DNA from: Larkinella humicola
GTDB lineage: Bacteria; Bacteroidota; Bacteroidia; Cytophagales; Spirosomataceae
Assembly: GCF_008727875.1 (NCBI RefSeq)
Contig: NZ_VTWS01000010.1
Coordinates: 62,001 to 126,000 of the forward strand
Reading direction: 5' to 3'
Length of the DNA: 64,000 nt
Every line of letters starts with the position of its first letter. The first letter of the stretch is position 1. Both the position numbers and the translations under genes were made by a program. Under the pieces are notes generated by a model that was not told the DNA's origin, did no database searches, and saw nothing but the letters and a program-made list of their open reading frames with translations. Below are positions 1 to 64,000 of the stretch, in pieces.

Positions 1-3000
1 GCTTTGCCGTTCCACCAGCTCTTTCACCAGCGACAGGCCGATTCCGGTTCCGTCCTGTTGGGAATGGGCCGGAAAACGCGTTTTTGATTTGGTTTCAATC
101 TGGTAAAACCGGTCGAAAATGCGGGGCAGATGATCGGCGGGAATGCCAGGGCCGGTATCGGAAACCGTCAGGGTCACCCCCGGTTTTTCAGCGGACCCAT
201 CGGGTTGAAGGTCGACGGTTAGGGTTCCGCCAACCGGTGTGAACTTCGTCGCATTGGCCACCAGGTTATTGACTACCCGCTCCAGTTTGTCGGCATCGAA
301 CCAGTAGTCGTGGTCAGCCTGGCTGGTGAAAATTAATTGAATTCCCTTGGCTTTGGCCTGAATTTCAAACGGTTGCAGGCATTCTTTGACAAATGCAGTG
401 AGATCACCCCGGGATTCATGTACCGCCATCGCGTTGGCTTCCAGTTTCGACAGATCCATAAGCTGATTGATCAAGCGGAGTAACTGGTTGGCATTTTTCT
501 CAATGGTCGATAACCGGTGCTGGTTTTTCGGGTCCGGTAATTCCTGTTTCATCTGTTCGGTGGGCGACAGAATCAGGGTCAGCGGGGTGCGGAATTCGTG
601 GGTAATGTTGGTCACAAACCGGGACTTCATTTCGTCGACCGCCCGAAGCTGTTCGGCTTCCTTTTGTTGCAGCAGGATCGACTGCCGCAGCCGGAGCCGG
701 TTCACATAAACCTGAATCAGGGCGAAGGCTATCCCAAAAACCGCCAGGGCATACAGTCCGTAGGCCCACCAGGTGGCCCAAACCGGCGGACGGATCGTTA
801 GGCCCAGCGAGCGGATGTGCGGACTCCAGACCCCGGAGGTGTTGGCTGCGTTGAGTTCCAGGGTATACCGACCCGGTTGCAGGTCGGTGTAAATGGCTTC
901 AGGACGAGTGGTTTCCACCCAGTCGGGGTCGATACCCACGAGCCGGTAGCGAAAGCGGTTTTTACCCAGCCGGTTGAATTGCAGAGCGGCAAATTCGATG
1001 GTCAGAAAATTCTGGTCATGTGGCAGCATCAGTTCCGTGATGGCTTGCGCCGGTGACCAGCCGCCGGGCGAGCCAGGACCCGGTTTAATGGGGCGGTTGT
1101 TGATTTGCAAACCCGTAATCTCAACTTTAGGTTTGAACACATCCAGGCTGAGTTGGTCCGGATAAAAGCTCGTCATTCCTTCCAGACCGCCCATCAGAAT
1201 CCGCCCGTCGGCTCCTTGCAGGAAGTGAAAACGGTTGAATTCATTGGACAATAAACCGTCGTCACGGGTAAAGGTATACGTTTGGAACGTTCGGCGGTTC
1301 AGGCGGCACAAGCCTTTGTTCGTTCCGATCCACAGATAACCGTGCCGGTCCGGCATGGCCGAATAAATGGTGTTGTTGGGTAAACCGTCGGCCACCGTCA
1401 ATCGGCGACTCCGCCCGGTTCGTTTATCGAATACACACAAACCGCTGCCGAAGGTGCCGACCCACAGGCGGTCGGGATCGTCGGGGTCCTGAAAAAGACA
1501 GAATAACGAATTGCTGCTCAGCGAGGTCGAGTCGTTGGGCTGATGCCGGTAGTGCGTACTGCGCCCCGTTTTCCGGTCGAGCCGAACCAATCCCCGTAAT
1601 TCGGTAGCCAGCCACAGTGCTTTTCGATCAACAACCGCCTGCAATACCTGACCCGATACGGAAGATGGAATTTGCCAGGGGAAACGTTGCCACTGTTTGC
1701 GGGTTTTGTTGTACCAGCCCGCGAGCGAGTCCTGTATAAACCAGACGTTTCCATCCGGATCGCTGGCCAGCGGAATGGCAACGGCCTCGTCCTTGTCATC
1801 CGGATGCGGTTTTGAAATCGCCGTCAGCGTCTGGTTTTGGCGCTCGAGCCGATAGAACGGCCAGCTCCCGGCATTTATCCAGAGGTCACCCTGGCCGTCG
1901 TATGTAGATCGAAATTTATACGGATCGGGTTTGGCGAGCGGAGCGGGTACCTGCGCCACCGGCAGCTTTAAGCCTTCAGTAACTAAATCCTGAACGAAGT
2001 TTGCCCGGTAGGGCTGCGCCCGGAACGGCAAGGCCCGGAGGTCATACTTGTGGACACTCGACCCGTTGGTACCCATCCACAACACATCGGAACGATCCAT
2101 GAACAGGCTGATGCATTCCTGGTTGTGTGGTAGATGAGCGACTGCCCGGGGGCCTTCCTGTTCGTTAAACCGGAACAGCACACTGAACTGATCGAAATAC
2201 TGATTGCCCCAACTGTCGGTGACAATCTGCATTTTTCGCCATTTGTTACTGTTGGGCGATTGCCCCTGTTCGGGGAGCCGATACGAACGGAATTGACCCG
2301 TCGCCGGTGAAAAAACCGTCATATGCCAGAGCGAAGCCAGCAGCAGATCGCCGTTGGGTAGAGCAACCACATTGGCAATATACGGTTCGGGAATCGACTT
2401 TGCGTTGGGGCCGGGTTGTCCCGCATGGGGTCGATAGTGTCGAAACTGATTGGTTTTCAGGTCAAGCCTGCTGAGTCCGCTGGCCGTGGCAATCCAGATC
2501 ATCCCGTGTCGATCCTCCGTTACGGCATTGACCCCGTTGCTAAGCAGAGAGGCTGAATCGGCCGGATTGTGTTTATAGCGGGTGATTTGCTTTTTTTTGA
2601 GGGAAACCCGGACCAACCCGGAGTTTTCGTACCAGAGCCAGAAGTTATCCTGCCGGTCCCGAAAAAACTTTAGATACTCCAGCCGATGGAAGGTGTTATC
2701 GGGAAAATCCGAGCTGTCCAGCACTTTTTGAAACGCGGGCTGGTTCGTAAAACTGGTGAACGCTTCTTTGAGTGGGTCGAAGACATCAATTCCACCGCGA
2801 ATGGTGCCGATCCAGATGCGGTTCTGGTGGTCAATGGTAAGGGCCGCCACACCGTTGAAGGACAGGGAGGGACGACCGCCGGTTTCGTGCTGGAAGATTT
2901 TGAACCGATTGCCATCGTAGCGGCAGACACCGTCGCGGGTGGCCATCCAGATAAAGCCCTGGCGGTCCTGAACAATGGCCGAAACAAAGGCCTGCGGTAA

Positions 3001-3141
3001 GCCCTGGCGATCCGAAATGACCTCGGGTTGCGGAAATTCAATCGGCTGGGCCGTGGCTGCGGTGAAAAAATAGAGACCAATTGCCAGTGTCCAACATCCT
3101 GTTCGCAAAACACTTTTCCTGTTGGGCAAGAGCCTCCGCAT
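1..3141 (-). CDS. Hybrid two-component sensor kinase with beta-propeller periplasmic sensor (3' end beyond the window)
   Basis: Membrane sensor kinase of the hybrid two-component type used by Bacteroidota to sense glycan fragments. The start at 3141 follows an in-frame TGA directly and gives a signal peptide (MRRLLPNRK..., ending near TAQ at about residue 31). Residues 35-690 hold repeated propeller blades (motifs such as GFIWMATRDGVCRYDG and RLWVGTFGSGLCVFD), followed by a Y_Y_Y-like Ig domain and one membrane helix near 790-810. The kinase core has the H-box THEFRTPLT with phospho-acceptor His848, the N-box NNLVANATKF near 957-966 and the G2 box GTGIGLSL near 1031-1038. At least 1047 codons are present. 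A receiver and an AraC-type HTH domain are expected past the left edge, but that is inference. No SusCD pair lies next to it inside the window, so its target is unknown. Confidence 0.9.
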   Translation of the reverse strand, partial: MRRLLPNRKSVLRTGCWTLAIGLYFFTAATAQPIEFPQPEVISDRQGLPQAFVSAIVQDRQGFIWMATRDGVCRYDGNRFKIFQHETGGRPSLSFNGVAALTIDHQNRIWIGTIRGGIDVFDPLKEAFTSFTNQPAFQKVLDSSDFPDNTFHRLEYLKFFRDRQDNFWLWYENSGLVRVSLKKKQITRYKHNPADSASLLSNGVNAVTEDRHGMIWIATASGLSRLDLKTNQFRHYRPHAGQPGPNAKSIPEPYIANVVALPNGDLLLASLWHMTVFSPATGQFRSYRLPEQGQSPNSNKWRKMQIVTDSWGNQYFDQFSVLFRFNEQEGPRAVAHLPHNQECISLFMDRSDVLWMGTNGSSVHKYDLRALPFRAQPYRANFVQDLVTEGLKLPVAQVPAPLAKPDPYKFRSTYDGQGDLWINAGSWPFYRLERQNQTLTAISKPHPDDKDEAVAIPLASDPDGNVWFIQDSLAGWYNKTRKQWQRFPWQIPSSVSGQVLQAVVDRKALWLATELRGLVRLDRKTGRSTHYRHQPNDSTSLSSNSLFCLFQDPDDPDRLWVGTFGSGLCVFDKRTGRSRRLTVADGLPNNTIYSAMPDRHGYLWIGTNKGLCRLNRRTFQTYTFTRDDGLLSNEFNRFHFLQGADGRILMGGLEGMTSFYPDQLSLDVFKPKVEITGLQINNRPIKPGPGSPGGWSPAQAITELMLPHDQNFLTIEFAALQFNRLGKNRFRYRLVGIDPDWVETTRPEAIYTDLQPGRYTLELNAANTSGVWSPHIRSLGLTIRPPVWATWWAYGLYALAVFGIAFALIQVYVNRLRLRQSILLQQKEAEQLRAVDEMKSRFVTNITHEFRTPLTLILSPTEQMKQELPDPKNQHRLSTIEKNANQLLRLINQLMDLSKLEANAMAVHESRGDLTAFVKECLQPFEIQAKAKGIQLIFTSQADHDYWFDADKLERVVNNLVANATKFTPVGGTLTVDLQPDGSAEKPGVTLTVSDTGPGIPADHLPRIFDRFYQIETKSKTRFPAHSQQDGTGIGLSLVKELVERQS

Positions 3142-3329
3142 TCAACGGTCGTTTAGGGGTGATGAGAAAGCCCCAAATTAACAAGACTTTGTTCATGTTA
3201 CCATTTGTGCGGGCAATTTTTACTGAAAGGAAAGTAGTCTTCAATCACCGGGCGGCCCATCGCTGTCAGGGTTTTCGGCGGTTTATGGCTACCTTTCCGC
3301 ACTGAACTTTTGCCGAATGCGATTCGATC

Positions 3330-5111
3330 ATGAAACTACTCCTTGTATCCGCTCTGCTTATGGCTTCGATGATGGCCTGTAACTCCAAAACCGGACAGGA
3401 AAACACGGCTGCCAATGCCGATTTCGCCCAAACCGTCGATACGTACTACGAAGAACGCCTGAAGCTGTTCCCGATTGAAGCAACCTATCAGGGCGACAAC
3501 CGCTACAACGATTTGCTGCCCAACAGTATTTCGCAGGCATTTCTTGGCCAGACGAAGGCATTTTACACCGATTATCTCGAAAAGATAAAAGCCTTTGATC
3601 GCGAAAAACTGTCGGATCAGGACAAAATTTCGTACGATATTCTGAAACGCGAGCTGGAACTGCAGTTGGATCAATTTAAGTTTCACCTCGAATACGTGCC
3701 ATTTTCGCAGTTCGAAGGACTGACGCTGTCGTTTGGCCAATTGGGCAGCGGAGCGGGGGCGCAGCCGTTCAAAACTGTCAAGGATTACGACGACTGGCTG
3801 AAGCGGGTTTCGGCCTTTCAGGTCTGGGGCGATACCGCCGTGGCTAATTTCCGGAAAGGCATGGCGACCGGCCTGATCTGGCCGAAAAGCCTGGTGGTGA
3901 AGATGATTCCGCAGATGACCGATCTGGTGGTGACCGACCCCACCAAAAGCCTGTTTTACGGCCCGATCCAGAACCTGCCGAAAGACTTTAGCGAAGCGGA
4001 TAAAAACCGCCTGACAGCCGCGTATAAAAAGGCGATTCTGGAACAGATCGTGCCGACGTACAAAAAACTGGGCGATTTTCTACAGCAGGAATACCTGCCC
4101 AAAGCGCGCACGACCTCGGGCATCGATGTTGTTCCGCAAGGGCCGGAATTGTATAAAGAACTGGTCAAAACCTGGACGACCACCGACAAAATGCCGGAGG
4201 AAATCTACCAGACCGGCTTGAAAGAAGTGGCCCGGATTCGGGGTGAAATGGAAAAGGTGAAAACGCAGGTGGGTTTTCCCGGTTCGCTGAATGATTTCTT
4301 CACCCACCTCAAAACCGACCCGAAATTTTATCCCTACAAACAGCCAAAAGACGTGCTGGCGGCTTTCAACACGATTCTGGCGCGAATCGAGCCGAATCTG
4401 GCGAAGATGTTCACCCAAACGCCGAAGTCGAAATTTGAAATCCGGCAAACGGAGAAGTTCCGCGAAGCCTCGGCGAGTGCGGAGTATAACCCGGCGTCGG
4501 CGGATGGCAGTCGCCCCGGTATTTTTTACGTTCCGATTCCGGATGCGGCTAAATTCAACGTTACGTCCGGTATGGAGTCATTGTTTCTGCACGAAGCCAT
4601 TCCGGGTCACCACTACCAGGTTTCGCTGCAGCAGGAAAACACGGATTTGCCGAAATTCCGGCGGTTTGCGTGGTATGGTGCCTACGGCGAAGGCTGGGCG
4701 TTGTACTGCGAGTCGCTGGGCAAGGAACTGGGTATTTACACCGATCCGTACCAGTACATGGGCGCGCTGAGCGACGAAATTCACCGGGCGATCCGGCTGG
4801 TGGTCGATGTGGCGATTCATACCAAACAGATGACCCGCGAAGAAGCCATCAAGTACATGATGGACAACGAACCGATTGCAGAACAGGGCGCGGTGGCCGA
4901 AATTGAGCGGTATATGGCGATTCCGGCGCAGGCATTGTCGTACAAGATCGGGGCGTTGAAAATCCGGGAATTGCGGGCCAAATATGAAAAACAACTGGGC
5001 GACCAGTTCAATCTGGCGGCTTTCCACGACGAATTCCTGAAAGACGGGTGTATGCCGCTGGATGTGCTGGAACACAAGATGGATGCCTGGGCTGACCGGC
5101 AGAAGAAATAA
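3330..5111 (+). CDS. DUF885 family lipoprotein, putative zinc carboxypeptidase-like hydrolase
   Basis: 593-residue exported protein. The lipobox MASMMAC places the acylated Cys at residue 17. The DUF885 signature HEAIPGHHYQ is at residues 421-430 (His421, Glu422, His427, His428 are the likely metal site), and GEGWALYCESLGKELG follows. The family is related to M32-like metallopeptidases, and most members lack an assigned substrate. The length is normal for the family and no key residue is missing. It is transcribed away from the sensor kinase gene across a 188-base gap, and the CvfB-like gene follows after 24 bases, so the two may share a transcript. Confidence 0.85.
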   Translation: MKLLLVSALLMASMMACNSKTGQENTAANADFAQTVDTYYEERLKLFPIEATYQGDNRYNDLLPNSISQAFLGQTKAFYTDYLEKIKAFDREKLSDQDKISYDILKRELELQLDQFKFHLEYVPFSQFEGLTLSFGQLGSGAGAQPFKTVKDYDDWLKRVSAFQVWGDTAVANFRKGMATGLIWPKSLVVKMIPQMTDLVVTDPTKSLFYGPIQNLPKDFSEADKNRLTAAYKKAILEQIVPTYKKLGDFLQQEYLPKARTTSGIDVVPQGPELYKELVKTWTTTDKMPEEIYQTGLKEVARIRGEMEKVKTQVGFPGSLNDFFTHLKTDPKFYPYKQPKDVLAAFNTILARIEPNLAKMFTQTPKSKFEIRQTEKFREASASAEYNPASADGSRPGIFYVPIPDAAKFNVTSGMESLFLHEAIPGHHYQVSLQQENTDLPKFRRFAWYGAYGEGWALYCESLGKELGIYTDPYQYMGALSDEIHRAIRLVVDVAIHTKQMTREEAIKYMMDNEPIAEQGAVAEIERYMAIPAQALSYKIGALKIRELRAKYEKQLGDQFNLAAFHDEFLKDGCMPLDVLEHKMDAWADRQKK

Positions 5112-5135
5112 GAAGGGCTTGAAAAACCGTTTCGA

Positions 5136-5966
5136 ATGATACAAATTGGAAAAATAAATACCCTGATTGCCCTCCGCGAAACCAGCGTCGGGGTTTTTCT
5201 GGGCGACGATGAGGACAATGACATCCTGCTTCCCAACAAATACGTGCCGGAATCACTGCGGGTCGATGATCCGATCGATGTCTTTGTGTACACCGACTCG
5301 GAAGACCGGATTATTGCCACCACGCTGACACCTAAAATTCAGCGCAACCAGTTTGCGCGTTTGCAGGTCGTTTCGGTCACGAGCGTGGGCGCGTTTCTGG
5401 ACTGGGGGCTGGAAAAAGACCTGCTGGTGCCCTACCGAGAGCAAAGCCGCCCGATGGAAGTGGGCCGCTGGTACGTCGTGTATCTGTACCTCGATCACGA
5501 AACCGACCGGCTGGTGGCGTCGAGCCGGCTCAACCGGTTTCTGGACTCGGAAGTGCCCAACCTGACGGAAGGGCAGGAGGTGTCGCTGCTGGCCTGGGAA
5601 CCGACCGATCTGGGAATCAACGTCATCATCAACAACCGCTACCGGGGCCTTGTCTACGCAAACGAGGTGTTCCGCCAGGTGTATCCCGGCGACCGGCTGA
5701 CGGGCTACATCAAGACCATTCGCGACGACAACCGGATCGATGTGAGCCTGCAAAAACCGGGATACGAAAACGTGGAACCGAATGCGCAGCGGATTCTGGC
5801 CACGCTGAAAGAGCAGAACGGTTTTCTTCCCCTCAACGATTACAGTGAACCGGATGCCATTTACCAGACGCTGGAGATGAGCAAGAAGACCTTCAAGAAA
5901 GCCATCGGCACGTTGTTCCGGGAACGGAAGATTGCCATTAAGGAAGACGGGATTTACCTGGTTTGA
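5136..5966 (+). CDS. CvfB/YitL-like S1 RNA-binding protein
   Basis: 276-residue cytoplasmic protein with tandem S1-like beta-barrel repeats. Blocks such as VGVFLGDDEDNDILLP near the N-terminus and SVGAFLDWGLEKDLLVP near residue 85 are typical S1 strands. A third block lies near 150-205, and a winged-helix-like tail (about 215-276, MSKKTFKKAIGTLFRERKI) follows. This order matches CvfB (virulence factor B) of Staphylococcus and YitL of Bacillus, which bind RNA. Its role in Bacteroidota is not known. The start is 25 bases after the DUF885 stop. Confidence 0.85.
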   Translation: MIQIGKINTLIALRETSVGVFLGDDEDNDILLPNKYVPESLRVDDPIDVFVYTDSEDRIIATTLTPKIQRNQFARLQVVSVTSVGAFLDWGLEKDLLVPYREQSRPMEVGRWYVVYLYLDHETDRLVASSRLNRFLDSEVPNLTEGQEVSLLAWEPTDLGINVIINNRYRGLVYANEVFRQVYPGDRLTGYIKTIRDDNRIDVSLQKPGYENVEPNAQRILATLKEQNGFLPLNDYSEPDAIYQTLEMSKKTFKKAIGTLFRERKIAIKEDGIYLV

Positions 5967-6083
5967 GTAAGCGTTTTTAGAGAAAAATAGCTACCTTTTT
6001 TTCTGCTAAAAGAGACGTTTTCGCCGGAAACAAAAATAAATCACAATCTGTTGGGTTGGTAAAATCGTAAACTTTGTACTACC

Positions 6084-6554
6084 ATGGCACGACCAAATCC
6101 CGAACTGATCGCTGCGTTGCGCCGGACCGCCCGGAAACTACAGGAAGGCGCTCCGTATGAATGGGGGCACATGGGCGGCTGCAACTGCGGCAACCTCGCT
6201 CAGGAACTGACCAAACTGACCAAAGCCCAGATTCACGCCTACGCCATGCAGCGCTACGGCGACTGGAATGAGCAGGTGGCCGACTATTGCCCCACGAGCT
6301 ACATGCCGATCGATCTGGTAATTAGTGAAATGTTGCAGGCCGGTCTGGCGATTGAAGACCTGAAGAACCTCGAAAAACTGACCGACCGGCGGGTGCTGGC
6401 CCGTTTCCCCATCGAAAAGCGTTACCTCCGCCATAACCACCGCGACGACGTTGTGGCTTATCTGACCGAATGGGCGGCTTTGCTGGAAGACGAACTGCTG
6501 GCCAACATTGAGCTGCCGAAGTTTGACGACGTGGCATGGCAGCCCGTTCGCTAA
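6084..6554 (+). CDS. Conserved hypothetical protein, 156 residues
   Basis: I do not recognise a named family. The protein is soluble with no signal peptide, mostly alpha-helical by composition, and has a small Cys/His-containing block (EWGHMGGCNCGNLAQEL, about residues 26-42) that could bind a metal. The C-terminal half is acidic. It is a single-gene transcript: a 117-base gap precedes it and a strong bidirectional terminator (6557-6588) follows the stop by two bases. A TAnnTTTG-like box (AAACTTTG, 6069-6076) sits just upstream of the ATG, but no matching -33 element is clear. Confidence 0.75.
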   Translation: MARPNPELIAALRRTARKLQEGAPYEWGHMGGCNCGNLAQELTKLTKAQIHAYAMQRYGDWNEQVADYCPTSYMPIDLVISEMLQAGLAIEDLKNLEKLTDRRVLARFPIEKRYLRHNHRDDVVAYLTEWAALLEDELLANIELPKFDDVAWQPVR

Positions 6555-6556
6555 TC

Positions 6557-6588
6557 AAAAAGGCATCAGGATTTCCTGATGCCTTTTT
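6557..6588. terminator. Bidirectional intrinsic terminator
   Basis: A perfect 14-bp stem (five A, then GGCATCAGG, paired with CCTGATGCC and five T) with a 4-base ATTT loop. It has an A-run on the left and a T-run on the right, so it works on both strands. It lies between the convergent genes ending at 6554 (+) and 6617 (-). Confidence 0.93.
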
Positions 6589-6616
6589 GAAGAATCGTGG
6601 CGGAATCGACCGTTCC

Positions 6617-7579
6617 TTACTGCCCTGTTGTATAAAATTCGTACGAAATCTTCCACGTAAACGCCTGTCCCGGTGCCACATTGATCGCAATGAAGGGTTC
6701 GGGCGAGAGGTTTTTCGGGTTCGACCAGAACGCCAGCTTCGATAGGGGCCGGTCGCTCCGAATCCGGACACCCGCGCCGGTTTTGGTGTTTTCGACCCGG
6801 ATGTCGTAATCGCTGGCGCTGGCTCCGTAGCCTTCCACGAGTGTGTAAATACTTTCGCGGTTCTGGAGCGGTCTCAAAAAGGTAAGCTCCTGATTTTTAC
6901 TGGCCAGAATGTCTTTTAAATCACCGGTCGGTTTGGCCGGAAACCCAAACTGAACCCGAAAATCCGGGCCCGACGGCTGCTGGTCGATCACCAGAAAATT
7001 GTGGTTGTAAACGGCGGTTTCGATGCGCTGTTTGCCGGTATTTTTCAGCCGGTGTTCCAGCACCAGTTCGGGCTTGCCTTTAGTGAGCTTCACGGTTTTT
7101 TCGTATTCGTAGGAGTACCCGGCCGCATCCTTCAACACATGGGTAAACCGCACCAGATCAGCTTTTTTCTGAACCGACCACTGCCCCTTGTCCACGTGTT
7201 GGTAGGGTGCGACAAATTTGTAGGGATCATTGTCGATTTTCCGCAGGCTTCCGACCCCAATCTTCACAAACAGGTCGCCGGTTTTGGCCTGATCGTACCC
7301 AATCGGGTCAAACGCTTCGACCGGGCCGCTGATGGCGTCGTGCAGATATGGATCGTATTTGTCAAACCACTTCCCGAAATAGCTGTGGCCTTTGTATTCC
7401 AGATTGGCAATTACGCCCGACCAGTCGAAGCGCGTGCCCCGGTAATACCCGGTGGCGGTGTCTGGCAAATACAGCGTTGCCTTGATGGAGTCGTTGGTAA
7501 TCACCGCTTGGGGAACTTCGTCGATGATCCAGGAAATCAGGGAGAACGCCAGCAGGAGGGCGGGTAGGTGTTTTTTCAT
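6617..7579 (-). CDS. Secreted galactose-mutarotase-like (aldose-1-epimerase fold) protein
   Basis: 320-residue exported protein with an N-terminal hydrophobic signal (MKKHLPALLLAFSLISWI). The body has features of the galactose mutarotase beta-sandwich superfamily: an early block YYRGTRFDWSGVIANLEYKG, a central hypothetical-substrate strand EYEKTVKLTKGKPELVLEHRLKNTG, then YNHNFLVI with a His in the position where mutarotases keep a catalytic His. The assignment is by pattern only. It may be a carbohydrate-binding relative rather than an active epimerase. A 56-base gap separates its start from the stop of the upstream hydrolase on the same strand. Confidence 0.65.
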   Translation of the reverse strand: MKKHLPALLLAFSLISWIIDEVPQAVITNDSIKATLYLPDTATGYYRGTRFDWSGVIANLEYKGHSYFGKWFDKYDPYLHDAISGPVEAFDPIGYDQAKTGDLFVKIGVGSLRKIDNDPYKFVAPYQHVDKGQWSVQKKADLVRFTHVLKDAAGYSYEYEKTVKLTKGKPELVLEHRLKNTGKQRIETAVYNHNFLVIDQQPSGPDFRVQFGFPAKPTGDLKDILASKNQELTFLRPLQNRESIYTLVEGYGASASDYDIRVENTKTGAGVRIRSDRPLSKLAFWSNPKNLSPEPFIAINVAPGQAFTWKISYEFYTTGQ

Positions 7580-7635
7580 GATGGGGTTTGGATGACCAAT
7601 CTTGATCAGCTCAAGACGGAAGCAGGAACGTAAAT

Positions 7636-8469
7636 TTAGGGCAATTTTGAAAGCAATACATTGAAATTATCAAGTACCAAATTCGGTTCGTCAATCATAA
7701 TGTAGTGCCCCGAAAGGGGAGCGGCAATATGGGTAAAATCGGTTACCCCATTTTTTAATAATTCGTGGGCATTGTACAAGGTTTGCAGGGCTGATGCTGA
7801 ATGGGTGGCATCCACCTGCATGTGAGTGAGCACGAGTACGGGGACGTTTGGTAAAGAGGGTAATGTGCTGACATACTGCAGGTCTTCTATAAATTCCCTG
7901 GCTTCCTGCGTTCCTCCGAAATTGGCCCCATTGGCGTTTTTGGAAGCGTCGTAGAGCCTGTCCTCTTCTGCCTGTGAGGGATGATTATAAAACTCGTGTG
8001 AAGGATCAACAAATAACAGGGCGGCCGTTTTGAGGGGATTTTTCACCGCATAATCTCGAATAATCAAGCCGCCCAGGGAGTGCCCGATCAATATGACTTT
8101 TCGCCCGTTTGAAAATGTGTCGATTACGTGCTCCAATTCGCTGCGTAACCGGTCGATATTTCGTGGGTCCGGGCCATTTTCTGATTGCCCATAACCTGCC
8201 CGATCATACAGGAGCACATCGAGTTTGCTGTTTATTTGTGAAGCAATGGCTTTGTTGTTCCACACCGTATGGTCATCGCCTAATCCAGATTCAAAAACAA
8301 CCAAATACCTTGAGTTTTTTAGGGCGGAGAACGAGGTCAGTTTGTGGGTGGTAAAATTGATTTTTGTTTCCGTAAAAGCGGGTGTTGTGTCGTTCGTTTT
8401 TTTACAGGAAGCAATTAATAAAAGGGTGGCCAAGGCCATTACTATGATTTTCATTTCAGCGATTTTCAT
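7636..8469 (-). CDS. Alpha/beta hydrolase lipoprotein
   Basis: 277-residue lipoprotein. The lipobox LLIASC puts the acylated Cys at 22. The alpha/beta-hydrolase triad is visible: nucleophile Ser131 in GHSLGG, Asp155 in LLFVDPSHEF and His255 in PLSGHYIMID. An oxyanion-region block, FESGLGDDHTVW, is near residue 60. The substrate is unknown. A second in-frame ATG at 8454 would give the tidier signal peptide MKIIVMALATLLLIASC. The gene is visibly richer in A+T than its neighbours and uses many AAA/ATT codons, which suggests acquisition by transfer. Confidence 0.85.
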   Translation of the reverse strand: MKIAEMKIIVMALATLLLIASCKKTNDTTPAFTETKINFTTHKLTSFSALKNSRYLVVFESGLGDDHTVWNNKAIASQINSKLDVLLYDRAGYGQSENGPDPRNIDRLRSELEHVIDTFSNGRKVILIGHSLGGLIIRDYAVKNPLKTAALLFVDPSHEFYNHPSQAEEDRLYDASKNANGANFGGTQEAREFIEDLQYVSTLPSLPNVPVLVLTHMQVDATHSASALQTLYNAHELLKNGVTDFTHIAAPLSGHYIMIDEPNLVLDNFNVLLSKLP

Positions 8470-8511
8470 TCACTATTTACTTGCAAATCCTGATCCACTC
8501 AATTTAAAGTG

Positions 8512-8590
8512 TACGGTTTTCAGTTTACGGTTGGCTGGCTCGTTTTCCCAAATGCGCCAGCCAACCGTAAATCGTAAACTGAAAACCGTA
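8512..8590. repeat. Periodic-arm intergenic hairpin A (7-nt units)
   Basis: The left arm (8512-8539) and right arm (8556-8590) are identical in inverse orientation, except that the right arm carries one extra 7-base block (GATTTAC when read on the minus strand). The loop is 16 bases. The right arm reads as 7-nt units CCGTAAA, TCGTAAA, CTGAAAA, CCGTAAA. It lies between two minus-strand genes and its outer end is 8 bases from the M3 peptidase stop. It could act as an intergenic terminator or RNA stabiliser. Confidence 0.9.
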
Positions 8591-8598
8591 AACCAACT

Positions 8599-10731
8599 TT
8601 ATAAAACCTTCAGCAGGCCCCGGCGTCGGAGCAGCGGTTTGATGTCGGGTTCGGAACCCCGGAAATTTTTATAGAGCGTCATCGGTTCGTCGGTACCGCC
8701 CTTTTCGAGGACGTTTTTGCGGAACGACTGGGCGGATTTCTGATCGAATAATCCTTTTTGTTTGAATACTTCGAAGGCATCGGCATCCAAAACCGCCGAC
8801 CAGATGTAGCTGTAATAACCCGCCGAATAACCGCCCGCAAAAATGTGTTGAAAATACGTGCTCCGGTAGCGCGGAGGAATCTGGTCGATTAAACCGATTT
8901 TATCCATCGACTGCTTTTCGAAAGCCAGCACATCCGTCGGCACCTCGCCGGGTTTCAGCGTATGGTAATCCATGTCGAGCAGCGACGCGGCCAGGTATTC
9001 AGTCGTTTCAAAACCCTGGTTGAACAGACTGCTTTTGTTGATTTTCTCGATTAGCGCATCCGGAATCACCGCGCCGGTTTTGTAATGTTTGGCGTAGAGT
9101 TTCAGCATTTGCGATTCCTCCGACCAGTTTTCCATGATTTGCGACGGCAGTTCCACGAAGTCGCGTGGCACCGACGTTCCCGACAGACTGGCGTAGGTGA
9201 CGTTGGAAAGCAAACCGTGCAGGGCGTGGCCGAATTCGTGGAAAAACGTCCGGGTTTCCTCCAGACTGAGCAAGGCCGGGGCGTCGCCCGACGGGCGCGA
9301 GAAGTTGCAGACGATGGAAATCACCGGCGTGATTTTCTGGCCTTTTTCAACTTCCTGCCGCCGAAAACTGGTCATCCACGCCCCTCCGCGTTTGCTGGCG
9401 CGCGGGTGAAAATCCATATACAGAATCCCGATGTGCCGTCCGTCGGCTTCTTTCACTTCGTAGCTCTGAACTTCCTCCTGATAGATTGGTAAATCCGTCC
9501 GCCGTTCGAAACGCAAGCCATAGAGCCGCCCGGTGAGCATGAAAATGCCTTCGCGGACGTTTTCGAGCGAGAAATACGGTTTGAGCTGTTCACCATCGAG
9601 CGCGTATTTTTGTTTGCGGAGTTTTTCGGCATAATACCGCCAGTCCCAACTCGCCAGCTTTTCATTTTTGCCCTCTTTGTCCATCAGCGCCTGCAATTCG
9701 GCTGCCTCCTGTTTCGTAACGGGAACGGTTGCAGCCCAGAGTTGATTGAGCAGTTCGCTCACCTTGGCTGGCGTTGAAGCCATGCTTTCTTCCAGCACAA
9801 AAGCCGCGTGGTTTTCGTAGCCCAGCAACTGCGCTTTTTCGGCCCGGAGGTCCACCATTTTAGCCATCAGGGCTTTGTTGTCGCGCTCGTCGTTGTGATT
9901 GCCGCGTTCGAGATACGCCCGAAAAATCTGCTCGCGGAGCGCCCGGTTGTCGGCATATTGCAAAAACGGCATGATGCTCGGGTTTTGCAGGGTGAAAATC
10001 CACTTGCCCTGGGTGTTCCGCTTTTTGGCTTCGTTGGCAGCCGCTTCAACGAGCGAAGCGGGCAAACCGCTGAGGTCTTCCTTTTTGTCGATTACCAGCG
10101 TGTAGGCGTTGTTTTCGGCCAGCAGGTTCTGCCCAAATTTCAGGGTCAGGACCGAAAGCTCTTCATTGATTTTCCGCAGCCGTTCCTGTTTGTCGGCGGT
10201 CAAAGCGGCTCCGCCCCGCACGAAATTCTTGTACGTTTTTTCGAGCAACCGCTGCTGTTCGCCGGTGAGTTTAAGCTGGTTTCGCTGGTCGTAAACGGTT
10301 TTTACGCGCTTGAACAGGGCCGGATTCAGCGCAATATCGTCGCCGTTTTTCGCCAGTTTGGGCGCGATGGTCTGGGCAATTTTCTGAAGAGCCTCGCTGG
10401 TGTTGGCGTTGTTGAGGTTGAAAAATACCGTGCTCACCCGACTGAGCAGATCACCGCCCGCTTCCAGGGCTTCGATGGTGTTGGCAAAAGTGGGTGCCTG
10501 GGTCTGGCTGGTGATTTTCGCAATGTCAGCCGCCTGCTGTTTGATGCCTTCCTCAAAAGCCGGTTCGTAGTGTTCCGGCTTGATTTTGTCGAAGGCCGGT
10601 ACGCCAAAAGGTGTGGTATAGGCGGTGAAAAAAGGATTTTCCGCAATGGATTGGCCGTTCACTGGCGCGAGATCCGTCAAAAGCATGGTCGTTATCAGAA
10701 GTGTAAGCGTTGATTTCATCGAAGAACGCAT
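8599..10731 (-). CDS. dcp: M3 family metallopeptidase, peptidyl-dipeptidase Dcp-like
   Basis: 710-residue zinc peptidase of the thimet oligopeptidase/Dcp family. It carries the motif HEFGHALHG with His498, Glu499 and His502, and the third ligand Glu lies about 25-30 residues further (FVELPSQIMENW). The N-terminus has a signal peptide (MKSTLTLLITTMLLTDLAPVNGQS from the second Met), so it acts in the periplasm, where Dcp enzymes release C-terminal dipeptides from oligopeptides. The length fits the family. It has its own promoter at 10746-10777, with only about 8 bases between the predicted transcription start and the ATG. Confidence 0.93.
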   Translation of the reverse strand: MRSSMKSTLTLLITTMLLTDLAPVNGQSIAENPFFTAYTTPFGVPAFDKIKPEHYEPAFEEGIKQQAADIAKITSQTQAPTFANTIEALEAGGDLLSRVSTVFFNLNNANTSEALQKIAQTIAPKLAKNGDDIALNPALFKRVKTVYDQRNQLKLTGEQQRLLEKTYKNFVRGGAALTADKQERLRKINEELSVLTLKFGQNLLAENNAYTLVIDKKEDLSGLPASLVEAAANEAKKRNTQGKWIFTLQNPSIMPFLQYADNRALREQIFRAYLERGNHNDERDNKALMAKMVDLRAEKAQLLGYENHAAFVLEESMASTPAKVSELLNQLWAATVPVTKQEAAELQALMDKEGKNEKLASWDWRYYAEKLRKQKYALDGEQLKPYFSLENVREGIFMLTGRLYGLRFERRTDLPIYQEEVQSYEVKEADGRHIGILYMDFHPRASKRGGAWMTSFRRQEVEKGQKITPVISIVCNFSRPSGDAPALLSLEETRTFFHEFGHALHGLLSNVTYASLSGTSVPRDFVELPSQIMENWSEESQMLKLYAKHYKTGAVIPDALIEKINKSSLFNQGFETTEYLAASLLDMDYHTLKPGEVPTDVLAFEKQSMDKIGLIDQIPPRYRSTYFQHIFAGGYSAGYYSYIWSAVLDADAFEVFKQKGLFDQKSAQSFRKNVLEKGGTDEPMTLYKNFRGSEPDIKPLLRRRGLLKVL

Positions 10732-10745
10732 TGGTTGGGGTCACT

Positions 10746-10777
10746 CAAAACTACAGAATCGCCGTGCGAAAGCCAAA
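10746..10777 (-). promoter_or_regulatory. Bacteroidota primary-sigma promoter for the M3 peptidase
   Basis: Read on the minus strand: TTTG (10777-10774), 20 bases, then TAGTTTTG (10753-10746). This is an exact match to the TTTG-N19-21-TAnnTTTG form known for Bacteroidota RNA polymerase. The predicted start of transcription is near 10739 and the ATG is at 10731. Confidence 0.7.
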
Positions 10778-10877
10778 CGGACATCTTTGTCCGGCAGCGA
10801 ACAGCACCTGTCCGGCTTCGTACAGTTTGATTTCTGGAGAATGATTTTAATTCATTGATTATCAACATATTAAGATA

Positions 10878-10893
10878 TTGGCACGGCGTTTGG
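10878..10893 (+). promoter_or_regulatory. Possible sigma-54-type promoter
   Basis: TTGGCAC, 4 bases, then TTTGG. It has the invariant GG of the -24 box, and the second pair is at the right spacing (GG-N10-NN), but it is GG instead of the invariant GC. It lies 80 bases upstream of the small secreted protein gene at 10973. It is one base short of the consensus, so this is tentative. Confidence 0.35.
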
Positions 10894-10972
10894 AATACAA
10901 GTAACCGAACACGTAAGCAACACCTTTTGAATCATACCCAACAACAACAAATACATAAACGTAAACAACACC

Positions 10973-11359
10973 ATGTTCAATCTCCTGAGTAATCTGATCT
11001 GTACCGCGCTATTGAGCGCCCCGGTTTTGAGTGAACCCGCTACGCCCAGCGCACTGCCCTTTGGTGCCAGCGCCTATGTGACTTCCGAAAACAAGATTCG
11101 GGTATCCGTCGTAAAATCGGCCGCGGAGCCGGTGACGGTTCTGCTGCGCAACGACAAAAAAGAAATCATTTTTCAGGAAACGATTTCGAAGAAAGAATTG
11201 AAATACGCGGCCAAACTGGACATGAAAAATCTGGCTGATGGTGCCTACGAGCTGGAATTCAAGTCGGCTCAGGGCGCCATTCGCAAGCAAGTGAACGTGG
11301 CCACTCCGCCGGTTTCCACACCCGCCCGGTCGGTGGTTTTGAACACCCCCGCCGAGTAA
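10973..11359 (+). CDS. Small secreted protein of unknown function
   Basis: 128 residues. A signal peptide (MFNLLSNLICTALLSAPVLSEPA) precedes a short beta-rich domain (about 30-110) with strands such as KIRVSVVKSAAEPVTVLLRNDKKEIIFQETI and DGAYELEFKSAQGAIRKQVNV. This is the shape of the C-terminal folds (T9SS tails, DUF3244-like) that occur as free-standing small proteins in Cytophagales. I cannot assign a function. It has a long untranslated leader, its own terminator at 11383-11415, and a possible sigma-54 box upstream. Confidence 0.75.
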   Translation: MFNLLSNLICTALLSAPVLSEPATPSALPFGASAYVTSENKIRVSVVKSAAEPVTVLLRNDKKEIIFQETISKKELKYAAKLDMKNLADGAYELEFKSAQGAIRKQVNVATPPVSTPARSVVLNTPAE

Positions 11360-11382
11360 TACCGTAGAATTAGACAAACTGG

Positions 11383-11415
11383 AAAACCACCTCCGCACGG
11401 CAGAGGTGGTTTTTT
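11383..11415. terminator. Bidirectional intrinsic terminator
   Basis: An 11-bp stem AAAACCACCTC (11383-11393) / GAGGTGGTTTT (11403-11413) with a 9-base loop and two further T. It sits between the convergent genes ending at 11359 (+) and 11417 (-). Confidence 0.88.
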
Positions 11416-11416
11416 G

Positions 11417-12577
11417 TTATTGTTTTGCCGAAACGGCAATCATCCGGTTGAGTGTCAGAAAGCTGCCATCAGCGGTTTCCATTTCGGTGCGCTGGTTGCC
11501 GATCCAGAAACAGGCGTGGTATTTTCCGCCCAGTTCATACGTCCCGCTGTAATAGGGCGTATCCTTGCTTAAAGCCAGGTTTTGACAAAAAGCCCGCGTC
11601 GCTCCGTTGGGAACGGGCAGCAGGGTTTCGGTCACGTCGCCGGTTGGACTCACCCGCCAGACGACGGGCAAAAACCGGCGGTAATCGAGAATATTGAGGT
11701 GGAGGTGGCCCTGGCGGTCGGTTTGCATTTCGTGCAGCCGCTGCGATGCCGGGTCGACGGGCTGGCTTAGTTGAAACCGGGTGCCGTTTTTCCAGATGGT
11801 CGGGGTGGGCGCCGAGCGATCCCGGACGTCGTTCCGTTCACCAGCTATAAAAACACCCTGATCCGACGGCAGAATGTAAAATGAGAGTGATTTGACCGGT
11901 CGGTTGTCAATTTCCTGAAACCGGACCGAATCACGCCGATCGACCGTCCAGTGGCCCGGATGAACGACAAACGCGCCATTCTGTTCCAGCACCTGAACCC
12001 CGCCCACAAAGAGCTGGTCGTTGTGCAGAGCGAGGTTTCCAGTGCCAAGTTCTCCGCCTTCAACAGCCGTAGGAAATCCTTTGAGAACGATCATCTCAGG
12101 TGTCGAATTGCCTTTTATTTTCCAGAGAACCGGCTGTAAATCAATGCTTCCCAGCAAATACAGTGCGCCCTGAAAAAACTGGAGGTCGCGCAATCCGGCT
12201 TTGTCAAAGACCAGATGGTTGGGGAGAGGTAGGTCGATTTTGCGGCCGTTCTTCCAGTAGCACGGTTTCATCCGCTCGTCCGCCGGATCGACGTAATACC
12301 CGGCAATGTACAGGTCGTTGCCCTGCTTTTGCAGGCCGTAGCAGCCGGTTTCCTGCGCCAATCCCAGTTCCAGGCGGTGCATGTTGTCCTGTTCCCAGTA
12401 AACTGCTACGTAGCGACGGGCCTGCAGGTCGAGCAGTTGGCCGGTGGTATAAAGAACGACTGAATCTTTTTCGGCAAGGGGCGTGACGCGGTCGGTGGTC
12501 TGGCAACCGGCCATCAACAGGCCCGCCAGCCAGACCACCGTTCCGACCAGGATTCCGTAGTGAGGAAACGTATTCAT
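11417..12577 (-). CDS. Hypothetical lipoprotein with propeller-like repeats
   Basis: About 386 residues from the ATG at 12577; a longer in-frame extension to 12619 begins with a poor start and lacks signal-like sequence. The lipobox LLMAGC is near residue 25. The mature part is rich in short repeats of the type YIAGYYVD....PCYWKNGRKIDL and FVGGVQV...GHWTVDRR, which suggests a beta-propeller or YncE-like surface protein. No catalytic motif is visible. The gene diverges from the helicase gene, with only about 130 bases between the two start codons. Confidence 0.75.
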   Translation of the reverse strand: MNTFPHYGILVGTVVWLAGLLMAGCQTTDRVTPLAEKDSVVLYTTGQLLDLQARRYVAVYWEQDNMHRLELGLAQETGCYGLQKQGNDLYIAGYYVDPADERMKPCYWKNGRKIDLPLPNHLVFDKAGLRDLQFFQGALYLLGSIDLQPVLWKIKGNSTPEMIVLKGFPTAVEGGELGTGNLALHNDQLFVGGVQVLEQNGAFVVHPGHWTVDRRDSVRFQEIDNRPVKSLSFYILPSDQGVFIAGERNDVRDRSAPTPTIWKNGTRFQLSQPVDPASQRLHEMQTDRQGHLHLNILDYRRFLPVVWRVSPTGDVTETLLPVPNGATRAFCQNLALSKDTPYYSGTYELGGKYHACFWIGNQRTEMETADGSFLTLNRMIAVSAKQ

Positions 12578-12710
12578 CCAGTATCTGTTGTTTTTGGAAG
12601 ATGACTCAGGGGAAGTCAAAAGGGTTGGAACGGTTTTTCAGGAATATTCCCTTTACTTCGCACTTGCATTGGACATGACCAACCACCACCGGAGTCCAGC
12701 GTACACCACC

Positions 12711-13949
12711 ATGAAATTCGACGATTATTATATTGCCCCCGATATTAAGCGGAATCTGGAAGGGTTAGGCTTCAAAAAACCGACCGACATTCAGTTTAAA
12801 TCGATACCGCCGATTCTGAAGGGCGAAGACGTGCTGGCGATTGCCCAAACCGGCACCGGAAAAACGGCGGCTTTTGCCATTCCGGTCGTCAGTATGCTGC
12901 ATGAACGGAAAAAGCAGAAGCGGGCGGAGGGCATCAAGTGTCTGGTAATGGTGCCGACCCGCGAGCTGGCGTTGCAAATCGCCGGGGTGTTCGAGCAGAT
13001 TTCCCGGCACATGAACCTGAAAGTGTTTTGTGTTTTTGGTGGGGTGGAGCAGGGCCCGCAGATTGCGCAACTGGAAGCGGGCATCGACATTCTGATTGCG
13101 ACGCCGGGCCGGATGTTCGATCTGGTGAGCCAGGGCTACATCCGCTTGCAGCGGGTCGAAATCCTGATTCTGGACGAAGCCGATCACATGCTTGATCTGG
13201 GCTTTATCAAAGACATCCAGGATTTGATGAAATTCCTGCCCCGCAAGCGGCAAACGCTGTTTTTTTCGGCCACGATCAACGAGAAAATCAAGAAGTTAGC
13301 CTATTCGCTGGTGCACAATGCCATCCGGATTCAGATTTCGCCCAAAGATCCGGTGGCCAAAAACATCGACCATTCCGTGGCTTTTGTCGGGATGGACGAC
13401 AAGCGGTTTTTTCTGGAACGGCTGATTCAGGAACATCCCGACAGCAAAATTCTGGTATTTGTCCGGACGAAAGTCCGGGCAGAACGGGTGTTAAAGGCCC
13501 TGGAACGCGTTGGGATCAAGAGCGAAACCATTCACGGTGACAAGGAACAGAAAGACCGCTTGCAGGTGATGAATCAGTTCCGAAGCGGGGAGGTTAAGGT
13601 GCTGATTGCCACCGACATCAGTGCACGAGGCATCGACATCGCCAACGTGGATTACGTCGTCAATTATGACCTGCCCGAGCAACCCGAGAACTACGTTCAC
13701 CGCGTGGGCCGGACGGGTCGGGGAACCCAGAAAGGTCAGGCGTTCTCGTTTTGCAGCCCCGAAGAAAAACCGATCCTCGACGAAATTGAAACGTTTCTGG
13801 ACAAACCCATCCGCGTCGCCCAGATCGACCAGATCGACTACCAGGAAACCGTCGATGCCAGCAAAGGCGCGCAGTTTGACCTGAAAGCCTTGATGAAGGA
13901 AGCGGAGGAACTGCAGTTGGGGCGGAAGAAGCGGAAAAAGAAGAAGTAA
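12711..13949 (+). CDS. rhlE: DEAD-box ATP-dependent RNA helicase, RhlE-like
   Basis: 412 residues from ATG 12711; the in-frame stretch upstream is not conserved sequence. All DEAD-box motifs are present: Q motif (GFKKPTDIQ, 21-29), motif I AQTGTGKT (45-52), PTREL (82-86), TPGR (131-134), DEAD (155-158), SAT in FFSATI, and in the second RecA domain ARGIDIANV and HRVGRTGRG. A short basic tail (GRKKRKKKK) follows, as in RhlE-type helicases that remodel rRNA or assist mRNA decay. It is cytoplasmic. The poor -7-like box TACTTCGC upstream has no clear -33 partner. Confidence 0.93.
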   Translation: MKFDDYYIAPDIKRNLEGLGFKKPTDIQFKSIPPILKGEDVLAIAQTGTGKTAAFAIPVVSMLHERKKQKRAEGIKCLVMVPTRELALQIAGVFEQISRHMNLKVFCVFGGVEQGPQIAQLEAGIDILIATPGRMFDLVSQGYIRLQRVEILILDEADHMLDLGFIKDIQDLMKFLPRKRQTLFFSATINEKIKKLAYSLVHNAIRIQISPKDPVAKNIDHSVAFVGMDDKRFFLERLIQEHPDSKILVFVRTKVRAERVLKALERVGIKSETIHGDKEQKDRLQVMNQFRSGEVKVLIATDISARGIDIANVDYVVNYDLPEQPENYVHRVGRTGRGTQKGQAFSFCSPEEKPILDEIETFLDKPIRVAQIDQIDYQETVDASKGAQFDLKALMKEAEELQLGRKKRKKKK

Positions 13950-13965
13950 AGACTTTTCCAAGTCT
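13950..13965. terminator. Weak hairpin between convergent genes
   Basis: AGACTT / AAGTCT with a TTCC loop, directly after the helicase stop and abutting the DenD stop. The stem is only 6 bp with no strong T-run, so terminator function is uncertain. Confidence 0.35.
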
Positions 13966-14907
13966 CTATTTCTCCGCCAGAAACTGCCGGATAAACCCGT
14001 CAAAATCCTGATCTACGGAAAAGCCAAGCTGAAGCGCCCGGCGGTTGTCGACGGCGGTGGGCCAACTGCTGACAATGGCGTGAATGGCGGAATCGGGCCG
14101 GAACTCGACCCGGTTTACGGTTTCCCGGTTCGTGTGCCGCTCCAGGGTTTCGAGCATGTCCCGGATGGGAACCGAAATGCCGGGCAGGTTGACCGTCCGC
14201 CAGTCGCCGAAGGCGGTGCTTTCCAGCGTGGCCCCATGCAGGAGGTTGCGAATGATTGTGTCCGGGCTGGACACCAACACGGTCAGATCCGGCGAAACGG
14301 GGCAAATGGCGGTTTCGCCGTGAATGGGTTCCCGAATGATGCTGCTGACAAACGAAGAGGCCGCCTGATTGGGTCGGCCGGGCCGGACACAAATGGTGGG
14401 CAACCGCAGCACCCTTCCATCGACAAAATTTTTCCGGCTGTAGTCATTGACCAGCAACTCCACGATGGCCTTCTGAATGCCGTACGAGGAACGGGGTGTA
14501 ATGACGGTCCGTTCATCGACCACCGCCGGGAGTTCCCCGCCGTAGACGGCAAAACCGCTGGCAAACACAAACCGGATGCCCGGCTGCTGGTGACGGCAAG
14601 CTTCCAGCAGGTGCCGGGAACTGTCGAGATTCACGCTCAAGCCCAGATCGAACTCCTTTTCGGCCTGACTGCTCACCACCGCTGCGAGGTGAAACAGAAG
14701 CCCGGTTCTGGACGACACGATGCTTTTGGCCGCGCCTTCTGCCGACAGATCGATCTGCTGGCAACGCACCCGATCGTCGTTTCCCGGATTCGTTGGTAAA
14801 ATCAGATCGACCAGAAGCAATTCCTCAAAAGCCAGCGAACTGTTCAGGAGTGCTTTGGCCAGCCGCTGACCCAGAAAACCGGCACCGCCGGTAATGATGA
14901 TTTGCAT
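13966..14907 (-). CDS. denD: NAD-dependent epimerase/dehydratase, D-erythronate dehydrogenase-like
   Basis: 313 residues from ATG 14907. The sequence before this Met is unrelated to the fold, and the Rossmann motif GGAGFLG sits at residues 7-13. The extended-SDR active-site pair is Tyr142 and Lys146 in SYGIQK. Blocks such as RLPTICVRPGRPNQAASSFVSSIIREP match the D-erythronate (2-hydroxy-3-carboxylate sugar acid) dehydrogenases, DenD, which oxidise D-erythronate to 2-oxo-tetronate. The partner kinase and decarboxylase genes (otnK, otnC) are not adjacent, so the exact substrate is inferred from sequence alone. Confidence 0.8.
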   Translation of the reverse strand: MQIIITGGAGFLGQRLAKALLNSSLAFEELLLVDLILPTNPGNDDRVRCQQIDLSAEGAAKSIVSSRTGLLFHLAAVVSSQAEKEFDLGLSVNLDSSRHLLEACRHQQPGIRFVFASGFAVYGGELPAVVDERTVITPRSSYGIQKAIVELLVNDYSRKNFVDGRVLRLPTICVRPGRPNQAASSFVSSIIREPIHGETAICPVSPDLTVLVSSPDTIIRNLLHGATLESTAFGDWRTVNLPGISVPIRDMLETLERHTNRETVNRVEFRPDSAIHAIVSSWPTAVDNRRALQLGFSVDQDFDGFIRQFLAEK

Positions 14908-15009
14908 GGGTTGAAAAAATTGGACAGGCGTAAATAAGCAAACAAGTTCGCATAAAAAAACTATATTTATCCTTGAAGAAAACATAAAAGAGTATAAAGA
15001 TTCGTCGCC

Positions 15010-15747
15010 ATGACATTGGAAGAGGAGATAGCGATTGTCCGGTTCGGGCAGGGAGTTCTTTCGCATGACGAACTGCTGGCGCATTTCAGTCAACTGGAGG
15101 AGCCTAAAAAAAAGAAGCTGTTGTTCAAGTTGTCGTCACTGGTCGATTTTGCCGATCCGGTTGATTCCGATATTGAACAGGCCATTGCGGATTGCCCTCT
15201 GAAAGCTACCGATCCGCTGTGCGTCGCCCTAATTATAGACCGGTTCAGGGTCAATCGGATCGGCATGCTGAAAGAAGAGGATCTCGACAGAGCCTACACT
15301 TTACAGGCTTATTTGTTTAAAACCGCCTTTCAACGGAGTTACGAGGCCAAAAAAGGCAGCCCCACTCAGTGGTGGTATTGGGATTTGTCGGCCAGTGAGA
15401 TCGGATCGACCATCCAGACCGCCCATCAGAAGGTAGTGGATGAGGTCTATGATGACCCGGGTTTTCGGGGCGAATTTATGTGCCTGGCCAAACTGTGGAA
15501 GGACCACGATGCGATGATGCAGGCCCAATTTCAGGAACCTGTTCTTGTGAATGTAAGCCCCTCCCATTTTCTCAGTTATGATGCGATCATATCCGAGTGG
15601 GCGAAGCAAAATCAGGAAGTGGGAAAATTTTCACATGGAATCGCGGCTCTTCGCAACTCCCTGGATCGGGCCCTTTCTGCCAAATATGGATTAAATCCCG
15701 CTCAGGCGTGGCGGTTAATCAAAGACGTCATGAAGCGGCATTCGTAA
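15010..15747 (+). CDS. Conserved hypothetical protein, possibly DUF5958 family
   Basis: 245-residue soluble protein with no signal peptide. The N-terminal 60 residues (EEEIAIVRFGQGVLSHDELLAHFSQL) form a helical block reminiscent of DUF5958. The rest is also largely helical (KTAFQRSYEAKKGSPTQWWYWDL, then EFMCLAKLWKDHDAMMQAQF). I know no activity for it. It diverges from denD with 102 bases between starts and converges with the next gene, which leaves only ten bases between the stops. Confidence 0.65.
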   Translation: MTLEEEIAIVRFGQGVLSHDELLAHFSQLEEPKKKKLLFKLSSLVDFADPVDSDIEQAIADCPLKATDPLCVALIIDRFRVNRIGMLKEEDLDRAYTLQAYLFKTAFQRSYEAKKGSPTQWWYWDLSASEIGSTIQTAHQKVVDEVYDDPGFRGEFMCLAKLWKDHDAMMQAQFQEPVLVNVSPSHFLSYDAIISEWAKQNQEVGKFSHGIAALRNSLDRALSAKYGLNPAQAWRLIKDVMKRHS

Positions 15748-15757
15748 AACCGCCTTT

Positions 15758-16066
15758 TCAAAACCGTTTTCCGTTGCTGTGTAGTTTGTTGCGGACAATC
15801 AGCGGTAGTTCGGTAATGGATTCGATCTCTTCAAGCGGAATGTGGCGGCTGTAATGCGTGACCGCTCCCGTGAAATCATACGGGATAATCGAGAAAAAGC
15901 GTCGTTTGCCTTCTAAATAGCTGTAAAAAAGGATCGGGCAGGCCTCCGTAGGCAGCGGATCATACAGTTTGGCGGGCTTAACGGGTGGCTGATCGCCTTT
16001 AAGCTGAATGGCAACGTAATGGCTGGAGGAATCCAGATGAAGCGCCCGAAATTCGTCAAGTGTCAT
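15758..16066 (-). CDS. Hypothetical protein, 102 residues
   Basis: Small soluble protein with no recognised family. It has aromatic-rich segments (ILFYSYLEGKRRFFSIIPYDF) and a charged tail. The ATG start and codon use look normal. It is read on the same strand as the P1 peptidase gene that lies upstream of it (66-base gap), so it may be the last gene of that transcript. Confidence 0.55.
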   Translation of the reverse strand: MTLDEFRALHLDSSSHYVAIQLKGDQPPVKPAKLYDPLPTEACPILFYSYLEGKRRFFSIIPYDFTGAVTHYSRHIPLEEIESITELPLIVRNKLHSNGKRF

Positions 16067-16132
16067 GGTTGGATGGAGAATTTAAACTCAAGATAGTGAA
16101 AGTCCGATTCGTATTTACTATTTTCAAAGTCA

Positions 16133-17287
16133 TTATTTCCCTTCATTCAGCCGGTTATACTTTTTCAAAACCGCTTTCAGCCGGTCGTGGGGCAGGCCGT
16201 ATACTTTGTGGTGATCAATGCCTTCCATCGTTTCGGCCGCCACCAGGGCATTCAGAATGGCTTCTTCCGTGGCTTCAACGGTGGCTTTAAAAACCGCATC
16301 CAGACTGGATTTATCCACGGATCGGTACGTGGTCGTTTTGGTGTCGGCGTCAAACGCGGCTTTCTGCGTGGAGAAGGCCATGAAAATATCACCCGAACTG
16401 TTGGTGCCGTAGGTCCCGGTGCGGGCCAGGCCCATCGTCACCCGCTTGGCCACCAGATTCAGTTGGGAAGAAACGAGTGGCGCATCGGTTCCAACGATGG
16501 CGATGATCGAGCCGTCTTTTTCATTGATTACCGGCATCAAATCCGTCACTTCTTTCCCGACCGGAACCCCTGCCATCATCAGATCGTCGCGCCGGCCAAA
16601 GTTGGCCTGCACCAGCACTCCCACCGTATAGTCCTGATTACCAATTCGAATCTGTCGCGAAGCCGTGCCGGTTCCTCCCTTGAAACCGTAGCAAACCATG
16701 CCCGTTCCTCCGCCGACGTTTCCTTCCAAAACCGTCCCCGAAGCCGCACTTTCCAGCGCCTGGAAGACGTGTTCTTTTTGGATGTGCAAGCCGTTGATGT
16801 CGTTTAGCAACCCGTCCCAGGTTTCGCCGACCAGGGGCAAACCGAATGAAAAATCGAGCGCCGTTTTGGTCGAAAACCGCTGGTGACACCACGCGCCGAT
16901 GGCATCGCGAACCACCCCGACACTGTTGGTGTTGGTGATGCCGACCGGACCAAAACCGGTGCCGTAGTCGTGGAGGTAGGGAATTCCGGTCATTTCGCCG
17001 TCGCCGTTGAAAATGAAGTAACCCGCCGGGTAAGTCCGGTCGGTTTTCCCCGTGGGCAGCACCACCGTGACGCCCGTTCGGATCGGCCCTTTCCCCAACA
17101 CCCATTTTCCGCGGCCCTCAATCCGGGTTTTGTAGCCCACCAGCACACCGGGAACATCGGTGATCGCATTGAATGGACCCGGTTTTCCGTTTAGCGGAAT
17201 GCCGAGGTCGCGGGCGCGTGGTTTGGAGGCTGGTTGTGCATGAACCGCAGTAGACAACAGCAAAAAGAGCGCGCACCAGGATTTCAT
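16133..17287 (-). CDS. P1 family peptidase (DmpA/L-aminopeptidase type)
   Basis: About 384 residues from the Met at 17287, which begins a clean signal peptide (MKSWCALFLLLSTAVHAQ); a Met at 17317 is ten residues earlier. It matches the P1/DmpA fold: ARDLGIPLNGKPGPFNAITDVPGVLVG near the N-terminus, a glycine-rich loop GGGTGMVCYGFKGGTGTASR near the middle, and NSSGDIFMAFST, which contains the Ser that becomes the nucleophile after autocleavage in DmpA. It is exported and probably acts on N-terminal amino acids, amides or beta-amino acid peptides. It lies directly downstream of the Rph-like gene on the same strand. Confidence 0.88.
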   Translation of the reverse strand: MKSWCALFLLLSTAVHAQPASKPRARDLGIPLNGKPGPFNAITDVPGVLVGYKTRIEGRGKWVLGKGPIRTGVTVVLPTGKTDRTYPAGYFIFNGDGEMTGIPYLHDYGTGFGPVGITNTNSVGVVRDAIGAWCHQRFSTKTALDFSFGLPLVGETWDGLLNDINGLHIQKEHVFQALESAASGTVLEGNVGGGTGMVCYGFKGGTGTASRQIRIGNQDYTVGVLVQANFGRRDDLMMAGVPVGKEVTDLMPVINEKDGSIIAIVGTDAPLVSSQLNLVAKRVTMGLARTGTYGTNSSGDIFMAFSTQKAAFDADTKTTTYRSVDKSSLDAVFKATVEATEEAILNALVAAETMEGIDHHKVYGLPHDRLKAVLKKYNRLNEGK

Positions 17288-17321
17288 AAGACCAAAAAAG
17301 TAAGATTCGTGTAGCAATGAA

Positions 17322-17326
17322 CAAAT

Positions 17327-17329
<3 letters not shown>
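17322..17329 (-). promoter_or_regulatory. Possible -7 box for the P1 peptidase gene
   Basis: TAAATTTG on the minus strand, an exact TAnnTTTG, 35 bases before the ATG at 17287. No -33 TTTG is seen at 19-21 bases, and the box overlaps the end of the Rph-like gene. Confidence 0.35.
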
Positions 17330-21090
<3,761 letters not shown>

Positions 21091-21108
21091 AGTATCTTTT
21101 CAAGTAAA

Positions 21109-21127
21109 TATCTTAGTTGCAAAGATA
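21109..21127 (-). promoter_or_regulatory. Candidate MarR operator
   Basis: Inverted repeat TATCTT (21109-21114) / AAGATA (21122-21127) with 7 bases between. A further TATCTT is at 21093-21098. The repeat covers the -7 box and predicted transcription start of the marR promoter, which is where a repressor would bind. Confidence 0.6.
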
Positions 21128-21151
21128 ATAGCAAATTGGCACGATTACCAA
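21120..21151 (-). promoter_or_regulatory. Promoter of the MarR/Rph-methyltransferase operon
   Basis: Minus strand: TTGG (21151-21148), 20 bases, TATCTTTG (21127-21120). The -7 box matches TAnnTTTG exactly and the -33 box is a near match. The ATG is at 21090, about 23 bases after the predicted start of transcription. Confidence 0.65.
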
Positions 21152-21329
21152 GTATTTTTGGGCGGGCTTTGAGGACGTAGTGCTAGTCCCTGGCTTTCAA
21201 AAAGCAATGTGGAATGATGACAACGGAGTGGACGGAGAGGCACAATCCACTAAAAATTTTATTTTGATAAACTTTTGATTTTTAATGCTTTACAAGGTTT
21301 TCTTCAACGAGCCATAGTCGTATAAATTT

Positions 21330-21359
21330 AACGGGAGCAAACCGTCGCTTGCTCCCGTT
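21330..21359 (-). terminator. Intrinsic terminator of the GH9 gene
   Basis: Perfect 11-bp stem AACGGGAGCAA (21330-21340) / TTGCTCCCGTT (21349-21359), 8-base loop, followed on the minus strand by AAATTTATA. It lies 22 bases after the stop of the cellulase gene. The other bases between 21160 and 21330 show no feature. Confidence 0.75.
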
Positions 21360-21381
21360 CAGTATGGAGTAGGCCGTCTTT

Positions 21382-24300
21382 TTACTCGACCACAACCTTT
21401 TTGGTGATCAGCGTCGTTTCGCCCTGCACCGAAATCAGGTAGTTGCCCGGCGCCAATTGACCCACCGGAAACGCATACGCCGTCGTTGAAACCGTTACCG
21501 GTCGTTGCCGAAGGACGCGTCCCTGCAAATCGGTTAGTTTCAGCTCAATAGTCTCATTCGTTCGAAAACCGCTCAACGACACCATAACGGTAGTTTGTTG
21601 CCGGTCGACCGGGTTTGGATACACCCGCACCACCGGTTTGCCATCGGGTTCCGCCGTGGCCAGCCGGGCCGACGAAGCCGCTGAAAGCTGAAGATTGTCC
21701 ACGTAGAAAACCGAGTTGGTCGCTCCGCCCGTGTCCTGAAAATAGAGGTCTTTCAGGGTGGCCGGACTGCCCAGGTTCGTGAGGGGAATGGTCACCAGCG
21801 TCCAGGCGTTGGCCGTTGGCCGAACCGTGTACCCCTGCGAGCTGCTATTGAGCGTTACGTTAAATTGCTGCCCGCCCGTGGGGCCGCCGTGTACCCAGAA
21901 CTGGAGCTGGGCATACGAAGCCAGCGGAACGGCGGATTCGGGGTGGAGGTATAAACCGCCCCAGCCCCCCGTATACTGCAACGCCAGCGATTTGCTGCCA
22001 GCTTTTACCGGGGTGCCGTTGGCGTAATTCCGCGAAATGCTCCACGACCAGTCGAGCCAGCCGGTTTTCAGGGCGTCGTCATAAATCAGCAAACCACCCG
22101 GTGCGGGGTCCGGCGGTGGGGGCGTGGTGTTGCCGGACGAAACCAAGTGCAACTGATCGATATAAACTGCAGCCTGTGAGGTATTCGTGACGTCCTGAAT
22201 GAAAATATCCCGCAAAGTCGCCGGGTTTCCGAAGGCGGAGAAAGGCACCGTGACCAGGGTCCACTGGTTTGCTTTGGGCGTAAATTCATACGATCCGCTG
22301 CTGTTGATCACCACCTGCATCCGCTGCCCGGCATTGGGGCCACCGTGTACCCAAAACTTCAGACTCGGGTACGTACTCAGCGGAACCGCCGTTTCGGCAT
22401 GGAGATACAAGGCTCCCCAGCCCGCCGTGTTCTGGAGCGAAAGCGACTTGGTTCCGCTGTAAACCGGTGAGGTCGCGCTGTAATTCCGGGTCATGCTCCA
22501 CGACCAGTCGACCCAGCCGGTTTTGAGCGCATCGTCATAAATGAGGAGCGAAGCCGGTTCCGGACCCGGATTGGTTCCCGTTACAGACACCACGGTCGTC
22601 GTCGTTGCCTGGCAGCCATTGATTCCAACGGTCAGTGTATACGTTCCGGCGGCTGTGGTCGTGACGTTTGCAATGGACGGGTTTTGAAGGGTGCTGACAA
22701 AGGCATTCGGCCCTTTCCAGCTATAACTTGCTCCGGTGCCAGCCCCGGCGGCTGTCAGATTCAGTGTTTGACCAGCCGCAAGGGGGGTGTTGCTCGAAGC
22801 CGTCGCCGGGGGGAGGGCGTTGATTGTGACGGTGGTTGTCACCGTTTGCGCCGTTCCACCGGAAGGCGTCACCGTCAGCGAGTACGTCCCGGAAGCGGCT
22901 GTACCGGCATTGGGAAGGGTTGGATTAGCCACCGTTGCGGTAAAACCGTTCGGGCCGTTCCAGAGGAAAGTGGCTCCCGCCGGGGCGTTGGCCACGACCA
23001 GACTGAGGGTTTGTCCGCTGCAAACCGGGCTATTGCTCGACGCTGAAATCACCGGTGGGGGCGTTGTTCCGCCCGGACTGGTGAAATACGCCACCAGAAA
23101 TGTGTACCCCGCCTGGTTGTAGATGGCCGGTTCCGTGATTTCCCACGAGGGTTCCGGGTAGCTGGTGTTCCAGTTGCGGTATGCCTTCATGGCCGGTTGG
23201 TTTTTCGGAGGAGCCGACGAACCGCCATAGTACACGTTGGGGCCACCCACCAGAAAACCGGGGGGCGGACCGAACTGCGACGACGCCCCGTCGTAGCGCG
23301 CCGAACCATCGCGGAACCAACTGTGGTAAAACTCATCGACGCTGTTTTCGGCTCCGGCATTCGCCCCCCGGCTGCCCATGTTGCTGAGGTAGGTCCAGGA
23401 GAGCGGGTTGCGTCCGTGGAAATAATGCAGATACTCTTCCGCAATTTCCTGGTAGAGCGCATTTTTGGCTGGATTGACGTTCAGATCGACCGCCAGTAGG
23501 GGAAGAATCGCCCACAGCGCCTTTTGCAAATTGGAGCCCCAGGAATAGTGGCCGGTCCACATGAAACCCAGGTAGGGGTCGCTTTTCTGCGTGTGGTACG
23601 ATTCAAGGGGCCAGTCCATCGTACTTTTGAACTTGTCCCTGATCGCCGTCACAACGGCGGGCGTCGCGCCGGAAGCCTTGGCGTAGACGTAGTAGGCCCG
23701 GTTGAGTTCCCAGCACAGCGACGCATCCAGATTACCGTTTGAGAACGGATGAAAACCGTTTTCACTTGTGCCGTTTACGTCGTTGTAATGGGCATCGAAA
23801 TACGATTTGTATTTGGCCGTTCCGGTGGTGGCAAACAACTCGGCCGCTGCCGCAACCCGCCGGCGTTTGTCGTCGTTGGCGTTGGAACCCGCATCGGCAG
23901 CCGCCGTTGAAGCGTCGTCGGTTCCCGAAGCGGGCAGCATCGTCGGGTTGGCTTCCAGGTAGGTCCAGGCTTTTTCCGAAGCCGCGCGCAGGGTGTTGAC
24001 ATAGCCCGGATACTGACCGCCGTAATTCCCGTACAGCCGGGCCGCATGGGCGGTGATGGCGGCAAACGTGGCTGTCGACCAGGTGGTTATCACCGTATAA
24101 TACCGGGGCTGAACGTCCGTTGCCGGATCGTCGGAACCGTTGTCGTAGCTTGTCACCGTCACCCGGCTGTGAACCCCGCCGTTGTCGGCCTGCATCCGCA
24201 GCATCCAGTCCAGCTCCCACTTCAGCTCGTCCAGCAGGTCCGGAACGCCGTTGCCCGACTCCGGAATGTTGGTGTTGTCGGGAAAAGCTGTGGGCCGGAG

Positions 24301-24975
24301 TTCATAACCAACCATGAGGTTCCACATCGTGCTGCTCAGAAACGGGATGTACTTGTTGTAGTCACCGGCATCATACCAGCCACCGGTCACGTTCCGCTGC
24401 GTTCCGGCCTGGGCTGAGGTGGTGTACAAGAGGGCGTTGGCATCCTGCGTGTGGGCCGGGCCGTGGGTCCAGTTGCCGCCGTGCTGTGCCGGGATGGCCG
24501 TGCCGGATCGCTGGTAGTAAAACGTCCGGGTCGATGCCTTCAGAGCGGCCGCGTAGATGTCATCGCGCACCTCAAATTCGTACGAACGCAGGTTGTTCGC
24601 CGGGTCGTAGACGTAATACCGACCGGGCGTGGTCAGGCTCGAAAAATCGCCGTGCCACGCTTTGTCGCCCGAGTCGGTGTGGAGATTCCCGTTGTTCCAG
24701 ATGGTTACGTTTGCTGTCAATACCGTCGAATTGTCAGACGAGCGACGAATCTGGAACTGACTGCCCGGTGTGTAGGGCGAGCCGTTGTTCTGGCCATTGA
24801 CCGGGTTGGCAAACACGACGATTTTCTTCGCCGACGGTCGCCAGCCGAACTGGTCGACGATGATCTGTTTGCTGATGGACTGGGCTCCGGCCACCGAAAT
24901 GACCAGCCATCCGGCAAAAAACCAATGCAGTGAATACAGGAATCCGGTTCGAAAACGCTGATTTAGTTTCCTCAT
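21382..24975 (-). CDS. Glycoside hydrolase family 9 cellulase with CBM-like repeats and T9SS sorting tail
   Basis: 1197 residues from the ATG at 24975; a longer in-frame start at 25038 adds non-signal sequence. Domains in order: signal peptide (to about 32), CelD-type N-terminal Ig domain (35-110), GH9 catalytic barrel (about 115-630) with the Asp pair in GGWYDAGDYNKYI near 200 and the likely catalytic Glu in WEITEPAIYNQAGY, two PKD/Ig-like repeats (640-805), two copies of a binding module starting LLIYDDALKTGW (about 812-945 and 960-1095), and a type IX secretion tail (RVYPNPVDRQQTT to the end). It probably cuts beta-1,4-glucan outside the cell or on its surface. Confidence 0.92.
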   Translation of the reverse strand: MRKLNQRFRTGFLYSLHWFFAGWLVISVAGAQSISKQIIVDQFGWRPSAKKIVVFANPVNGQNNGSPYTPGSQFQIRRSSDNSTVLTANVTIWNNGNLHTDSGDKAWHGDFSSLTTPGRYYVYDPANNLRSYEFEVRDDIYAAALKASTRTFYYQRSGTAIPAQHGGNWTHGPAHTQDANALLYTTSAQAGTQRNVTGGWYDAGDYNKYIPFLSSTMWNLMVGYELRPTAFPDNTNIPESGNGVPDLLDELKWELDWMLRMQADNGGVHSRVTVTSYDNGSDDPATDVQPRYYTVITTWSTATFAAITAHAARLYGNYGGQYPGYVNTLRAASEKAWTYLEANPTMLPASGTDDASTAAADAGSNANDDKRRRVAAAAELFATTGTAKYKSYFDAHYNDVNGTSENGFHPFSNGNLDASLCWELNRAYYVYAKASGATPAVVTAIRDKFKSTMDWPLESYHTQKSDPYLGFMWTGHYSWGSNLQKALWAILPLLAVDLNVNPAKNALYQEIAEEYLHYFHGRNPLSWTYLSNMGSRGANAGAENSVDEFYHSWFRDGSARYDGASSQFGPPPGFLVGGPNVYYGGSSAPPKNQPAMKAYRNWNTSYPEPSWEITEPAIYNQAGYTFLVAYFTSPGGTTPPPVISASSNSPVCSGQTLSLVVANAPAGATFLWNGPNGFTATVANPTLPNAGTAASGTYSLTVTPSGGTAQTVTTTVTINALPPATASSNTPLAAGQTLNLTAAGAGTGASYSWKGPNAFVSTLQNPSIANVTTTAAGTYTLTVGINGCQATTTTVVSVTGTNPGPEPASLLIYDDALKTGWVDWSWSMTRNYSATSPVYSGTKSLSLQNTAGWGALYLHAETAVPLSTYPSLKFWVHGGPNAGQRMQVVINSSGSYEFTPKANQWTLVTVPFSAFGNPATLRDIFIQDVTNTSQAAVYIDQLHLVSSGNTTPPPPDPAPGGLLIYDDALKTGWLDWSWSISRNYANGTPVKAGSKSLALQYTGGWGGLYLHPESAVPLASYAQLQFWVHGGPTGGQQFNVTLNSSSQGYTVRPTANAWTLVTIPLTNLGSPATLKDLYFQDTGGATNSVFYVDNLQLSAASSARLATAEPDGKPVVRVYPNPVDRQQTTVMVSLSGFRTNETIELKLTDLQGRVLRQRPVTVSTTAYAFPVGQLAPGNYLISVQGETTLITKKVVVE
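21690..22545 (-). repeat. Tandem duplicated carbohydrate-binding-type module inside the GH9 gene
   Basis: Two consecutive segments of about 135 residues. Both open with LLIYDDALKTGW, then xDWSWS..RNY, and contain GGWGGLYLHPESAVPL or its variant and FWVHGGP. They are similar at DNA level too, pointing to a tandem duplication within the gene. Confidence 0.8.
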
Positions 24976-25145
24976 GCTTTTGTTGTTTGGTGAATAAAAA
25001 GATTGAATCTGTAAAGTAGATTCCAAAACAACCAGCACTCTAGAGGAAGCACGCTGAAGTGCACAATTCAGGCATTCAATTGTCTATTTTACCGGCTCAG
25101 ATCACGGGCGTGATTTTCTGATTGCCGGACAGGAATAGTGTGTTG

Positions 25146-25254
25146 AAGAGAGTTCTATCGCAAAGTTGAGCGGAGTAAATCAGAGTTCAGCAGAGTTTTT
25201 TTTCTCTGAAAAACTCTGCTGAACTCCGCTCAACTCTGCGATAGAATTTCTCTT
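25146..25254. repeat. Periodic-arm intergenic hairpin B (10-nt units)
   Basis: Left arm 25146-25200, loop of 8 bases, right arm 25209-25254. The right arm reads AACTCTGCTG, AACTCCGCTC, AACTCTGCGA, i.e. 10-nt units. The left arm has one extra 10-base unit (AAATCAGAGT at about 25175-25184) and one single-base indel; otherwise the arms match closely. The right arm overlaps the stop codon of the ABC-peptidase gene, and the GH9 gene lies downstream on the same strand. Confidence 0.9.
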
Positions 25255-28200
25255 AATCCACCGGCTTCACATTGTCGTCCGACACCCGGTCGATCAGCTT
25301 GTTGTACGGATCGATACCGGCTTTGGCGGGTTTGCCTTTCACCACGAATTCCAGTTTATGAACCCCCGGCGCTAACCACTGCTTTTTCAGATAGAGCGGC
25401 ACTTTTTCCGTCATGCCCTTCTTGTTTTTCGCATCAGCCGCAAAAATTCCGATCTCGATCAGGTCTTTGGCCTTGCCTACCCCGGTTTCCTTTCCCGCCT
25501 TGTCGTAGTACAGCTTTTTGGTCTGCACGGTCATCGTCACTTTGTACTGATCGTTTTTCAGCGGCTCGGCTTTGGCTTCCGTGATGCGGTTTTCGTAAAG
25601 AGAGATTTTTTCGAAATTGTCGGTCAGGAAGTAGTGCAGGGAGTCGGGCGTGGCGGCTTTGATGTAGCTATACCAGTCGCGGCTGGTGGTGAAAGGCGCT
25701 TTTTGCTGGAAGGCATCTTTCTCCACATAGTCCCGGAAAGCCCGGTTGAGCCGTTCTTCACCGATGTAATCCTGCAAGGCAAACAACACCACCGAACCTT
25801 TGTCGTACCAGACGTAAGCCCGCGTATCGTTGTCGAGCAGCGTTTCCTCAAACTTGTCTTCCGACGACCGCCCGCGCAAATACCGGTCGAGGCTGTATTT
25901 CAGACGTGATTGCATGATGTTGTCGCCGTAGGTTTTTTTCAGCACCATCAGCGAGGCATATTCCGCCATCGACTCCGAAATCTGGTTGGCGCCCCGCGTG
26001 TTGCTCGGCATCACCTGATGGCCCCACCACTGGTGCGCCACTTCGTGCGCGGTCACGTAATAGGCATAGTCGGTTTTGTCGGGATCGCGGAAGTCGCCCA
26101 CCCAGCCGAAACTCTCGGCATAGGGTACGGTGTTCGGAAACGACTGCGCAAAACTGGCGTAGCGCGGGAACTCCATAATCCGCATTTGCCGGAACTGATA
26201 CGGGCTGAAATACTGGTTGTAATAATCCATCGATGCCTTCACCGAATTCACATACCGGTCGATGTTGCGGCCATGCGCCGGGTGGTGATACACTTCGATG
26301 TTGACGGTTTTTCCATCCGGGCCTTTCCAGACATCGCGTTTGACGGCGTAACGGGCCGAACTGACGTTCATGAAATAGGCCATGGGCGCATCCATTTTGT
26401 ACTGGTAATACTTGCGTCCGTTGGCCGACCATTCTTTTTGCAGATACCCCGGCATGATCGCAATCTGGTCGGGCGCGGTGCTAACGGTGCCTTCAAACGT
26501 AATCCAGTCGCCGTCCTGCGTAAACAGAAAATTGCTGCGGCCCCAGGCGTCGGTGTAGGGCGGCTGCTGGTATTGCTTGATGGGCAAACCGAATTTTTTG
26601 CGGTATTTGTCGCTGGTCAGCTCTCCGTTGGGGGTATAGCCAAAAGTTGGAAAAATGCCCGTATCGAAAAACGTGCCGTTGTAGACCAGTTCCCGGTTTA
26701 AACCGCTGTTGGTGAATCCTTTGGGTTGGGCCGTAATCGTGATTTCCATGCGGGCTGTATCGCCGGGCTGGAGCGTTCGGGGCAGTTGGTAGATGTAATA
26801 CCGGAAAACCGTGTCTTTCAGCAGGATTTTTGGGTCTTTGCCGTCAATCAGCAGCGTTTTGGTTTTGGGATGATTGTATTCCGGCGAACTGAACAGCAGG
26901 TGCAACGAATCGAGCGGGCGGGCGGTATTGTTGACGATCGTGAAAATACCGTTGGCCGTCACGCGTCGTTCTTCCGGCACGAGGTCGATTTTTACTTTTA
27001 AATCCGTGATTTTCGGGTGCGCGACGCGTTCGTAGCGGCTGTATTTTTTCTCGTACTCGGCCTGCAATTCCCGGGTTTCGTCGGCGGTCTGGTACTTGTT
27101 CAGCACGCTCACGTTGTAGTAAATCCAGATGCCGGAACCCACAAAGATGAGCAGACAAACGACCAGGGCCATCAGCGGCAAGCGGGTGAACCGCAATTTG
27201 GCCAATCGCCAGCGGGTTTTCAGGTCGCCTTCCGAACCCCGGTTCCAGAACAGATTGCCGATGATCAACAGCGCAAAACCAAACGCCAGCCAATAGAGGT
27301 TGAACCAGAGCAGCGGTTTCAGAAAATGCCCGAAACCGTTCATGTCCGAAATCCGGTAGCCGGGCGTGTAACTGTAAAAAAACAGGTTATAGTCCAGTTC
27401 CGCAAAATTCCGCAGCGCGATCAGCACCACCCAGATTCCGATCGTGATGATGTGGCCCGTAAACTTGCTGTTGACCATAATATGGACGAAAAAAGCCAGC
27501 ATCAGCAGTTGCAGGTATTCGGGAAACTCGATCAGGTAGAGATCGGTAAAGTACTGGTTGAAGTCATACTGGAAATACCCTTTGACGGTTTGGTTCAATA
27601 CACCACTGACAATCACCAGATTGACCAGCAGAAAACAGATGCCGGCCAGGGCCAGAAACTTCGATCCGTAGGTCACCCAGTTCGGGACGGGCAGCGCGTC
27701 GGCAATGTTATCAAACCGAACGGCTTTGTCGCGGTGGACGCTCTCGCCGGTGTAGAAAATAATGAGAATAAAGACGAACAGAATGTAATCGAAGTCCTTT
27801 ACCTCAATCATGTAATAGGTCGTTGGCAGCGAGCGCGTTCCCATAATTTGGTCGGCAAACCAGCCATCCAGAAACAGAAACAACACGCCCCCCATCAGAA
27901 TGACCAGAAAATAAACGTCTTTGATGATGTTGCCGAATTCCAGTTTCGTCAACCGGAACAGGTGGGTGAGATAGGCCTTGGTGGAATAGATTTTCTCGGC
28001 CACGGGCAGCGTAGCGAGCGGTTTTGCTTTTTCCGTAACCCCGTCGGTTTTCGATTTCTTACCCAGTTTGATGGCCAGAAACCGCTGAAAATCGAACCGA
28101 AAAACCGTATACAGCAGCGTCACCAGCCCAATTCCGCCCCACAACAACCGGTTCAGCAGCACGTTGCCTTCCAGCCCGGCGTGGAGTTCGTTCTGTTCGG

Positions 28201-28882
28201 CGGGTGTCCAGTATTTGGTTGCGTTCGTGAATGTGTTGAGCGCAAATGGATCGAGCAGATCGACGATGTCCTTGTTTTCCAGATCCGACGCCAGCGTAAT
28301 GCCCAGCAAATACCCGATGAACAGCAGCAGACTCCCGGCATAGGTCACAAATACGTTGCGGGTCAGCGCGACCAGACTAAAAAACAGACTTCCCGTGAAA
28401 AAGACCGTCGGAATCACAAAAACCAGCATCGGCTGCACATAATCCCACAGCCGGATCGGGCCGTAGCGTTCCACGTTGTCGGCCAGGTTCAGGACCGGAC
28501 CCAGCAGCGACCCCAGCACAATACCGACGCAGGCGCAGCTCATGATGGCAATCAGGATGAGAAACGAACCCAGATACCGCCCCAGCAGGTAGCCGCGTTC
28601 GCTGATGGGGTAGGAGAAGAAGTAGGAGCGGGTGTTGTGTTCGATGTCGCGGTAAACCGGCACGCCCATCACCGCCGAACTCATCATGGTGGCGAAAACA
28701 CTCATGAGAATCAGCAGGTACGAAATGGCGTAAGGCGAGTTGACGTTCGCTTTTTCGGAAGCCGGGCCGTTGCCGTAAATCAGGATGAGAAAAGCATATA
28801 AAAACAGGAGCAGGCCGTATAAATAGGTGGCCGGACGCTTCAGGCGATAGGTCAATTCAAAGGTAAAGATGTTCCAAAACAT
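25253..28882 (-). CDS. ABC transporter permease fused to an M1-type aminopeptidase domain
   Basis: 1209 residues. The N-terminal half has about twelve hydrophobic helices typical of ABC-2 permeases (first near 20-35, then 50-80, 100-130, and a second group at about 330-600). The C-terminal half (about 650-1209) is an M1 metallopeptidase with HEVAHQWWGH near residue 945 and a downstream Glu in ISESMAEYAS. The catalytic domain should lie on the periplasmic side. This permease/peptidase fusion recurs in Bacteroidota, always with an ATPase partner. The ATPase gene is directly upstream on the same strand. The transported substrate is unknown. Confidence 0.9.
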   Translation of the reverse strand: MFWNIFTFELTYRLKRPATYLYGLLLFLYAFLILIYGNGPASEKANVNSPYAISYLLILMSVFATMMSSAVMGVPVYRDIEHNTRSYFFSYPISERGYLLGRYLGSFLILIAIMSCACVGIVLGSLLGPVLNLADNVERYGPIRLWDYVQPMLVFVIPTVFFTGSLFFSLVALTRNVFVTYAGSLLLFIGYLLGITLASDLENKDIVDLLDPFALNTFTNATKYWTPAEQNELHAGLEGNVLLNRLLWGGIGLVTLLYTVFRFDFQRFLAIKLGKKSKTDGVTEKAKPLATLPVAEKIYSTKAYLTHLFRLTKLEFGNIIKDVYFLVILMGGVLFLFLDGWFADQIMGTRSLPTTYYMIEVKDFDYILFVFILIIFYTGESVHRDKAVRFDNIADALPVPNWVTYGSKFLALAGICFLLVNLVIVSGVLNQTVKGYFQYDFNQYFTDLYLIEFPEYLQLLMLAFFVHIMVNSKFTGHIITIGIWVVLIALRNFAELDYNLFFYSYTPGYRISDMNGFGHFLKPLLWFNLYWLAFGFALLIIGNLFWNRGSEGDLKTRWRLAKLRFTRLPLMALVVCLLIFVGSGIWIYYNVSVLNKYQTADETRELQAEYEKKYSRYERVAHPKITDLKVKIDLVPEERRVTANGIFTIVNNTARPLDSLHLLFSSPEYNHPKTKTLLIDGKDPKILLKDTVFRYYIYQLPRTLQPGDTARMEITITAQPKGFTNSGLNRELVYNGTFFDTGIFPTFGYTPNGELTSDKYRKKFGLPIKQYQQPPYTDAWGRSNFLFTQDGDWITFEGTVSTAPDQIAIMPGYLQKEWSANGRKYYQYKMDAPMAYFMNVSSARYAVKRDVWKGPDGKTVNIEVYHHPAHGRNIDRYVNSVKASMDYYNQYFSPYQFRQMRIMEFPRYASFAQSFPNTVPYAESFGWVGDFRDPDKTDYAYYVTAHEVAHQWWGHQVMPSNTRGANQISESMAEYASLMVLKKTYGDNIMQSRLKYSLDRYLRGRSSEDKFEETLLDNDTRAYVWYDKGSVVLFALQDYIGEERLNRAFRDYVEKDAFQQKAPFTTSRDWYSYIKAATPDSLHYFLTDNFEKISLYENRITEAKAEPLKNDQYKVTMTVQTKKLYYDKAGKETGVGKAKDLIEIGIFAADAKNKKGMTEKVPLYLKKQWLAPGVHKLEFVVKGKPAKAGIDPYNKLIDRVSDDNVKPVD

Positions 28883-28883
28883 A

Positions 28884-29008
28884 AAGAGTTAGGAATTAAG
28901 AGTTAAGAGTGAAGAGTTATGAGTTAAGACGGGGCTGCTTTTGCGTTGGCTAACGCGTTGTATTTTTAATTTTTAACTCTTCACTCTTAACTCATCACTC
29001 CCAACTCC
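28884..29008. repeat. Periodic-arm intergenic hairpin C (7-nt units)
   Basis: Left arm from 28884 reads AGAGTTA, GGAATTA, AGAGTTA, AGAGTGA, AGAGTTA, TGAGTTA. The right arm to 29008 reads AACTCTT, CACTCTT, AACTCAT, CACTCCC, AACTCCT. The core pairs perfectly over 20 bp. A second small hairpin (GCGTT/AACGC) lies in the loop at 28943-28956. The left arm begins two bases from the permease start codon, and the right arm runs into the last codons of the ATPase gene. Confidence 0.9.
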
Positions 29009-29889
29009 TGGTGGCTGGTGATTTTGGAGAAGTAGACGTCTTCCAGATCGGCTTCGACGGGTTCAAAACCGAGTTGCGGACTGTCGCTGTAAATGTGAAT
29101 CTGGGTTCTTCCGCCCTTGAGTTGCGTCGAAATGACCTGGTGGTTGGCCTTGTAATTGTCCAGTTCGGGTTTTTCGATGATTTTGCGCCAGATTTTCCCC
29201 TGAATGGCGGCCACGAGGTCGGCGGGGTGCCCCTGGGCGATGACGTTGCCGAGGCTGATGATGGCCATGTCGGAGCAGAGGTTGGTGACGTCTTCCACGA
29301 TGTGGGTGGAGAGAATGACGACGGTATTTTCACCGATTTCCGACAGCAGGTTGTGGAAACGGTTGCGCTCGGCGGGGTCCAGACCGGCGGTGGGTTCATC
29401 GACAATAATCAGGCTGGGATTGCCAATCAGGGCCTGGGCAATGCCAAACCGCTGTTTCATCCCGCCCGAAAACGTGCCTAAATTTTTCTTTTTGACGTGC
29501 GCCAGATTCACTTTTTCGAGCAGCGCATCGACGATCAGTTTGCGTTCCCGGCTGTTGCTGATGCCCTTCAGGCTGGCAATGTGGTCGAGCATGGTTTCGG
29601 CCGACACTTTCGGATACACGCCAAATTCCTGCGGCAGATACCCCAGCACCCGCCGGATGCTGTCTTTTTGGCGAATCACATCGATGGTACCCAGGGGGGT
29701 GTCTTCAAGCAGAATCTGGCCGCTGTCGGCTTCCTGCAAAGTGGCGATGGTGCGCATCAGCGAAGACTTGCCCGCGCCATTCGGACCCAACAGCCCAAAC
29801 ATGCCCTGCGGGATGGTCAGGGTGACGTCGTGCAGGGCTTTGACCCCATTTGAATAGGTCTTATTCAAATCCTGAATCGTAAGTTTCAT
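28987..29889 (-). CDS. ABC transporter ATP-binding protein
   Basis: 300-residue ATPase with Walker A GPNGAGKS (35-42), Q-loop in YLPQEFGVYP, signature SGGMKQR, and Walker B LIIVDEPTAGLD with the D-loop. It energises the permease-peptidase encoded immediately downstream. Its last six codons and stop (ELGVMS) are formed by the arm of hairpin C, so the natural C-terminus may have been replaced or extended by the repeat. The upstream region is 404 bases of AT-rich sequence shared with a divergent gene. Confidence 0.93.
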   Translation of the reverse strand: MKLTIQDLNKTYSNGVKALHDVTLTIPQGMFGLLGPNGAGKSSLMRTIATLQEADSGQILLEDTPLGTIDVIRQKDSIRRVLGYLPQEFGVYPKVSAETMLDHIASLKGISNSRERKLIVDALLEKVNLAHVKKKNLGTFSGGMKQRFGIAQALIGNPSLIIVDEPTAGLDPAERNRFHNLLSEIGENTVVILSTHIVEDVTNLCSDMAIISLGNVIAQGHPADLVAAIQGKIWRKIIEKPELDNYKANHQVISTQLKGGRTQIHIYSDSPQLGFEPVEADLEDVYFSKITSHQELGVMS

Positions 29890-30293
29890 TCCGGAAAAAT
29901 TTTAGGTTATGTCGTTGAAAACCGGGTCGGTGGATAGGCTTTTCGAGTAGACGGTAAGTATATCAAATATTCGGCATTATTCTGCCTGAGGTACTAAATC
30001 TTTCTACGCACTTTTTTGGGGAAACTACGCATTTCAAGGCCCAAATAACCGATTCAGTAGAAGTTTAAAAATGAACTCATTTATGATGATTTTATAATTA
30101 TTATGATAAAATCAGTTTGTTTTTTAAGTGTAAAGTAGGAATTATTATAAAAAGAATATAAATCTACTTTCATTCAGAAAGCATTTTGGAAATTTTGACT
30201 ATTTTTGAAATGACGAAATTGGATTTGGCTTTATTCGGTAATAATAAAATCTTATCGTAGTTTAGTACAAAAACTTACCAACTCTACGAAATC
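29890..30293. other. AT-rich divergent intergenic region
   Basis: 404 bases between the divergent ATPase and aminotransferase genes, markedly richer in A+T than the rest of the window. An exact TAnnTTTG box (TATTTTTG, 30200-30207, plus strand) is present without a -33 partner at the normal spacing. A weaker TAGTTTAG is at about 30258. I see no ORF, RNA gene or long repeat. Confidence 0.5.
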
Positions 30294-31481
30294 ATGAATC
30301 ACCCCATCACCCGCAGGAATCTGTTACGCACCGGTGCGTTGTTCACCGCCGGATTATCCCTGAGCCGGGCCGCCTTGGGTCGGGAGGTATGGAACCCGGT
30401 TGCCGCCAATGCCCTGCATGAACAAACCCTCATCGACGAGTTTGCTCAACTGGGCCGGGAAATGCCGAAACTGAAGGCCCGCATTGCGTTTAATGAAAAC
30501 CCGCACGGGATTTCCCAAAAAGCCAAAGACGCCATCCTGAAAGCCGTCGAAACCAGCAACCGGTATGCCATGTTCGAAGGTCAGGAATTGAAACAACTGA
30601 TTGCCGCACGCGAAGGGGTTAAACCCGAAAACATCATGCTCTCGGCCGGGTCGTCGGAATTGTTGACGGCAATGGCGGTTTATTTTACCGGCAGCGCGGC
30701 CAAAGGCGCGGGCGGAACCATCCTGACCAGCCAGTTTACCTATGACGATTTTCTGGGATGCTCCAAGAAGTTCGGTGCCAAAATCGAAGCTGTTCCGCTG
30801 ACAAAAGAATACCGTTACGACCTGGCGACTATGAAGGCTAAAATCACGCCGGATACGAAGCTGGTCTACATTTGCAATCCCAACAATCCGACCGGCACGG
30901 TGGTTCCGGCGGCCGAACTGGTGGCTTTCTGCAAGGAGGTTTCGCCGAAACTTCCGGTCTTCATCGACGAAGCCTACATCGACTTTCTGAAACCCGAAGA
31001 CCGCCCGGCCCTGCCGAAGCTCGTAGCCGAGGGGCACAACGTATTCCTGACCCGGACGTTCTCCAAAATCCACGGTTTTGCCGGTTTGCGGTTGGGCTAC
31101 GCCATCGGTCCCGAAAAATTCCTGACCGAACTTCAGAACTATTCCCGGGGCGAATGGAACCCGAGCGTTACTACCCTGAAAGCCGGCATTGCCAGCTACC
31201 AGGACCTGGAATGGCAGAATTTCTGCCGCACTGAAAATGACAAAGCCCGCGAATTGCTCTATAAAGGCCTGAAAGAGAAGGGTTACGAATACGTTCCCTC
31301 GTACGCCAACTTCGTGTTGTTCCCGATTCGGATGAAAACCAAAACCTTCGAAAAGGAGATGTTTGGCAACGGTATTCTGACCTCAACCCGCGAACACAAC
31401 GCCCAGCCCTACTGCCGCGTCAGCATCGGCACGGTCGACGAAATGGGGATGTTTATGGATGTCTTTAAGAAAATTGCTTAG
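30294..31481 (+). CDS. Tat-exported class I/II aminotransferase (HisC-like)
   Basis: 395-residue PLP enzyme of fold type I. The N-terminus is a Tat signal (TRRNLLRTGALFTAGLSLSRAA). The histidinol-phosphate-aminotransferase-like body shows IAFNENPHGIS near residue 63, the substrate/PLP block YICNPNNPTGT, DEAYIDF with the PLP-pyridine Asp, and the Schiff-base Lys258 in TRTFSKIHGFAGLRLGYA. A folded PLP protein needs Tat export, which fits the signal. It is the first gene of a pair with the flavin amine oxidase, separated only by hairpin D. Substrate unknown; the context suggests periplasmic amine or amino-acid metabolism. Confidence 0.87.
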   Translation: MNHPITRRNLLRTGALFTAGLSLSRAALGREVWNPVAANALHEQTLIDEFAQLGREMPKLKARIAFNENPHGISQKAKDAILKAVETSNRYAMFEGQELKQLIAAREGVKPENIMLSAGSSELLTAMAVYFTGSAAKGAGGTILTSQFTYDDFLGCSKKFGAKIEAVPLTKEYRYDLATMKAKITPDTKLVYICNPNNPTGTVVPAAELVAFCKEVSPKLPVFIDEAYIDFLKPEDRPALPKLVAEGHNVFLTRTFSKIHGFAGLRLGYAIGPEKFLTELQNYSRGEWNPSVTTLKAGIASYQDLEWQNFCRTENDKARELLYKGLKEKGYEYVPSYANFVLFPIRMKTKTFEKEMFGNGILTSTREHNAQPYCRVSIGTVDEMGMFMDVFKKIA

Positions 31482-31567
31482 TTAATTATGGATGATGAAC
31501 GATGAACGATGAATTGAATAATGTCAAACATTCATCATCCATCGTTCATCCTTCATCATTCATCAAC
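31481..31567. repeat. Periodic-arm intergenic hairpin D (7-nt units)
   Basis: Left arm 31481-31519, loop about 10 bases, right arm 31530-31567 (imperfect pairing). The right arm units are CATCCAT, CGTTCAT, CCTTCAT, CATTCAT; the left arm has GATGATG, AACGATG, AACGATG. It fills the whole gap from the last base of the upstream stop codon to one base before the downstream ATG. Confidence 0.88.
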
Positions 31568-31568
31568 T

Positions 31569-33131
31569 ATGACCCGACGTAATTTTATTGAATCAACCGG
31601 AGCTACGTATGCCACCTTGCTGGCCTGGGGACTGCTGAAACCGGCCCCCGCCGAAGCGTTTGATTTACCGGCCAATGGCCTGAAAGACGGAAAAGCCCGC
31701 AAAGTGGTGATTCTGGGGGCGGGTTTGGCCGGTATGACCGCAGCCTACGAACTCGGCAAACTGGGCTACGACTGCACGGTGCTCGAAGCCCGCAGCCGTT
31801 CCGGCGGCCGGGTCTGGACGGTGCGCGGAGGAACGAAGGAAACGGAAATTGGCGGAGCTGAACAGGTTTGCAAGTTCGTTGACGGTCAATACTTTAACGG
31901 CGGAGCCGCCCGGATTCCCCACAACCACCAACTGACGTTGCAGTATTGCCGTGAACTGGGTGTGCCGCTTGAGATTTTCAATGGCTCCAACGAGTCGGCC
32001 TGGCTCTACAACGAGGGCGGTACGGGCGCGCTGGCCAACAAACGGATGCGCATCCGGGAATACCACAGTGACCTGCGCGGTTACACGAGCGAGTTGCTGG
32101 CGAAAGCCCTGGATCAATCGTCGCTCGACCAGCAGTTGACGAAAGAAGACGTTGAAAAGCTGATCGACTTTCTGAAAAATGAAGGGGATTTGAATACCGG
32201 CAAGCTCTACAAAGGCACCAACCGCCGGGGCTACAAAACGATGCCCGGTGCGGGTTCGATGCCCGGTGATCTCGAAGACCCGTACGGCCTGACGGAATAC
32301 CTGCGTTCGGGCTACATGCAACCGGTTTTTTACAACAACGGCGATTACACGTTCGAGCAGCATTCGACGCTGTTGCAACCCGTTGGCGGAATGGATGCCA
32401 TTCCGAAGGCGCTGGAGAAAAGGCTGGCCGGAAAAATCCAGTTTAATGCGCCGGTAAAAGAACTGCGAAAAACGGAGAACGGCGTTCGGGTAGTTTATCA
32501 AAAAGATGGCAAACCCACCGAGCTAACGGCGGAATTCTGCGTCTGTACGTTGCCGCTGCCCATTCTGAAAAAGATTGAGTCCGATCTGTCACCGATGGTC
32601 AAACGGTCGGCGGATTTTATTCCCTACATGAAAACCGGCAAAATCGGCCTGCAATTCAAACGGCGGTTTTGGGAGGAAGACGATGCGATCTACGGCGGAA
32701 TTTCCCGTACCAACATGGATATCAACCAGATCTGGTATCCATCGTTCGGTCTGATGGGCAAGAAAGGCGTCTTGATCGGGTATTATAATTTCTATACCCG
32801 GGCGGGTGCCGTGGGGGATATGCCGCTGGCCGCCCGCGAAAAAATGGCGCTGGAGCAGGGTTATAAACTTCATCCGCAATACCCGCAGGAGTTTGAAAAC
32901 TCGTTTTCCCTGGCGTGGCAGAAAATCCCGTACAACGAAGGTGGCTGGGCGTTGTATGACGATGCTGTCCGAAAAAAATACTATCCGTCGCTGCTCGAAC
33001 CGGATGGAAACATCTACTTTGCCGGAGAACACACCACGTATCTGACGGCCTGGATGGCGGGAGCGTTCACCTCCGCCCGACGCGTGGTCGATTCGCTGCA
33101 CGCCCGCGTTGGCGAGTACACGAAGAAATAA
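31569..33131 (+). CDS. Tat-exported flavin monoamine/L-amino-acid oxidase
   Basis: About 520 residues from ATG 31569. The frame stays open into the upstream hairpin arm, but that part (MSNIHHPSFILHH) is repeat sequence, not protein. The N-terminus has a Tat motif (TRRNFIESTG). The FAD-binding Rossmann block is VVILGAGLAGMTAAYELGKLGYDCTVLEARSRSGGRV. The C-terminal FAD block is GNIYFAGEHTTYLTAWMAGAFTSARRVV. This is the flavin amine oxidase fold that oxidises amines or L-amino acids with release of hydrogen peroxide. It probably shares a transcript with the upstream aminotransferase. Confidence 0.9.
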   Translation: MTRRNFIESTGATYATLLAWGLLKPAPAEAFDLPANGLKDGKARKVVILGAGLAGMTAAYELGKLGYDCTVLEARSRSGGRVWTVRGGTKETEIGGAEQVCKFVDGQYFNGGAARIPHNHQLTLQYCRELGVPLEIFNGSNESAWLYNEGGTGALANKRMRIREYHSDLRGYTSELLAKALDQSSLDQQLTKEDVEKLIDFLKNEGDLNTGKLYKGTNRRGYKTMPGAGSMPGDLEDPYGLTEYLRSGYMQPVFYNNGDYTFEQHSTLLQPVGGMDAIPKALEKRLAGKIQFNAPVKELRKTENGVRVVYQKDGKPTELTAEFCVCTLPLPILKKIESDLSPMVKRSADFIPYMKTGKIGLQFKRRFWEEDDAIYGGISRTNMDINQIWYPSFGLMGKKGVLIGYYNFYTRAGAVGDMPLAAREKMALEQGYKLHPQYPQEFENSFSLAWQKIPYNEGGWALYDDAVRKKYYPSLLEPDGNIYFAGEHTTYLTAWMAGAFTSARRVVDSLHARVGEYTKK

Positions 33132-33135
33132 TTTG

Positions 33136-33220
33136 ATGCCCCTAAATCCCCTGAAGGACGGTCGGCCGCTGCATCCGAAGAATTCCGCGTCCAAGTCTCC
33201 TTCAGGGAATTTAGGGGCAT
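33136..33220. repeat. Periodic-arm intergenic hairpin E (8-nt units)
   Basis: Arms 33136-33158 and 33198-33220 pair over 23 bp with one mismatch. The left arm contains the near-repeat CCCCTAAA, TCCCCTGA (8-nt spacing). It starts 5 bases after the oxidase stop. Confidence 0.88.
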
Positions 33221-33295
33221 GGATGTAAGACCAGGTTATCTGAGAAAATAAGAAATATCGAATATTAAATCTCGACTATTGAATAACGATCTACC

Positions 33296-34291
33296 ATGAA
33301 AACTAACCTACTCCGTACAGGTCTGCTTGTCTGTTGTGTGATTATCGCGCAACTGGTTTCTTCTCACGTTTGGGCGCAAACTGCTTCCATGTCGCTGGAT
33401 CAACTGAAAGCCGTCAAAGCCATTAAAATTGGTAATCTGGAAAAAGATACCTATTTCAAATCCGGCGATTTCATTCTGGATCGCTACGAAGAACGCCCGG
33501 CCTATGTCTTCAATTACAGCGACGGGATTCCCCGGAAAATCTATCTGTACAAAGTTTTCACGGCTGCGGATACCAAGGAACTGGGTTTGCTGGCGATCTA
33601 TGAAAATGGAAAAACCAAAGAAACCAAGCCGTTCGTGATTCCCGGTGCCAGCGCCGACCGCAAGGCCTGGGATGCCTACATTGACGATCTGAAGTATGTG
33701 GGCGAAAAAGAAGCCGGACTGATGTCGGCACTCGGTTTTGTGCTTTCCCGCGAAATGGCCCTGCTGATGGGCGGTGGCGGTGCGAAGGAAGAAGGCGGTG
33801 ACAAGAAGAAGGAAGAATACAATTTCTGCTTCCCGGCCGACGCCGTGGTGACCCTGGCCGACCGTCAGACGAAAGCTATTCAGGATGTCAAAGCCGGTGA
33901 TGAAGTGCTGGCTTACGACGCCAAAACCCGCCTGCTGGTTCCGGCACGGGTGCAGGAAGTGACCATCCACGCAAAACCCAATCTGGCCATCGCCGGGGTT
34001 TGGATGACGCCGGTTCAGGATCTTTCGGCCAGCAACACGGCTGCATTGACCAAGCCGGTTTTGCTGGAAGCCACTGCCAACCACCCCGTTCAAACTGCAA
34101 CCGGTACGAAAAAACTGGGTGACCTGCGCAACGGCGATGTGCTGTACCGCTTCGATGGTGCTACCCAAACCGTGTCGGCCTGGAAAGTGGCCGCCGTTCA
34201 GCATACGGTTCGCACGGTTGACAAAGTCTACAACCTGACGACGGACAAAGGGAGCTACCTCATCAACGACGTCGTTGTTCTGGATAAATAA
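33296..34291 (+). CDS. Secreted protein with C-terminal Hint (intein/hedgehog-type) domain
   Basis: 331 residues. A signal peptide (to about residue 28, HVWAQ) is followed by a unique domain (30-160), then a charged glycine/lysine linker (GGGGAKEEGGDKKKEE, 159-174) and a Hint domain starting at Cys178 (CFPADAVVTLADRQTKAIQDV). Block B TANHPVQT and the closing strands KVYNLTTDKGSYLINDVVVL match Hint domains, in which the first Cys makes an N-S acyl shift. There is no C-terminal HN-Cys, so splicing to a second extein is not expected. Self-cleavage or transfer of the N-terminal part to a nucleophile is possible. The N-terminal function is unknown. Confidence 0.82.
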   Translation: MKTNLLRTGLLVCCVIIAQLVSSHVWAQTASMSLDQLKAVKAIKIGNLEKDTYFKSGDFILDRYEERPAYVFNYSDGIPRKIYLYKVFTAADTKELGLLAIYENGKTKETKPFVIPGASADRKAWDAYIDDLKYVGEKEAGLMSALGFVLSREMALLMGGGGAKEEGGDKKKEEYNFCFPADAVVTLADRQTKAIQDVKAGDEVLAYDAKTRLLVPARVQEVTIHAKPNLAIAGVWMTPVQDLSASNTAALTKPVLLEATANHPVQTATGTKKLGDLRNGDVLYRFDGATQTVSAWKVAAVQHTVRTVDKVYNLTTDKGSYLINDVVVLDK

Positions 34292-34340
34292 AGTTTAGGG
34301 TAGTTTGGCCGAAAAGCGCGGAATCTGATAAGCCATCTGA

Positions 34341-35342
34341 CTACGTTACGTTGATGACAACCTTGCCCTTGGCCCGTCCGCTTTCCACGTAAGCCAGGGC
34401 TTCATTGGCCTCATTAAACGGAAATACCTTGTCCATCACCGGGCGTATGATCTGATCATCGATCAGCCTGGTGATTTTGGCAAGCTGGTTTCCATCGGCT
34501 CGCATAAACAGGAATGAATAGGTCACGCCAAGGGCTTTTGCTTTGCGTTTGGTGGTGTAACTCAGAAAGAACATCACCATGTTCAGTAGCCAGTTCAGGC
34601 CGATTTCTCTGGCAAATTCAGGATCGGGCGGGCCGGCGATGGAAATGAGTTTGCCGCCGGGCCGCAGCACCCGCAGTGATTTCTCCAGTGTGGCGGCATC
34701 CTGGCTGTTGAGCACCAAATCATACTGGCTGAGGATGCTTTCGAAATCCTGGGTTTTGTAGTCGATTATCACATCGGCCCCCAGGCTCTTCACGAGTTCA
34801 AGGTTGGCTGCGCTGGTGGTGGTGGCTACGGTTGCGCCCAGGTGTTTGGCCAGTTGGATCGCAAAGGTGCCCACTCCGCCCGAACCGGCCTGAATGAACA
34901 CCTTTTGACCTTTTTTGAGGTTGCCTTTTTCAACCAGGGCCTGCCAGGCCGTCAAGCCCACCAGCGGAATCGACGCAGCCTCTTCCATCGACAGCGACGC
35001 GGGCATGATGGCGACGTCGGCTTCATCAATGGCGATGAATTCGGCAAACGTACCAATGCGGTAATCGGCGGGGCGGGCGTAGATTTTGTCACCAACCTTG
35101 ATTTTTTTCACCTTCACACCCACTTCGACAACCACACCTGCCACGTCATGGCCCATGATGAGTGGTAATTTGTAGGGGAGCATGGCTTTGAACTCACCCG
35201 CTTTGATTTTGGAATCCAGCAAATTGACGCCGGCGGCATGGATTTTAACCAGTACGTCATTTTCCCGCAGTTTCGGCTCCGGCATCTCCCCGAAGCGCAT
35301 GGGCTCTTTTTTGTTATATCGATCAATGAAGAAGGCTTTCAT
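34341..35342 (-). CDS. NAD(P)-dependent alcohol/quinone oxidoreductase (MDR family)
   Basis: 333-residue zinc-free medium-chain reductase: GroES-like N-terminus (VKIHAAGVNLLDSKIKAGEF, GHDVAGVVVEVG) and nucleotide-binding block GSGGVGTFAIQLAKHLGATV. Such enzymes reduce quinones or reactive alkenals. Its upstream gap contains TAGACTTTTTGGTCTA, nearly the same as the operator in front of the TetR gene located just upstream on the same strand, so the two are likely co-regulated. Confidence 0.9.
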   Translation of the reverse strand: MKAFFIDRYNKKEPMRFGEMPEPKLRENDVLVKIHAAGVNLLDSKIKAGEFKAMLPYKLPLIMGHDVAGVVVEVGVKVKKIKVGDKIYARPADYRIGTFAEFIAIDEADVAIMPASLSMEEAASIPLVGLTAWQALVEKGNLKKGQKVFIQAGSGGVGTFAIQLAKHLGATVATTTSAANLELVKSLGADVIIDYKTQDFESILSQYDLVLNSQDAATLEKSLRVLRPGGKLISIAGPPDPEFAREIGLNWLLNMVMFFLSYTTKRKAKALGVTYSFLFMRADGNQLAKITRLIDDQIIRPVMDKVFPFNEANEALAYVESGRAKGKVVINVT

Positions 35343-35406
35343 GCTGTAGTAGGTGTTAGTTTTGAAATGAGACGGTTTCTGGTTTACAATTAGTTCTGAT
35401 TCGTTT

Positions 35407-35422
35407 TAGACTTTTTGGTCTA
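35407..35422. promoter_or_regulatory. TetR-type operator (oxidoreductase copy)
   Basis: TAGACTTTTTGGTCTA, differing by one base from the core of the TetR-gene palindrome at 36041-36056. It lies 65 bases before the oxidoreductase ATG. It resembles the NemR-box TAGACC-N4-GGTCTA pattern of electrophile-sensing TetR proteins. Confidence 0.7.
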
Positions 35423-35439
35423 TTTCGTGGCAAATTTTT

Positions 35440-36030
35440 TTAGGAAGCATACCGCTCCAGTTCTGCTTTCAACCTTTTGATAAGACCGATCATCGGCTGA
35501 GCGGTATTCATTGCCCTGCACATGACAACCCCGCCTTCGACAGCGGCAACCATATGGAAAGCATAACCAACCGGATCAAGTTTAGTCGAAAATTCCCCAT
35601 TCTCAATGCCTTGTCTCAGGATAGCAACCGCCAACTCCTGCCCCCTGCCGAAGACAGCCGCCACCTTTTTTTTAATAATCGGGTGCGTATCGTCCGATTC
35701 TACGGCCATGTTGAAAATGGGGCAACCCCCACGGATGTACGTATTGAGGGGATCGCTGTACAAGTCAAGAAAAGCGAAGATTTTGGCCTTGGCGGTATCA
35801 GCCTGCCCAATCGTAGCCAAAATTTTTTCCGTCATTTTTGAGAGCAGCAGGTCAATGACCTGAACTGAAAGGTCTTCCTTGTTCTCAAAATGGCCATACA
35901 AACACCCTTTGGCTACTTTGGTGGCAGCAAGCACGTCGTCAATGTGAACACCGGCGACCCCTCGTTCATTGAACAGTGGCGCTGCGGTTTCCAGAATAAA
36001 TTGCTTGGTTCGTTCAGCTTTCGTAAGCAT
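35440..36030 (-). CDS. TetR/AcrR family transcriptional regulator
   Basis: 196-residue repressor with the TetR HTH (GVAGVHIDDVLAATKVAKGCLYGHFENKEDLS, about 24-55) and a helical ligand domain. The start codon lies inside a 46-base perfect palindrome, consistent with autorepression by steric block. The oxidoreductase gene downstream carries the same operator core. The likely signal is a reactive electrophile or quinone, by analogy with NemR-like systems. A -7 box TATTTTTG lies in the palindrome's right arm on the minus strand, so the mRNA may be nearly leaderless. Confidence 0.92.
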   Translation of the reverse strand: MLTKAERTKQFILETAAPLFNERGVAGVHIDDVLAATKVAKGCLYGHFENKEDLSVQVIDLLLSKMTEKILATIGQADTAKAKIFAFLDLYSDPLNTYIRGGCPIFNMAVESDDTHPIIKKKVAAVFGRGQELAVAILRQGIENGEFSTKLDPVGYAFHMVAAVEGGVVMCRAMNTAQPMIGLIKRLKAELERYAS

Positions 36031-36071
36031 GATGCAAAAATAGACTTTTTAGTCTATTTTTGCATCATGCT
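36026..36071. promoter_or_regulatory. Perfect palindromic operator at the TetR start codon
   Basis: 21-bp arms with no mismatch (36026-36046 and 36051-36071) around TTTT. The core 36041-36056 is TAGACTTTTTAGTCTA. The arms also contain the CAT that is the tetR start codon on the minus strand and a TATTTTTG -7-like box on either strand. Confidence 0.8.
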
Positions 36072-36093
36072 GGTATTGATTTATTTACCATCA

Positions 36094-36861
36094 CTACATC
36101 CCCCAAACCGTCATTCCGCCATCCACGGCAATCGTCTGGCCGATGATGTAACCCGCTGCGGGCAGGCACAGAAAGGCGACGGTGGCGGCTACTTCTTCTA
36201 CTTTTCCGACGCGCCCCATCGGCGTCCGTTTCAGAATGCCTGCCAGTTTTTCGGGATTATCCAGCACCGGTGCCGCCAGGGGAGTGTAGATGTACCAGGG
36301 CGCGACCACGTTGGTTCGAATGCCGTCCGTGGCCCACTCCACGGCCAGATTTTTCGCCAGTTGGTGCAGTGCTGCTTTGGTCATGCCGTAAATAGAACCA
36401 CTGCTGGTGTGCGTCAGCCCCGACACCGACGAAACAAACACGATACTGCCTTTTCCCGACGACTTCAACAGCGGATAAACTGCCTTACAGAGTTCGTAGC
36501 CGGCCCGCAGGTTGGTGTTCAGAAGAAGATCGAATTCGTCCGTTGAGTAGTCGATGGTGGGTTTTCGGATGTTCGTACCGGCATTGTTGATCAGAATATC
36601 CAGGCTTCCCCAGCGGTTTTGGACGGTTTCGGCCACGTGCTGCACCGTCCCCGGCTGGCTGATGTCAGTGGCCAGACCATCCACCGAAAAACCGCTTTGC
36701 CGGTATTCAGCCAGTTTTTGCTGCAATACATCATTGTCACGGGCCACGATAAACACCTCTGCGCCCAGTTCCAGCAGTTGGTTCACAATGGCTTCGCCAA
36801 TGCCTTTGGTTCCGCCCGTCACCAGGGCGCGGGAGCCGGTAAGTTTCCAGAAAGAATTCAT
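36094..36861 (-). CDS. Short-chain dehydrogenase/reductase
   Basis: 255 residues, classical SDR: Rossmann motif [10 protein letters not shown] (15-24), NNAG, Ser in SSVSGL and the YGMTK active-site pair (Tyr-x3-Lys). The family acts on sugars, ketones or alcohols with NAD(P). The position next to the sulfatase and glycan genes might mean sugar metabolism, but the coding strand is opposite and the substrate is unknown. Confidence 0.88.
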
Positions 36862-36980
36862 ATTGCGTATTTGATTACAGGTTGGTAGTCGTCCCTCTCC
36901 GTTTGCAAGAAAAGGAACCTTTGCCGGTTTTCCAGAGATGGGAAGATTTCTTTTCCAGGGTTTATTGGAATGGATTGAGA

Positions 36981-37074
36981 ATCATCAATGCAATATGATA
37001 AACGCTACATGTAAAAGTGACTGATTGCGGAATACATTTGCACTGAGCGTTTATCATTTTGTTGCATTGATGAT
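36981..37074. repeat. Periodic-arm intergenic hairpin F (family with G)
   Basis: Left arm 36981-37006, right arm 37046-37074 (three extra bases in the right arm). It lies between divergent starts, the only one of the nine to do so. The left flank (ATGATAAACGCTAC then ATGTAAAAGTG, 36995-37019) is very similar to hairpin G at 48831. Confidence 0.82.
37033..37040 (+). promoter_or_regulatory. Possible -7 box for the sulfatase
   Basis: TACATTTG, an exact TAnnTTTG, within the loop of hairpin F and about 47 bases before the ATG. No -33 TTTG at the normal spacing, so support is partial. Confidence 0.35.
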
Positions 37075-37086
37075 TGATTTCCTTCC

Positions 37087-38736
37087 ATGAAAACCTACCC
37101 GACCCTTGCTCTGTTTGTTCTCGTCAGCGTTTTCGGTTTGGGCCTGGTGTTGCGCCCGGCCCATCAGACGCCCGAATCGCCCAGTATACTCTGGATCACC
37201 TGCGAAGATATGTCGCCCCACCTCGGTGCGTTCGGCGATCGAGTGGTGAAAACGCCCAATCTCGATCGGTTGGCGGCCGAAGGAGTCCGGTATTCGCGGG
37301 TCTATTCCACCGCCGGGGTGTGTGCGCCCAGCCGGTCGGCTCTCATCACGGGCATGTACCAGACCTCGATCGGAACGCAGCACATGCGAACGCTTCAGGC
37401 CGATCCATTTCCGCACAAATCATCGCCGGTCAAATCGTATTCCGCCGTGCTGCCCGAGGAGGTGCGTTGCTTCCCCGAATATTTGCGGAAAGCGGGGTAT
37501 TATACCACAAACAATGAAAAGCAGGATTACCAGTTTGTGCCGCCCGTGACGGTTTGGGATGAGAGCAGCCGGAAAGCCCACTGGCGAAACCGCCCGGTCG
37601 ATAAACCCTTCTTTTCAATTTTTAATCTGGTGATTACGCACGAGTCGCAGATCTGGGCGCGGGACAAGGAAACGCTGCTGGTTCGACCGGAAGACGTAAC
37701 CGTACCGGTCTATTATCCCGATACCAAAACCGTTCGGCACGACATCGCCCGGCATTTGTCCAACGTCATGCGCATGGATTCCATTGTGGGAACGATCCTG
37801 CAGCAGCTCAAGGAGGACGGACTCTACGACAACACCATCATCTTCTTTTATTCCGACCACGGCGACGGTCTGCCTTTCGTGAAACGGGAGGTGTATGACC
37901 GGGGACTGCGCGTTCCGATGATTGTCCGGATTCCGGAAAAATTTCGCGTAAAGGGTTCCAAACCGGCCGGAAGCACCGATGACCAGCTCATTAGCTTTGT
38001 CGATCTGGCACCAACGGTTCTTTCCCTGGCGAATAGTTCCCTGCCGGATTATTTGCAGGGACAGGCGTTTTTAGGGCCGAAAAAAGCCGCAACACCCCGG
38101 AAATACATTTTTGCGGGTCGCGATCGCATGGATACCGAACTCGACCGGGTGCGGGCCGTGGGCGATGGCCGGTACAAGTACTACCGCAACTTCATGCCCG
38201 AAAAACCGTATTACCAGAACATCAACTACCGGCTGGGCATTCCGATGATGAAGGAATTGCTGCAGTTGCAGGAGGAAGGAAAACTGAATGCGACGCAACA
38301 ACTGTGGTTTCGGAAAACGAAACCGGTGGAAGAATTGTGCGACACCCGGACCGATCCGAACGAGTTTACCAATCTGGCCGCCCAGCCCGCCCACCAGGCC
38401 AAACTGCGGGAGTTGCGTGCACAGATGGATGCCTGGCAGAAAAAGGTGGGCGACAAAGGGGCCATGTCTGAAGCGGAAATGCTGAAACAAATGTGGAACG
38501 GAAATTCTGAACCGCCCAAAACCGCTGATCCTGAGCTGGTGAAGTCGGGAAATACCGTCGCCTTTCACTGCGCCACGCCGGGGGCTTCAATCGGGTATGT
38601 GCTGAAACGGGGTGCTGACCAGCCCAACGTCTGGCAGGTTTATGCCGGAAAACCGATCCCTGTTCAACCGGGCGACTCGCTGCGGGTGGTGGCCCACCGG
38701 ATTGGCTATTTGCCGAGCCGGGAAGTGAAATTATAA
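37087..38736 (+). CDS. Secreted type I sulfatase
   Basis: 549 residues, signal peptide at the N-terminus. The sulfatase signature is CAPSR at Cys79 (residues 79-83), with Cys79 to become formylglycine. Other motifs: N-terminal metal site ITCEDMSPHLGAFGD and the second metal block FYSDHGDGLPF near 256. The C-terminus (about 500-549, HCATPGASIGYVLKRG) is a small extra domain. It removes sulfate esters from glycans or other substrates. A maturase (anSME) is not in the window. It precedes the first glycan locus by about 290 bases, so it probably serves the same substrate. Confidence 0.9.
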   Translation: MKTYPTLALFVLVSVFGLGLVLRPAHQTPESPSILWITCEDMSPHLGAFGDRVVKTPNLDRLAAEGVRYSRVYSTAGVCAPSRSALITGMYQTSIGTQHMRTLQADPFPHKSSPVKSYSAVLPEEVRCFPEYLRKAGYYTTNNEKQDYQFVPPVTVWDESSRKAHWRNRPVDKPFFSIFNLVITHESQIWARDKETLLVRPEDVTVPVYYPDTKTVRHDIARHLSNVMRMDSIVGTILQQLKEDGLYDNTIIFFYSDHGDGLPFVKREVYDRGLRVPMIVRIPEKFRVKGSKPAGSTDDQLISFVDLAPTVLSLANSSLPDYLQGQAFLGPKKAATPRKYIFAGRDRMDTELDRVRAVGDGRYKYYRNFMPEKPYYQNINYRLGIPMMKELLQLQEEGKLNATQQLWFRKTKPVEELCDTRTDPNEFTNLAAQPAHQAKLRELRAQMDAWQKKVGDKGAMSEAEMLKQMWNGNSEPPKTADPELVKSGNTVAFHCATPGASIGYVLKRGADQPNVWQVYAGKPIPVQPGDSLRVVAHRIGYLPSREVKL

Positions 38737-39029
38737 ACGGGCGGTCTATTCCGACGTGATTTTAATCACGGATCGAGTGTTGCGATTTTCATGAAGTGAC
38801 CGGTTTTTTTTATGCCCCGTCAGGGGCCCAACAGCGCGGTTCATTGATGAAAACCCGATTGGATTTTTCCCGTGGGCCATCGCTGAAACCGGGGCAAAAC
38901 GATTTGAAAATATATTTTGCACAATCCTGAGTATTAGTTGAATTTTATCCCCTATTAACCACCAGTCGTATCCTTCGACCGCATACGTGCTCTGACTGCC
39001 TATTCTGAATCCGGTAAATCGTAAGGACC
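38737..39029. other. Intergenic region before the first sigma/FecR/SusCD locus
   Basis: 293 bases. It holds a short palindrome CGTGATTTTAATCACG (38755-38770), a T8 run near 38810 and a -7-like TATATTTTG near 38911, none of which is decisive as terminator or promoter. No ORF or long repeat of the periodic type was seen. Confidence 0.45.
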
Positions 39030-39665
39030 ATGCTGAAACCCGATATCCATGACAAACGTCAAAATGCCTGGGAGAAAACCGACGAAACGCTGCTGTGGCA
39101 GCAATTCCGGGAAGGGCCGCAGGAGGCTTTTCAGGCGTTGGTGCAGCATTTTTACCGGGAACTCCACTTTTACGGCGGCCGGTTTACCCGCGACTCCGAC
39201 CTGCTAAAAGATTGTATGCAGGATCTGTTTCTGGATTTGTGGACGTACCGGGCCAAAATCGTGCAGACGCAGTACATCCGGCCGTACCTCTACAAATCGC
39301 TCAGGCGTAAAATCCACCGGGAAATGATGCGCCATGCGTCGGTCACCGGCGATGACGGTTTTGTGTTCGACGACCTCAGTTCGGAAGAAATTACGGCGGA
39401 ACAGGCTTTGATCCGGACGGAATTGTCGGACTACCAGACGGCCCGGCTGAACGCCTTGCTGGAACAACTTTCGGATCGCCAGCGGGAAGCGATTCACCTG
39501 AAATTTTACGGCGAGCTATCGAACGAGGAGATTGCCGACATTCTGGCCGTCAACAAGCAGTCGGTTGCGAACCTGCTTCACCGGGGTTTGCGCCGACTGC
39601 GGGAAAGCTGGCCCTCGCTGCTGTCGTTGATCGGATATTGGTTGCTGGAGTCTGGACATAAATAA
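39030..39665 (+). CDS. ECF RNA polymerase sigma factor (module 1)
   Basis: 211 residues. Region 2 has DLLKDCMQDLFLDLWTYRAKI and region 4 the HTH LSDRQREAIHLKFYGELSNEEIADILAVNKQSVANLL. It is the first gene of a sigma/FecR/SusC/SusD series, the arrangement in which the SusC STN domain signals through FecR to release the sigma factor. 69 bases separate it from fecR. Confidence 0.93.
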   Translation: MLKPDIHDKRQNAWEKTDETLLWQQFREGPQEAFQALVQHFYRELHFYGGRFTRDSDLLKDCMQDLFLDLWTYRAKIVQTQYIRPYLYKSLRRKIHREMMRHASVTGDDGFVFDDLSSEEITAEQALIRTELSDYQTARLNALLEQLSDRQREAIHLKFYGELSNEEIADILAVNKQSVANLLHRGLRRLRESWPSLLSLIGYWLLESGHK

Positions 39666-39734
39666 ACCGGACGCCCTGAGTATGACGCGCCAAAGCCTTC
39701 CTATTAACGACCGAAGCCCTTCCACAACACAACG

Positions 39735-40853
39735 ATGAAAGCGTATCAACACTATACCGTCGAAGATTTCCTGCTGGATGCCCGGTTTCGGGCCTGGGTC
39801 AAACACGGCCAGCCCGAAGCTCGGCAGTTCTGGGAACAGTGGCAACGGGACAATCCGCACCAGCGCGCGACGCTGCTGCTGGCGAAAGACATGGCTGAAG
39901 CCCTGAAAAACCGCCCGCATAGCCTGGCTCTCGAGCAGGAACAGCTGGAGGTGGAGCGCATCGTCAAGCTGGCCCGCTATTCCCCGGAGCCGTCCCGCTG
40001 GCAACTGGTTCAACAGTCGTTCAGCAACCGGTTTTGGCAGACAGCGGCAGCGGTCGTCCTGCTGGTGGGGATAGGTTGCGGCGTGTTGCAGTGGCAGGAT
40101 AAAAGATCGCCTGAGTCAGAAACCGCAGCCTTTACGGATTCGGAAAAACCGTCGGATGCGCCGTGGATCAATCAGGTCAATGGCACGTCACAACCCGTCC
40201 GACTGACGCTGCCCGACGGTAGTAAAATGACGCTGATGCCCAACAGCGAAGCGCGGTATCCCCGCGTGTTCGACGCCGGTCAGCGCGAAATCCAACTGAA
40301 AGGCGAGGCCACGTTTGCCGTCGTTCACGAAGGAACGCGGCCGTTTCTGGTCTACAGTGGCCCGCTGGTAACCCGCGTGCTCGGAACCCGGTTTCGGGTA
40401 CAGGCTCGAACAGGCGACAAGCAAATGAAAGTGTCGGTGTTGTCGGGCAAGGTGTCGGTGATGGACCGGCGCGACTGGATGGCGTCCCGGCGACCGGATA
40501 AACGCGAAGTGCCGGGCGTTGTATTGACGGCCAATCAGCAGGTTACGTACGATGCCAGCCAGAATCATTACCAGAAAGAACTCGTTCCACAACCTGCCTT
40601 GATAGCGCCTGCGGAAAACCGGGAAAGCTTCGGTTTTGAGGATACCCCCGCTTCCGACGTGTTTGAACGACTGAAAAAAGCCTACGGTGTCGAAATCATC
40701 TATGATCCCACGATTCTTCGGAACTGCACCTTGACGGCGTCGATGGCGGGCGTACCGCTCCACGATCAACTCCGGTTGCTGTGTGCTTCCATCGGTGCCT
40801 CCTACGAGGTGGTCGATGCCCGGATCATTGTTTCCAGCCGGGGCTGTCCGTAA
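39735..40853 (+). CDS. FecR family anti-sigma factor (module 1)
   Basis: 372 residues with a membrane segment near 97-118 (FWQTAAAVVLLVGIGCGVLQW), a cytoplasmic N-terminus facing the sigma factor and a periplasmic FecR domain (PVRLTLPDGSKMTLMPNSEARYP; REIQLKGEATFAV; GTRFRV). A C-terminal DUF4974-like domain (FEDTPASDVFERLKKAYGVEIIYDPTILRNCTLTASM) is present. It relays the state of the partner SusC to the sigma factor. Confidence 0.93.
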   Translation: MKAYQHYTVEDFLLDARFRAWVKHGQPEARQFWEQWQRDNPHQRATLLLAKDMAEALKNRPHSLALEQEQLEVERIVKLARYSPEPSRWQLVQQSFSNRFWQTAAAVVLLVGIGCGVLQWQDKRSPESETAAFTDSEKPSDAPWINQVNGTSQPVRLTLPDGSKMTLMPNSEARYPRVFDAGQREIQLKGEATFAVVHEGTRPFLVYSGPLVTRVLGTRFRVQARTGDKQMKVSVLSGKVSVMDRRDWMASRRPDKREVPGVVLTANQQVTYDASQNHYQKELVPQPALIAPAENRESFGFEDTPASDVFERLKKAYGVEIIYDPTILRNCTLTASMAGVPLHDQLRLLCASIGASYEVVDARIIVSSRGCP

Positions 40854-40860
40854 ATCTTCC

Positions 40861-40894
40861 AAAAAAAAGCCCGCTATGGTGCGAACATAGCGGG
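40861..40894 (+). promoter_or_regulatory. A-run plus hairpin between fecR and susC (module 1)
   Basis: A8 at 40861-40868, then CCCGCTATG (40870-40878) / CATAGCGGG (40886-40894), 9-bp perfect stem, 7-base loop. It lies 90 bases before the SusC ATG. A similar structure precedes the module 3 SusC (60409-60448). It could be an attenuator or an mRNA processing and stability element; on the minus strand it also resembles a terminator. Confidence 0.5.
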
Positions 40895-40983
40895 TGGAAT
40901 TGACCGATCCGGCGGCACTTTCGGGCCACCGCGGACCGGTGTAGCTACTCCTTTGCCCGGAATAACTAAACCACCTCCAATTT

Positions 40984-43900
40984 ATGTACAAGTTTACAAA
41001 CCACGAAACGATTCGGATGCTTATGCGACTTTCGTTCCTCCAGGTAGTACTGACGGCGTTGCTGATCAACGGCGCGCTGGCCGCCCGGGCGCAGGAATTA
41101 CTCGACCAGCGGGTGAGCGTTCGGCTGGACAATTACACCGTCAGGCAGGCCTTGCTGACGCTGGAAAAAACGGCGCACGTCAAGTTCGTCTACAGCCGTC
41201 AGGTAGTTCAGATCGACCGGAAAGTGTCGCTGGCTGCTACCGACGAACGGCTGGTGGATGTCCTCGACCGATTGCTGAAACCCTTGCAATTAAGCTATGT
41301 CGTCACCGGAAGCCAGATTGCGCTCATTCGTTCCCCGATTCCCGACGGCATGGGAAGTGTTCAGCCCACACCCAAATTCGAGGAAACAGCCCAAACCGCC
41401 GACCGGTCAGTAAGCGGAAAAGTGACCGACGAAAAAGGAGAGGGGTTGCCGGGCGTGAGTGTCGTCGTAAAGAATACGACCCGCGGCACCACCACCGACG
41501 GCAACGGCGCGTTTCGGCTGAGTGTTCCCGACGAAACCGCCGTACTGATTTTTTCCTTTGTGGGCTATGTCAATCAGGAAGTTAGTGTTGGGAGCCGGAC
41601 GGTTTTCGACATCCGGCTTGCGCCCGATCAGAAGGCACTGGACGAGGTGGTGGTGGTGGGGTATGGAACCGTCAAAAAGAGCGATTTAACGGGCTCACTG
41701 TCGCAGGTCAAATCCAAAGACATCAATTCATACCCGGCGACCAACGTGTTGCAGGCCTTGTCGGGCCGGGCGGCTGGGGTGCAGGTGCTGCAAAATACCG
41801 GTGCCCCCGGTGCCAGCGTCAGCGTCCGAATTCGGGGGACCAATTCCATTCAGGGCGGCAACGAGCCGTTGTATGTCGTCGACGGTTTTCCGTTGTCCGG
41901 CAGCAATCCGACGGTGTTGAACAATGCCGATATCGAGAACATCGAGATTTTGAAAGATGCGTCGGCCACCGCGATTTACGGATCTCGCGGTGCGAACGGT
42001 GTGGTGTTGATTACAACCAAACGCGGAAAATCCGGCAAAACCACCGTGGACTTTGAAACCAGTTATAGTACGCAGACGCTGCGGAAGAAACTGGATTTGA
42101 TGAATGCGAAGGAGTTTGCGACCTTTTACAACGAACAGGCCGCCAACGACAACCTGAAGCCGTATTTCACGCAGGCCCAGATCGACGGTTTTGGGCAGGG
42201 GTTCGACTGGCAGGATTTCGTGTTTCAGCGCGCACCGATGAAAACGTCCGCCCTCACCATTAGCGGAGGAAATGACAAAACACAATTTTCCATCTCCGGC
42301 AGCCTGTTCGGTCAGGACGGCATCATTCGCGGCAGCGACTATAACCGGTATTCACTCCGCACCAACCTTAGTCACGCGATTAGTCCCAAGCTCACCTTCA
42401 ACCTGTCTTCGACCTTAACCAAAATTACGACCAACGCCCGCAACAGCCAGGGCGGCAACCGGGGGGCGTCGCTGATCGCGGGCGCGATTTCGGCCCCACC
42501 GGTTTTAAACCCTTACAACGACGACGGCACGTACCGGGTTTTTGGCACAACCTTCGCGTTCATCAATGCGGCCCTGGTCAATCCGATCAACTCGCTCAAC
42601 GAGCAAACCAATTTGACCAAAGGAAACCGGGTGTTGACCAATGCTGCCTTTGTTTACAATCCGATTCCGGAACTTACCCTCAAAATTTCGGGCGGTATTG
42701 AAAACGCCGACGACCGCACCGATTCGTACACGACCAACAATTACGTCGGATCGCAGGGGAGCGCGGGCGTCAGCACCAGCCAGTTTACCAGCCTGCTGAA
42801 CGAGAATACCATCAGTTACAACAAAACCATCCGGCAAAAGCACAGCCTTTCGGCGGTCGCCGGTTTTACTTACCAGGATTTTGTCAGTACCTCGCTGTAC
42901 GGCAGTGGGTTAGGTTTTATCAGCAATGCCAGCCAGACCTACGATCTGGCGGCTGCCGGAACGCCGGGAATCCCCACGTCCGGCTATTCGAAATCGACGC
43001 TTGCGTCTTTTCTGGGGCGCGTTAATTACGCCTTCGACAGCAAATATCTGGCAACGGTCAGCTATCGGATGGACGGTTCTTCCAAATACAGCGCGGGCAA
43101 TAAATGGGGCCATTTTCCGTCGGCGGCCGTGGCCTGGCGGGTTTCGAACGAAGATTTTCTGAAAAACAACGCGTTCATTACCGATCTGAAACTTCGGGCC
43201 AGTTGGGGGCTGACCGGCAGCCAGGCCATTGGAGCCTATGCAACCCTCAACCAGTTGGTGTCGGCTAAAACCATCTTCGGCGACGCGCTGTATACGGCCT
43301 ATGCCCCCGGCACAAACCTGCCCGGGAATCTGAAATGGGAGACCACCGAGCAGAAAGACATCGGTGTGGACTTCGGGATTTTGGGCAACCGGATTGTCCT
43401 TACGGCGGACTATTACCTTAAAAATACGCGCGATCTGCTCAATACCGTGCAATTGCCGTCGTCGCTGGGGTTCATAACCACGCTGAAAAATGTGGGCGAA
43501 GTTCAGAATAAAGGCGTTGAACTGGGGCTGAATGCCAACCTGTTTTCGGGCGCTTTTAAATGGGATATCAACGCCAACATGGCCTTTAACCGAAACAAGG
43601 TAATCAAGCTCTATGGCGGGCAGGATATTCTGGGCGGTTTTGTCGACATCTCTGCCATTACCGATACGCGGAATATTCTGCGGGAAGGCCAGCCGATGGG
43701 TCGTTTCTGGGGATACGTGGAAGATGGTTATGACGAAAAAGGAAAGATAAAATACAAGGATCTGGACGGTGACAAAGCCATTACGGTTCGGGATAAAACG
43801 TTTATCGGTGACCCGAATCCGAATTTTATTTATGGATTTAATTCCAGCATGTCGTACCGGAATTTCGATTTAACCATCTTCATACAGGGAACGCAGGGCA

Positions 43901-44319
43901 ACGATGTTTTTAACACCAGTTCTATTAACAATACCGTCGATTACGGCTACGGGTTAAACATGCCCCGCGAGGTCCTGCTCGATCATTGGACCCCGACGAA
44001 CCTGAATGCGAAATACCCGGTCATCAGCAGTACCACCCGCACCAACGTGTCCGACCGGTTTGTGGAAGACGGTTCCTACCTGCGGCTGAAAAACATTGTG
44101 CTGGCCTATAACCTGCCGGTTCAGAAATGGGGTGTCAACTGGATTCGCTCGGCGCAGTTTTACGCCAGTGGCCAGAATCTGCTGACGTTCACCAACTATT
44201 CCTGGTGGGACCCGGAAGTGAACTCCAACGGGGGCGCCAACTCCACCGCCCAGGGTTTTGACCAGTACAGTTACCCAACCGCCAAATCGATCACCGTGGG
44301 CCTGCGGGCGGGATTTTAA
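40984..44319 (+). CDS. SusC/RagA-type TonB-dependent outer-membrane transporter (module 1)
   Basis: 1111 residues. A signal segment is followed by an STN domain (about 40-115, LLDQRVSVRLDNYTVRQALLTLEKT), a carboxypeptidase-D-like domain (about 140-225, KVTDEKGEGLPGVSVVVKNTTRGTTTD), the plug (LDEVVVVGYGTVKKSDLTGSLSQV) and the 22-strand barrel that ends SITVGLRAGF. The STN domain couples transport to FecR. The barrel sequence is very similar to that of module 3, so the two arose by duplication. Confidence 0.95.
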   Translation: MYKFTNHETIRMLMRLSFLQVVLTALLINGALAARAQELLDQRVSVRLDNYTVRQALLTLEKTAHVKFVYSRQVVQIDRKVSLAATDERLVDVLDRLLKPLQLSYVVTGSQIALIRSPIPDGMGSVQPTPKFEETAQTADRSVSGKVTDEKGEGLPGVSVVVKNTTRGTTTDGNGAFRLSVPDETAVLIFSFVGYVNQEVSVGSRTVFDIRLAPDQKALDEVVVVGYGTVKKSDLTGSLSQVKSKDINSYPATNVLQALSGRAAGVQVLQNTGAPGASVSVRIRGTNSIQGGNEPLYVVDGFPLSGSNPTVLNNADIENIEILKDASATAIYGSRGANGVVLITTKRGKSGKTTVDFETSYSTQTLRKKLDLMNAKEFATFYNEQAANDNLKPYFTQAQIDGFGQGFDWQDFVFQRAPMKTSALTISGGNDKTQFSISGSLFGQDGIIRGSDYNRYSLRTNLSHAISPKLTFNLSSTLTKITTNARNSQGGNRGASLIAGAISAPPVLNPYNDDGTYRVFGTTFAFINAALVNPINSLNEQTNLTKGNRVLTNAAFVYNPIPELTLKISGGIENADDRTDSYTTNNYVGSQGSAGVSTSQFTSLLNENTISYNKTIRQKHSLSAVAGFTYQDFVSTSLYGSGLGFISNASQTYDLAAAGTPGIPTSGYSKSTLASFLGRVNYAFDSKYLATVSYRMDGSSKYSAGNKWGHFPSAAVAWRVSNEDFLKNNAFITDLKLRASWGLTGSQAIGAYATLNQLVSAKTIFGDALYTAYAPGTNLPGNLKWETTEQKDIGVDFGILGNRIVLTADYYLKNTRDLLNTVQLPSSLGFITTLKNVGEVQNKGVELGLNANLFSGAFKWDINANMAFNRNKVIKLYGGQDILGGFVDISAITDTRNILREGQPMGRFWGYVEDGYDEKGKIKYKDLDGDKAITVRDKTFIGDPNPNFIYGFNSSMSYRNFDLTIFIQGTQGNDVFNTSSINNTVDYGYGLNMPREVLLDHWTPTNLNAKYPVISSTTRTNVSDRFVEDGSYLRLKNIVLAYNLPVQKWGVNWIRSAQFYASGQNLLTFTNYSWWDPEVNSNGGANSTAQGFDQYSYPTAKSITVGLRAGF

Positions 44320-44324
44320 AAATT

Positions 44325-44475
44325 ATTGAGTGATTGAGTGGCGGGGCCGCCCATGCGGTGGGCGATTGAGTGATTTTTTTCACGATTACCGAGATGTATA
44401 AACTCATTCAATTGCTTCATGTCCCTGCACTCAATCGCTCATTCACTCATCGCACCGGCGACCCGGTCACTCATT
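44325..44475. repeat. Periodic-arm intergenic hairpin H (8-nt units, with mini-hairpin inserts)
   Basis: The left arm has ATTGAGTG at 44325, 44333 and 44365, with a 24-base GC-rich insert (44341-44364). The right arm has CACTCAAT, CGCTCATT, CACTCATC (44428-44451), a 16-base insert (44452-44467), then CACTCATT (44468-44475). Both inserts fold into their own small stems and have lengths that are multiples of 8. It lies between SusC and SusD, six bases after the SusC stop. Confidence 0.85.
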
Positions 44476-44481
44476 AGAAAG

Positions 44482-45927
44482 ATGAAAGCAATACGATTCC
44501 TTCTCCCCATGCTCTTCCTGATGTCCTGCGAGGATGTTTTAAAGGAGGAGCCGAAAACCTTAGCGGTTGAAACGTATTACAATACGAATTCCGAAGTTGA
44601 GTCGGCGGTTAACGCGATTTATACACCATTGCGCAGCAGCTCGACGAACGGAATGGGCGTTTATATGGCAGTTCTCGAAGCGCATATTGACTACGCGTAT
44701 GGCCGGGGCAGTTACGCCGTTCTGAATAATTTCCAGGGACTGGATAACGTCAACATCAGCCGGGTTTCCGGGGCCTGGGAAGCCTATTATCTGAGCATCC
44801 GGAATGCCAATCTGGTCATCAAAAATGCACCCAACGGAAAGTCGATCAATAAAGCCGATGTCACCAGTTATGTGGCCGAAGCAAAATTTCTGCGCGCTTT
44901 CAGCTACTTTCACCTGGTGCGGAACTGGGCCGGGGTTCCGATCCGGACGGAAGCCAATATGACCGAAATCGATGCCAAACGCAATACCGTCGATGAGGTC
45001 TACGCCCTGATTCTGGCCGATCTGAAAGAAGCCGAAACCAACCTGCCGGATCAGGTGACGCAACCGGGCCGACCGACCCGGTGGGCCGCGAAAACCATGC
45101 TGGCGGATGTCTATTTGCAGTTGGCAAGATTTGCCGAAGCCCGTGACAAGGCCGATGAGGTGATCAAGTCGGGGAAGTTTTCGCTGATCCCGGTGACCAC
45201 GTCCGACGACTTTCAGAAGGTATTTGGCCCGGATCTAATTTCCACGCCCGAAGAGATTTTCTACCTGAAATTCTCCCGCCAGCCCGCGCAGGGCAACCTC
45301 TTTCCAACCCTGACCAATCACCCCGGAACCAAATTTCTGGGCGGGGGCGGGGGCGTTTTTGGCCTGCATGGCGACAACACCAATCCGGTGTACAAAGCCT
45401 GGGACAACGCGGATCTGCGCAAGGGAATCTGGTATTCCTGGAACATCGGCATTGGTGCCACTTCGTTGTTGAGCAAGAAATTCATCGACCCCAATTCGCT
45501 CGAATTTGCCGGTGCCGGGAATGATGTGCCCTGGTATCGCTACGCTGATTTGCTGATGATTTATGCCGAAGCTGCGGGCCGGGCGGGTAGTGCGCCAACG
45601 GCGACCGCCATGGAAGCCCTCAATCAGGTTCACCGCCGGGCCTATGGCAAAACCCCAACTGCGGTGTCCACCGTCGATTTCAAGCTGGAAGAATATCCCA
45701 CGACGGCGGCTTTCCTGAATCTGGTCGTCAAAGAGCGCGGCTACGAATTTCAGTACGAAGGCAAACGGTGGCTGGAGCTGAAACGGACCGGAAAAGCGCA
45801 GGAAATTATTCTGGCTGCCAAAGGGAAAACCATTGCGGAGAAGCATTTCCTGTGGCCCATCCCGGTTTCTGAACTGAACTACAACAAGGCAGTCGATCCG
45901 GTGAAAGACCAGAATCCGGGGTATTGA
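44482..45927 (+). CDS. SusD/RagB-type glycan-binding lipoprotein (module 1)
   Basis: 481 residues from ATG 44482, which starts a clean lipoprotein signal (lipobox LFLMSC); a longer in-frame reading begins inside hairpin H. TPR-like helices dominate (YNTNSEVESAVNAIYTPL; AEAKFLRAFSYFHLVRNWAGVPI), with the typical C-terminus GYEFQYEGKRWLELKRTG. It forms the lid of the SusCD complex and captures substrate at the cell surface. Confidence 0.93.
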   Translation: MKAIRFLLPMLFLMSCEDVLKEEPKTLAVETYYNTNSEVESAVNAIYTPLRSSSTNGMGVYMAVLEAHIDYAYGRGSYAVLNNFQGLDNVNISRVSGAWEAYYLSIRNANLVIKNAPNGKSINKADVTSYVAEAKFLRAFSYFHLVRNWAGVPIRTEANMTEIDAKRNTVDEVYALILADLKEAETNLPDQVTQPGRPTRWAAKTMLADVYLQLARFAEARDKADEVIKSGKFSLIPVTTSDDFQKVFGPDLISTPEEIFYLKFSRQPAQGNLFPTLTNHPGTKFLGGGGGVFGLHGDNTNPVYKAWDNADLRKGIWYSWNIGIGATSLLSKKFIDPNSLEFAGAGNDVPWYRYADLLMIYAEAAGRAGSAPTATAMEALNQVHRRAYGKTPTAVSTVDFKLEEYPTTAAFLNLVVKERGYEFQYEGKRWLELKRTGKAQEIILAAKGKTIAEKHFLWPIPVSELNYNKAVDPVKDQNPGY

Positions 45928-45955
45928 TTTTTAACGACTTAACAGAAAAAGCATC

Positions 45956-47422
45956 ATGGAGTCCAACGATAATAAACCCGAACTCTCCTCTCTATTTAAC
46001 CTGAACCGCCGGAAATTCCTGCGTTCTGCGGCTTTAGGCACCACCGCCCTTTCTGGTCTTGGCTTAACAAATGGGGAAGCTGCTGAAGCAAAAGACGCGA
46101 CCAAATTTTCGGAACCTTCCCGCGATCTGCCCATCAAAGGGGACGTCGATGTGATCGTTTGCGGAGGTGGTCCCGCCGGAATTGCTGCCGCCATCGCTGC
46201 CGCCCGCGCCGGTGCCCGAACGCAGTTGCTCGAAATCCACGGCTGTCTGGGGGGCGTCTGGACGGCGGGTTTACTGACGTACATTTTTGATTTCAACAAA
46301 CCGGGTCTGACGAAAGAGATCATCCAAAAACTCGACGAACGCGACGCCCGGCGCAACAAGGTTCCGGATCAGTTTGTCTATGCGCCGGATGATATGAAGG
46401 TGCTGCTCGAAGAAATGTGCGCCGAAGCGGGCGTAAAATTCCTGTTGCACACCCGCGTGGCGGCCGCTTACAAAGACAAAAACCAGGTGACGACCGTTAT
46501 CACCGAATCGAAATCGGGGCGGCAGGCCTGGAAGGCGAAAGTGTTTATCGATGCCACCGGCGACGGTGATCTGGGCGCTCAGGCCGGCAATAGCTGGGAA
46601 ATCGGGCGAGGGGGGGATACCTGTCCGTGTCAACCATTGACCCTCAATACATTGGCGGTTGTGAAAGATGCCGCTGCGCTGAAACCGTACATTTCGTTTT
46701 ACCAGGACGACAACGGCAAAGCCAACATGGACTGGCACGTGAAAGCGACGAAGGAATTTATGAAAGAGATCAACCGCGCCGGTATTACGCCTTCCTACGG
46801 GATGCCTACGCTGTTCCTGATTCGCGATAATCTGGTAATGGTGATGGTTAATCACGAATACAACATCAAGGCCTTCGATGCCGATGAAATTACCGAAGCC
46901 ACCGTGCGGGCGCGGGCGGAGGTGTACAGCATTGTCCGCGGTCTGAACAAACTCGGCGGGCCGTGGGAAGGGATTCAGATTGTGGCAACCCCCGAGCAGA
47001 TCGGGATTCGGGATGGTCGCCGGATTCACGGTCGGTATACGGTTACCAAAGAGGATCTGGCGATGGGTGCCCGGCACCAAGATGCCGTCGTTCGGCCCAC
47101 GTTCGGCGTTGATATTCACGCTTCCGACCGCAAAACCAACGAAAAGGAAACCATTTCGCGGGGCGGTATTAAAATGATTCCGTATGATATTCCGTTGCGG
47201 GCGTTGATTGCCAAGGATGTCGACGGGTTGATGATGGCCGGTCGCTGCATCAGTGGTGATTTTACGGCCCACGCCAGCTACCGCGTCACCGGCAATGCCG
47301 TGGCAATGGGCGAGGCCGCCGGGGTGGTGGCTGCCCTGGCCGCCAAAAGCAAACGATTACCCCACGAGGTGCAATGGAGTGAAGCCGTGGCGGTTTTGAC
47401 CAAACTCGGGATGCGCGGCTGA
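45956..47422 (+). CDS. Tat-exported FAD-dependent oxidoreductase
   Basis: 488 residues with Tat motif NRRKFLRSAALGTTALSGLG and the FAD dinucleotide site VIVCGGGPAGIAAAIAAARAG (GGGPAG at 70-75). It matches the FAD_oxidored (PF12831) group, with IDATGDGDLGAQAG and a late block DGLMMAGRCISGDFTAHASYRVTGNAVAMGEAAG. Its stop overlaps the start of the next gene by one base. Substrate unknown; the locus suggests a sugar or sugar acid. Confidence 0.9.
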   Translation: MESNDNKPELSSLFNLNRRKFLRSAALGTTALSGLGLTNGEAAEAKDATKFSEPSRDLPIKGDVDVIVCGGGPAGIAAAIAAARAGARTQLLEIHGCLGGVWTAGLLTYIFDFNKPGLTKEIIQKLDERDARRNKVPDQFVYAPDDMKVLLEEMCAEAGVKFLLHTRVAAAYKDKNQVTTVITESKSGRQAWKAKVFIDATGDGDLGAQAGNSWEIGRGGDTCPCQPLTLNTLAVVKDAAALKPYISFYQDDNGKANMDWHVKATKEFMKEINRAGITPSYGMPTLFLIRDNLVMVMVNHEYNIKAFDADEITEATVRARAEVYSIVRGLNKLGGPWEGIQIVATPEQIGIRDGRRIHGRYTVTKEDLAMGARHQDAVVRPTFGVDIHASDRKTNEKETISRGGIKMIPYDIPLRALIAKDVDGLMMAGRCISGDFTAHASYRVTGNAVAMGEAAGVVAALAAKSKRLPHEVQWSEAVAVLTKLGMRG

Positions 47423-48825
47423 TGAAAACCGCCCTGCTGCTGTGGCTGTTGCTCCTTGCCCGTGCGCAGGCCGAGGTGGTTTTGCCTTCGATTCTGGCGT
47501 CGGACATGGTGTTGCAACAGGAAACCGACGTAACAATCTGGGGCTGGGCGAATCCGACCGAAAAAATAACCGTTACGGCCAGTTGGGATAACCGACTGGT
47601 GAGCGTCACCGGTGCGGCCGATGCGACCTGGAAAATTCGCCTGCGAACGCCGAAAAGCGGTGGGCCGTATTCGATCACGATCAAGGGAAACAATACGGTT
47701 TTGCTGACCAATCTTCTGATCGGCGAAGTCTGGCTGTGTTCGGGGCAGTCGAATATGGCGCTGACTGCGGGCGGAGGGGTGAAGGATGCCCGGGCTGAAT
47801 TGCCGAATGCCCACAACCCCAACATGCGGTTTTTTAAGATGAACCGTCGGGCGGCCGCTTCGCCCCAGAACGACGTGGGCGGAAACTGGTCGATTTGTGA
47901 TTCGGTCAGTTTGAAGCGGTTTAGTGCCGTCGGATACTTTTTCGGGAAGAAACTGCATGCCGAACTTGGCGTTCCGATTGGCCTGATTGATATGTCGTGG
48001 GGCGGCTCCAAGATGGATACGTGGGTTCCTGAAGCAATCGTCAATCTGTATCCCGAAACCCGCCATTCGGGCCGGACGATGGTCAAAACGCCCTGGGCAC
48101 CGAACGTTCCGGGCGTTTTGTTCAACGGCATGGTCGCGCCCATTACGCCGTTCGCCATTGCCGGGGTGATCTGGTACCAGGGCGAGTCGAACCGTCATTA
48201 TGCGCCGGCGTATTGCCAGTTGACGCGTTTGCTCGTGGAGAGCTGGCGCGGACTCTGGCAGGCCGATTTTCCGTTTTATTTTGTCCAACTGGCTCCGTAT
48301 CGCTACGGCGGAACGTTTGAAACCGCGTTGATTCGGGAAAATCAGACGAGGGCGATGGCTATTCCCAAAACCGGCATGGTGGTTACGACCGATCTTGTCG
48401 ACAATTTGGATGACATTCATCCGGCGTATAAAAAAAAAGTCGGGAATCGGCTGGCTAATTGGGCGTTGGCTGACACCTATCATCAGAAAATTGATTCGTA
48501 CAAAAGTCCACAATACCGTTCCCTGCGCATCGACGGAAACCATATTTGGCTGACTTTCGACCATGCGCCCAACGGCCTGATTGCCAGAACCGGGGTGCTG
48601 ACGGAATTTGAAATCGCCGGAGCCGATCAAGTTTTCAGGAAAGCACGGGCCCGGATTAAACACAACACCGTTGAAGTTTGGGCCGATAGCGTCGAGAATC
48701 CCGTCGCCGTCCGGTTTGCGTTTCGGGATGCGCCCGAACCCACGTTATTCAGCGCAGAAGGCTTGCCGGTTATTCCGTTTCGGACGGATGATTGGGATTT
48801 GGGGCTGGTTAAAAAGGAATGGTGA
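47422..48825 (+). CDS. Sialate O-acetylesterase-like SGNH hydrolase
   Basis: 467 residues with signal peptide. SGNH motif I is GEVWLCSGQSNM with nucleophile Ser110. The distal Asp/His motif is DDIHPAYKKK. The N-terminus is a beta domain (SDMVLQQETDVTIWGWANP) usual in this family. It removes O-acetyl groups from sialic acid or other acetylated glycans. Translation is probably coupled to the upstream oxidoreductase, since TGA and ATG overlap by one base. Confidence 0.9.
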   Translation: MKTALLLWLLLLARAQAEVVLPSILASDMVLQQETDVTIWGWANPTEKITVTASWDNRLVSVTGAADATWKIRLRTPKSGGPYSITIKGNNTVLLTNLLIGEVWLCSGQSNMALTAGGGVKDARAELPNAHNPNMRFFKMNRRAAASPQNDVGGNWSICDSVSLKRFSAVGYFFGKKLHAELGVPIGLIDMSWGGSKMDTWVPEAIVNLYPETRHSGRTMVKTPWAPNVPGVLFNGMVAPITPFAIAGVIWYQGESNRHYAPAYCQLTRLLVESWRGLWQADFPFYFVQLAPYRYGGTFETALIRENQTRAMAIPKTGMVVTTDLVDNLDDIHPAYKKKVGNRLANWALADTYHQKIDSYKSPQYRSLRIDGNHIWLTFDHAPNGLIARTGVLTEFEIAGADQVFRKARARIKHNTVEVWADSVENPVAVRFAFRDAPEPTLFSAEGLPVIPFRTDDWDLGLVKKEW

Positions 48826-48830
48826 ATTAT

Positions 48831-48901
48831 AAATGATGAACGCCAAATGTAAAAGTGTCCCCAGCTTGCACTTGCACTTTTACATTTGGCGTTTATCATT
48901 T
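48831..48901. repeat. Periodic-arm intergenic hairpin G (7-nt units)
   Basis: Arms 48831-48857 and 48875-48901 pair with one mismatch over 25 bp. The left arm reads AAATGAT, GAACGCC, AAATGTA, AAAGTGT; the right arm continues in 7-nt units (ATTTGGC, GTTTATC, ATTTTAC, ATTTTTC). The stop of the upstream esterase is five bases before the left arm. Confidence 0.9.
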
Positions 48902-49050
48902 TACATTTTTCATTCCCTTTTCTTTTCTTCCTTTTTTTGCTAAACTTTTTCTAAAAAAATCCCAACATCCACTACGTATATTCGGCTTTGAATTTGTCTT
49001 TATTCCAAAGGGACTAAAAAACCGGAAAATAGAAGTTTAAATCGTCGTGT

Positions 49051-49743
49051 ATGCGGGCTGCTTTTACGCAAGAATCTTCGGAAAACACCGGTCGGAAAGA
49101 CGGCAGGGAATCGATGGCAAACCTGCCCGGCGAATCGGATGGGGCCGAACCGGTCACCACGCTGGATTCCGAATTGTTCATTCGCCGGACGTTCGGAACC
49201 GATCCGAAAAAAGGCTGCGAATTGCTTTTTCGGCTGTATTACAAACCGATGTGTACGCACGCCACCCGGTTTGTGTATTCCCGCGAAATTGCGGAAGATC
49301 TGGTGGCCGACATTTTCTACAACTTCTGGAACACGCAGGCATTCAGTCAGGTACAGCATTCGTACCGGGCTTATCTGTTCCGTTCGGTTCGCAATCGCGC
49401 CTACAATTACCTGATGAACGAGCTGAAAAAGAGCGATCCGCTGGAGTCGGCCCTGCAACAGGAATCGGCGTCCTCCGATGCGCCCGAGCGCATGATGCAA
49501 TTCGAAGAATTGTACCGGAAAGTGGACGAACTGGTGGGGACCTTGCCCCCGCAATGCCAGAAAGTGTTCATCATGAACCGGTTTGAGGGAAAGAAAAACC
49601 GGGAAATCGCCGATGAACTCCACCTGTCGATCCGCACCGTGGAAACGCACATTGGAAAAGCCCTGGCGACTTTGCGCAGCGGCCTGAAAGACAGTTGGAT
49701 GTGGATGGTTTTGCTGGCCGGCATGACCGACTGGCCAGCCTGA
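49051..49743 (+). CDS. ECF RNA polymerase sigma factor (module 2)
   Basis: 230 residues with an N-terminal unstructured extension of about 30 residues. Region 2: YYKPMCTHATRFVYSREIAEDLVADIFYNFW. Region 4: LPPQCQKVFIMNRFEGKKNREIADELHLSIRTVETHIGKALATLR. A second Met at position 22 (MANLPGESDG) may be the true start. It begins the second sigma/FecR/SusC/SusD series. Confidence 0.9.
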   Translation: MRAAFTQESSENTGRKDGRESMANLPGESDGAEPVTTLDSELFIRRTFGTDPKKGCELLFRLYYKPMCTHATRFVYSREIAEDLVADIFYNFWNTQAFSQVQHSYRAYLFRSVRNRAYNYLMNELKKSDPLESALQQESASSDAPERMMQFEELYRKVDELVGTLPPQCQKVFIMNRFEGKKNREIADELHLSIRTVETHIGKALATLRSGLKDSWMWMVLLAGMTDWPA

Positions 49744-49830
49744 AATTCCTCTTTTTCGACCCTTCGACTACGTGTAGATCCCGTCCTTTTTGTCTAGCTA
49801 GAAACGGCGTCACAACAACAACCGCTTCCG

Positions 49831-50850
49831 ATGAGCCAAACCATGAATCCGATGATTACGAAAGAACTGGTGTTCGCGCATTTTGCCGGGAAGACCACCC
49901 CCTTGCAGAAGCGGCAGATCGAACAGTGGCTGCACGACGAAACCAACCAGGAATCGTTCTACCGGTGGCTGGTGGACTGGGAACGCCAGGCACCTCCGTA
50001 TGCGCCGGAACTGGACCAGGCTCTGGAGCGGTATGTGCAACACATGCAGACTCATCCGTCGGTGGCAACCGTCAGCAGTGTGGAAACGTTGCGGGAAACC
50101 GGTCGAAGCTTCCGGTTTCCGATCCGCTGGCTGGCTGCCGCAGCGGTGTTGATCGGGCTGGTTTTTGCGGGCTGGCTGGGCCGAAACCGAATGTATTACC
50201 AGACTTACCGGACAGATTTTGGGCAAACCCGCTCGCTGACTTTGTCGGATGGCAGCAAGGTGACGCTGAATGCCAATTCCGAATTGCAGGTGCCCCGGTT
50301 TGGGTTCGGAGCCGAAACCCGCGAGGTTGTGCTGTTCGGGGAAGCCTTCTTTTCGGTTACGCACCAGGCTGGACATCAGAAGTTTCTGGTGAAAACCCAG
50401 GGCGATTTCAACGTAACCGTTCTTGGAACCGAGTTCACCGTTTATTCCCGGACGCGGGGTGGAAAGGTGATGCTTCGCCGGGGAAAAGTGGAACTGAGCT
50501 ACACCGAAAACCGCCAGCGTCGGCAAGTGATGCTGAAACCGGGTGATCTGGCGACATTTAGCCGACAGAACCAACTGCAACTGCGGAGTCAGGTGGAGCC
50601 CGAAAAATATACGGCTTTTACGGAAAAACGCTTCGTTTTTGAAGACATGTCCCTGCGTGAGTTTGGCGATATGCTCACGGAGAATTACGGCTTGCAGGTC
50701 GAAATCAGCAGCGACCAGCTTGCCCGGCGCACGCTGGTAGGATCGTTCCGCGCCGACAATGTAGACGATTTGCTCAATACCGTTTCCGAAGTCTTTGGCA
50801 TCCGGGTTGTCCGGCACGGCGACACCGTCCGGTTTGTCGAAGACCACTAA
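49831..50850 (+). CDS. FecR family anti-sigma factor (module 2)
   Basis: 339 residues with membrane segment FPIRWLAAAAVLIGLVFAGWLGR near 92-115, FecR domain (TRSLTLSDGSKVTLNANSELQVP; REVVLFGEAFFSV; VTVLGTEFTVYS) and a C-terminal STN-contact domain (FVFEDMSLREFGDMLTENYG). Only 24 bases precede SusC, and no A-run hairpin is present, unlike modules 1 and 3. Confidence 0.93.
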   Translation: MSQTMNPMITKELVFAHFAGKTTPLQKRQIEQWLHDETNQESFYRWLVDWERQAPPYAPELDQALERYVQHMQTHPSVATVSSVETLRETGRSFRFPIRWLAAAAVLIGLVFAGWLGRNRMYYQTYRTDFGQTRSLTLSDGSKVTLNANSELQVPRFGFGAETREVVLFGEAFFSVTHQAGHQKFLVKTQGDFNVTVLGTEFTVYSRTRGGKVMLRRGKVELSYTENRQRRQVMLKPGDLATFSRQNQLQLRSQVEPEKYTAFTEKRFVFEDMSLREFGDMLTENYGLQVEISSDQLARRTLVGSFRADNVDDLLNTVSEVFGIRVVRHGDTVRFVEDH

Positions 50851-50874
50851 CCATTCCTAAACCCTTTTGTTGCC

Positions 50875-53800
50875 ATGAAAAGACCCTTACGAAAAACGCT
50901 CTGGGGCGGCTGTCTATTTGCCTTGCTTTCCCTGATGAGCTTCCCAAACCGGGCCCAGACGTTGGCCCGCGCCCAGCAACCCACCGCCCGGCAGGAAAAT
51001 ACCCCGGAAGTCCGCAAACTGCGGGATGTGCTGAAGGATTTGAAAAACCACTACGGCGTGGATATTCTGTTCGAAGGCGGTTTGCTGGAAGGCGTTACCG
51101 TTCCGGCGGGGCGGCTGAATTACAACCGGAAACTGGAGTTTAATCTGGACAAACTGTTGAATGCGACCGGTTTGTATTACAAAAAAGCGCAGAACGGCGC
51201 TTACCTGATTCTCGACAAAAAACAGGATCGCCGGAATGCCGACACGCCGGAAGTGTTGCACCGTGTGAATGAAACCGCACCCGGTTTTTCCGCACCTTTG
51301 ACGGCTACGATTCCTCCGGTTCAGGAGTTGGTGGCATCCAGCCAGATGAAAAATGCCAGTGATCTGACGATTGGCGGAACCGTCACCAGCGAAACCGGCG
51401 AAGGGCTACCGGGAGTCAGCATCGTCATCAAAAATACCACGCGGGGAACCACCACCGATGCCGACGGAAAATTTAAACTCAGCATTCCAACCGGCGATGT
51501 GATTTTGATTTTTTCATTCGTCGGGTATCTGAATCAGGAAGTTGCGGTCGGGAACCGGACGGTTTTTGACGTTCAACTCGCTCCCGATACCAAAGCGTTG
51601 GGCGAAGTGGTCGTTGTCGGCTACGGCACCCGAACCAAAAGCTCGCTGACCGGGGCCATTGCCTCCGTCAAAGCCGAGGAGTTGAAAGCGACGCCGGTGG
51701 CCAATCTGGCGCAGGGGCTTCAGGGGCGCGTGAGTGGGCTGGACATGCGGCAAAACTCGGGAACGCCCGGCGGCAACATCAGCGTGCGCATCCGGGGGAC
51801 GAACTCCATCAACGGCACGTCGGAACCGCTGTATGTGATCGACGGGATTCAGATTTCGGCGTCGTCGGGCGTCAATGCGGCCAATCCGCTTTCCCAGATC
51901 AATCCGTCGGACATCGAGTCGGTGGAGGTGTTGAAAGATGCAGCAGCCACGGCGATTTACGGGGCCAGAGCGGCCAACGGCGTGGTGTTGATCACGACCA
52001 AACGCGGCAAAGACGGCGTGACGAACGTTTCGTACGACGGCTACATCGGTCAGCAGGAAACCACCCGGAAGCTGGGTACTCTGAATGCGACGCAGTTCGC
52101 CCAGTTGGAAAATGCCACCTACAGCCCCACCGTTGTCTATCCCAATCCGGATGCGGTGGGGGCAGGAACCAATTACCTGGATTTGATTTTTCGCCAGGCG
52201 ATGATTCAGAACCACCAGCTTTCGGTGAACACCGGCACGAACAAAACCCAGATTGCGCTCGGCGCAAATTATTTTAGTCAGGAAGGGATCATCAAAAAGA
52301 CAGATTACGAGCGGTATGCGCTCCGGGCCAACATCGACCACCGGATCAGTGAGCGGGTGAAGGTAGGAACCAGTCTGTATTACACCGCAACGGGCGAAAA
52401 CCGGGTGAATGCGGGCGGGACGGGTGTGAACGTCACGAGCGCCCGCGAAGGGATTCTGGGCCGGGCCGTGGCGGCTCCGCCCACCTTGCGCCCTTTCCGA
52501 TCGGACGGCAGCGTGTATTCCTTTGCCGATCAGTTCAATGGACGCTACCGGGAAACCGTCAATCCAATGGGCGAACTGGCGAAGAAAAATTACACCAGCG
52601 GGAACCGGTTTCTGGGGAATTTGTACCTTGAAGTGACGTTCCTCAAAGGGCTAACGTACCGCGCCAGCCTCAACGCCGATCTATCCAATAGTTTGCAGGA
52701 ACAGTATTCACCCCGCTCCATTGTAGACTCAATTTCGCTGAACAATCCCAACGCCGTGAACGGATCGGCCAGTAACAACAGCAGCTACGCCCGAACCTTG
52801 CTGCACGAAAGCATCCTGACCTACAAAACCCAGTTTGGTCAATACCATACGCTCAATGCGACCGTGGTGTACGCGACGCAGTCGGATATTTTGCAGACCA
52901 ATAACCAGACGGCTTCCGGTTTTGGTAACGACTTCACCGAAAACTGGTCCACCGCGAATGCCACGGTGTATGCGCTGTCGAGCTTCCGGAATAAAAGTAG
53001 CCTGAGCTCGTGGCTGGGGCGGGTGGGATACGGTTTTAAAGACCGGTATTTTCTGGATCTGACGGGTCGGGTGGATGGCTCCAGCAAGTTTGGCGCGAAC
53101 AACAAATACGGTTTTTTCCCGGCGGTGTCGGCGGCCTGGCGGATCATCGAGGAAGAATTTATGAAGCCCGTCAAATTCGTCAGCGACCTCAAACTCCGGG
53201 CGAGCTACGGCGTGACCGGAAATGCGGGTGCCATCGGGCCGTACCAGTCGCTGGCGACGGTGAGCGGGCAGGGTTACAACTACAATTTCAACAACATAAC
53301 CCAAACCGGTATCAACCCGAGCGGGATTGCGAACCCGGATTTGAAATGGGAACAGGCGACGCAACTCGACATTGGTCTGGATGCGTCTTTTCTGAATAAC
53401 CGGCTGACTGTCGTCGCCGATTATTACCACAAACGAACCGATAACCTGCTCTTCACCAAAGCCTTGCCGATGTCGTCGGGCTACACGACTATCACGGGGA
53501 ACTACGGTTCGATCCAGAACAAAGGGCTGGAACTGGGACTGAGTGGCAAGATTTTGACGGGCGCGGTCAAGTGGGAAGCTTCGGGAAACATCACCTTCAA
53601 CAAAAACAAGGTGCTGGCGCTGGACGGTATTCAGAACGAAATTGCCCTGTCGAGCTATTCCATTCTGAAAGTCGGGCAACCGCTGGGGATCTACCGGACG
53701 TACAGGCTGGACGGCATTAACCAGACCGGCGAAACCTTCCTCCCCGGCTATGACGCCCGGACGGGCGGTTTTAAAATCAAGGATGTCAATGGCGACGGGA

Positions 53801-54318
53801 AAATCAGCACCGATGATCAGGTGATTGTCGGGAATGCGCAGCCCAAGTACTTTTTCGGGTTTTCGACGCTGGTGAAATACAAGAATTTTGAACTGAGCGG
53901 TTTTCTGCAGGGCGTGCAGGGGAGTCGGCTGTTCAACGGTTTCCGGTTTACGTTCGAAACGCCATCCGGGCAGGTCAACCTGCTGGAGGGGACGGCCAAC
54001 CGTTGGTCGGCGACCAACCCCAACAACGAGTATGTCAAACCGGCGCAGGGCACGAACCTGCCGGTGGGCGATCGCTGGGTGGAAGACAATTCGTACATCC
54101 GGGTCAAGAACTTAACGCTGGCCTACAACCTACCCCGTGTCAAATTCACCAAAGGTATTCGGGCGTATGTGGCTGGAAACAACCTTTTTACGCTGACCAA
54201 CTACCAGGGCTGGGACCCCGAATCCAATAATTACGGGAGTGCCAACGCGCTGTTTTACGACAACGGCACCTATCCGGCGGCCAAATCGTACGTAGTGGGT
54301 CTTCAGTGTACATTCTGA
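50875..54318 (+). CDS. SusC/RagA-type TonB-dependent transporter (module 2)
   Basis: 1147 residues: signal peptide, an STN-type N-terminal domain (about 50-115, KLRDVLKDLKNHYGVDILFEG), carboxypeptidase-D-like domain (about 165-240, GGTVTSETGEGLPGVSIVIKNTTRG), plug (LGEVVVVGYGTRTKSSLTGAI) and barrel. It is more diverged from modules 1 and 3 than those are from each other. It is followed after 19 bases by SusD, without a periodic hairpin between. Confidence 0.95.
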   Translation: MKRPLRKTLWGGCLFALLSLMSFPNRAQTLARAQQPTARQENTPEVRKLRDVLKDLKNHYGVDILFEGGLLEGVTVPAGRLNYNRKLEFNLDKLLNATGLYYKKAQNGAYLILDKKQDRRNADTPEVLHRVNETAPGFSAPLTATIPPVQELVASSQMKNASDLTIGGTVTSETGEGLPGVSIVIKNTTRGTTTDADGKFKLSIPTGDVILIFSFVGYLNQEVAVGNRTVFDVQLAPDTKALGEVVVVGYGTRTKSSLTGAIASVKAEELKATPVANLAQGLQGRVSGLDMRQNSGTPGGNISVRIRGTNSINGTSEPLYVIDGIQISASSGVNAANPLSQINPSDIESVEVLKDAAATAIYGARAANGVVLITTKRGKDGVTNVSYDGYIGQQETTRKLGTLNATQFAQLENATYSPTVVYPNPDAVGAGTNYLDLIFRQAMIQNHQLSVNTGTNKTQIALGANYFSQEGIIKKTDYERYALRANIDHRISERVKVGTSLYYTATGENRVNAGGTGVNVTSAREGILGRAVAAPPTLRPFRSDGSVYSFADQFNGRYRETVNPMGELAKKNYTSGNRFLGNLYLEVTFLKGLTYRASLNADLSNSLQEQYSPRSIVDSISLNNPNAVNGSASNNSSYARTLLHESILTYKTQFGQYHTLNATVVYATQSDILQTNNQTASGFGNDFTENWSTANATVYALSSFRNKSSLSSWLGRVGYGFKDRYFLDLTGRVDGSSKFGANNKYGFFPAVSAAWRIIEEEFMKPVKFVSDLKLRASYGVTGNAGAIGPYQSLATVSGQGYNYNFNNITQTGINPSGIANPDLKWEQATQLDIGLDASFLNNRLTVVADYYHKRTDNLLFTKALPMSSGYTTITGNYGSIQNKGLELGLSGKILTGAVKWEASGNITFNKNKVLALDGIQNEIALSSYSILKVGQPLGIYRTYRLDGINQTGETFLPGYDARTGGFKIKDVNGDGKISTDDQVIVGNAQPKYFFGFSTLVKYKNFELSGFLQGVQGSRLFNGFRFTFETPSGQVNLLEGTANRWSATNPNNEYVKPAQGTNLPVGDRWVEDNSYIRVKNLTLAYNLPRVKFTKGIRAYVAGNNLFTLTNYQGWDPESNNYGSANALFYDNGTYPAAKSYVVGLQCTF

Positions 54319-54337
54319 TCCTAAACTCCTGACTTTC

Positions 54338-55834
54338 ATGAAACGACCTTTTTCAACATCCATTCTGGTGGCGGTTCTGGCGGCCTTCGGGTTTAGTGCC
54401 TGCCAGGAATTAGACGAAACCGTGTATTCGTCGGTCATCACGACCAACTTTTACAAAAGTGCGCAGGACGCCGAAGCAGCTTTAACGGCGGCTTACGGGT
54501 CGATCAACGACCTGTTCGACCAGGCTCCCATAGTTTTTGCCGGTGATTTTGCCGGGGATCAGCTCTGGGTAAAACCGGTGGTGGGCCGCAACGTCTTTGC
54601 CGTTTACAGCTATGATACCGACTATTCGGGGCCAAAAAGCTTTGGCCGGACGGCCGAGAGTCCTTACGGTTTGTGGCAGTTTTGCTACAAAGGCATTGAG
54701 AACGCCAATTGGGTAATCGACCGGGTGCCAGCCATCGGGATGGAAACCAACCGCCGGAATGCCATTGTGGGCGAAGCCCTGTTCCTGCGGGCGTTCTATC
54801 ATTTTACGCTGGCGAAAAACTTCGGGGATGTGGTCATCCGGACCTCACCCAGCCAGAGTGAATCGGACGCGCTGGTGGCGAAAAGTCCGAAAGCTGAGGT
54901 CTATAAACAGATTTTCAAGGACCTGGACGACGCCATTGCCAGACTGCCGTCGTATGCAGCCTCCACGATCAAAGGCCGGGCTTCCAAAGAAGTAGCCATC
55001 GGGCTGTATGCCAAGGCGGCTTTGTACGCCGAAGACTGGACAACCGCCAAAACGAAGGCGCAGGAGGTCATTACGTCCGGGAAATACACCTTGATGCCGA
55101 GTGTGCTTGATGTGTTCGACGTCGAAAAAGAGGATGCGGCCCGGCAGGAAAATATGTTTGCCTTTGAAGGTGATAACGCCACCCGGGCGCGTGGTACGAC
55201 ATTGATGGGATTCTGCGGCCCCGCCAACAGCGCCAGCCGGGATTACGGAAACACGACGTTCGGCTCCATTTTTGCCTTTCAGGCGTTTTTCGATTCGTTT
55301 AGCCCCACCGACAAACGGCGGCAATTATTGGACACCAGCTTCGTCAGCGTCGCGGGGAAAGTGGTTCCGCAGAAGGAAATTACGCCCTATACCGTGAAGG
55401 GCGTGTTGATCAAAAAATACATGGATCGAAACTCGGTTGGCGCAAAAGGACGGAACAATGTACCGATGCTGCGGCTGGCGGATATGTACCTGATTGCGTC
55501 GGAAGCGGAAGCCCGGCTGAACGGCCCGACGGCGACGGCCTACCAATACCTCAACGCGATTCGAAACCGGGCGGGACTCGCCAATCTCCCGACCGGCCTG
55601 AGCAAAGACGATTTTATCAGGGCGGTTTTGCAGGAACGGAGCTGGGAGTTTTTTGCCGAAGGCGACCGCTGGTACGACCTGACCCGCACCAACACGTTTC
55701 TGACGGTGATTCCGAAAGCGGTCAATGAAGTGTATCCGACCCGCGCCCCCCAGCCGAAACACCGGTATTATCCGATTCCGCTGGATGAAATCCGGGCAAA
55801 CCCCAAACTGGAACAAAACCCGGATTGGAAATGA
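54338..55834 (+). CDS. SusD/RagB-type lipoprotein (module 2)
   Basis: 498 residues with lipobox FGFSAC (Cys at 22). Helical SusD body: YKSAQDAEAALTAAYGSIND, ALFLRAFYHFTLAKNFGDVVIR, and the C-terminal RSWEFFAEGDRWYDLTRT. The last codons overlap the next ATG by four bases (ATGA), so translation is coupled to the first of the two paralogous cargo proteins. Confidence 0.93.
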   Translation: MKRPFSTSILVAVLAAFGFSACQELDETVYSSVITTNFYKSAQDAEAALTAAYGSINDLFDQAPIVFAGDFAGDQLWVKPVVGRNVFAVYSYDTDYSGPKSFGRTAESPYGLWQFCYKGIENANWVIDRVPAIGMETNRRNAIVGEALFLRAFYHFTLAKNFGDVVIRTSPSQSESDALVAKSPKAEVYKQIFKDLDDAIARLPSYAASTIKGRASKEVAIGLYAKAALYAEDWTTAKTKAQEVITSGKYTLMPSVLDVFDVEKEDAARQENMFAFEGDNATRARGTTLMGFCGPANSASRDYGNTTFGSIFAFQAFFDSFSPTDKRRQLLDTSFVSVAGKVVPQKEITPYTVKGVLIKKYMDRNSVGAKGRNNVPMLRLADMYLIASEAEARLNGPTATAYQYLNAIRNRAGLANLPTGLSKDDFIRAVLQERSWEFFAEGDRWYDLTRTNTFLTVIPKAVNEVYPTRAPQPKHRYYPIPLDEIRANPKLEQNPDWK

Positions 55835-57156
55835 GGCAATTTCGGCAAAAAACGGTTTTAAGCTTTACGGGATTGATCCTGCTGGTATTCAGTTTATTCC
55901 AGCCAAAAACCGGTATGATTTCCGAAGAAACCAACCGCCTATGGGAAGCAAACGACAGCCTGAACGTTGAAAAAGCGCACCAGGAAATCTGGCGACGGTT
56001 TATCGACGAACATGCCATTTTGATCGATTTTGCGGATTTTGACGGTCGGTTTGATCGTCCGACGGCGGCCGAATTTCGGGAAAATAAACCCAATGCGTTG
56101 GGCTGGTGGACGCCGACTGAAAACGGGTCGATGTTCAATGGGTTGTATCTGGACGGCATTTGCCAACGCTGGATGCACCGCCGAAACGAAGCCGACCGGC
56201 AAAAGGCGAAGCGACTGGCGCAGGGGCTTCTGTTTCTGGCTTCGGTGGGCGATACCCCCGGTTTTATCGGGCGTGGCGTGGCTACGGACGGCAAAACGCC
56301 CCCGGCGATGGGCTCGAACGACCAGACGTCGCCCTGGTTTTACGGCCTCTGGCGTTACCTCGACACTGGTATGCCCGACCCGCCCGAACGCCGTCAGATC
56401 ATTGCCAAAATGACGGAAGTCGCCAATGCATTACTCGCGAATACCTGGCGGTTGCCGACGATGTCGTATGCCCCGGCACGGTTTCGCAACTCGTTTGCTA
56501 CGTTCAATTGGGAAGGTGCCCCCCGTTTGTTGTTCATTCTGAAAGCGATGCACCAGTTGACCGGCGACGCCAAATGGGACCAACTTTACCACGAAGCGGC
56601 TCGCGAAGTGGGCGGGGAAGCTAAACGCAGCCGTCTCCAGATTTGTGTGGAAGGCATGAAGTTTGACGTTCCCAAGCAATTTCGCTGGACGGGCGTATCG
56701 AGTACCGTGGACGTGCGGGCGTTGTGGGAAATGGAAAAAGACCCGGTTTTGCGAAAGGCGTATGAAGACGGGCTGAATGCCAGCGCGCGCAGTGCCGCCA
56801 GTGGAATCACGCTTTGGCATCAGTTTGATCTTAACGATCAGAAAACGTTCCTGCACGACTGGCGGACGCTGAACCAGTGGTGGAAACCGCAGCATAGCGA
56901 ACAGGACGCGCTGGACGTTTCTCAAACGGAGTTGAATGAGCTGGTCAAATTGTCTCCGCGCCGGAATCAGGAGCTGGGCTTCGTCCGCGAACCATTATGG
57001 ATGGCGTGGATTGTGACGATGGCCCCCGACCGGAAACTGGTGGAACAGCATCGCGCCGAAATCCGGGGTGCATTGACTCATTTCCGGCCTGACCGACTCT
57101 ATTATTCCCAGTTTTTTCCCGCCGAAGCCGTCTGGTTTCGTCTTCAGCATCCGTAA
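55831..57156 (+). CDS. Putative secreted helical-barrel protein, paralog 1 of tandem pair
   Basis: 441 residues from ATG 55831 (ATGA overlap with susD). The signal-like N-terminus is MRQFRQKTVLSFTGLILLVFSLF. No named family. Conserved with the next gene: ALGWWTPTENGSMFNGLYLDGICQRW (start of the block near 90), FLASVGDTPGFIGRGVATDGK, SNDQTSPWFYGLWRYLDTG, and a C-terminal block REPLWMAWIV. The alternating helical pattern and aromatic/acidic motifs suggest an alpha-toroid (glycoside hydrolase or polysaccharide lyase type), but catalytic residues are not established. Its place in the operon makes a glycan-related role likely. Confidence 0.7.
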   Translation: MRQFRQKTVLSFTGLILLVFSLFQPKTGMISEETNRLWEANDSLNVEKAHQEIWRRFIDEHAILIDFADFDGRFDRPTAAEFRENKPNALGWWTPTENGSMFNGLYLDGICQRWMHRRNEADRQKAKRLAQGLLFLASVGDTPGFIGRGVATDGKTPPAMGSNDQTSPWFYGLWRYLDTGMPDPPERRQIIAKMTEVANALLANTWRLPTMSYAPARFRNSFATFNWEGAPRLLFILKAMHQLTGDAKWDQLYHEAAREVGGEAKRSRLQICVEGMKFDVPKQFRWTGVSSTVDVRALWEMEKDPVLRKAYEDGLNASARSAASGITLWHQFDLNDQKTFLHDWRTLNQWWKPQHSEQDALDVSQTELNELVKLSPRRNQELGFVREPLWMAWIVTMAPDRKLVEQHRAEIRGALTHFRPDRLYYSQFFPAEAVWFRLQHP

Positions 57157-57163
57157 ACGGTTT

Positions 57164-58522
57164 ATGATGAAAAAGTGCTTCCAATCTTTTCAAGTGGGTT
57201 TTACGACGGGTTTGTCAGTGATCGGCTTCTTGCTTTTTCTCCCCGCCTGCGCCCAAAACCGGTCGGTTTCGCCGTCTGACGATTCGCTCCGGCACCAGAT
57301 CGAACGGGCGGGTCAGGAAATTGAAAAGCGGTTCATGAGTTCGCAAACCGGTATTCTGTACGATTACGCCAGTCGCGATGGCTCCAATTGTATTCCAACC
57401 CCGGAAGAATGTCAATCGGATCAGCCGAATGGGCTGTCGTGGTGGTCGCCCATCGAAAACGGGGCGTTTTTCAACGGCATTTACCTCGACGGACTGTGCA
57501 ATCGCTGGAAATTGAGCCGGAAAAAAGAGGATGCTTTGGCAGCTCGTAAAGTGGCCGATGGTCTGGTTTTGCTGGCCACCGTCGGAAACGTCCCCGGTTT
57601 CATTGCCCGGGGCATTTCGACCGACGGAAAAAGTCACCACGTCGCTGGTTCCGACGACCAGACCGGGCCGTGGTTCTACGGCATCTGGCGGTATGTCAAA
57701 AGCGGTATTCCCGACGCGACCGAACAGAAACGCCTGATCAATCGGATGGAATCGGTGGGAAAGGCCCTGGAAAAAACGAACTGGCAACTACCATGTGACC
57801 GGGCTGGCTACGGTTTTCGCGGAAACCTGACCGACAAAGGCTGCCGGATTTCGGTGCGGCTGGTGTTTATTTACCGGGCGTTGTACGATGTGACGAAAAA
57901 TAAACACTGGCTGGACGGCTACCACCAGCGGTTGAACGAGATTCCCGAAGGCGATTCGATGAACCGGCTGGAAGTGTGTGCCTTAGGCATTCCGTATGAA
58001 ACCGTCAACCCGGAAAAAGGCAACAAAACCGAAAACGAATTCTGGATCACCGGGATTTCACAGGCCATGCTGAAGGCGTTGGTCGAACTGGAGGATAACC
58101 CGGAACGGCGTGAAAAATTCCGGAAAGGCTTGCTGGCGGGAGCTGAACGGGCGGCTCTGCATGTATCGCGCTACAAAAACTTCGACAACGCCCACGACCT
58201 GGTATTTACCGAAAACTGGCGGGTTTTGAATACGCTGTGGAAACCGCAGCCCGACATTGCCACTACGCTCGAGGTGGCACTCCGGCAGGTTCGGGAGTGG
58301 AATACGCTGTCACCAGCGAGGCCCTACGAGGATAAACACATGCGCGAACCGTTGTTTGCCTGCTGGGTGGTGCTTTTGTCCGGCAATAAGGCGTTAATCG
58401 AGCGCTATCGGCCAGAATTGAAAAATGCGTGGATGCATTACGATTGGCAGCGGCTGTACACATCCCGGTTTTTCGTGGTTGTCCCGGCGTATTATGAAGC
58501 GAAGCTAAATCAGCTTTTCTAG
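57164..58522 (+). CDS. Putative secreted helical-barrel protein, paralog 2 of tandem pair
   Basis: 452 residues. Lipobox-like LFLPAC and signal segment. It shares the blocks of its neighbour: GLSWWSPIENGAFFNGIYLDGLCNRW, LLATVGNVPGFIARGISTDGK, SDDQTGPWFYGIWRYVKSG, and REPLFACWVVLL at the C-terminus. Two consecutive ATGs (57164 and 57167) are possible starts. It starts seven bases after paralog 1. Function unknown, probably a secreted or surface enzyme for the glycan taken up by module 2. Confidence 0.72.
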   Translation: MMKKCFQSFQVGFTTGLSVIGFLLFLPACAQNRSVSPSDDSLRHQIERAGQEIEKRFMSSQTGILYDYASRDGSNCIPTPEECQSDQPNGLSWWSPIENGAFFNGIYLDGLCNRWKLSRKKEDALAARKVADGLVLLATVGNVPGFIARGISTDGKSHHVAGSDDQTGPWFYGIWRYVKSGIPDATEQKRLINRMESVGKALEKTNWQLPCDRAGYGFRGNLTDKGCRISVRLVFIYRALYDVTKNKHWLDGYHQRLNEIPEGDSMNRLEVCALGIPYETVNPEKGNKTENEFWITGISQAMLKALVELEDNPERREKFRKGLLAGAERAALHVSRYKNFDNAHDLVFTENWRVLNTLWKPQPDIATTLEVALRQVREWNTLSPARPYEDKHMREPLFACWVVLLSGNKALIERYRPELKNAWMHYDWQRLYTSRFFVVVPAYYEAKLNQLF

Positions 58523-58645
58523 TAGTTGTAAAAAAGGTTTAACCGGTTCCCATGGAAAGAGAACCCGTCTTGAAAAATTAAAAAACCGCTACATTTTGAA
58601 ATATTTGGAGATTTGTTACAATTTTGGTAATAAATCGCCACGCAA
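58523..58645. other. Intergenic region before sigma factor of module 3
   Basis: 123 AT-rich bases. A weak stem GGTTC / GAACC (58543-58566) follows the module 2 stop. A TTACAATTTTGG sequence near 58616-58627 resembles a degenerate -7 region of the downstream sigma gene. Nothing else recognised. Confidence 0.4.
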
Positions 58646-59221
58646 ATGCCCCGCTCGGAACGCACTGATGCTGAATTGTTAGACCTGCTCCGCGACGATG
58701 ACGAGCAGGCTTTCAGGGAGTTGTATGAGCGGTATTGGTATAAAATGTACGTGGTGGCGCATCGCAAACTCCGGCGAAAAGAGGTGGCCGAAGAACTGGC
58801 ACAGGAGTTATTTGTGATGCTCTGGCAGAAGCGGGATTCGCTCCGAATTCTGAATTTGCCGGCTTTTCTGGGCGTCACGCTCAAAAACCTGATGGTGGAT
58901 TACATCCGTCGGAACATCCTGGAAGAACATTACCTCGATCAGCTCAGGTTGTTTTTCCCGGTCGAAACGTTTATAACCACCGAAACCGTCCAACTGAACG
59001 AGCTGACGGAAGCCATTCAGAATACGCTGGCGCAGCTTCCCGAGAAAACCCGCGAGGTCTTCATCCTTCGGCGGTTTGAGCAGCTTTCGATTCGTGAAAT
59101 TGCCCAGCGGCTGGAATTGTCCGAAAAAGCCATCGAATACCACCTTTCCCGTTCCACAGCCTTTCTTCGCCAGAACCTGCGCGACTTCGTCGCGGTCTGG
59201 GTGTTGTTTTTTCTCTCCTGA
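58646..59221 (+). CDS. ECF RNA polymerase sigma factor (module 3)
   Basis: 191 residues. Region 2: YERYWYKMYVVAHRKLRRKEVAEELAQELFVMLW. Region 4: LPEKTREVFILRRFEQLSIREIAQRLELSEKAIEYHLSR. It has the form of Bacteroidota FecI-like sigma factors and heads the third module. The C-terminal hydrophobic tail (FVAVWVLFFLS) is unusual but seen in this sub-family. Confidence 0.92.
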   Translation: MPRSERTDAELLDLLRDDDEQAFRELYERYWYKMYVVAHRKLRRKEVAEELAQELFVMLWQKRDSLRILNLPAFLGVTLKNLMVDYIRRNILEEHYLDQLRLFFPVETFITTETVQLNELTEAIQNTLAQLPEKTREVFILRRFEQLSIREIAQRLELSEKAIEYHLSRSTAFLRQNLRDFVAVWVLFFLS

Positions 59222-59326
59222 GCGGTATTCGTAAAACCTGCAAAAAAATCTCAAAAAAATCGCGTTTAGCCTTAGGGGTTTTTCGGTGATATTCGTCTAT
59301 GCCTTTTGAACGAACCACTCAGCCCG

Positions 59327-60355
59327 ATGGATAGCGCAAAATACCAGGAATTGCTGGCTAAATACCTGAACGGCGACTGCTCCGACGAAGAGCGGGCGCT
59401 GATCGACCAGTGGTATGCGTCATTGGATGCAGAGGTGGACTTGCCGGCCACAGCCGATGAAAAGAACCAACTGCTGGCCCGAAACTGGCAGGATCTGAGC
59501 CAGCGGACGCTGAAATCCAAACCGGCCCGTCCACTTCATTTCCGGCCTTACTGGGCAGCCGCTGCGGCTTTGGCCGTATTGTTGGGACTCGGCTGGTATT
59601 TTCAGATTTGGAAAACGACGAGCGTACCGACACAAGCGTTCGAAGTTTCGGATGCAAAACCGTCCTTTGTTGAGAAGACCAACACCTCGGCCCTTCCCAA
59701 GCGAATCACCCTGAGTGACAAGAGCATAGTAACCCTGGAGCCCGGCAGCAAAATCCGGTATCCGGCCACGTTCACCGGCCAGAACCGGGAAGTTACCCTG
59801 ACGGGCGAAGCATTTTTCGAGGTGCAGAAAAATCCGCACCAGCCGTTTCTGGTGTATTCAAATGATTTGATAACCAAAGTGTTAGGAACCAGTTTCCGGA
59901 TTAAGGCCAATGCGGCCAACCGCAACATTACGGTTTCGGTGCGGACGGGGCGCGTGTCGGTGTATTCCCCCACACTGGCGACGGCGGCTAAAACCAAATC
60001 CGACCCCGAAACCATTGGCGTTGTCCTGACGCCCAATCAGCAGGTGACCTACCTGGATCTGGAGCACCGGCTGGTGAAAACGCTGGTGGAAAAACCGGTC
60101 GTGCTGGTTCAGAAAGCCGAACTCCCCACCTTTACGTTTCAGAACGCGCCGATTTCGGTGCTGATGACGGCCATCGAAAAAACGTACGGCGTCGATGTCG
60201 TGTACGACGAGGAGGTGATGAGTAACTGCTTCATTACAACCTCGCTGGAGCAGGAAGACCTATACGACAAACTAAACATCATCTGTAAACTGCTGGGAGC
60301 CAGCTACAAAGTGATCGACGCCCAGATCGTCATCTCCGGTCCGGGTTGCCAGTAA
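59327..60355 (+). CDS. FecR family anti-sigma factor (module 3)
   Basis: 342 residues from ATG 59327; a TTG at 59306 is seven codons earlier but is less likely. Membrane segment FRPYWAAAAALAVLLGLGWYF near 71-91, FecR domain (KRITLSDKSIVTLEPGSKIRYP; REVTLTGEAFFEV; GTSFRI) and DUF4974-like C-terminus (FQNAPISVLMTAIEKTYGVDVVYDEEVMSNC). It is close in sequence to the module 1 FecR. Confidence 0.92.
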   Translation: MDSAKYQELLAKYLNGDCSDEERALIDQWYASLDAEVDLPATADEKNQLLARNWQDLSQRTLKSKPARPLHFRPYWAAAAALAVLLGLGWYFQIWKTTSVPTQAFEVSDAKPSFVEKTNTSALPKRITLSDKSIVTLEPGSKIRYPATFTGQNREVTLTGEAFFEVQKNPHQPFLVYSNDLITKVLGTSFRIKANAANRNITVSVRTGRVSVYSPTLATAAKTKSDPETIGVVLTPNQQVTYLDLEHRLVKTLVEKPVVLVQKAELPTFTFQNAPISVLMTAIEKTYGVDVVYDEEVMSNCFITTSLEQEDLYDKLNIICKLLGASYKVIDAQIVISGPGCQ

Positions 60356-60408
60356 CCAAACCGTTTCACACTTAACCCGAAAGGAATGATGTAATTCTAA
60401 CGCAACTC

Positions 60409-60448
60409 AAAAAAAGAAGGTCGGTGATGGGTCCAAGCATCACCGACC
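60409..60448 (+). promoter_or_regulatory. A-run plus hairpin between fecR and susC (module 3)
   Basis: A7 at 60409-60415, then GGTCGGTGATG (60419-60429) / CATCACCGACC (60438-60448), an 11-bp perfect stem with an 8-base loop. It is 101 bases before the SusC ATG and matches the position and form of the module 1 element, though the sequence differs. Confidence 0.5.
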
Positions 60449-60549
60449 GGATCAAGCTCCAGCCGCCGGATCGTGTTCCGACGCATCTTTTCAGATGTGC
60501 AGGGCTTCTTTGTCTTTGCCTAAATCCTCAAACAAAAACATCCAAAGGT

Positions 60550-63500
60550 ATGAAATTACCTCGAATCTCTCACGCATTCGTCCTTACCCTTATGCGTATC
60601 ACGTTTACCCAACTGATTTGTACGTTTCTGGTCGTGGGGGTGACCTACGCCAAAACCGTCCGGGCGCAGGCGCTGCTGGAACAACCCGTTACGCTGTCGA
60701 TTGAGAACAAGGAAATTAGCGTCGTTTTATCCCGAATCGAAAAGGTGGCGAAGGTGACGTTTTCGTACATCCCGCAGCAGATTCAGGCCGACCGCCGGGT
60801 GTCGCTCAACGTCACCAACCAGCCTTTGTCCAGCGTACTGGATCAGCTTTTTCGCAATGCCGCCGTGTCGTATGAAGTCGTGGGCCGGAAGCAGATTCTG
60901 CTCAGCAAACCGCCGGTTTCGCCCGCCATCAATCCCGGGTTTTCACCGAAAAGTACCCAGTCCGAAACGGAAAAACCGCTCGACCGGGCGATTACCGGAA
61001 AAGTGACCGACGAAAAAGGCGAAGGCTTGCCGGGCGTGAGTGTGGTGGTCAAAAACACGACGCGCGGAACCAGCACCGACGCCGATGGGCGGTTTAAACT
61101 CAACGTGCCGAATGAGGCCACCACCCTGGTTTTTTCGTTCGTGGGTTATTTAAGCCAGGAAGTTGCGATTGGAAACCGCTCGGATCTGGCGGTTGATCTG
61201 AAAGTCGATACCAAAAGCCTGGAGGAAGTGGTGGTGGTGGGCTACGGAACCGTCAAAAAAAGCGATCTGACCGGTTCGCTCTCGCAGGTCAAAGCCAAGG
61301 AACTGAACGCTTTTCCGAACAGCAATGTGTTGCAGGCGTTGTCGGGCCGGGCGGCCGGGGTGCAGGTTTTGCAGAATACCGGCGCGCCCGGAGCCGGTGT
61401 CAGCGTTCGGATTCGGGGCACCAATTCCATTCAGGGCAGCAACGAGCCGCTGTATGTCGTGGACGGTTTTCCGATTTCGGGCAGCAACCCGACGGCCCTC
61501 AACAACTCCGATATTGAAAGCATCGAGATTCTGAAAGATGCCTCAGCCACGGCCATTTATGGTTCGCGGGGTGCCAACGGCGTCGTGATCATCACCACCA
61601 AACGCGGAAAAACCGGCAAAACCAACGTCGATTTCGAAACCAGTTACACCAGCCAGAAGCTGATCAAAAAACTGGATCTGATGAACGCGAAAGAATACGC
61701 AATGTTCTACAACGAACAGGCTCTCAACGATAAATTATCCCCTTACTTCACACAGGCGCAGATCGACGGTTTTGGCGAGGGGTTCGACTGGCAGGATCTG
61801 GTTTTCCAGAAAGCACCCATGATCACCTCGGCGCTGAACATCAGCGGGGGCAATGAGAAAACCCAGTTTTCGGTGTCGGGCAGTGTGTTCAACCAGGATG
61901 GTATTGTCAAAGGCAGCGATTACAAACGGTATTCGCTGCGCGCTAATGTCAATCACGAGATCAGCAAGAAGTTCAGTTTCAACCTCTCCAGCACACTGAC
62001 CCGCCTGAACACCGGGCGCAAAGACAGTGGGGGAGGGAGCCGCGGCAACTCGATGATTTCGGGGGCGATTTCGGCTCCGCCGACGCTGACACCCTACAAG
62101 GATGACGGCACGTATCGCGTGTTGGCCACTTCGTATCCCTTTGTCGCAACGGATTTGATCAATCCGCTGAATTTTATCAACGAACAATCCGACCAGATCA
62201 GGGCGAACCTGGCGCTGGTGAATGCGGCTTTGATTTTTCGCCCCATTCCCGATCTGACCATCAAGATTGCGGGCGGTATCGAAAACCGCGATGACCGCAC
62301 GGATTCGTACCGCACCCGCAATTTTGTCAACTCGGCGGGTGTTGCCAATGTCAGTACGAATCAGATTACCAGCCTGTTGAGTGAAAATACGATCAGCTAC
62401 ACCAAAAGCTTCCAAAAACATTCCGTGTCGGCCGTTGCCGGGTTTACCTATCAGGATTTTGTCAGTACGTCCCTGTCTGCGGGCGGGAACGGTTTTCTGA
62501 GCGATATTTTTGGCACCTATGACCTGAGTGCCTCCATCACCCCGGGTATTCCCAATTCCGGGTATTCCAAGTCGGTTTTGCTCTCGTATCTGGCGCGCGT
62601 CAATTACGGTTTCGATGGGAAGTATTTACTGACGGCCAGCTTTCGGCGCGATGGTTCGTCCAAATACAGCGAAGGCAACAAGTGGGGCTTTTTTCCGTCG
62701 GCGGCTTTTGCCTGGCGTGTCTCCAACGAGGATTTCCTGAAAGAAAATACATTCATCTCGGACCTGAAATTCCGGGCGAGTTGGGGCCTGACCGGTAGCC
62801 AGGCTATTGGGGCGTATGCCACACTAAACCAGCTTTCGTCGGGCAAAACCGTGTATGACAATGCGTTATACAACACGTTTGCGCCCGGCACGCGCCTGCC
62901 AGGAAACCTGAAATGGGAAACGACGGAACAAAAAGACGTCGGAATCGATCTGGGGATTCTGAAAAACCGGGTGACGTTTACGCTCGATTACTACATTAAA
63001 AACACCCGAGATTTGCTCAATACTGTCGTCCTGCCGTCGTCGCTGGGCTTTACCAGCACGATTCAGAACGTGGGACAGGTGCAGAACAAGGGCTTCGAAC
63101 TGGGCGTCGATTCGCGGATTCTTACCGGGACGTTCAGGTGGGATCTGAATGCCAACTTTTCCCTGAACCGCAACAAAGTGGTGAAGTTGCAGGGGGGCGA
63201 GGACATTCTGGGCGGAACCGTCAGTGTTGTTGCGATCAACGATGTGACGAACATCCTGCGCGAAGGCCAACCCATCGGGCGGTACTGGGGCTATGTGGAA
63301 GAGGGCTACGATGACAAAGGCAAAATCAAGTTCAAGGATCTCGACGGTGACGGGGCCATCAGCATCAAGGACAAAACCTACATCGGCGACCCGAATCCCA
63401 CGTTTACGTTCGGCGTCAACTCGGCCATGAGCTACAAAAACTTCGATCTGACCATTTTCCTGCAAGGTGTTCAGGGCAACGACCTGTTCAACGCCAGCGC

Positions 63501-63897
63501 GATTGTCAATACGATGGACTACGGGTTTGGCCTCAACATGCCGAAGGAGGTTTTTTATAACCACTGGTCGCCCACCAATCCGAATGCAAAATACCCGATC
63601 ATCAGCAATTCCAGCCGGACGAGTGTGTCGAACCGCTACATCGAAGACGGTTCCTACCTGCGGCTGAAGACCATCCAACTCGCCTACAACCTGCCGCTGC
63701 AAACCTGGGGTGTCAACTGGATTCGGAACGCGCAATTGTATGCCAGCGGACAGAATTTGCTGACACTGACCAATTACTCGTGGTGGGACCCCGAAGTGAA
63801 CTCCAACGGCGGAGCCAACTCGACCAACCAGGGCTTTGATTTCAACAGTTATCCATCCTCAAAATCCGTCACCGTCGGCGTGCGGGTAGGGTTTTAA
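60550..63897 (+). CDS. SusC/RagA-type TonB-dependent transporter (module 3)
   Basis: 1115 residues from ATG 60550; an in-frame GTG at 60424 lies inside the hairpin region and is rejected. STN domain (about 45-115, EQPVTLSIENKEISVVLSRIEKV), carboxypeptidase-D-like domain, plug (LEEVVVVGYGTVKKSDLTGSLSQV) and barrel ending SVTVGVRVGF. It is highly similar to the module 1 SusC over most of its length. A SusD partner should follow beyond the right edge. Confidence 0.95.
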   Translation: MKLPRISHAFVLTLMRITFTQLICTFLVVGVTYAKTVRAQALLEQPVTLSIENKEISVVLSRIEKVAKVTFSYIPQQIQADRRVSLNVTNQPLSSVLDQLFRNAAVSYEVVGRKQILLSKPPVSPAINPGFSPKSTQSETEKPLDRAITGKVTDEKGEGLPGVSVVVKNTTRGTSTDADGRFKLNVPNEATTLVFSFVGYLSQEVAIGNRSDLAVDLKVDTKSLEEVVVVGYGTVKKSDLTGSLSQVKAKELNAFPNSNVLQALSGRAAGVQVLQNTGAPGAGVSVRIRGTNSIQGSNEPLYVVDGFPISGSNPTALNNSDIESIEILKDASATAIYGSRGANGVVIITTKRGKTGKTNVDFETSYTSQKLIKKLDLMNAKEYAMFYNEQALNDKLSPYFTQAQIDGFGEGFDWQDLVFQKAPMITSALNISGGNEKTQFSVSGSVFNQDGIVKGSDYKRYSLRANVNHEISKKFSFNLSSTLTRLNTGRKDSGGGSRGNSMISGAISAPPTLTPYKDDGTYRVLATSYPFVATDLINPLNFINEQSDQIRANLALVNAALIFRPIPDLTIKIAGGIENRDDRTDSYRTRNFVNSAGVANVSTNQITSLLSENTISYTKSFQKHSVSAVAGFTYQDFVSTSLSAGGNGFLSDIFGTYDLSASITPGIPNSGYSKSVLLSYLARVNYGFDGKYLLTASFRRDGSSKYSEGNKWGFFPSAAFAWRVSNEDFLKENTFISDLKFRASWGLTGSQAIGAYATLNQLSSGKTVYDNALYNTFAPGTRLPGNLKWETTEQKDVGIDLGILKNRVTFTLDYYIKNTRDLLNTVVLPSSLGFTSTIQNVGQVQNKGFELGVDSRILTGTFRWDLNANFSLNRNKVVKLQGGEDILGGTVSVVAINDVTNILREGQPIGRYWGYVEEGYDDKGKIKFKDLDGDGAISIKDKTYIGDPNPTFTFGVNSAMSYKNFDLTIFLQGVQGNDLFNASAIVNTMDYGFGLNMPKEVFYNHWSPTNPNAKYPIISNSSRTSVSNRYIEDGSYLRLKTIQLAYNLPLQTWGVNWIRNAQLYASGQNLLTLTNYSWWDPEVNSNGGANSTNQGFDFNSYPSSKSVTVGVRVGF

Positions 63898-63901
63898 AAT
63901 T

Positions 63902-64000
63902 ATTGAGTGATTGAGCGAATGAGTAATTGAGTGAAAAGATCAGCACTATTGTTAGCCTCCAGGCTCGCCCAATTGTTTCACTCAATCACTCAATTACTCA
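63902..64000. repeat. Periodic-arm intergenic hairpin I (8-nt units, runs off the edge)
   Basis: The left arm has ATTGAGTG, ATTGAGCG, AATGAGTA, ATTGAGTG (63902-63933). The right arm from about 63977 has CACTCAAT, CACTCAAT and TACTCA to the last base. It begins four bases after the SusC stop and is of the same family as hairpin H after the module 1 SusC. Confidence 0.85.

What the first reader, a model, noticed from the sequence alone, without database searches (positions are those of the whole stretch)
8512..64000. Nine intergenic hairpins with arms made of short degenerate tandem units (7, 8 or 10 nt)
Hairpins A-I (8512, 25146, 28884, 31481, 33136, 36981, 44325, 48831, 63902) share an architecture but mostly not a sequence. 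Each is a long inverted repeat of about 23-55 nt per arm, and the arms mostly read as tandem units with one period per element. Eight of nine lie between co-directional genes, and most begin within a few bases of a stop codon. Ordinary terminators do not have such periodic arms or such length. The set could be a mobile or templated repeat, an RNA-processing device, or a product of repeated slippage and template switching. I know of no named element that fits. That this is one phenomenon is inference.
Basis: partly seen in the sequence, partly recalled or inferred. Interest (0 to 1): 0.85.

Follow-up and report, generated by a model that had tools for sequence, protein, structure and literature searches.

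The report
Self-mirroring hairpins at gene ends
This bacterium (genus Larkinella) carries many long hairpins just after its genes, whose two arms are built of degenerate 7-letter repeats; between close species the arms change together, the loops flip and whole arm types are swapped, so the shape is kept while the letters turn over quickly.

Summary
In 679 kb of this genome, intergenic gaps hold 64 long inverted repeats with periodic arms; dinucleotide shuffles give 0.35 and equal coding sequence 0. In 959 kb there are 89, mostly of period 7, starting a median 4 nt from a stop codon. They form about a dozen dispersed arm families; two inner cores have absolute polarity in nine Larkinella genomes (159:0 and 176:0). 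Orthologous gaps in species about 94% identical turn over fast (median identity 0.69 against 0.90 for hairpin-free gaps), with both arms changing together (39 paired changes against 7.6 expected), loops inverted (7 flipped, 16 forward, 30 undecided), one GC-rich insert at mirror positions in both arms, and arm families replaced. These are known footprints of template-switch mutation, with slippage. Selection on RNA pairing alone does not give inversions or mirrored inserts. Best reading: 3'-end RNA hairpins whose palindromy is kept by intra-hairpin template switching; function and spread are inferred. Closest precedent: convergent GGGAATC heptamer pairs near stop codons in Xanthomonas. Not REPs, MITEs or plain terminators by the tests made. 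Hairpin E is another family.

The parts
8503..8593 (.). Hairpin A: GTTTACGG-type 7-nt arms with a GGCTGGC-like inner stem, 5 nt after the stop of the minus-strand gene to its right (8599-10731)
25146..25246 (.). Hairpin B: 10-nt units (CAGAGTT type); fits its G007 ortholog better when inverted (0.82 against 0.65)
28884..29007 (.). Hairpin C: GAGTTAA 7-nt arms; same family but different unit order in G007, G008 and G005
31484..31563 (.). Hairpin D: GATGAAC 7-nt arms; in G007 (flanks 95% identical) the same gap holds a GAGTTAA-type hairpin, in G008 and G005 AATGAACAATG-type hairpins
33133..33222 (.). Hairpin E: CCCCTAAATCCCCTGAAGG palindrome, a different dispersed family; empty site in G007
36975..37070 (.). 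Hairpin F: ATGTAAAAGTG in the left arm, weaker pairing, in a divergent gap; conserved in G007
44325..44450 (.). Hairpin G: ATTGAGTG 8-nt arms between a SusC-type TonB receptor gene and a SusD gene; AATGAGTGAATGATAG-type arms at this gap in G004
44341..44363 (+). GC-rich block (contains GGGGCCGCCC) in the left arm only of hairpin G; related blocks sit in other hairpins, twice in both arms at mirror positions (#141 in G004 and own #104)
48811..48921 (.). Hairpin H: AATGTAAAAGTG core with ATGATGAACGCC arms; 0.99 identical in G004, shortened in G007; in G008 and G005 the gap holds about 2.9 kb ending in ATTGACC-like repeats
63902..64000 (.). Hairpin I: ATTGAGTG 8-nt arms after a second SusC-type gene; runs to 64003 in the joined contig, past the window end

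Best explanation
A population of long palindromic hairpins (89 in 959 kb; about 700 in the genome by extrapolation) sits mostly directly after stop codons. Each has outer arms of degenerate tandem units, mostly 7 nt, and many have an inner core. SHOWN: the excess, the 3'-end position, the G-rich left arm and the absolute polarity of two cores, the dispersed families, fast sequence turnover with pairing kept, concerted arm changes, loop inversions and mirrored inserts. INFERRED, most likely: during replication the strand folds back, the polymerase switches to the other arm as template and rewrites its partner, so both arms change together and the segment between them can invert; slippage changes the number of units. 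INFERRED, less sure: they are kept at gene ends because the transcript hairpin acts there (3'-end formation, stability, or setting expression within operons), and families reach other loci by a copying route that I did not identify.
For: Excess over shuffles and coding sequence. Nearest stop codon a median 4 nt away, 64 of 81 within 15 nt, against a mean of 46 and a maximum of 55 in 200 random placements in the same gaps; convergent gaps 30 of 89, divergent 8 of 114 (Fisher p 1.4e-6). Arm-to-arm identity exceeds unit-to-unit identity in 87 of 89; 28 have perfect arms. Hairpin regions diverge faster than hairpin-free gaps: median 0.69 (45 rows) against 0.90 (70 gaps) in G007, 0.59 (33) against 0.87 (57) in G004. 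In 36 alignable ortholog rows (29 loci), 39 of 1187 base pairs changed on both sides against 7.6 expected; 31 went from Watson-Crick to Watson-Crick against 2.5 expected; with the partner shifted by 1-10 nt the count is 3-15. 17 of those 31 are transversions, which a G-U step cannot bridge. Loops: 16 forward, 7 flipped, 2 ambiguous, 28 without significant match, of 53 rows with loops of 6-60 nt. #85 has its 10-nt loop exactly reverse-complemented, and the four other differences form two paired changes. In G004, #141 has 16 extra GC-rich nt at mirror positions in both arms plus a flipped loop, while window hairpin G has a related block in one arm only. Compensatory changes, loop inversions and stem insertions are published footprints of template-switch mutation (PMC8794818, passages read). 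RNA level: G-U against A-C mismatches on the transcript strand 49 against 28 in co-directional gaps (p 0.022), 21 against 18 in convergent gaps.
Against: Single-sided changes outnumber paired ones (112 against 39), so switching is not the only process; rows from G007 and G004 at one locus are not independent. Replacement of arms by another family (10 of 45 G007 rows, 12 of 33 G004 rows; set by a threshold, and for instance #121 in G007 stays a 10-mer) cannot come from copying within one hairpin: it needs insertion, ectopic conversion or recombination with another lineage (the G004 type at locus I resembles that of G001). Fixed polarity is not predicted by template switching itself, and small families do not all keep it (CGAATAT 3 against 1, CAGAGTT 10-mer 5 against 1). 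The G-U bias is weak; the non-periodic repeats show 31 against 25. Only 18 of 111 ends have a T-rich tail, and 25 of 51 co-directional hairpins have the next start within 30 nt (starts called early), so termination is not an obvious role. No RNA data were available.
Confidence: 0.6

Rival explanations
1. Selection for RNA pairing alone: mutations hit one arm, and compensating mutations in the other arm are selected one by one.
For: 3'-end position, G-U excess on the transcript strand in co-directional gaps (49 against 28), many single-sided changes (112), 14 of 31 paired changes are transitions.
Against: It does not invert loops (7 of 53 rows) or whole hairpins (#17, #80, #85, #138), and does not place the same GC-rich block in both arms at mirror positions; 17 of 31 paired changes are transversions without a wobble step.
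Confidence: 0.15
2. Mobile hairpin elements (REP- or MITE-like): loci are fresh insertions, the 3' end is a target, and differences between species are new insertions. It may act together with template switching.
For: 76 of 89 hairpins match another locus in the sample; empty sites (5 of 45 rows in G007, 3 of 33 in G004); family replacement at intact loci; two cores absent from G001, G002 and G006; absolute polarity of those cores.
Against: 43 of 78 rows keep the arm family, many with paired changes. No clear target-site duplication at the empty sites, by eye. In the roughly 1.5-kb flanks held of 7 Y1 transposase matches there is no periodic 7/8/10-nt hairpin; one (L024) has a hairpin of the CCCCTAAATCCCC family, to which window E belongs. 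Replacement in an occupied gap needs a hot spot.
Confidence: 0.4
3. Ordinary intrinsic terminators that grew long by slippage.
For: Position after stop codons and in convergent gaps. T-rich tails, though few, are commoner than at the non-periodic repeats (18 of 111 against 2 of 76).
Against: 93 of 111 ends lack a T-rich tail; 25 of 51 co-directional cases leave no more than 30 nt before the next start; hairpin G lies between SusC-type and SusD genes, usually one operon (recalled).
Confidence: 0.15
4. Site-specific inversion by a recombinase, as in phase-variable promoters, explains the flips.
For: Inverted arms flank an inverted segment in several orthologs.
Against: The flipped loops are 10-22 nt, shorter than recombinase-inverted segments as I recall them; paired arm changes and mirrored inserts are not explained; the arm families share no common site.
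Confidence: 0.05

Closest known systems
GGGAATC / GGGGA(C/T)T heptameric repeats of Xanthomonas and Nostoc (PMC4692102; passages read, part of the abstract among them)
   Same: Degenerate heptamers in gaps, close to stop codons; in the two Xanthomonas genomes 70 and 75 cases of two sites in convergent orientation, able to form stem-loops; length and sequence vary between near species while the type (single or inverted pair) is usually kept.
   Different: One G-rich unit family per genome, able to form quadruplexes. Here about a dozen unit families, most without GGG tracts, inner cores, near-perfect arms, concerted arm change and loop inversion. The last two were not in the passages I read.
Template-switch-made and -maintained RNA hairpins (PMC8794818; passages read)
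   Same: Perfect stems, paired changes, loop inversions, insertions in stem halves.
   Different: The passages treat rRNA genes (bacterial ones too) and microRNA loci; here intergenic loci of one bacterial genus with tandem-unit arms.
REP sequences and RAYTs (PMC3733652; passages read)
   Same: Dispersed intergenic palindromes in many families.
   Different: Stems of 5-13 bp with GTAG or CGTC tags outside the pairing; here arms have a median of 31 nt, no such tag, no linked Y1 transposase found.
TAACTGA heptamer direct repeats of Beggiatoaceae, Cyanobacteria and some Bacteroidetes (PMC4679880; passages read)
   Same: Intergenic heptamer arrays, also in Bacteroidetes.
   Different: Direct repeats, in the main genome mostly before start codons; one indirect repeat against 169 direct sets.
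BrickBuilt MITE with a 23-nt minisatellite in Porphyromonas gingivalis (PMC4596501; passages read)
   Same: Intergenic element with internal tandem repeats in the same phylum.
   Different: 23-nt units, terminal inverted repeats outside the tandem array, one element family.

Membership tests
Xanthomonas-type paired heptamer repeats | 7-nt unit | tested here: met
   Period 7 in 59 of 89; 9 in 12, 10 in 8, 8 in 6, 11 in 2, 12 in 2
Xanthomonas-type paired heptamer repeats | Convergent pairs, G-rich strand first | tested here: met
   Left arm G>C in 77 of 89, G<C in 11, equal in 1
Xanthomonas-type paired heptamer repeats | Close to stop codons | tested here: met
   64 of 81 within 15 nt
Xanthomonas-type paired heptamer repeats | GGG tracts able to form quadruplexes | tested here: not met
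   The main units (GTTTACGG, GAGTTAA, GATGAAC, ATGTAAA) hold no GGG (sequences printed, by eye)
REP element | Short stem (5-13 bp) with GTAG or CGTC tag outside the pairing | tested here: not met
   Median arm 31 nt; CGTC occurs inside the paired inner stem GCGTCAGCC
REP element | Linked RAYT (Y1) transposase | tested here: not met
   7 Y1_Tnp matches; no periodic 7/8/10-nt hairpin and no main arm tandem in the flanks held; single GGCTGACG 8-mers occur in three of the seven and a CCCCTAAATCCCC hairpin in one
MITE | Target-site duplication at empty against filled sites | tested here: not met
   None clear in the alignments, by eye; flanks are partly rearranged, so small ones could be missed
Intrinsic terminator | T-rich tract directly after the hairpin | tested here: not met
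   18 of 111 ends have at least 6 T in 10 nt
Intrinsic terminator | Transcripts end there | not testable with these tools
   No RNA data
Template-switch mutation footprint | Paired changes that keep pairing, beyond chance | tested here: met
   39 against 7.6 expected; 3-15 out of register
Template-switch mutation footprint | Loop inversion | tested here: met
   7 flipped, 16 forward, 2 ambiguous, 28 unassigned of 53
Template-switch mutation footprint | Single-event origin (ancestral reconstruction) | not tested
   Pairwise comparisons only; no tree-based reconstruction

The most novel reading that the evidence does not exclude
These are self-perfecting palindromes: a replicating population of hairpins whose arms are rewritten by template switching, whose unit length is set by the replication machinery, and whose arms and cores are exchanged as modules. 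A mutational process, rather than selection base pair by base pair, would then create and keep most long RNA structure at gene ends in these genomes, and in other phyla with units of their own.
Probability: 0.3. Interest if true: 0.86.

Novelty: new variant of a known kind. Interest (0 to 1): 0.72.

Why it matters
How long perfect RNA stems arise and keep their pairing is an old question; the template-switch answer I could read rests on rRNA and microRNA loci. Here one bacterial genus offers many fast-changing hairpins at gene ends, with near species as before-and-after snapshots: paired changes, inversions, mirrored inserts, replaced arms. That makes the process directly testable in a bacterium with named strains, and it warns that covariation in such hairpins is not by itself proof of selection for structure.

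Tried and rejected
Rfam: no family reaches its gathering score in the window. Stop-codon traps: units of 7, 8 and 10 put stops in all frames, but the large GTTTACGG family has no stop in its left arm units (by eye) and period 9 also occurs (12 of 89), so I dropped it. RAYT link: looked for, not found. Rho sites: right arms are C-rich, but a 7-nt spacing does not fit what I recall; not tested. Intrinsic terminators: rejected as a full account. Spread: the four named Larkinella loci have 8 periodic repeats in 28 gaps; Spirosoma 3 in 12, Dyadobacter 2 in 19, Runella 1 in 26, five other Bacteroidota loci 0 in 37, and 64 mostly verrucomicrobial loci 12 in 368, of which only L071, L087, L121 and L126 look alike by eye. 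In small samples (6-60 kb) of eight other genomes of the family, five show clear 7/8-nt hairpins (G037, G053, G081, G108, G122); of four order members with 20-40 kb each, three have none and one has one that does not look alike. The GAGTTAA tandem was found in 9 of 118 genomes of the order, in both orientations in like numbers only in this genome (22 and 21) and in G122 (33 and 40). Literature: ten answered searches listed nothing whose title or abstract start describes concerted tandem-arm hairpins at gene ends in Bacteroidota; most subscription papers are not held. PMC4060949 (passages) reports inverted repeats over-represented in gaps generally. Weak points of my own: a simple ORF caller with early starts; families assigned with a hand-made motif list (12 of 89 unassigned); ortholog counts are rows, and locus #114 counts twice in G007 and in G004 because it was also anchored on a paralogous gap; of 78 G007/G004 rows were left out of the pair count for lack of a hairpin or region identity below 0.66; the shuffle test covered 679 kb, not the later 959 kb; G008 and G005 gave only 3 and 1 periodic rows.
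Full report
WHERE. The window is C1:62001-126000 of a 7.86 Mb genome. A window protein (45956-47422, an FAD-dependent oxidoreductase by Pfam) is 98% identical to one of Larkinella sp. C7, 97% to L. punicea, 92% to L. terrae and 91% to L. rosea. Contig lengths equate G007:C68, G004:C20, G008:C6 and G005:C14 with those four named records. The genus is therefore Larkinella.

THE OBSERVATION. All nine inverted repeats exist, and the eight folded are very stable. In a 679-kb sample of the genome that includes the window, 341 gaps of at least 40 nt hold 91 inverted repeats with arms of at least 20 nt; 64 have arms with autocorrelation of at least 0.5 at 6-12 nt. Twenty dinucleotide shuffles average 0.55 and 0.35; 84.5 kb of coding sequence gives 0 and 0. 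In 959 kb there are 149 inverted repeats (arms of at least 18 nt), 89 of them periodic: period 7 in 59, 9 in 12, 10 in 8, 8 in 6, 11 in 2, 12 in 2. Scaled to the genome this is about 700.

ANATOMY. By a motif list the 89 fall into GTTTACGG 17, AATGTAAAA 17, GAGTTAA 10, CAGAGTT 10-mer 6, nine smaller groups of 1-4, and 12 unassigned. Many have an inner core. GGCTGACGC-like stems or loops occur with GTTTACGG, GAGTTAA and GATGAAC arms, so arms and core are modular. In another genus of the family (G122) similar 7/8-nt arms enclose a different core, GCTCCGC/GCGGAGC. Left arms have more G than C in 77 of 89, against 31 of 60 for the other inverted repeats. In nine Larkinella genomes GGCTGACGC...GCGTCAGCC occurs at 159 places and the opposite polarity at none; ATGTAAAAG...CTTTTACAT at 176 and the opposite at none. 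Both cores are absent from G001, G002 and G006, and the second from G003 too. Smaller families do not all keep one polarity.

POSITION. Of 81 periodic hairpins beside at least one stop codon, the nearest stop is a median 4 nt away and 64 lie within 15 nt; random placement in the same gaps gives 46 on average, 55 at most. Hairpins per gap type: 30 of 89 convergent, 51 of 279 co-directional, 8 of 114 divergent. Of 51 co-directional ones 43 are nearer the stop than the start, and in 25 the next start is within 30 nt. Hairpins G and I each follow a SusC-type TonB receptor gene; the gene after G is a SusD.

TURNOVER. Flanks of the orthologous gaps in G007 and G004 have median identities of 93.6% and 93.2%. 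Of 45 G007 rows, 28 keep the arm family, 10 have another, 5 are empty and 2 have no hairpin; of 33 G004 rows the figures are 15, 12, 3 and 3, two of the last with similar sequence. At window locus D the GATGAAC hairpin is a GAGTTAA-type hairpin in G007; at #86 the arms are replaced and the core gctgacgcat is kept. Hairpin regions are much less conserved than hairpin-free gaps of 60-220 nt (0.69 against 0.90 in G007, p 3.5e-5; 0.59 against 0.87 in G004, p 3.1e-4).

HOW THEY CHANGE. In 36 alignable rows (29 loci) with 1187 base pairs, 39 pairs changed on both sides (7.6 expected) and 31 went from one Watson-Crick pair to another (2.5 expected); 112 changed on one side. Out of register by 1-10 nt the paired count is 3-15. 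Of the 31, 17 are transversions and 14 transitions. Loops are forward in 16 rows, reverse-complemented in 7, ambiguous in 2 and without significant match in 28. Whole hairpins fit their ortholog better inverted in 7 of 65 rows, forward in 28, tie in 30; among the 26 rows with identity of at least 0.75 the figures are 4, 17 and 5, and window hairpin B is one of the 4. The clearest is #85: its 10-nt loop is an exact reverse complement, and the four other differences form two paired changes. In #141 of G004, 16 extra GC-rich nt stand in both arms at mirror positions; own #104 also has such a block in both arms. A related block sits in one arm of window hairpin G. Patterns made after seeing these blocks hit 12 places in the sequence held, 8 of them in hairpin regions by eye, two of the 8 being one orthologous locus.

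MECHANISM. These are footprints listed for template-switch mutation: compensatory changes, loop inversion, insertion in a stem half (PMC8794818, passages). Slippage in the units, template switching between arms, and occasional replacement from outside the hairpin account for the data; the last step needs a copying route that I did not find. That the hairpins act in RNA is inferred from position and from a weak G-U bias (49 against 28, p 0.022; 21 against 18 in convergent gaps; 31 against 25 for non-periodic co-directional repeats). Plain termination is doubtful (18 of 111 ends with a T-rich tail, though 2 of 76 for the non-periodic repeats).

KNOWN OR NEW. The nearest precedent is the GGGAATC heptamer of Xanthomonas, with 70 and 75 convergent pairs, near stop codons, whose sequence varies between near species (PMC4692102, passages). 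Concerted arm change and loop inversion were not in the passages I read. REPs, MITEs and intrinsic terminators fail features tested here (membership table). I therefore file it as a new variant of a known kind.

Noticed in passing
window 44341-44363; G004e 44992 and C11b 21458 (script blocks): GC-rich blocks of about 16-23 nt (GGGGCCGCCCG...GCGG-like, or GGTCGGCCGCTGCC) stand in hairpin arms of several families, in one arm or in both; possibly a tiny mobile element that favours hairpins.
   Followed up: partly
window 33133-33222; L024 121-196: CCCCTAAATCCCCTAAAGGGGACTT palindrome family, dispersed in this genus, absent at the orthologous site of G007; one copy lies near a Y1 transposase match.
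   Followed up: partly
window 36026-36071: A perfect 21-bp hairpin with a 4-nt loop and no periodic arms.
   Followed up: no
window 33296-34291: Gene with a Hint module match and a weaker, below cut-off, pretoxin-HINT match at its C-terminal part.
   Followed up: no
L071 3247, L121 13647, L126 14249: Hairpins with 7-nt arms of other units (GAGAGTT, GAGTATG) in loci of Chthoniobacter flavus and of two lake MAGs (Verrucomicrobia, Opitutae): the kind may span phyla.
   Followed up: partly
L022 2149-2505: Inverted pair of long tandem arrays with longer units (CGACGCGACCGAGGG-like) near a Y1 transposase match.
   Followed up: no
genome-wide: 120 matches to one window SusC-type protein in this genome and 104-130 in its eight congeners.
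   Followed up: no
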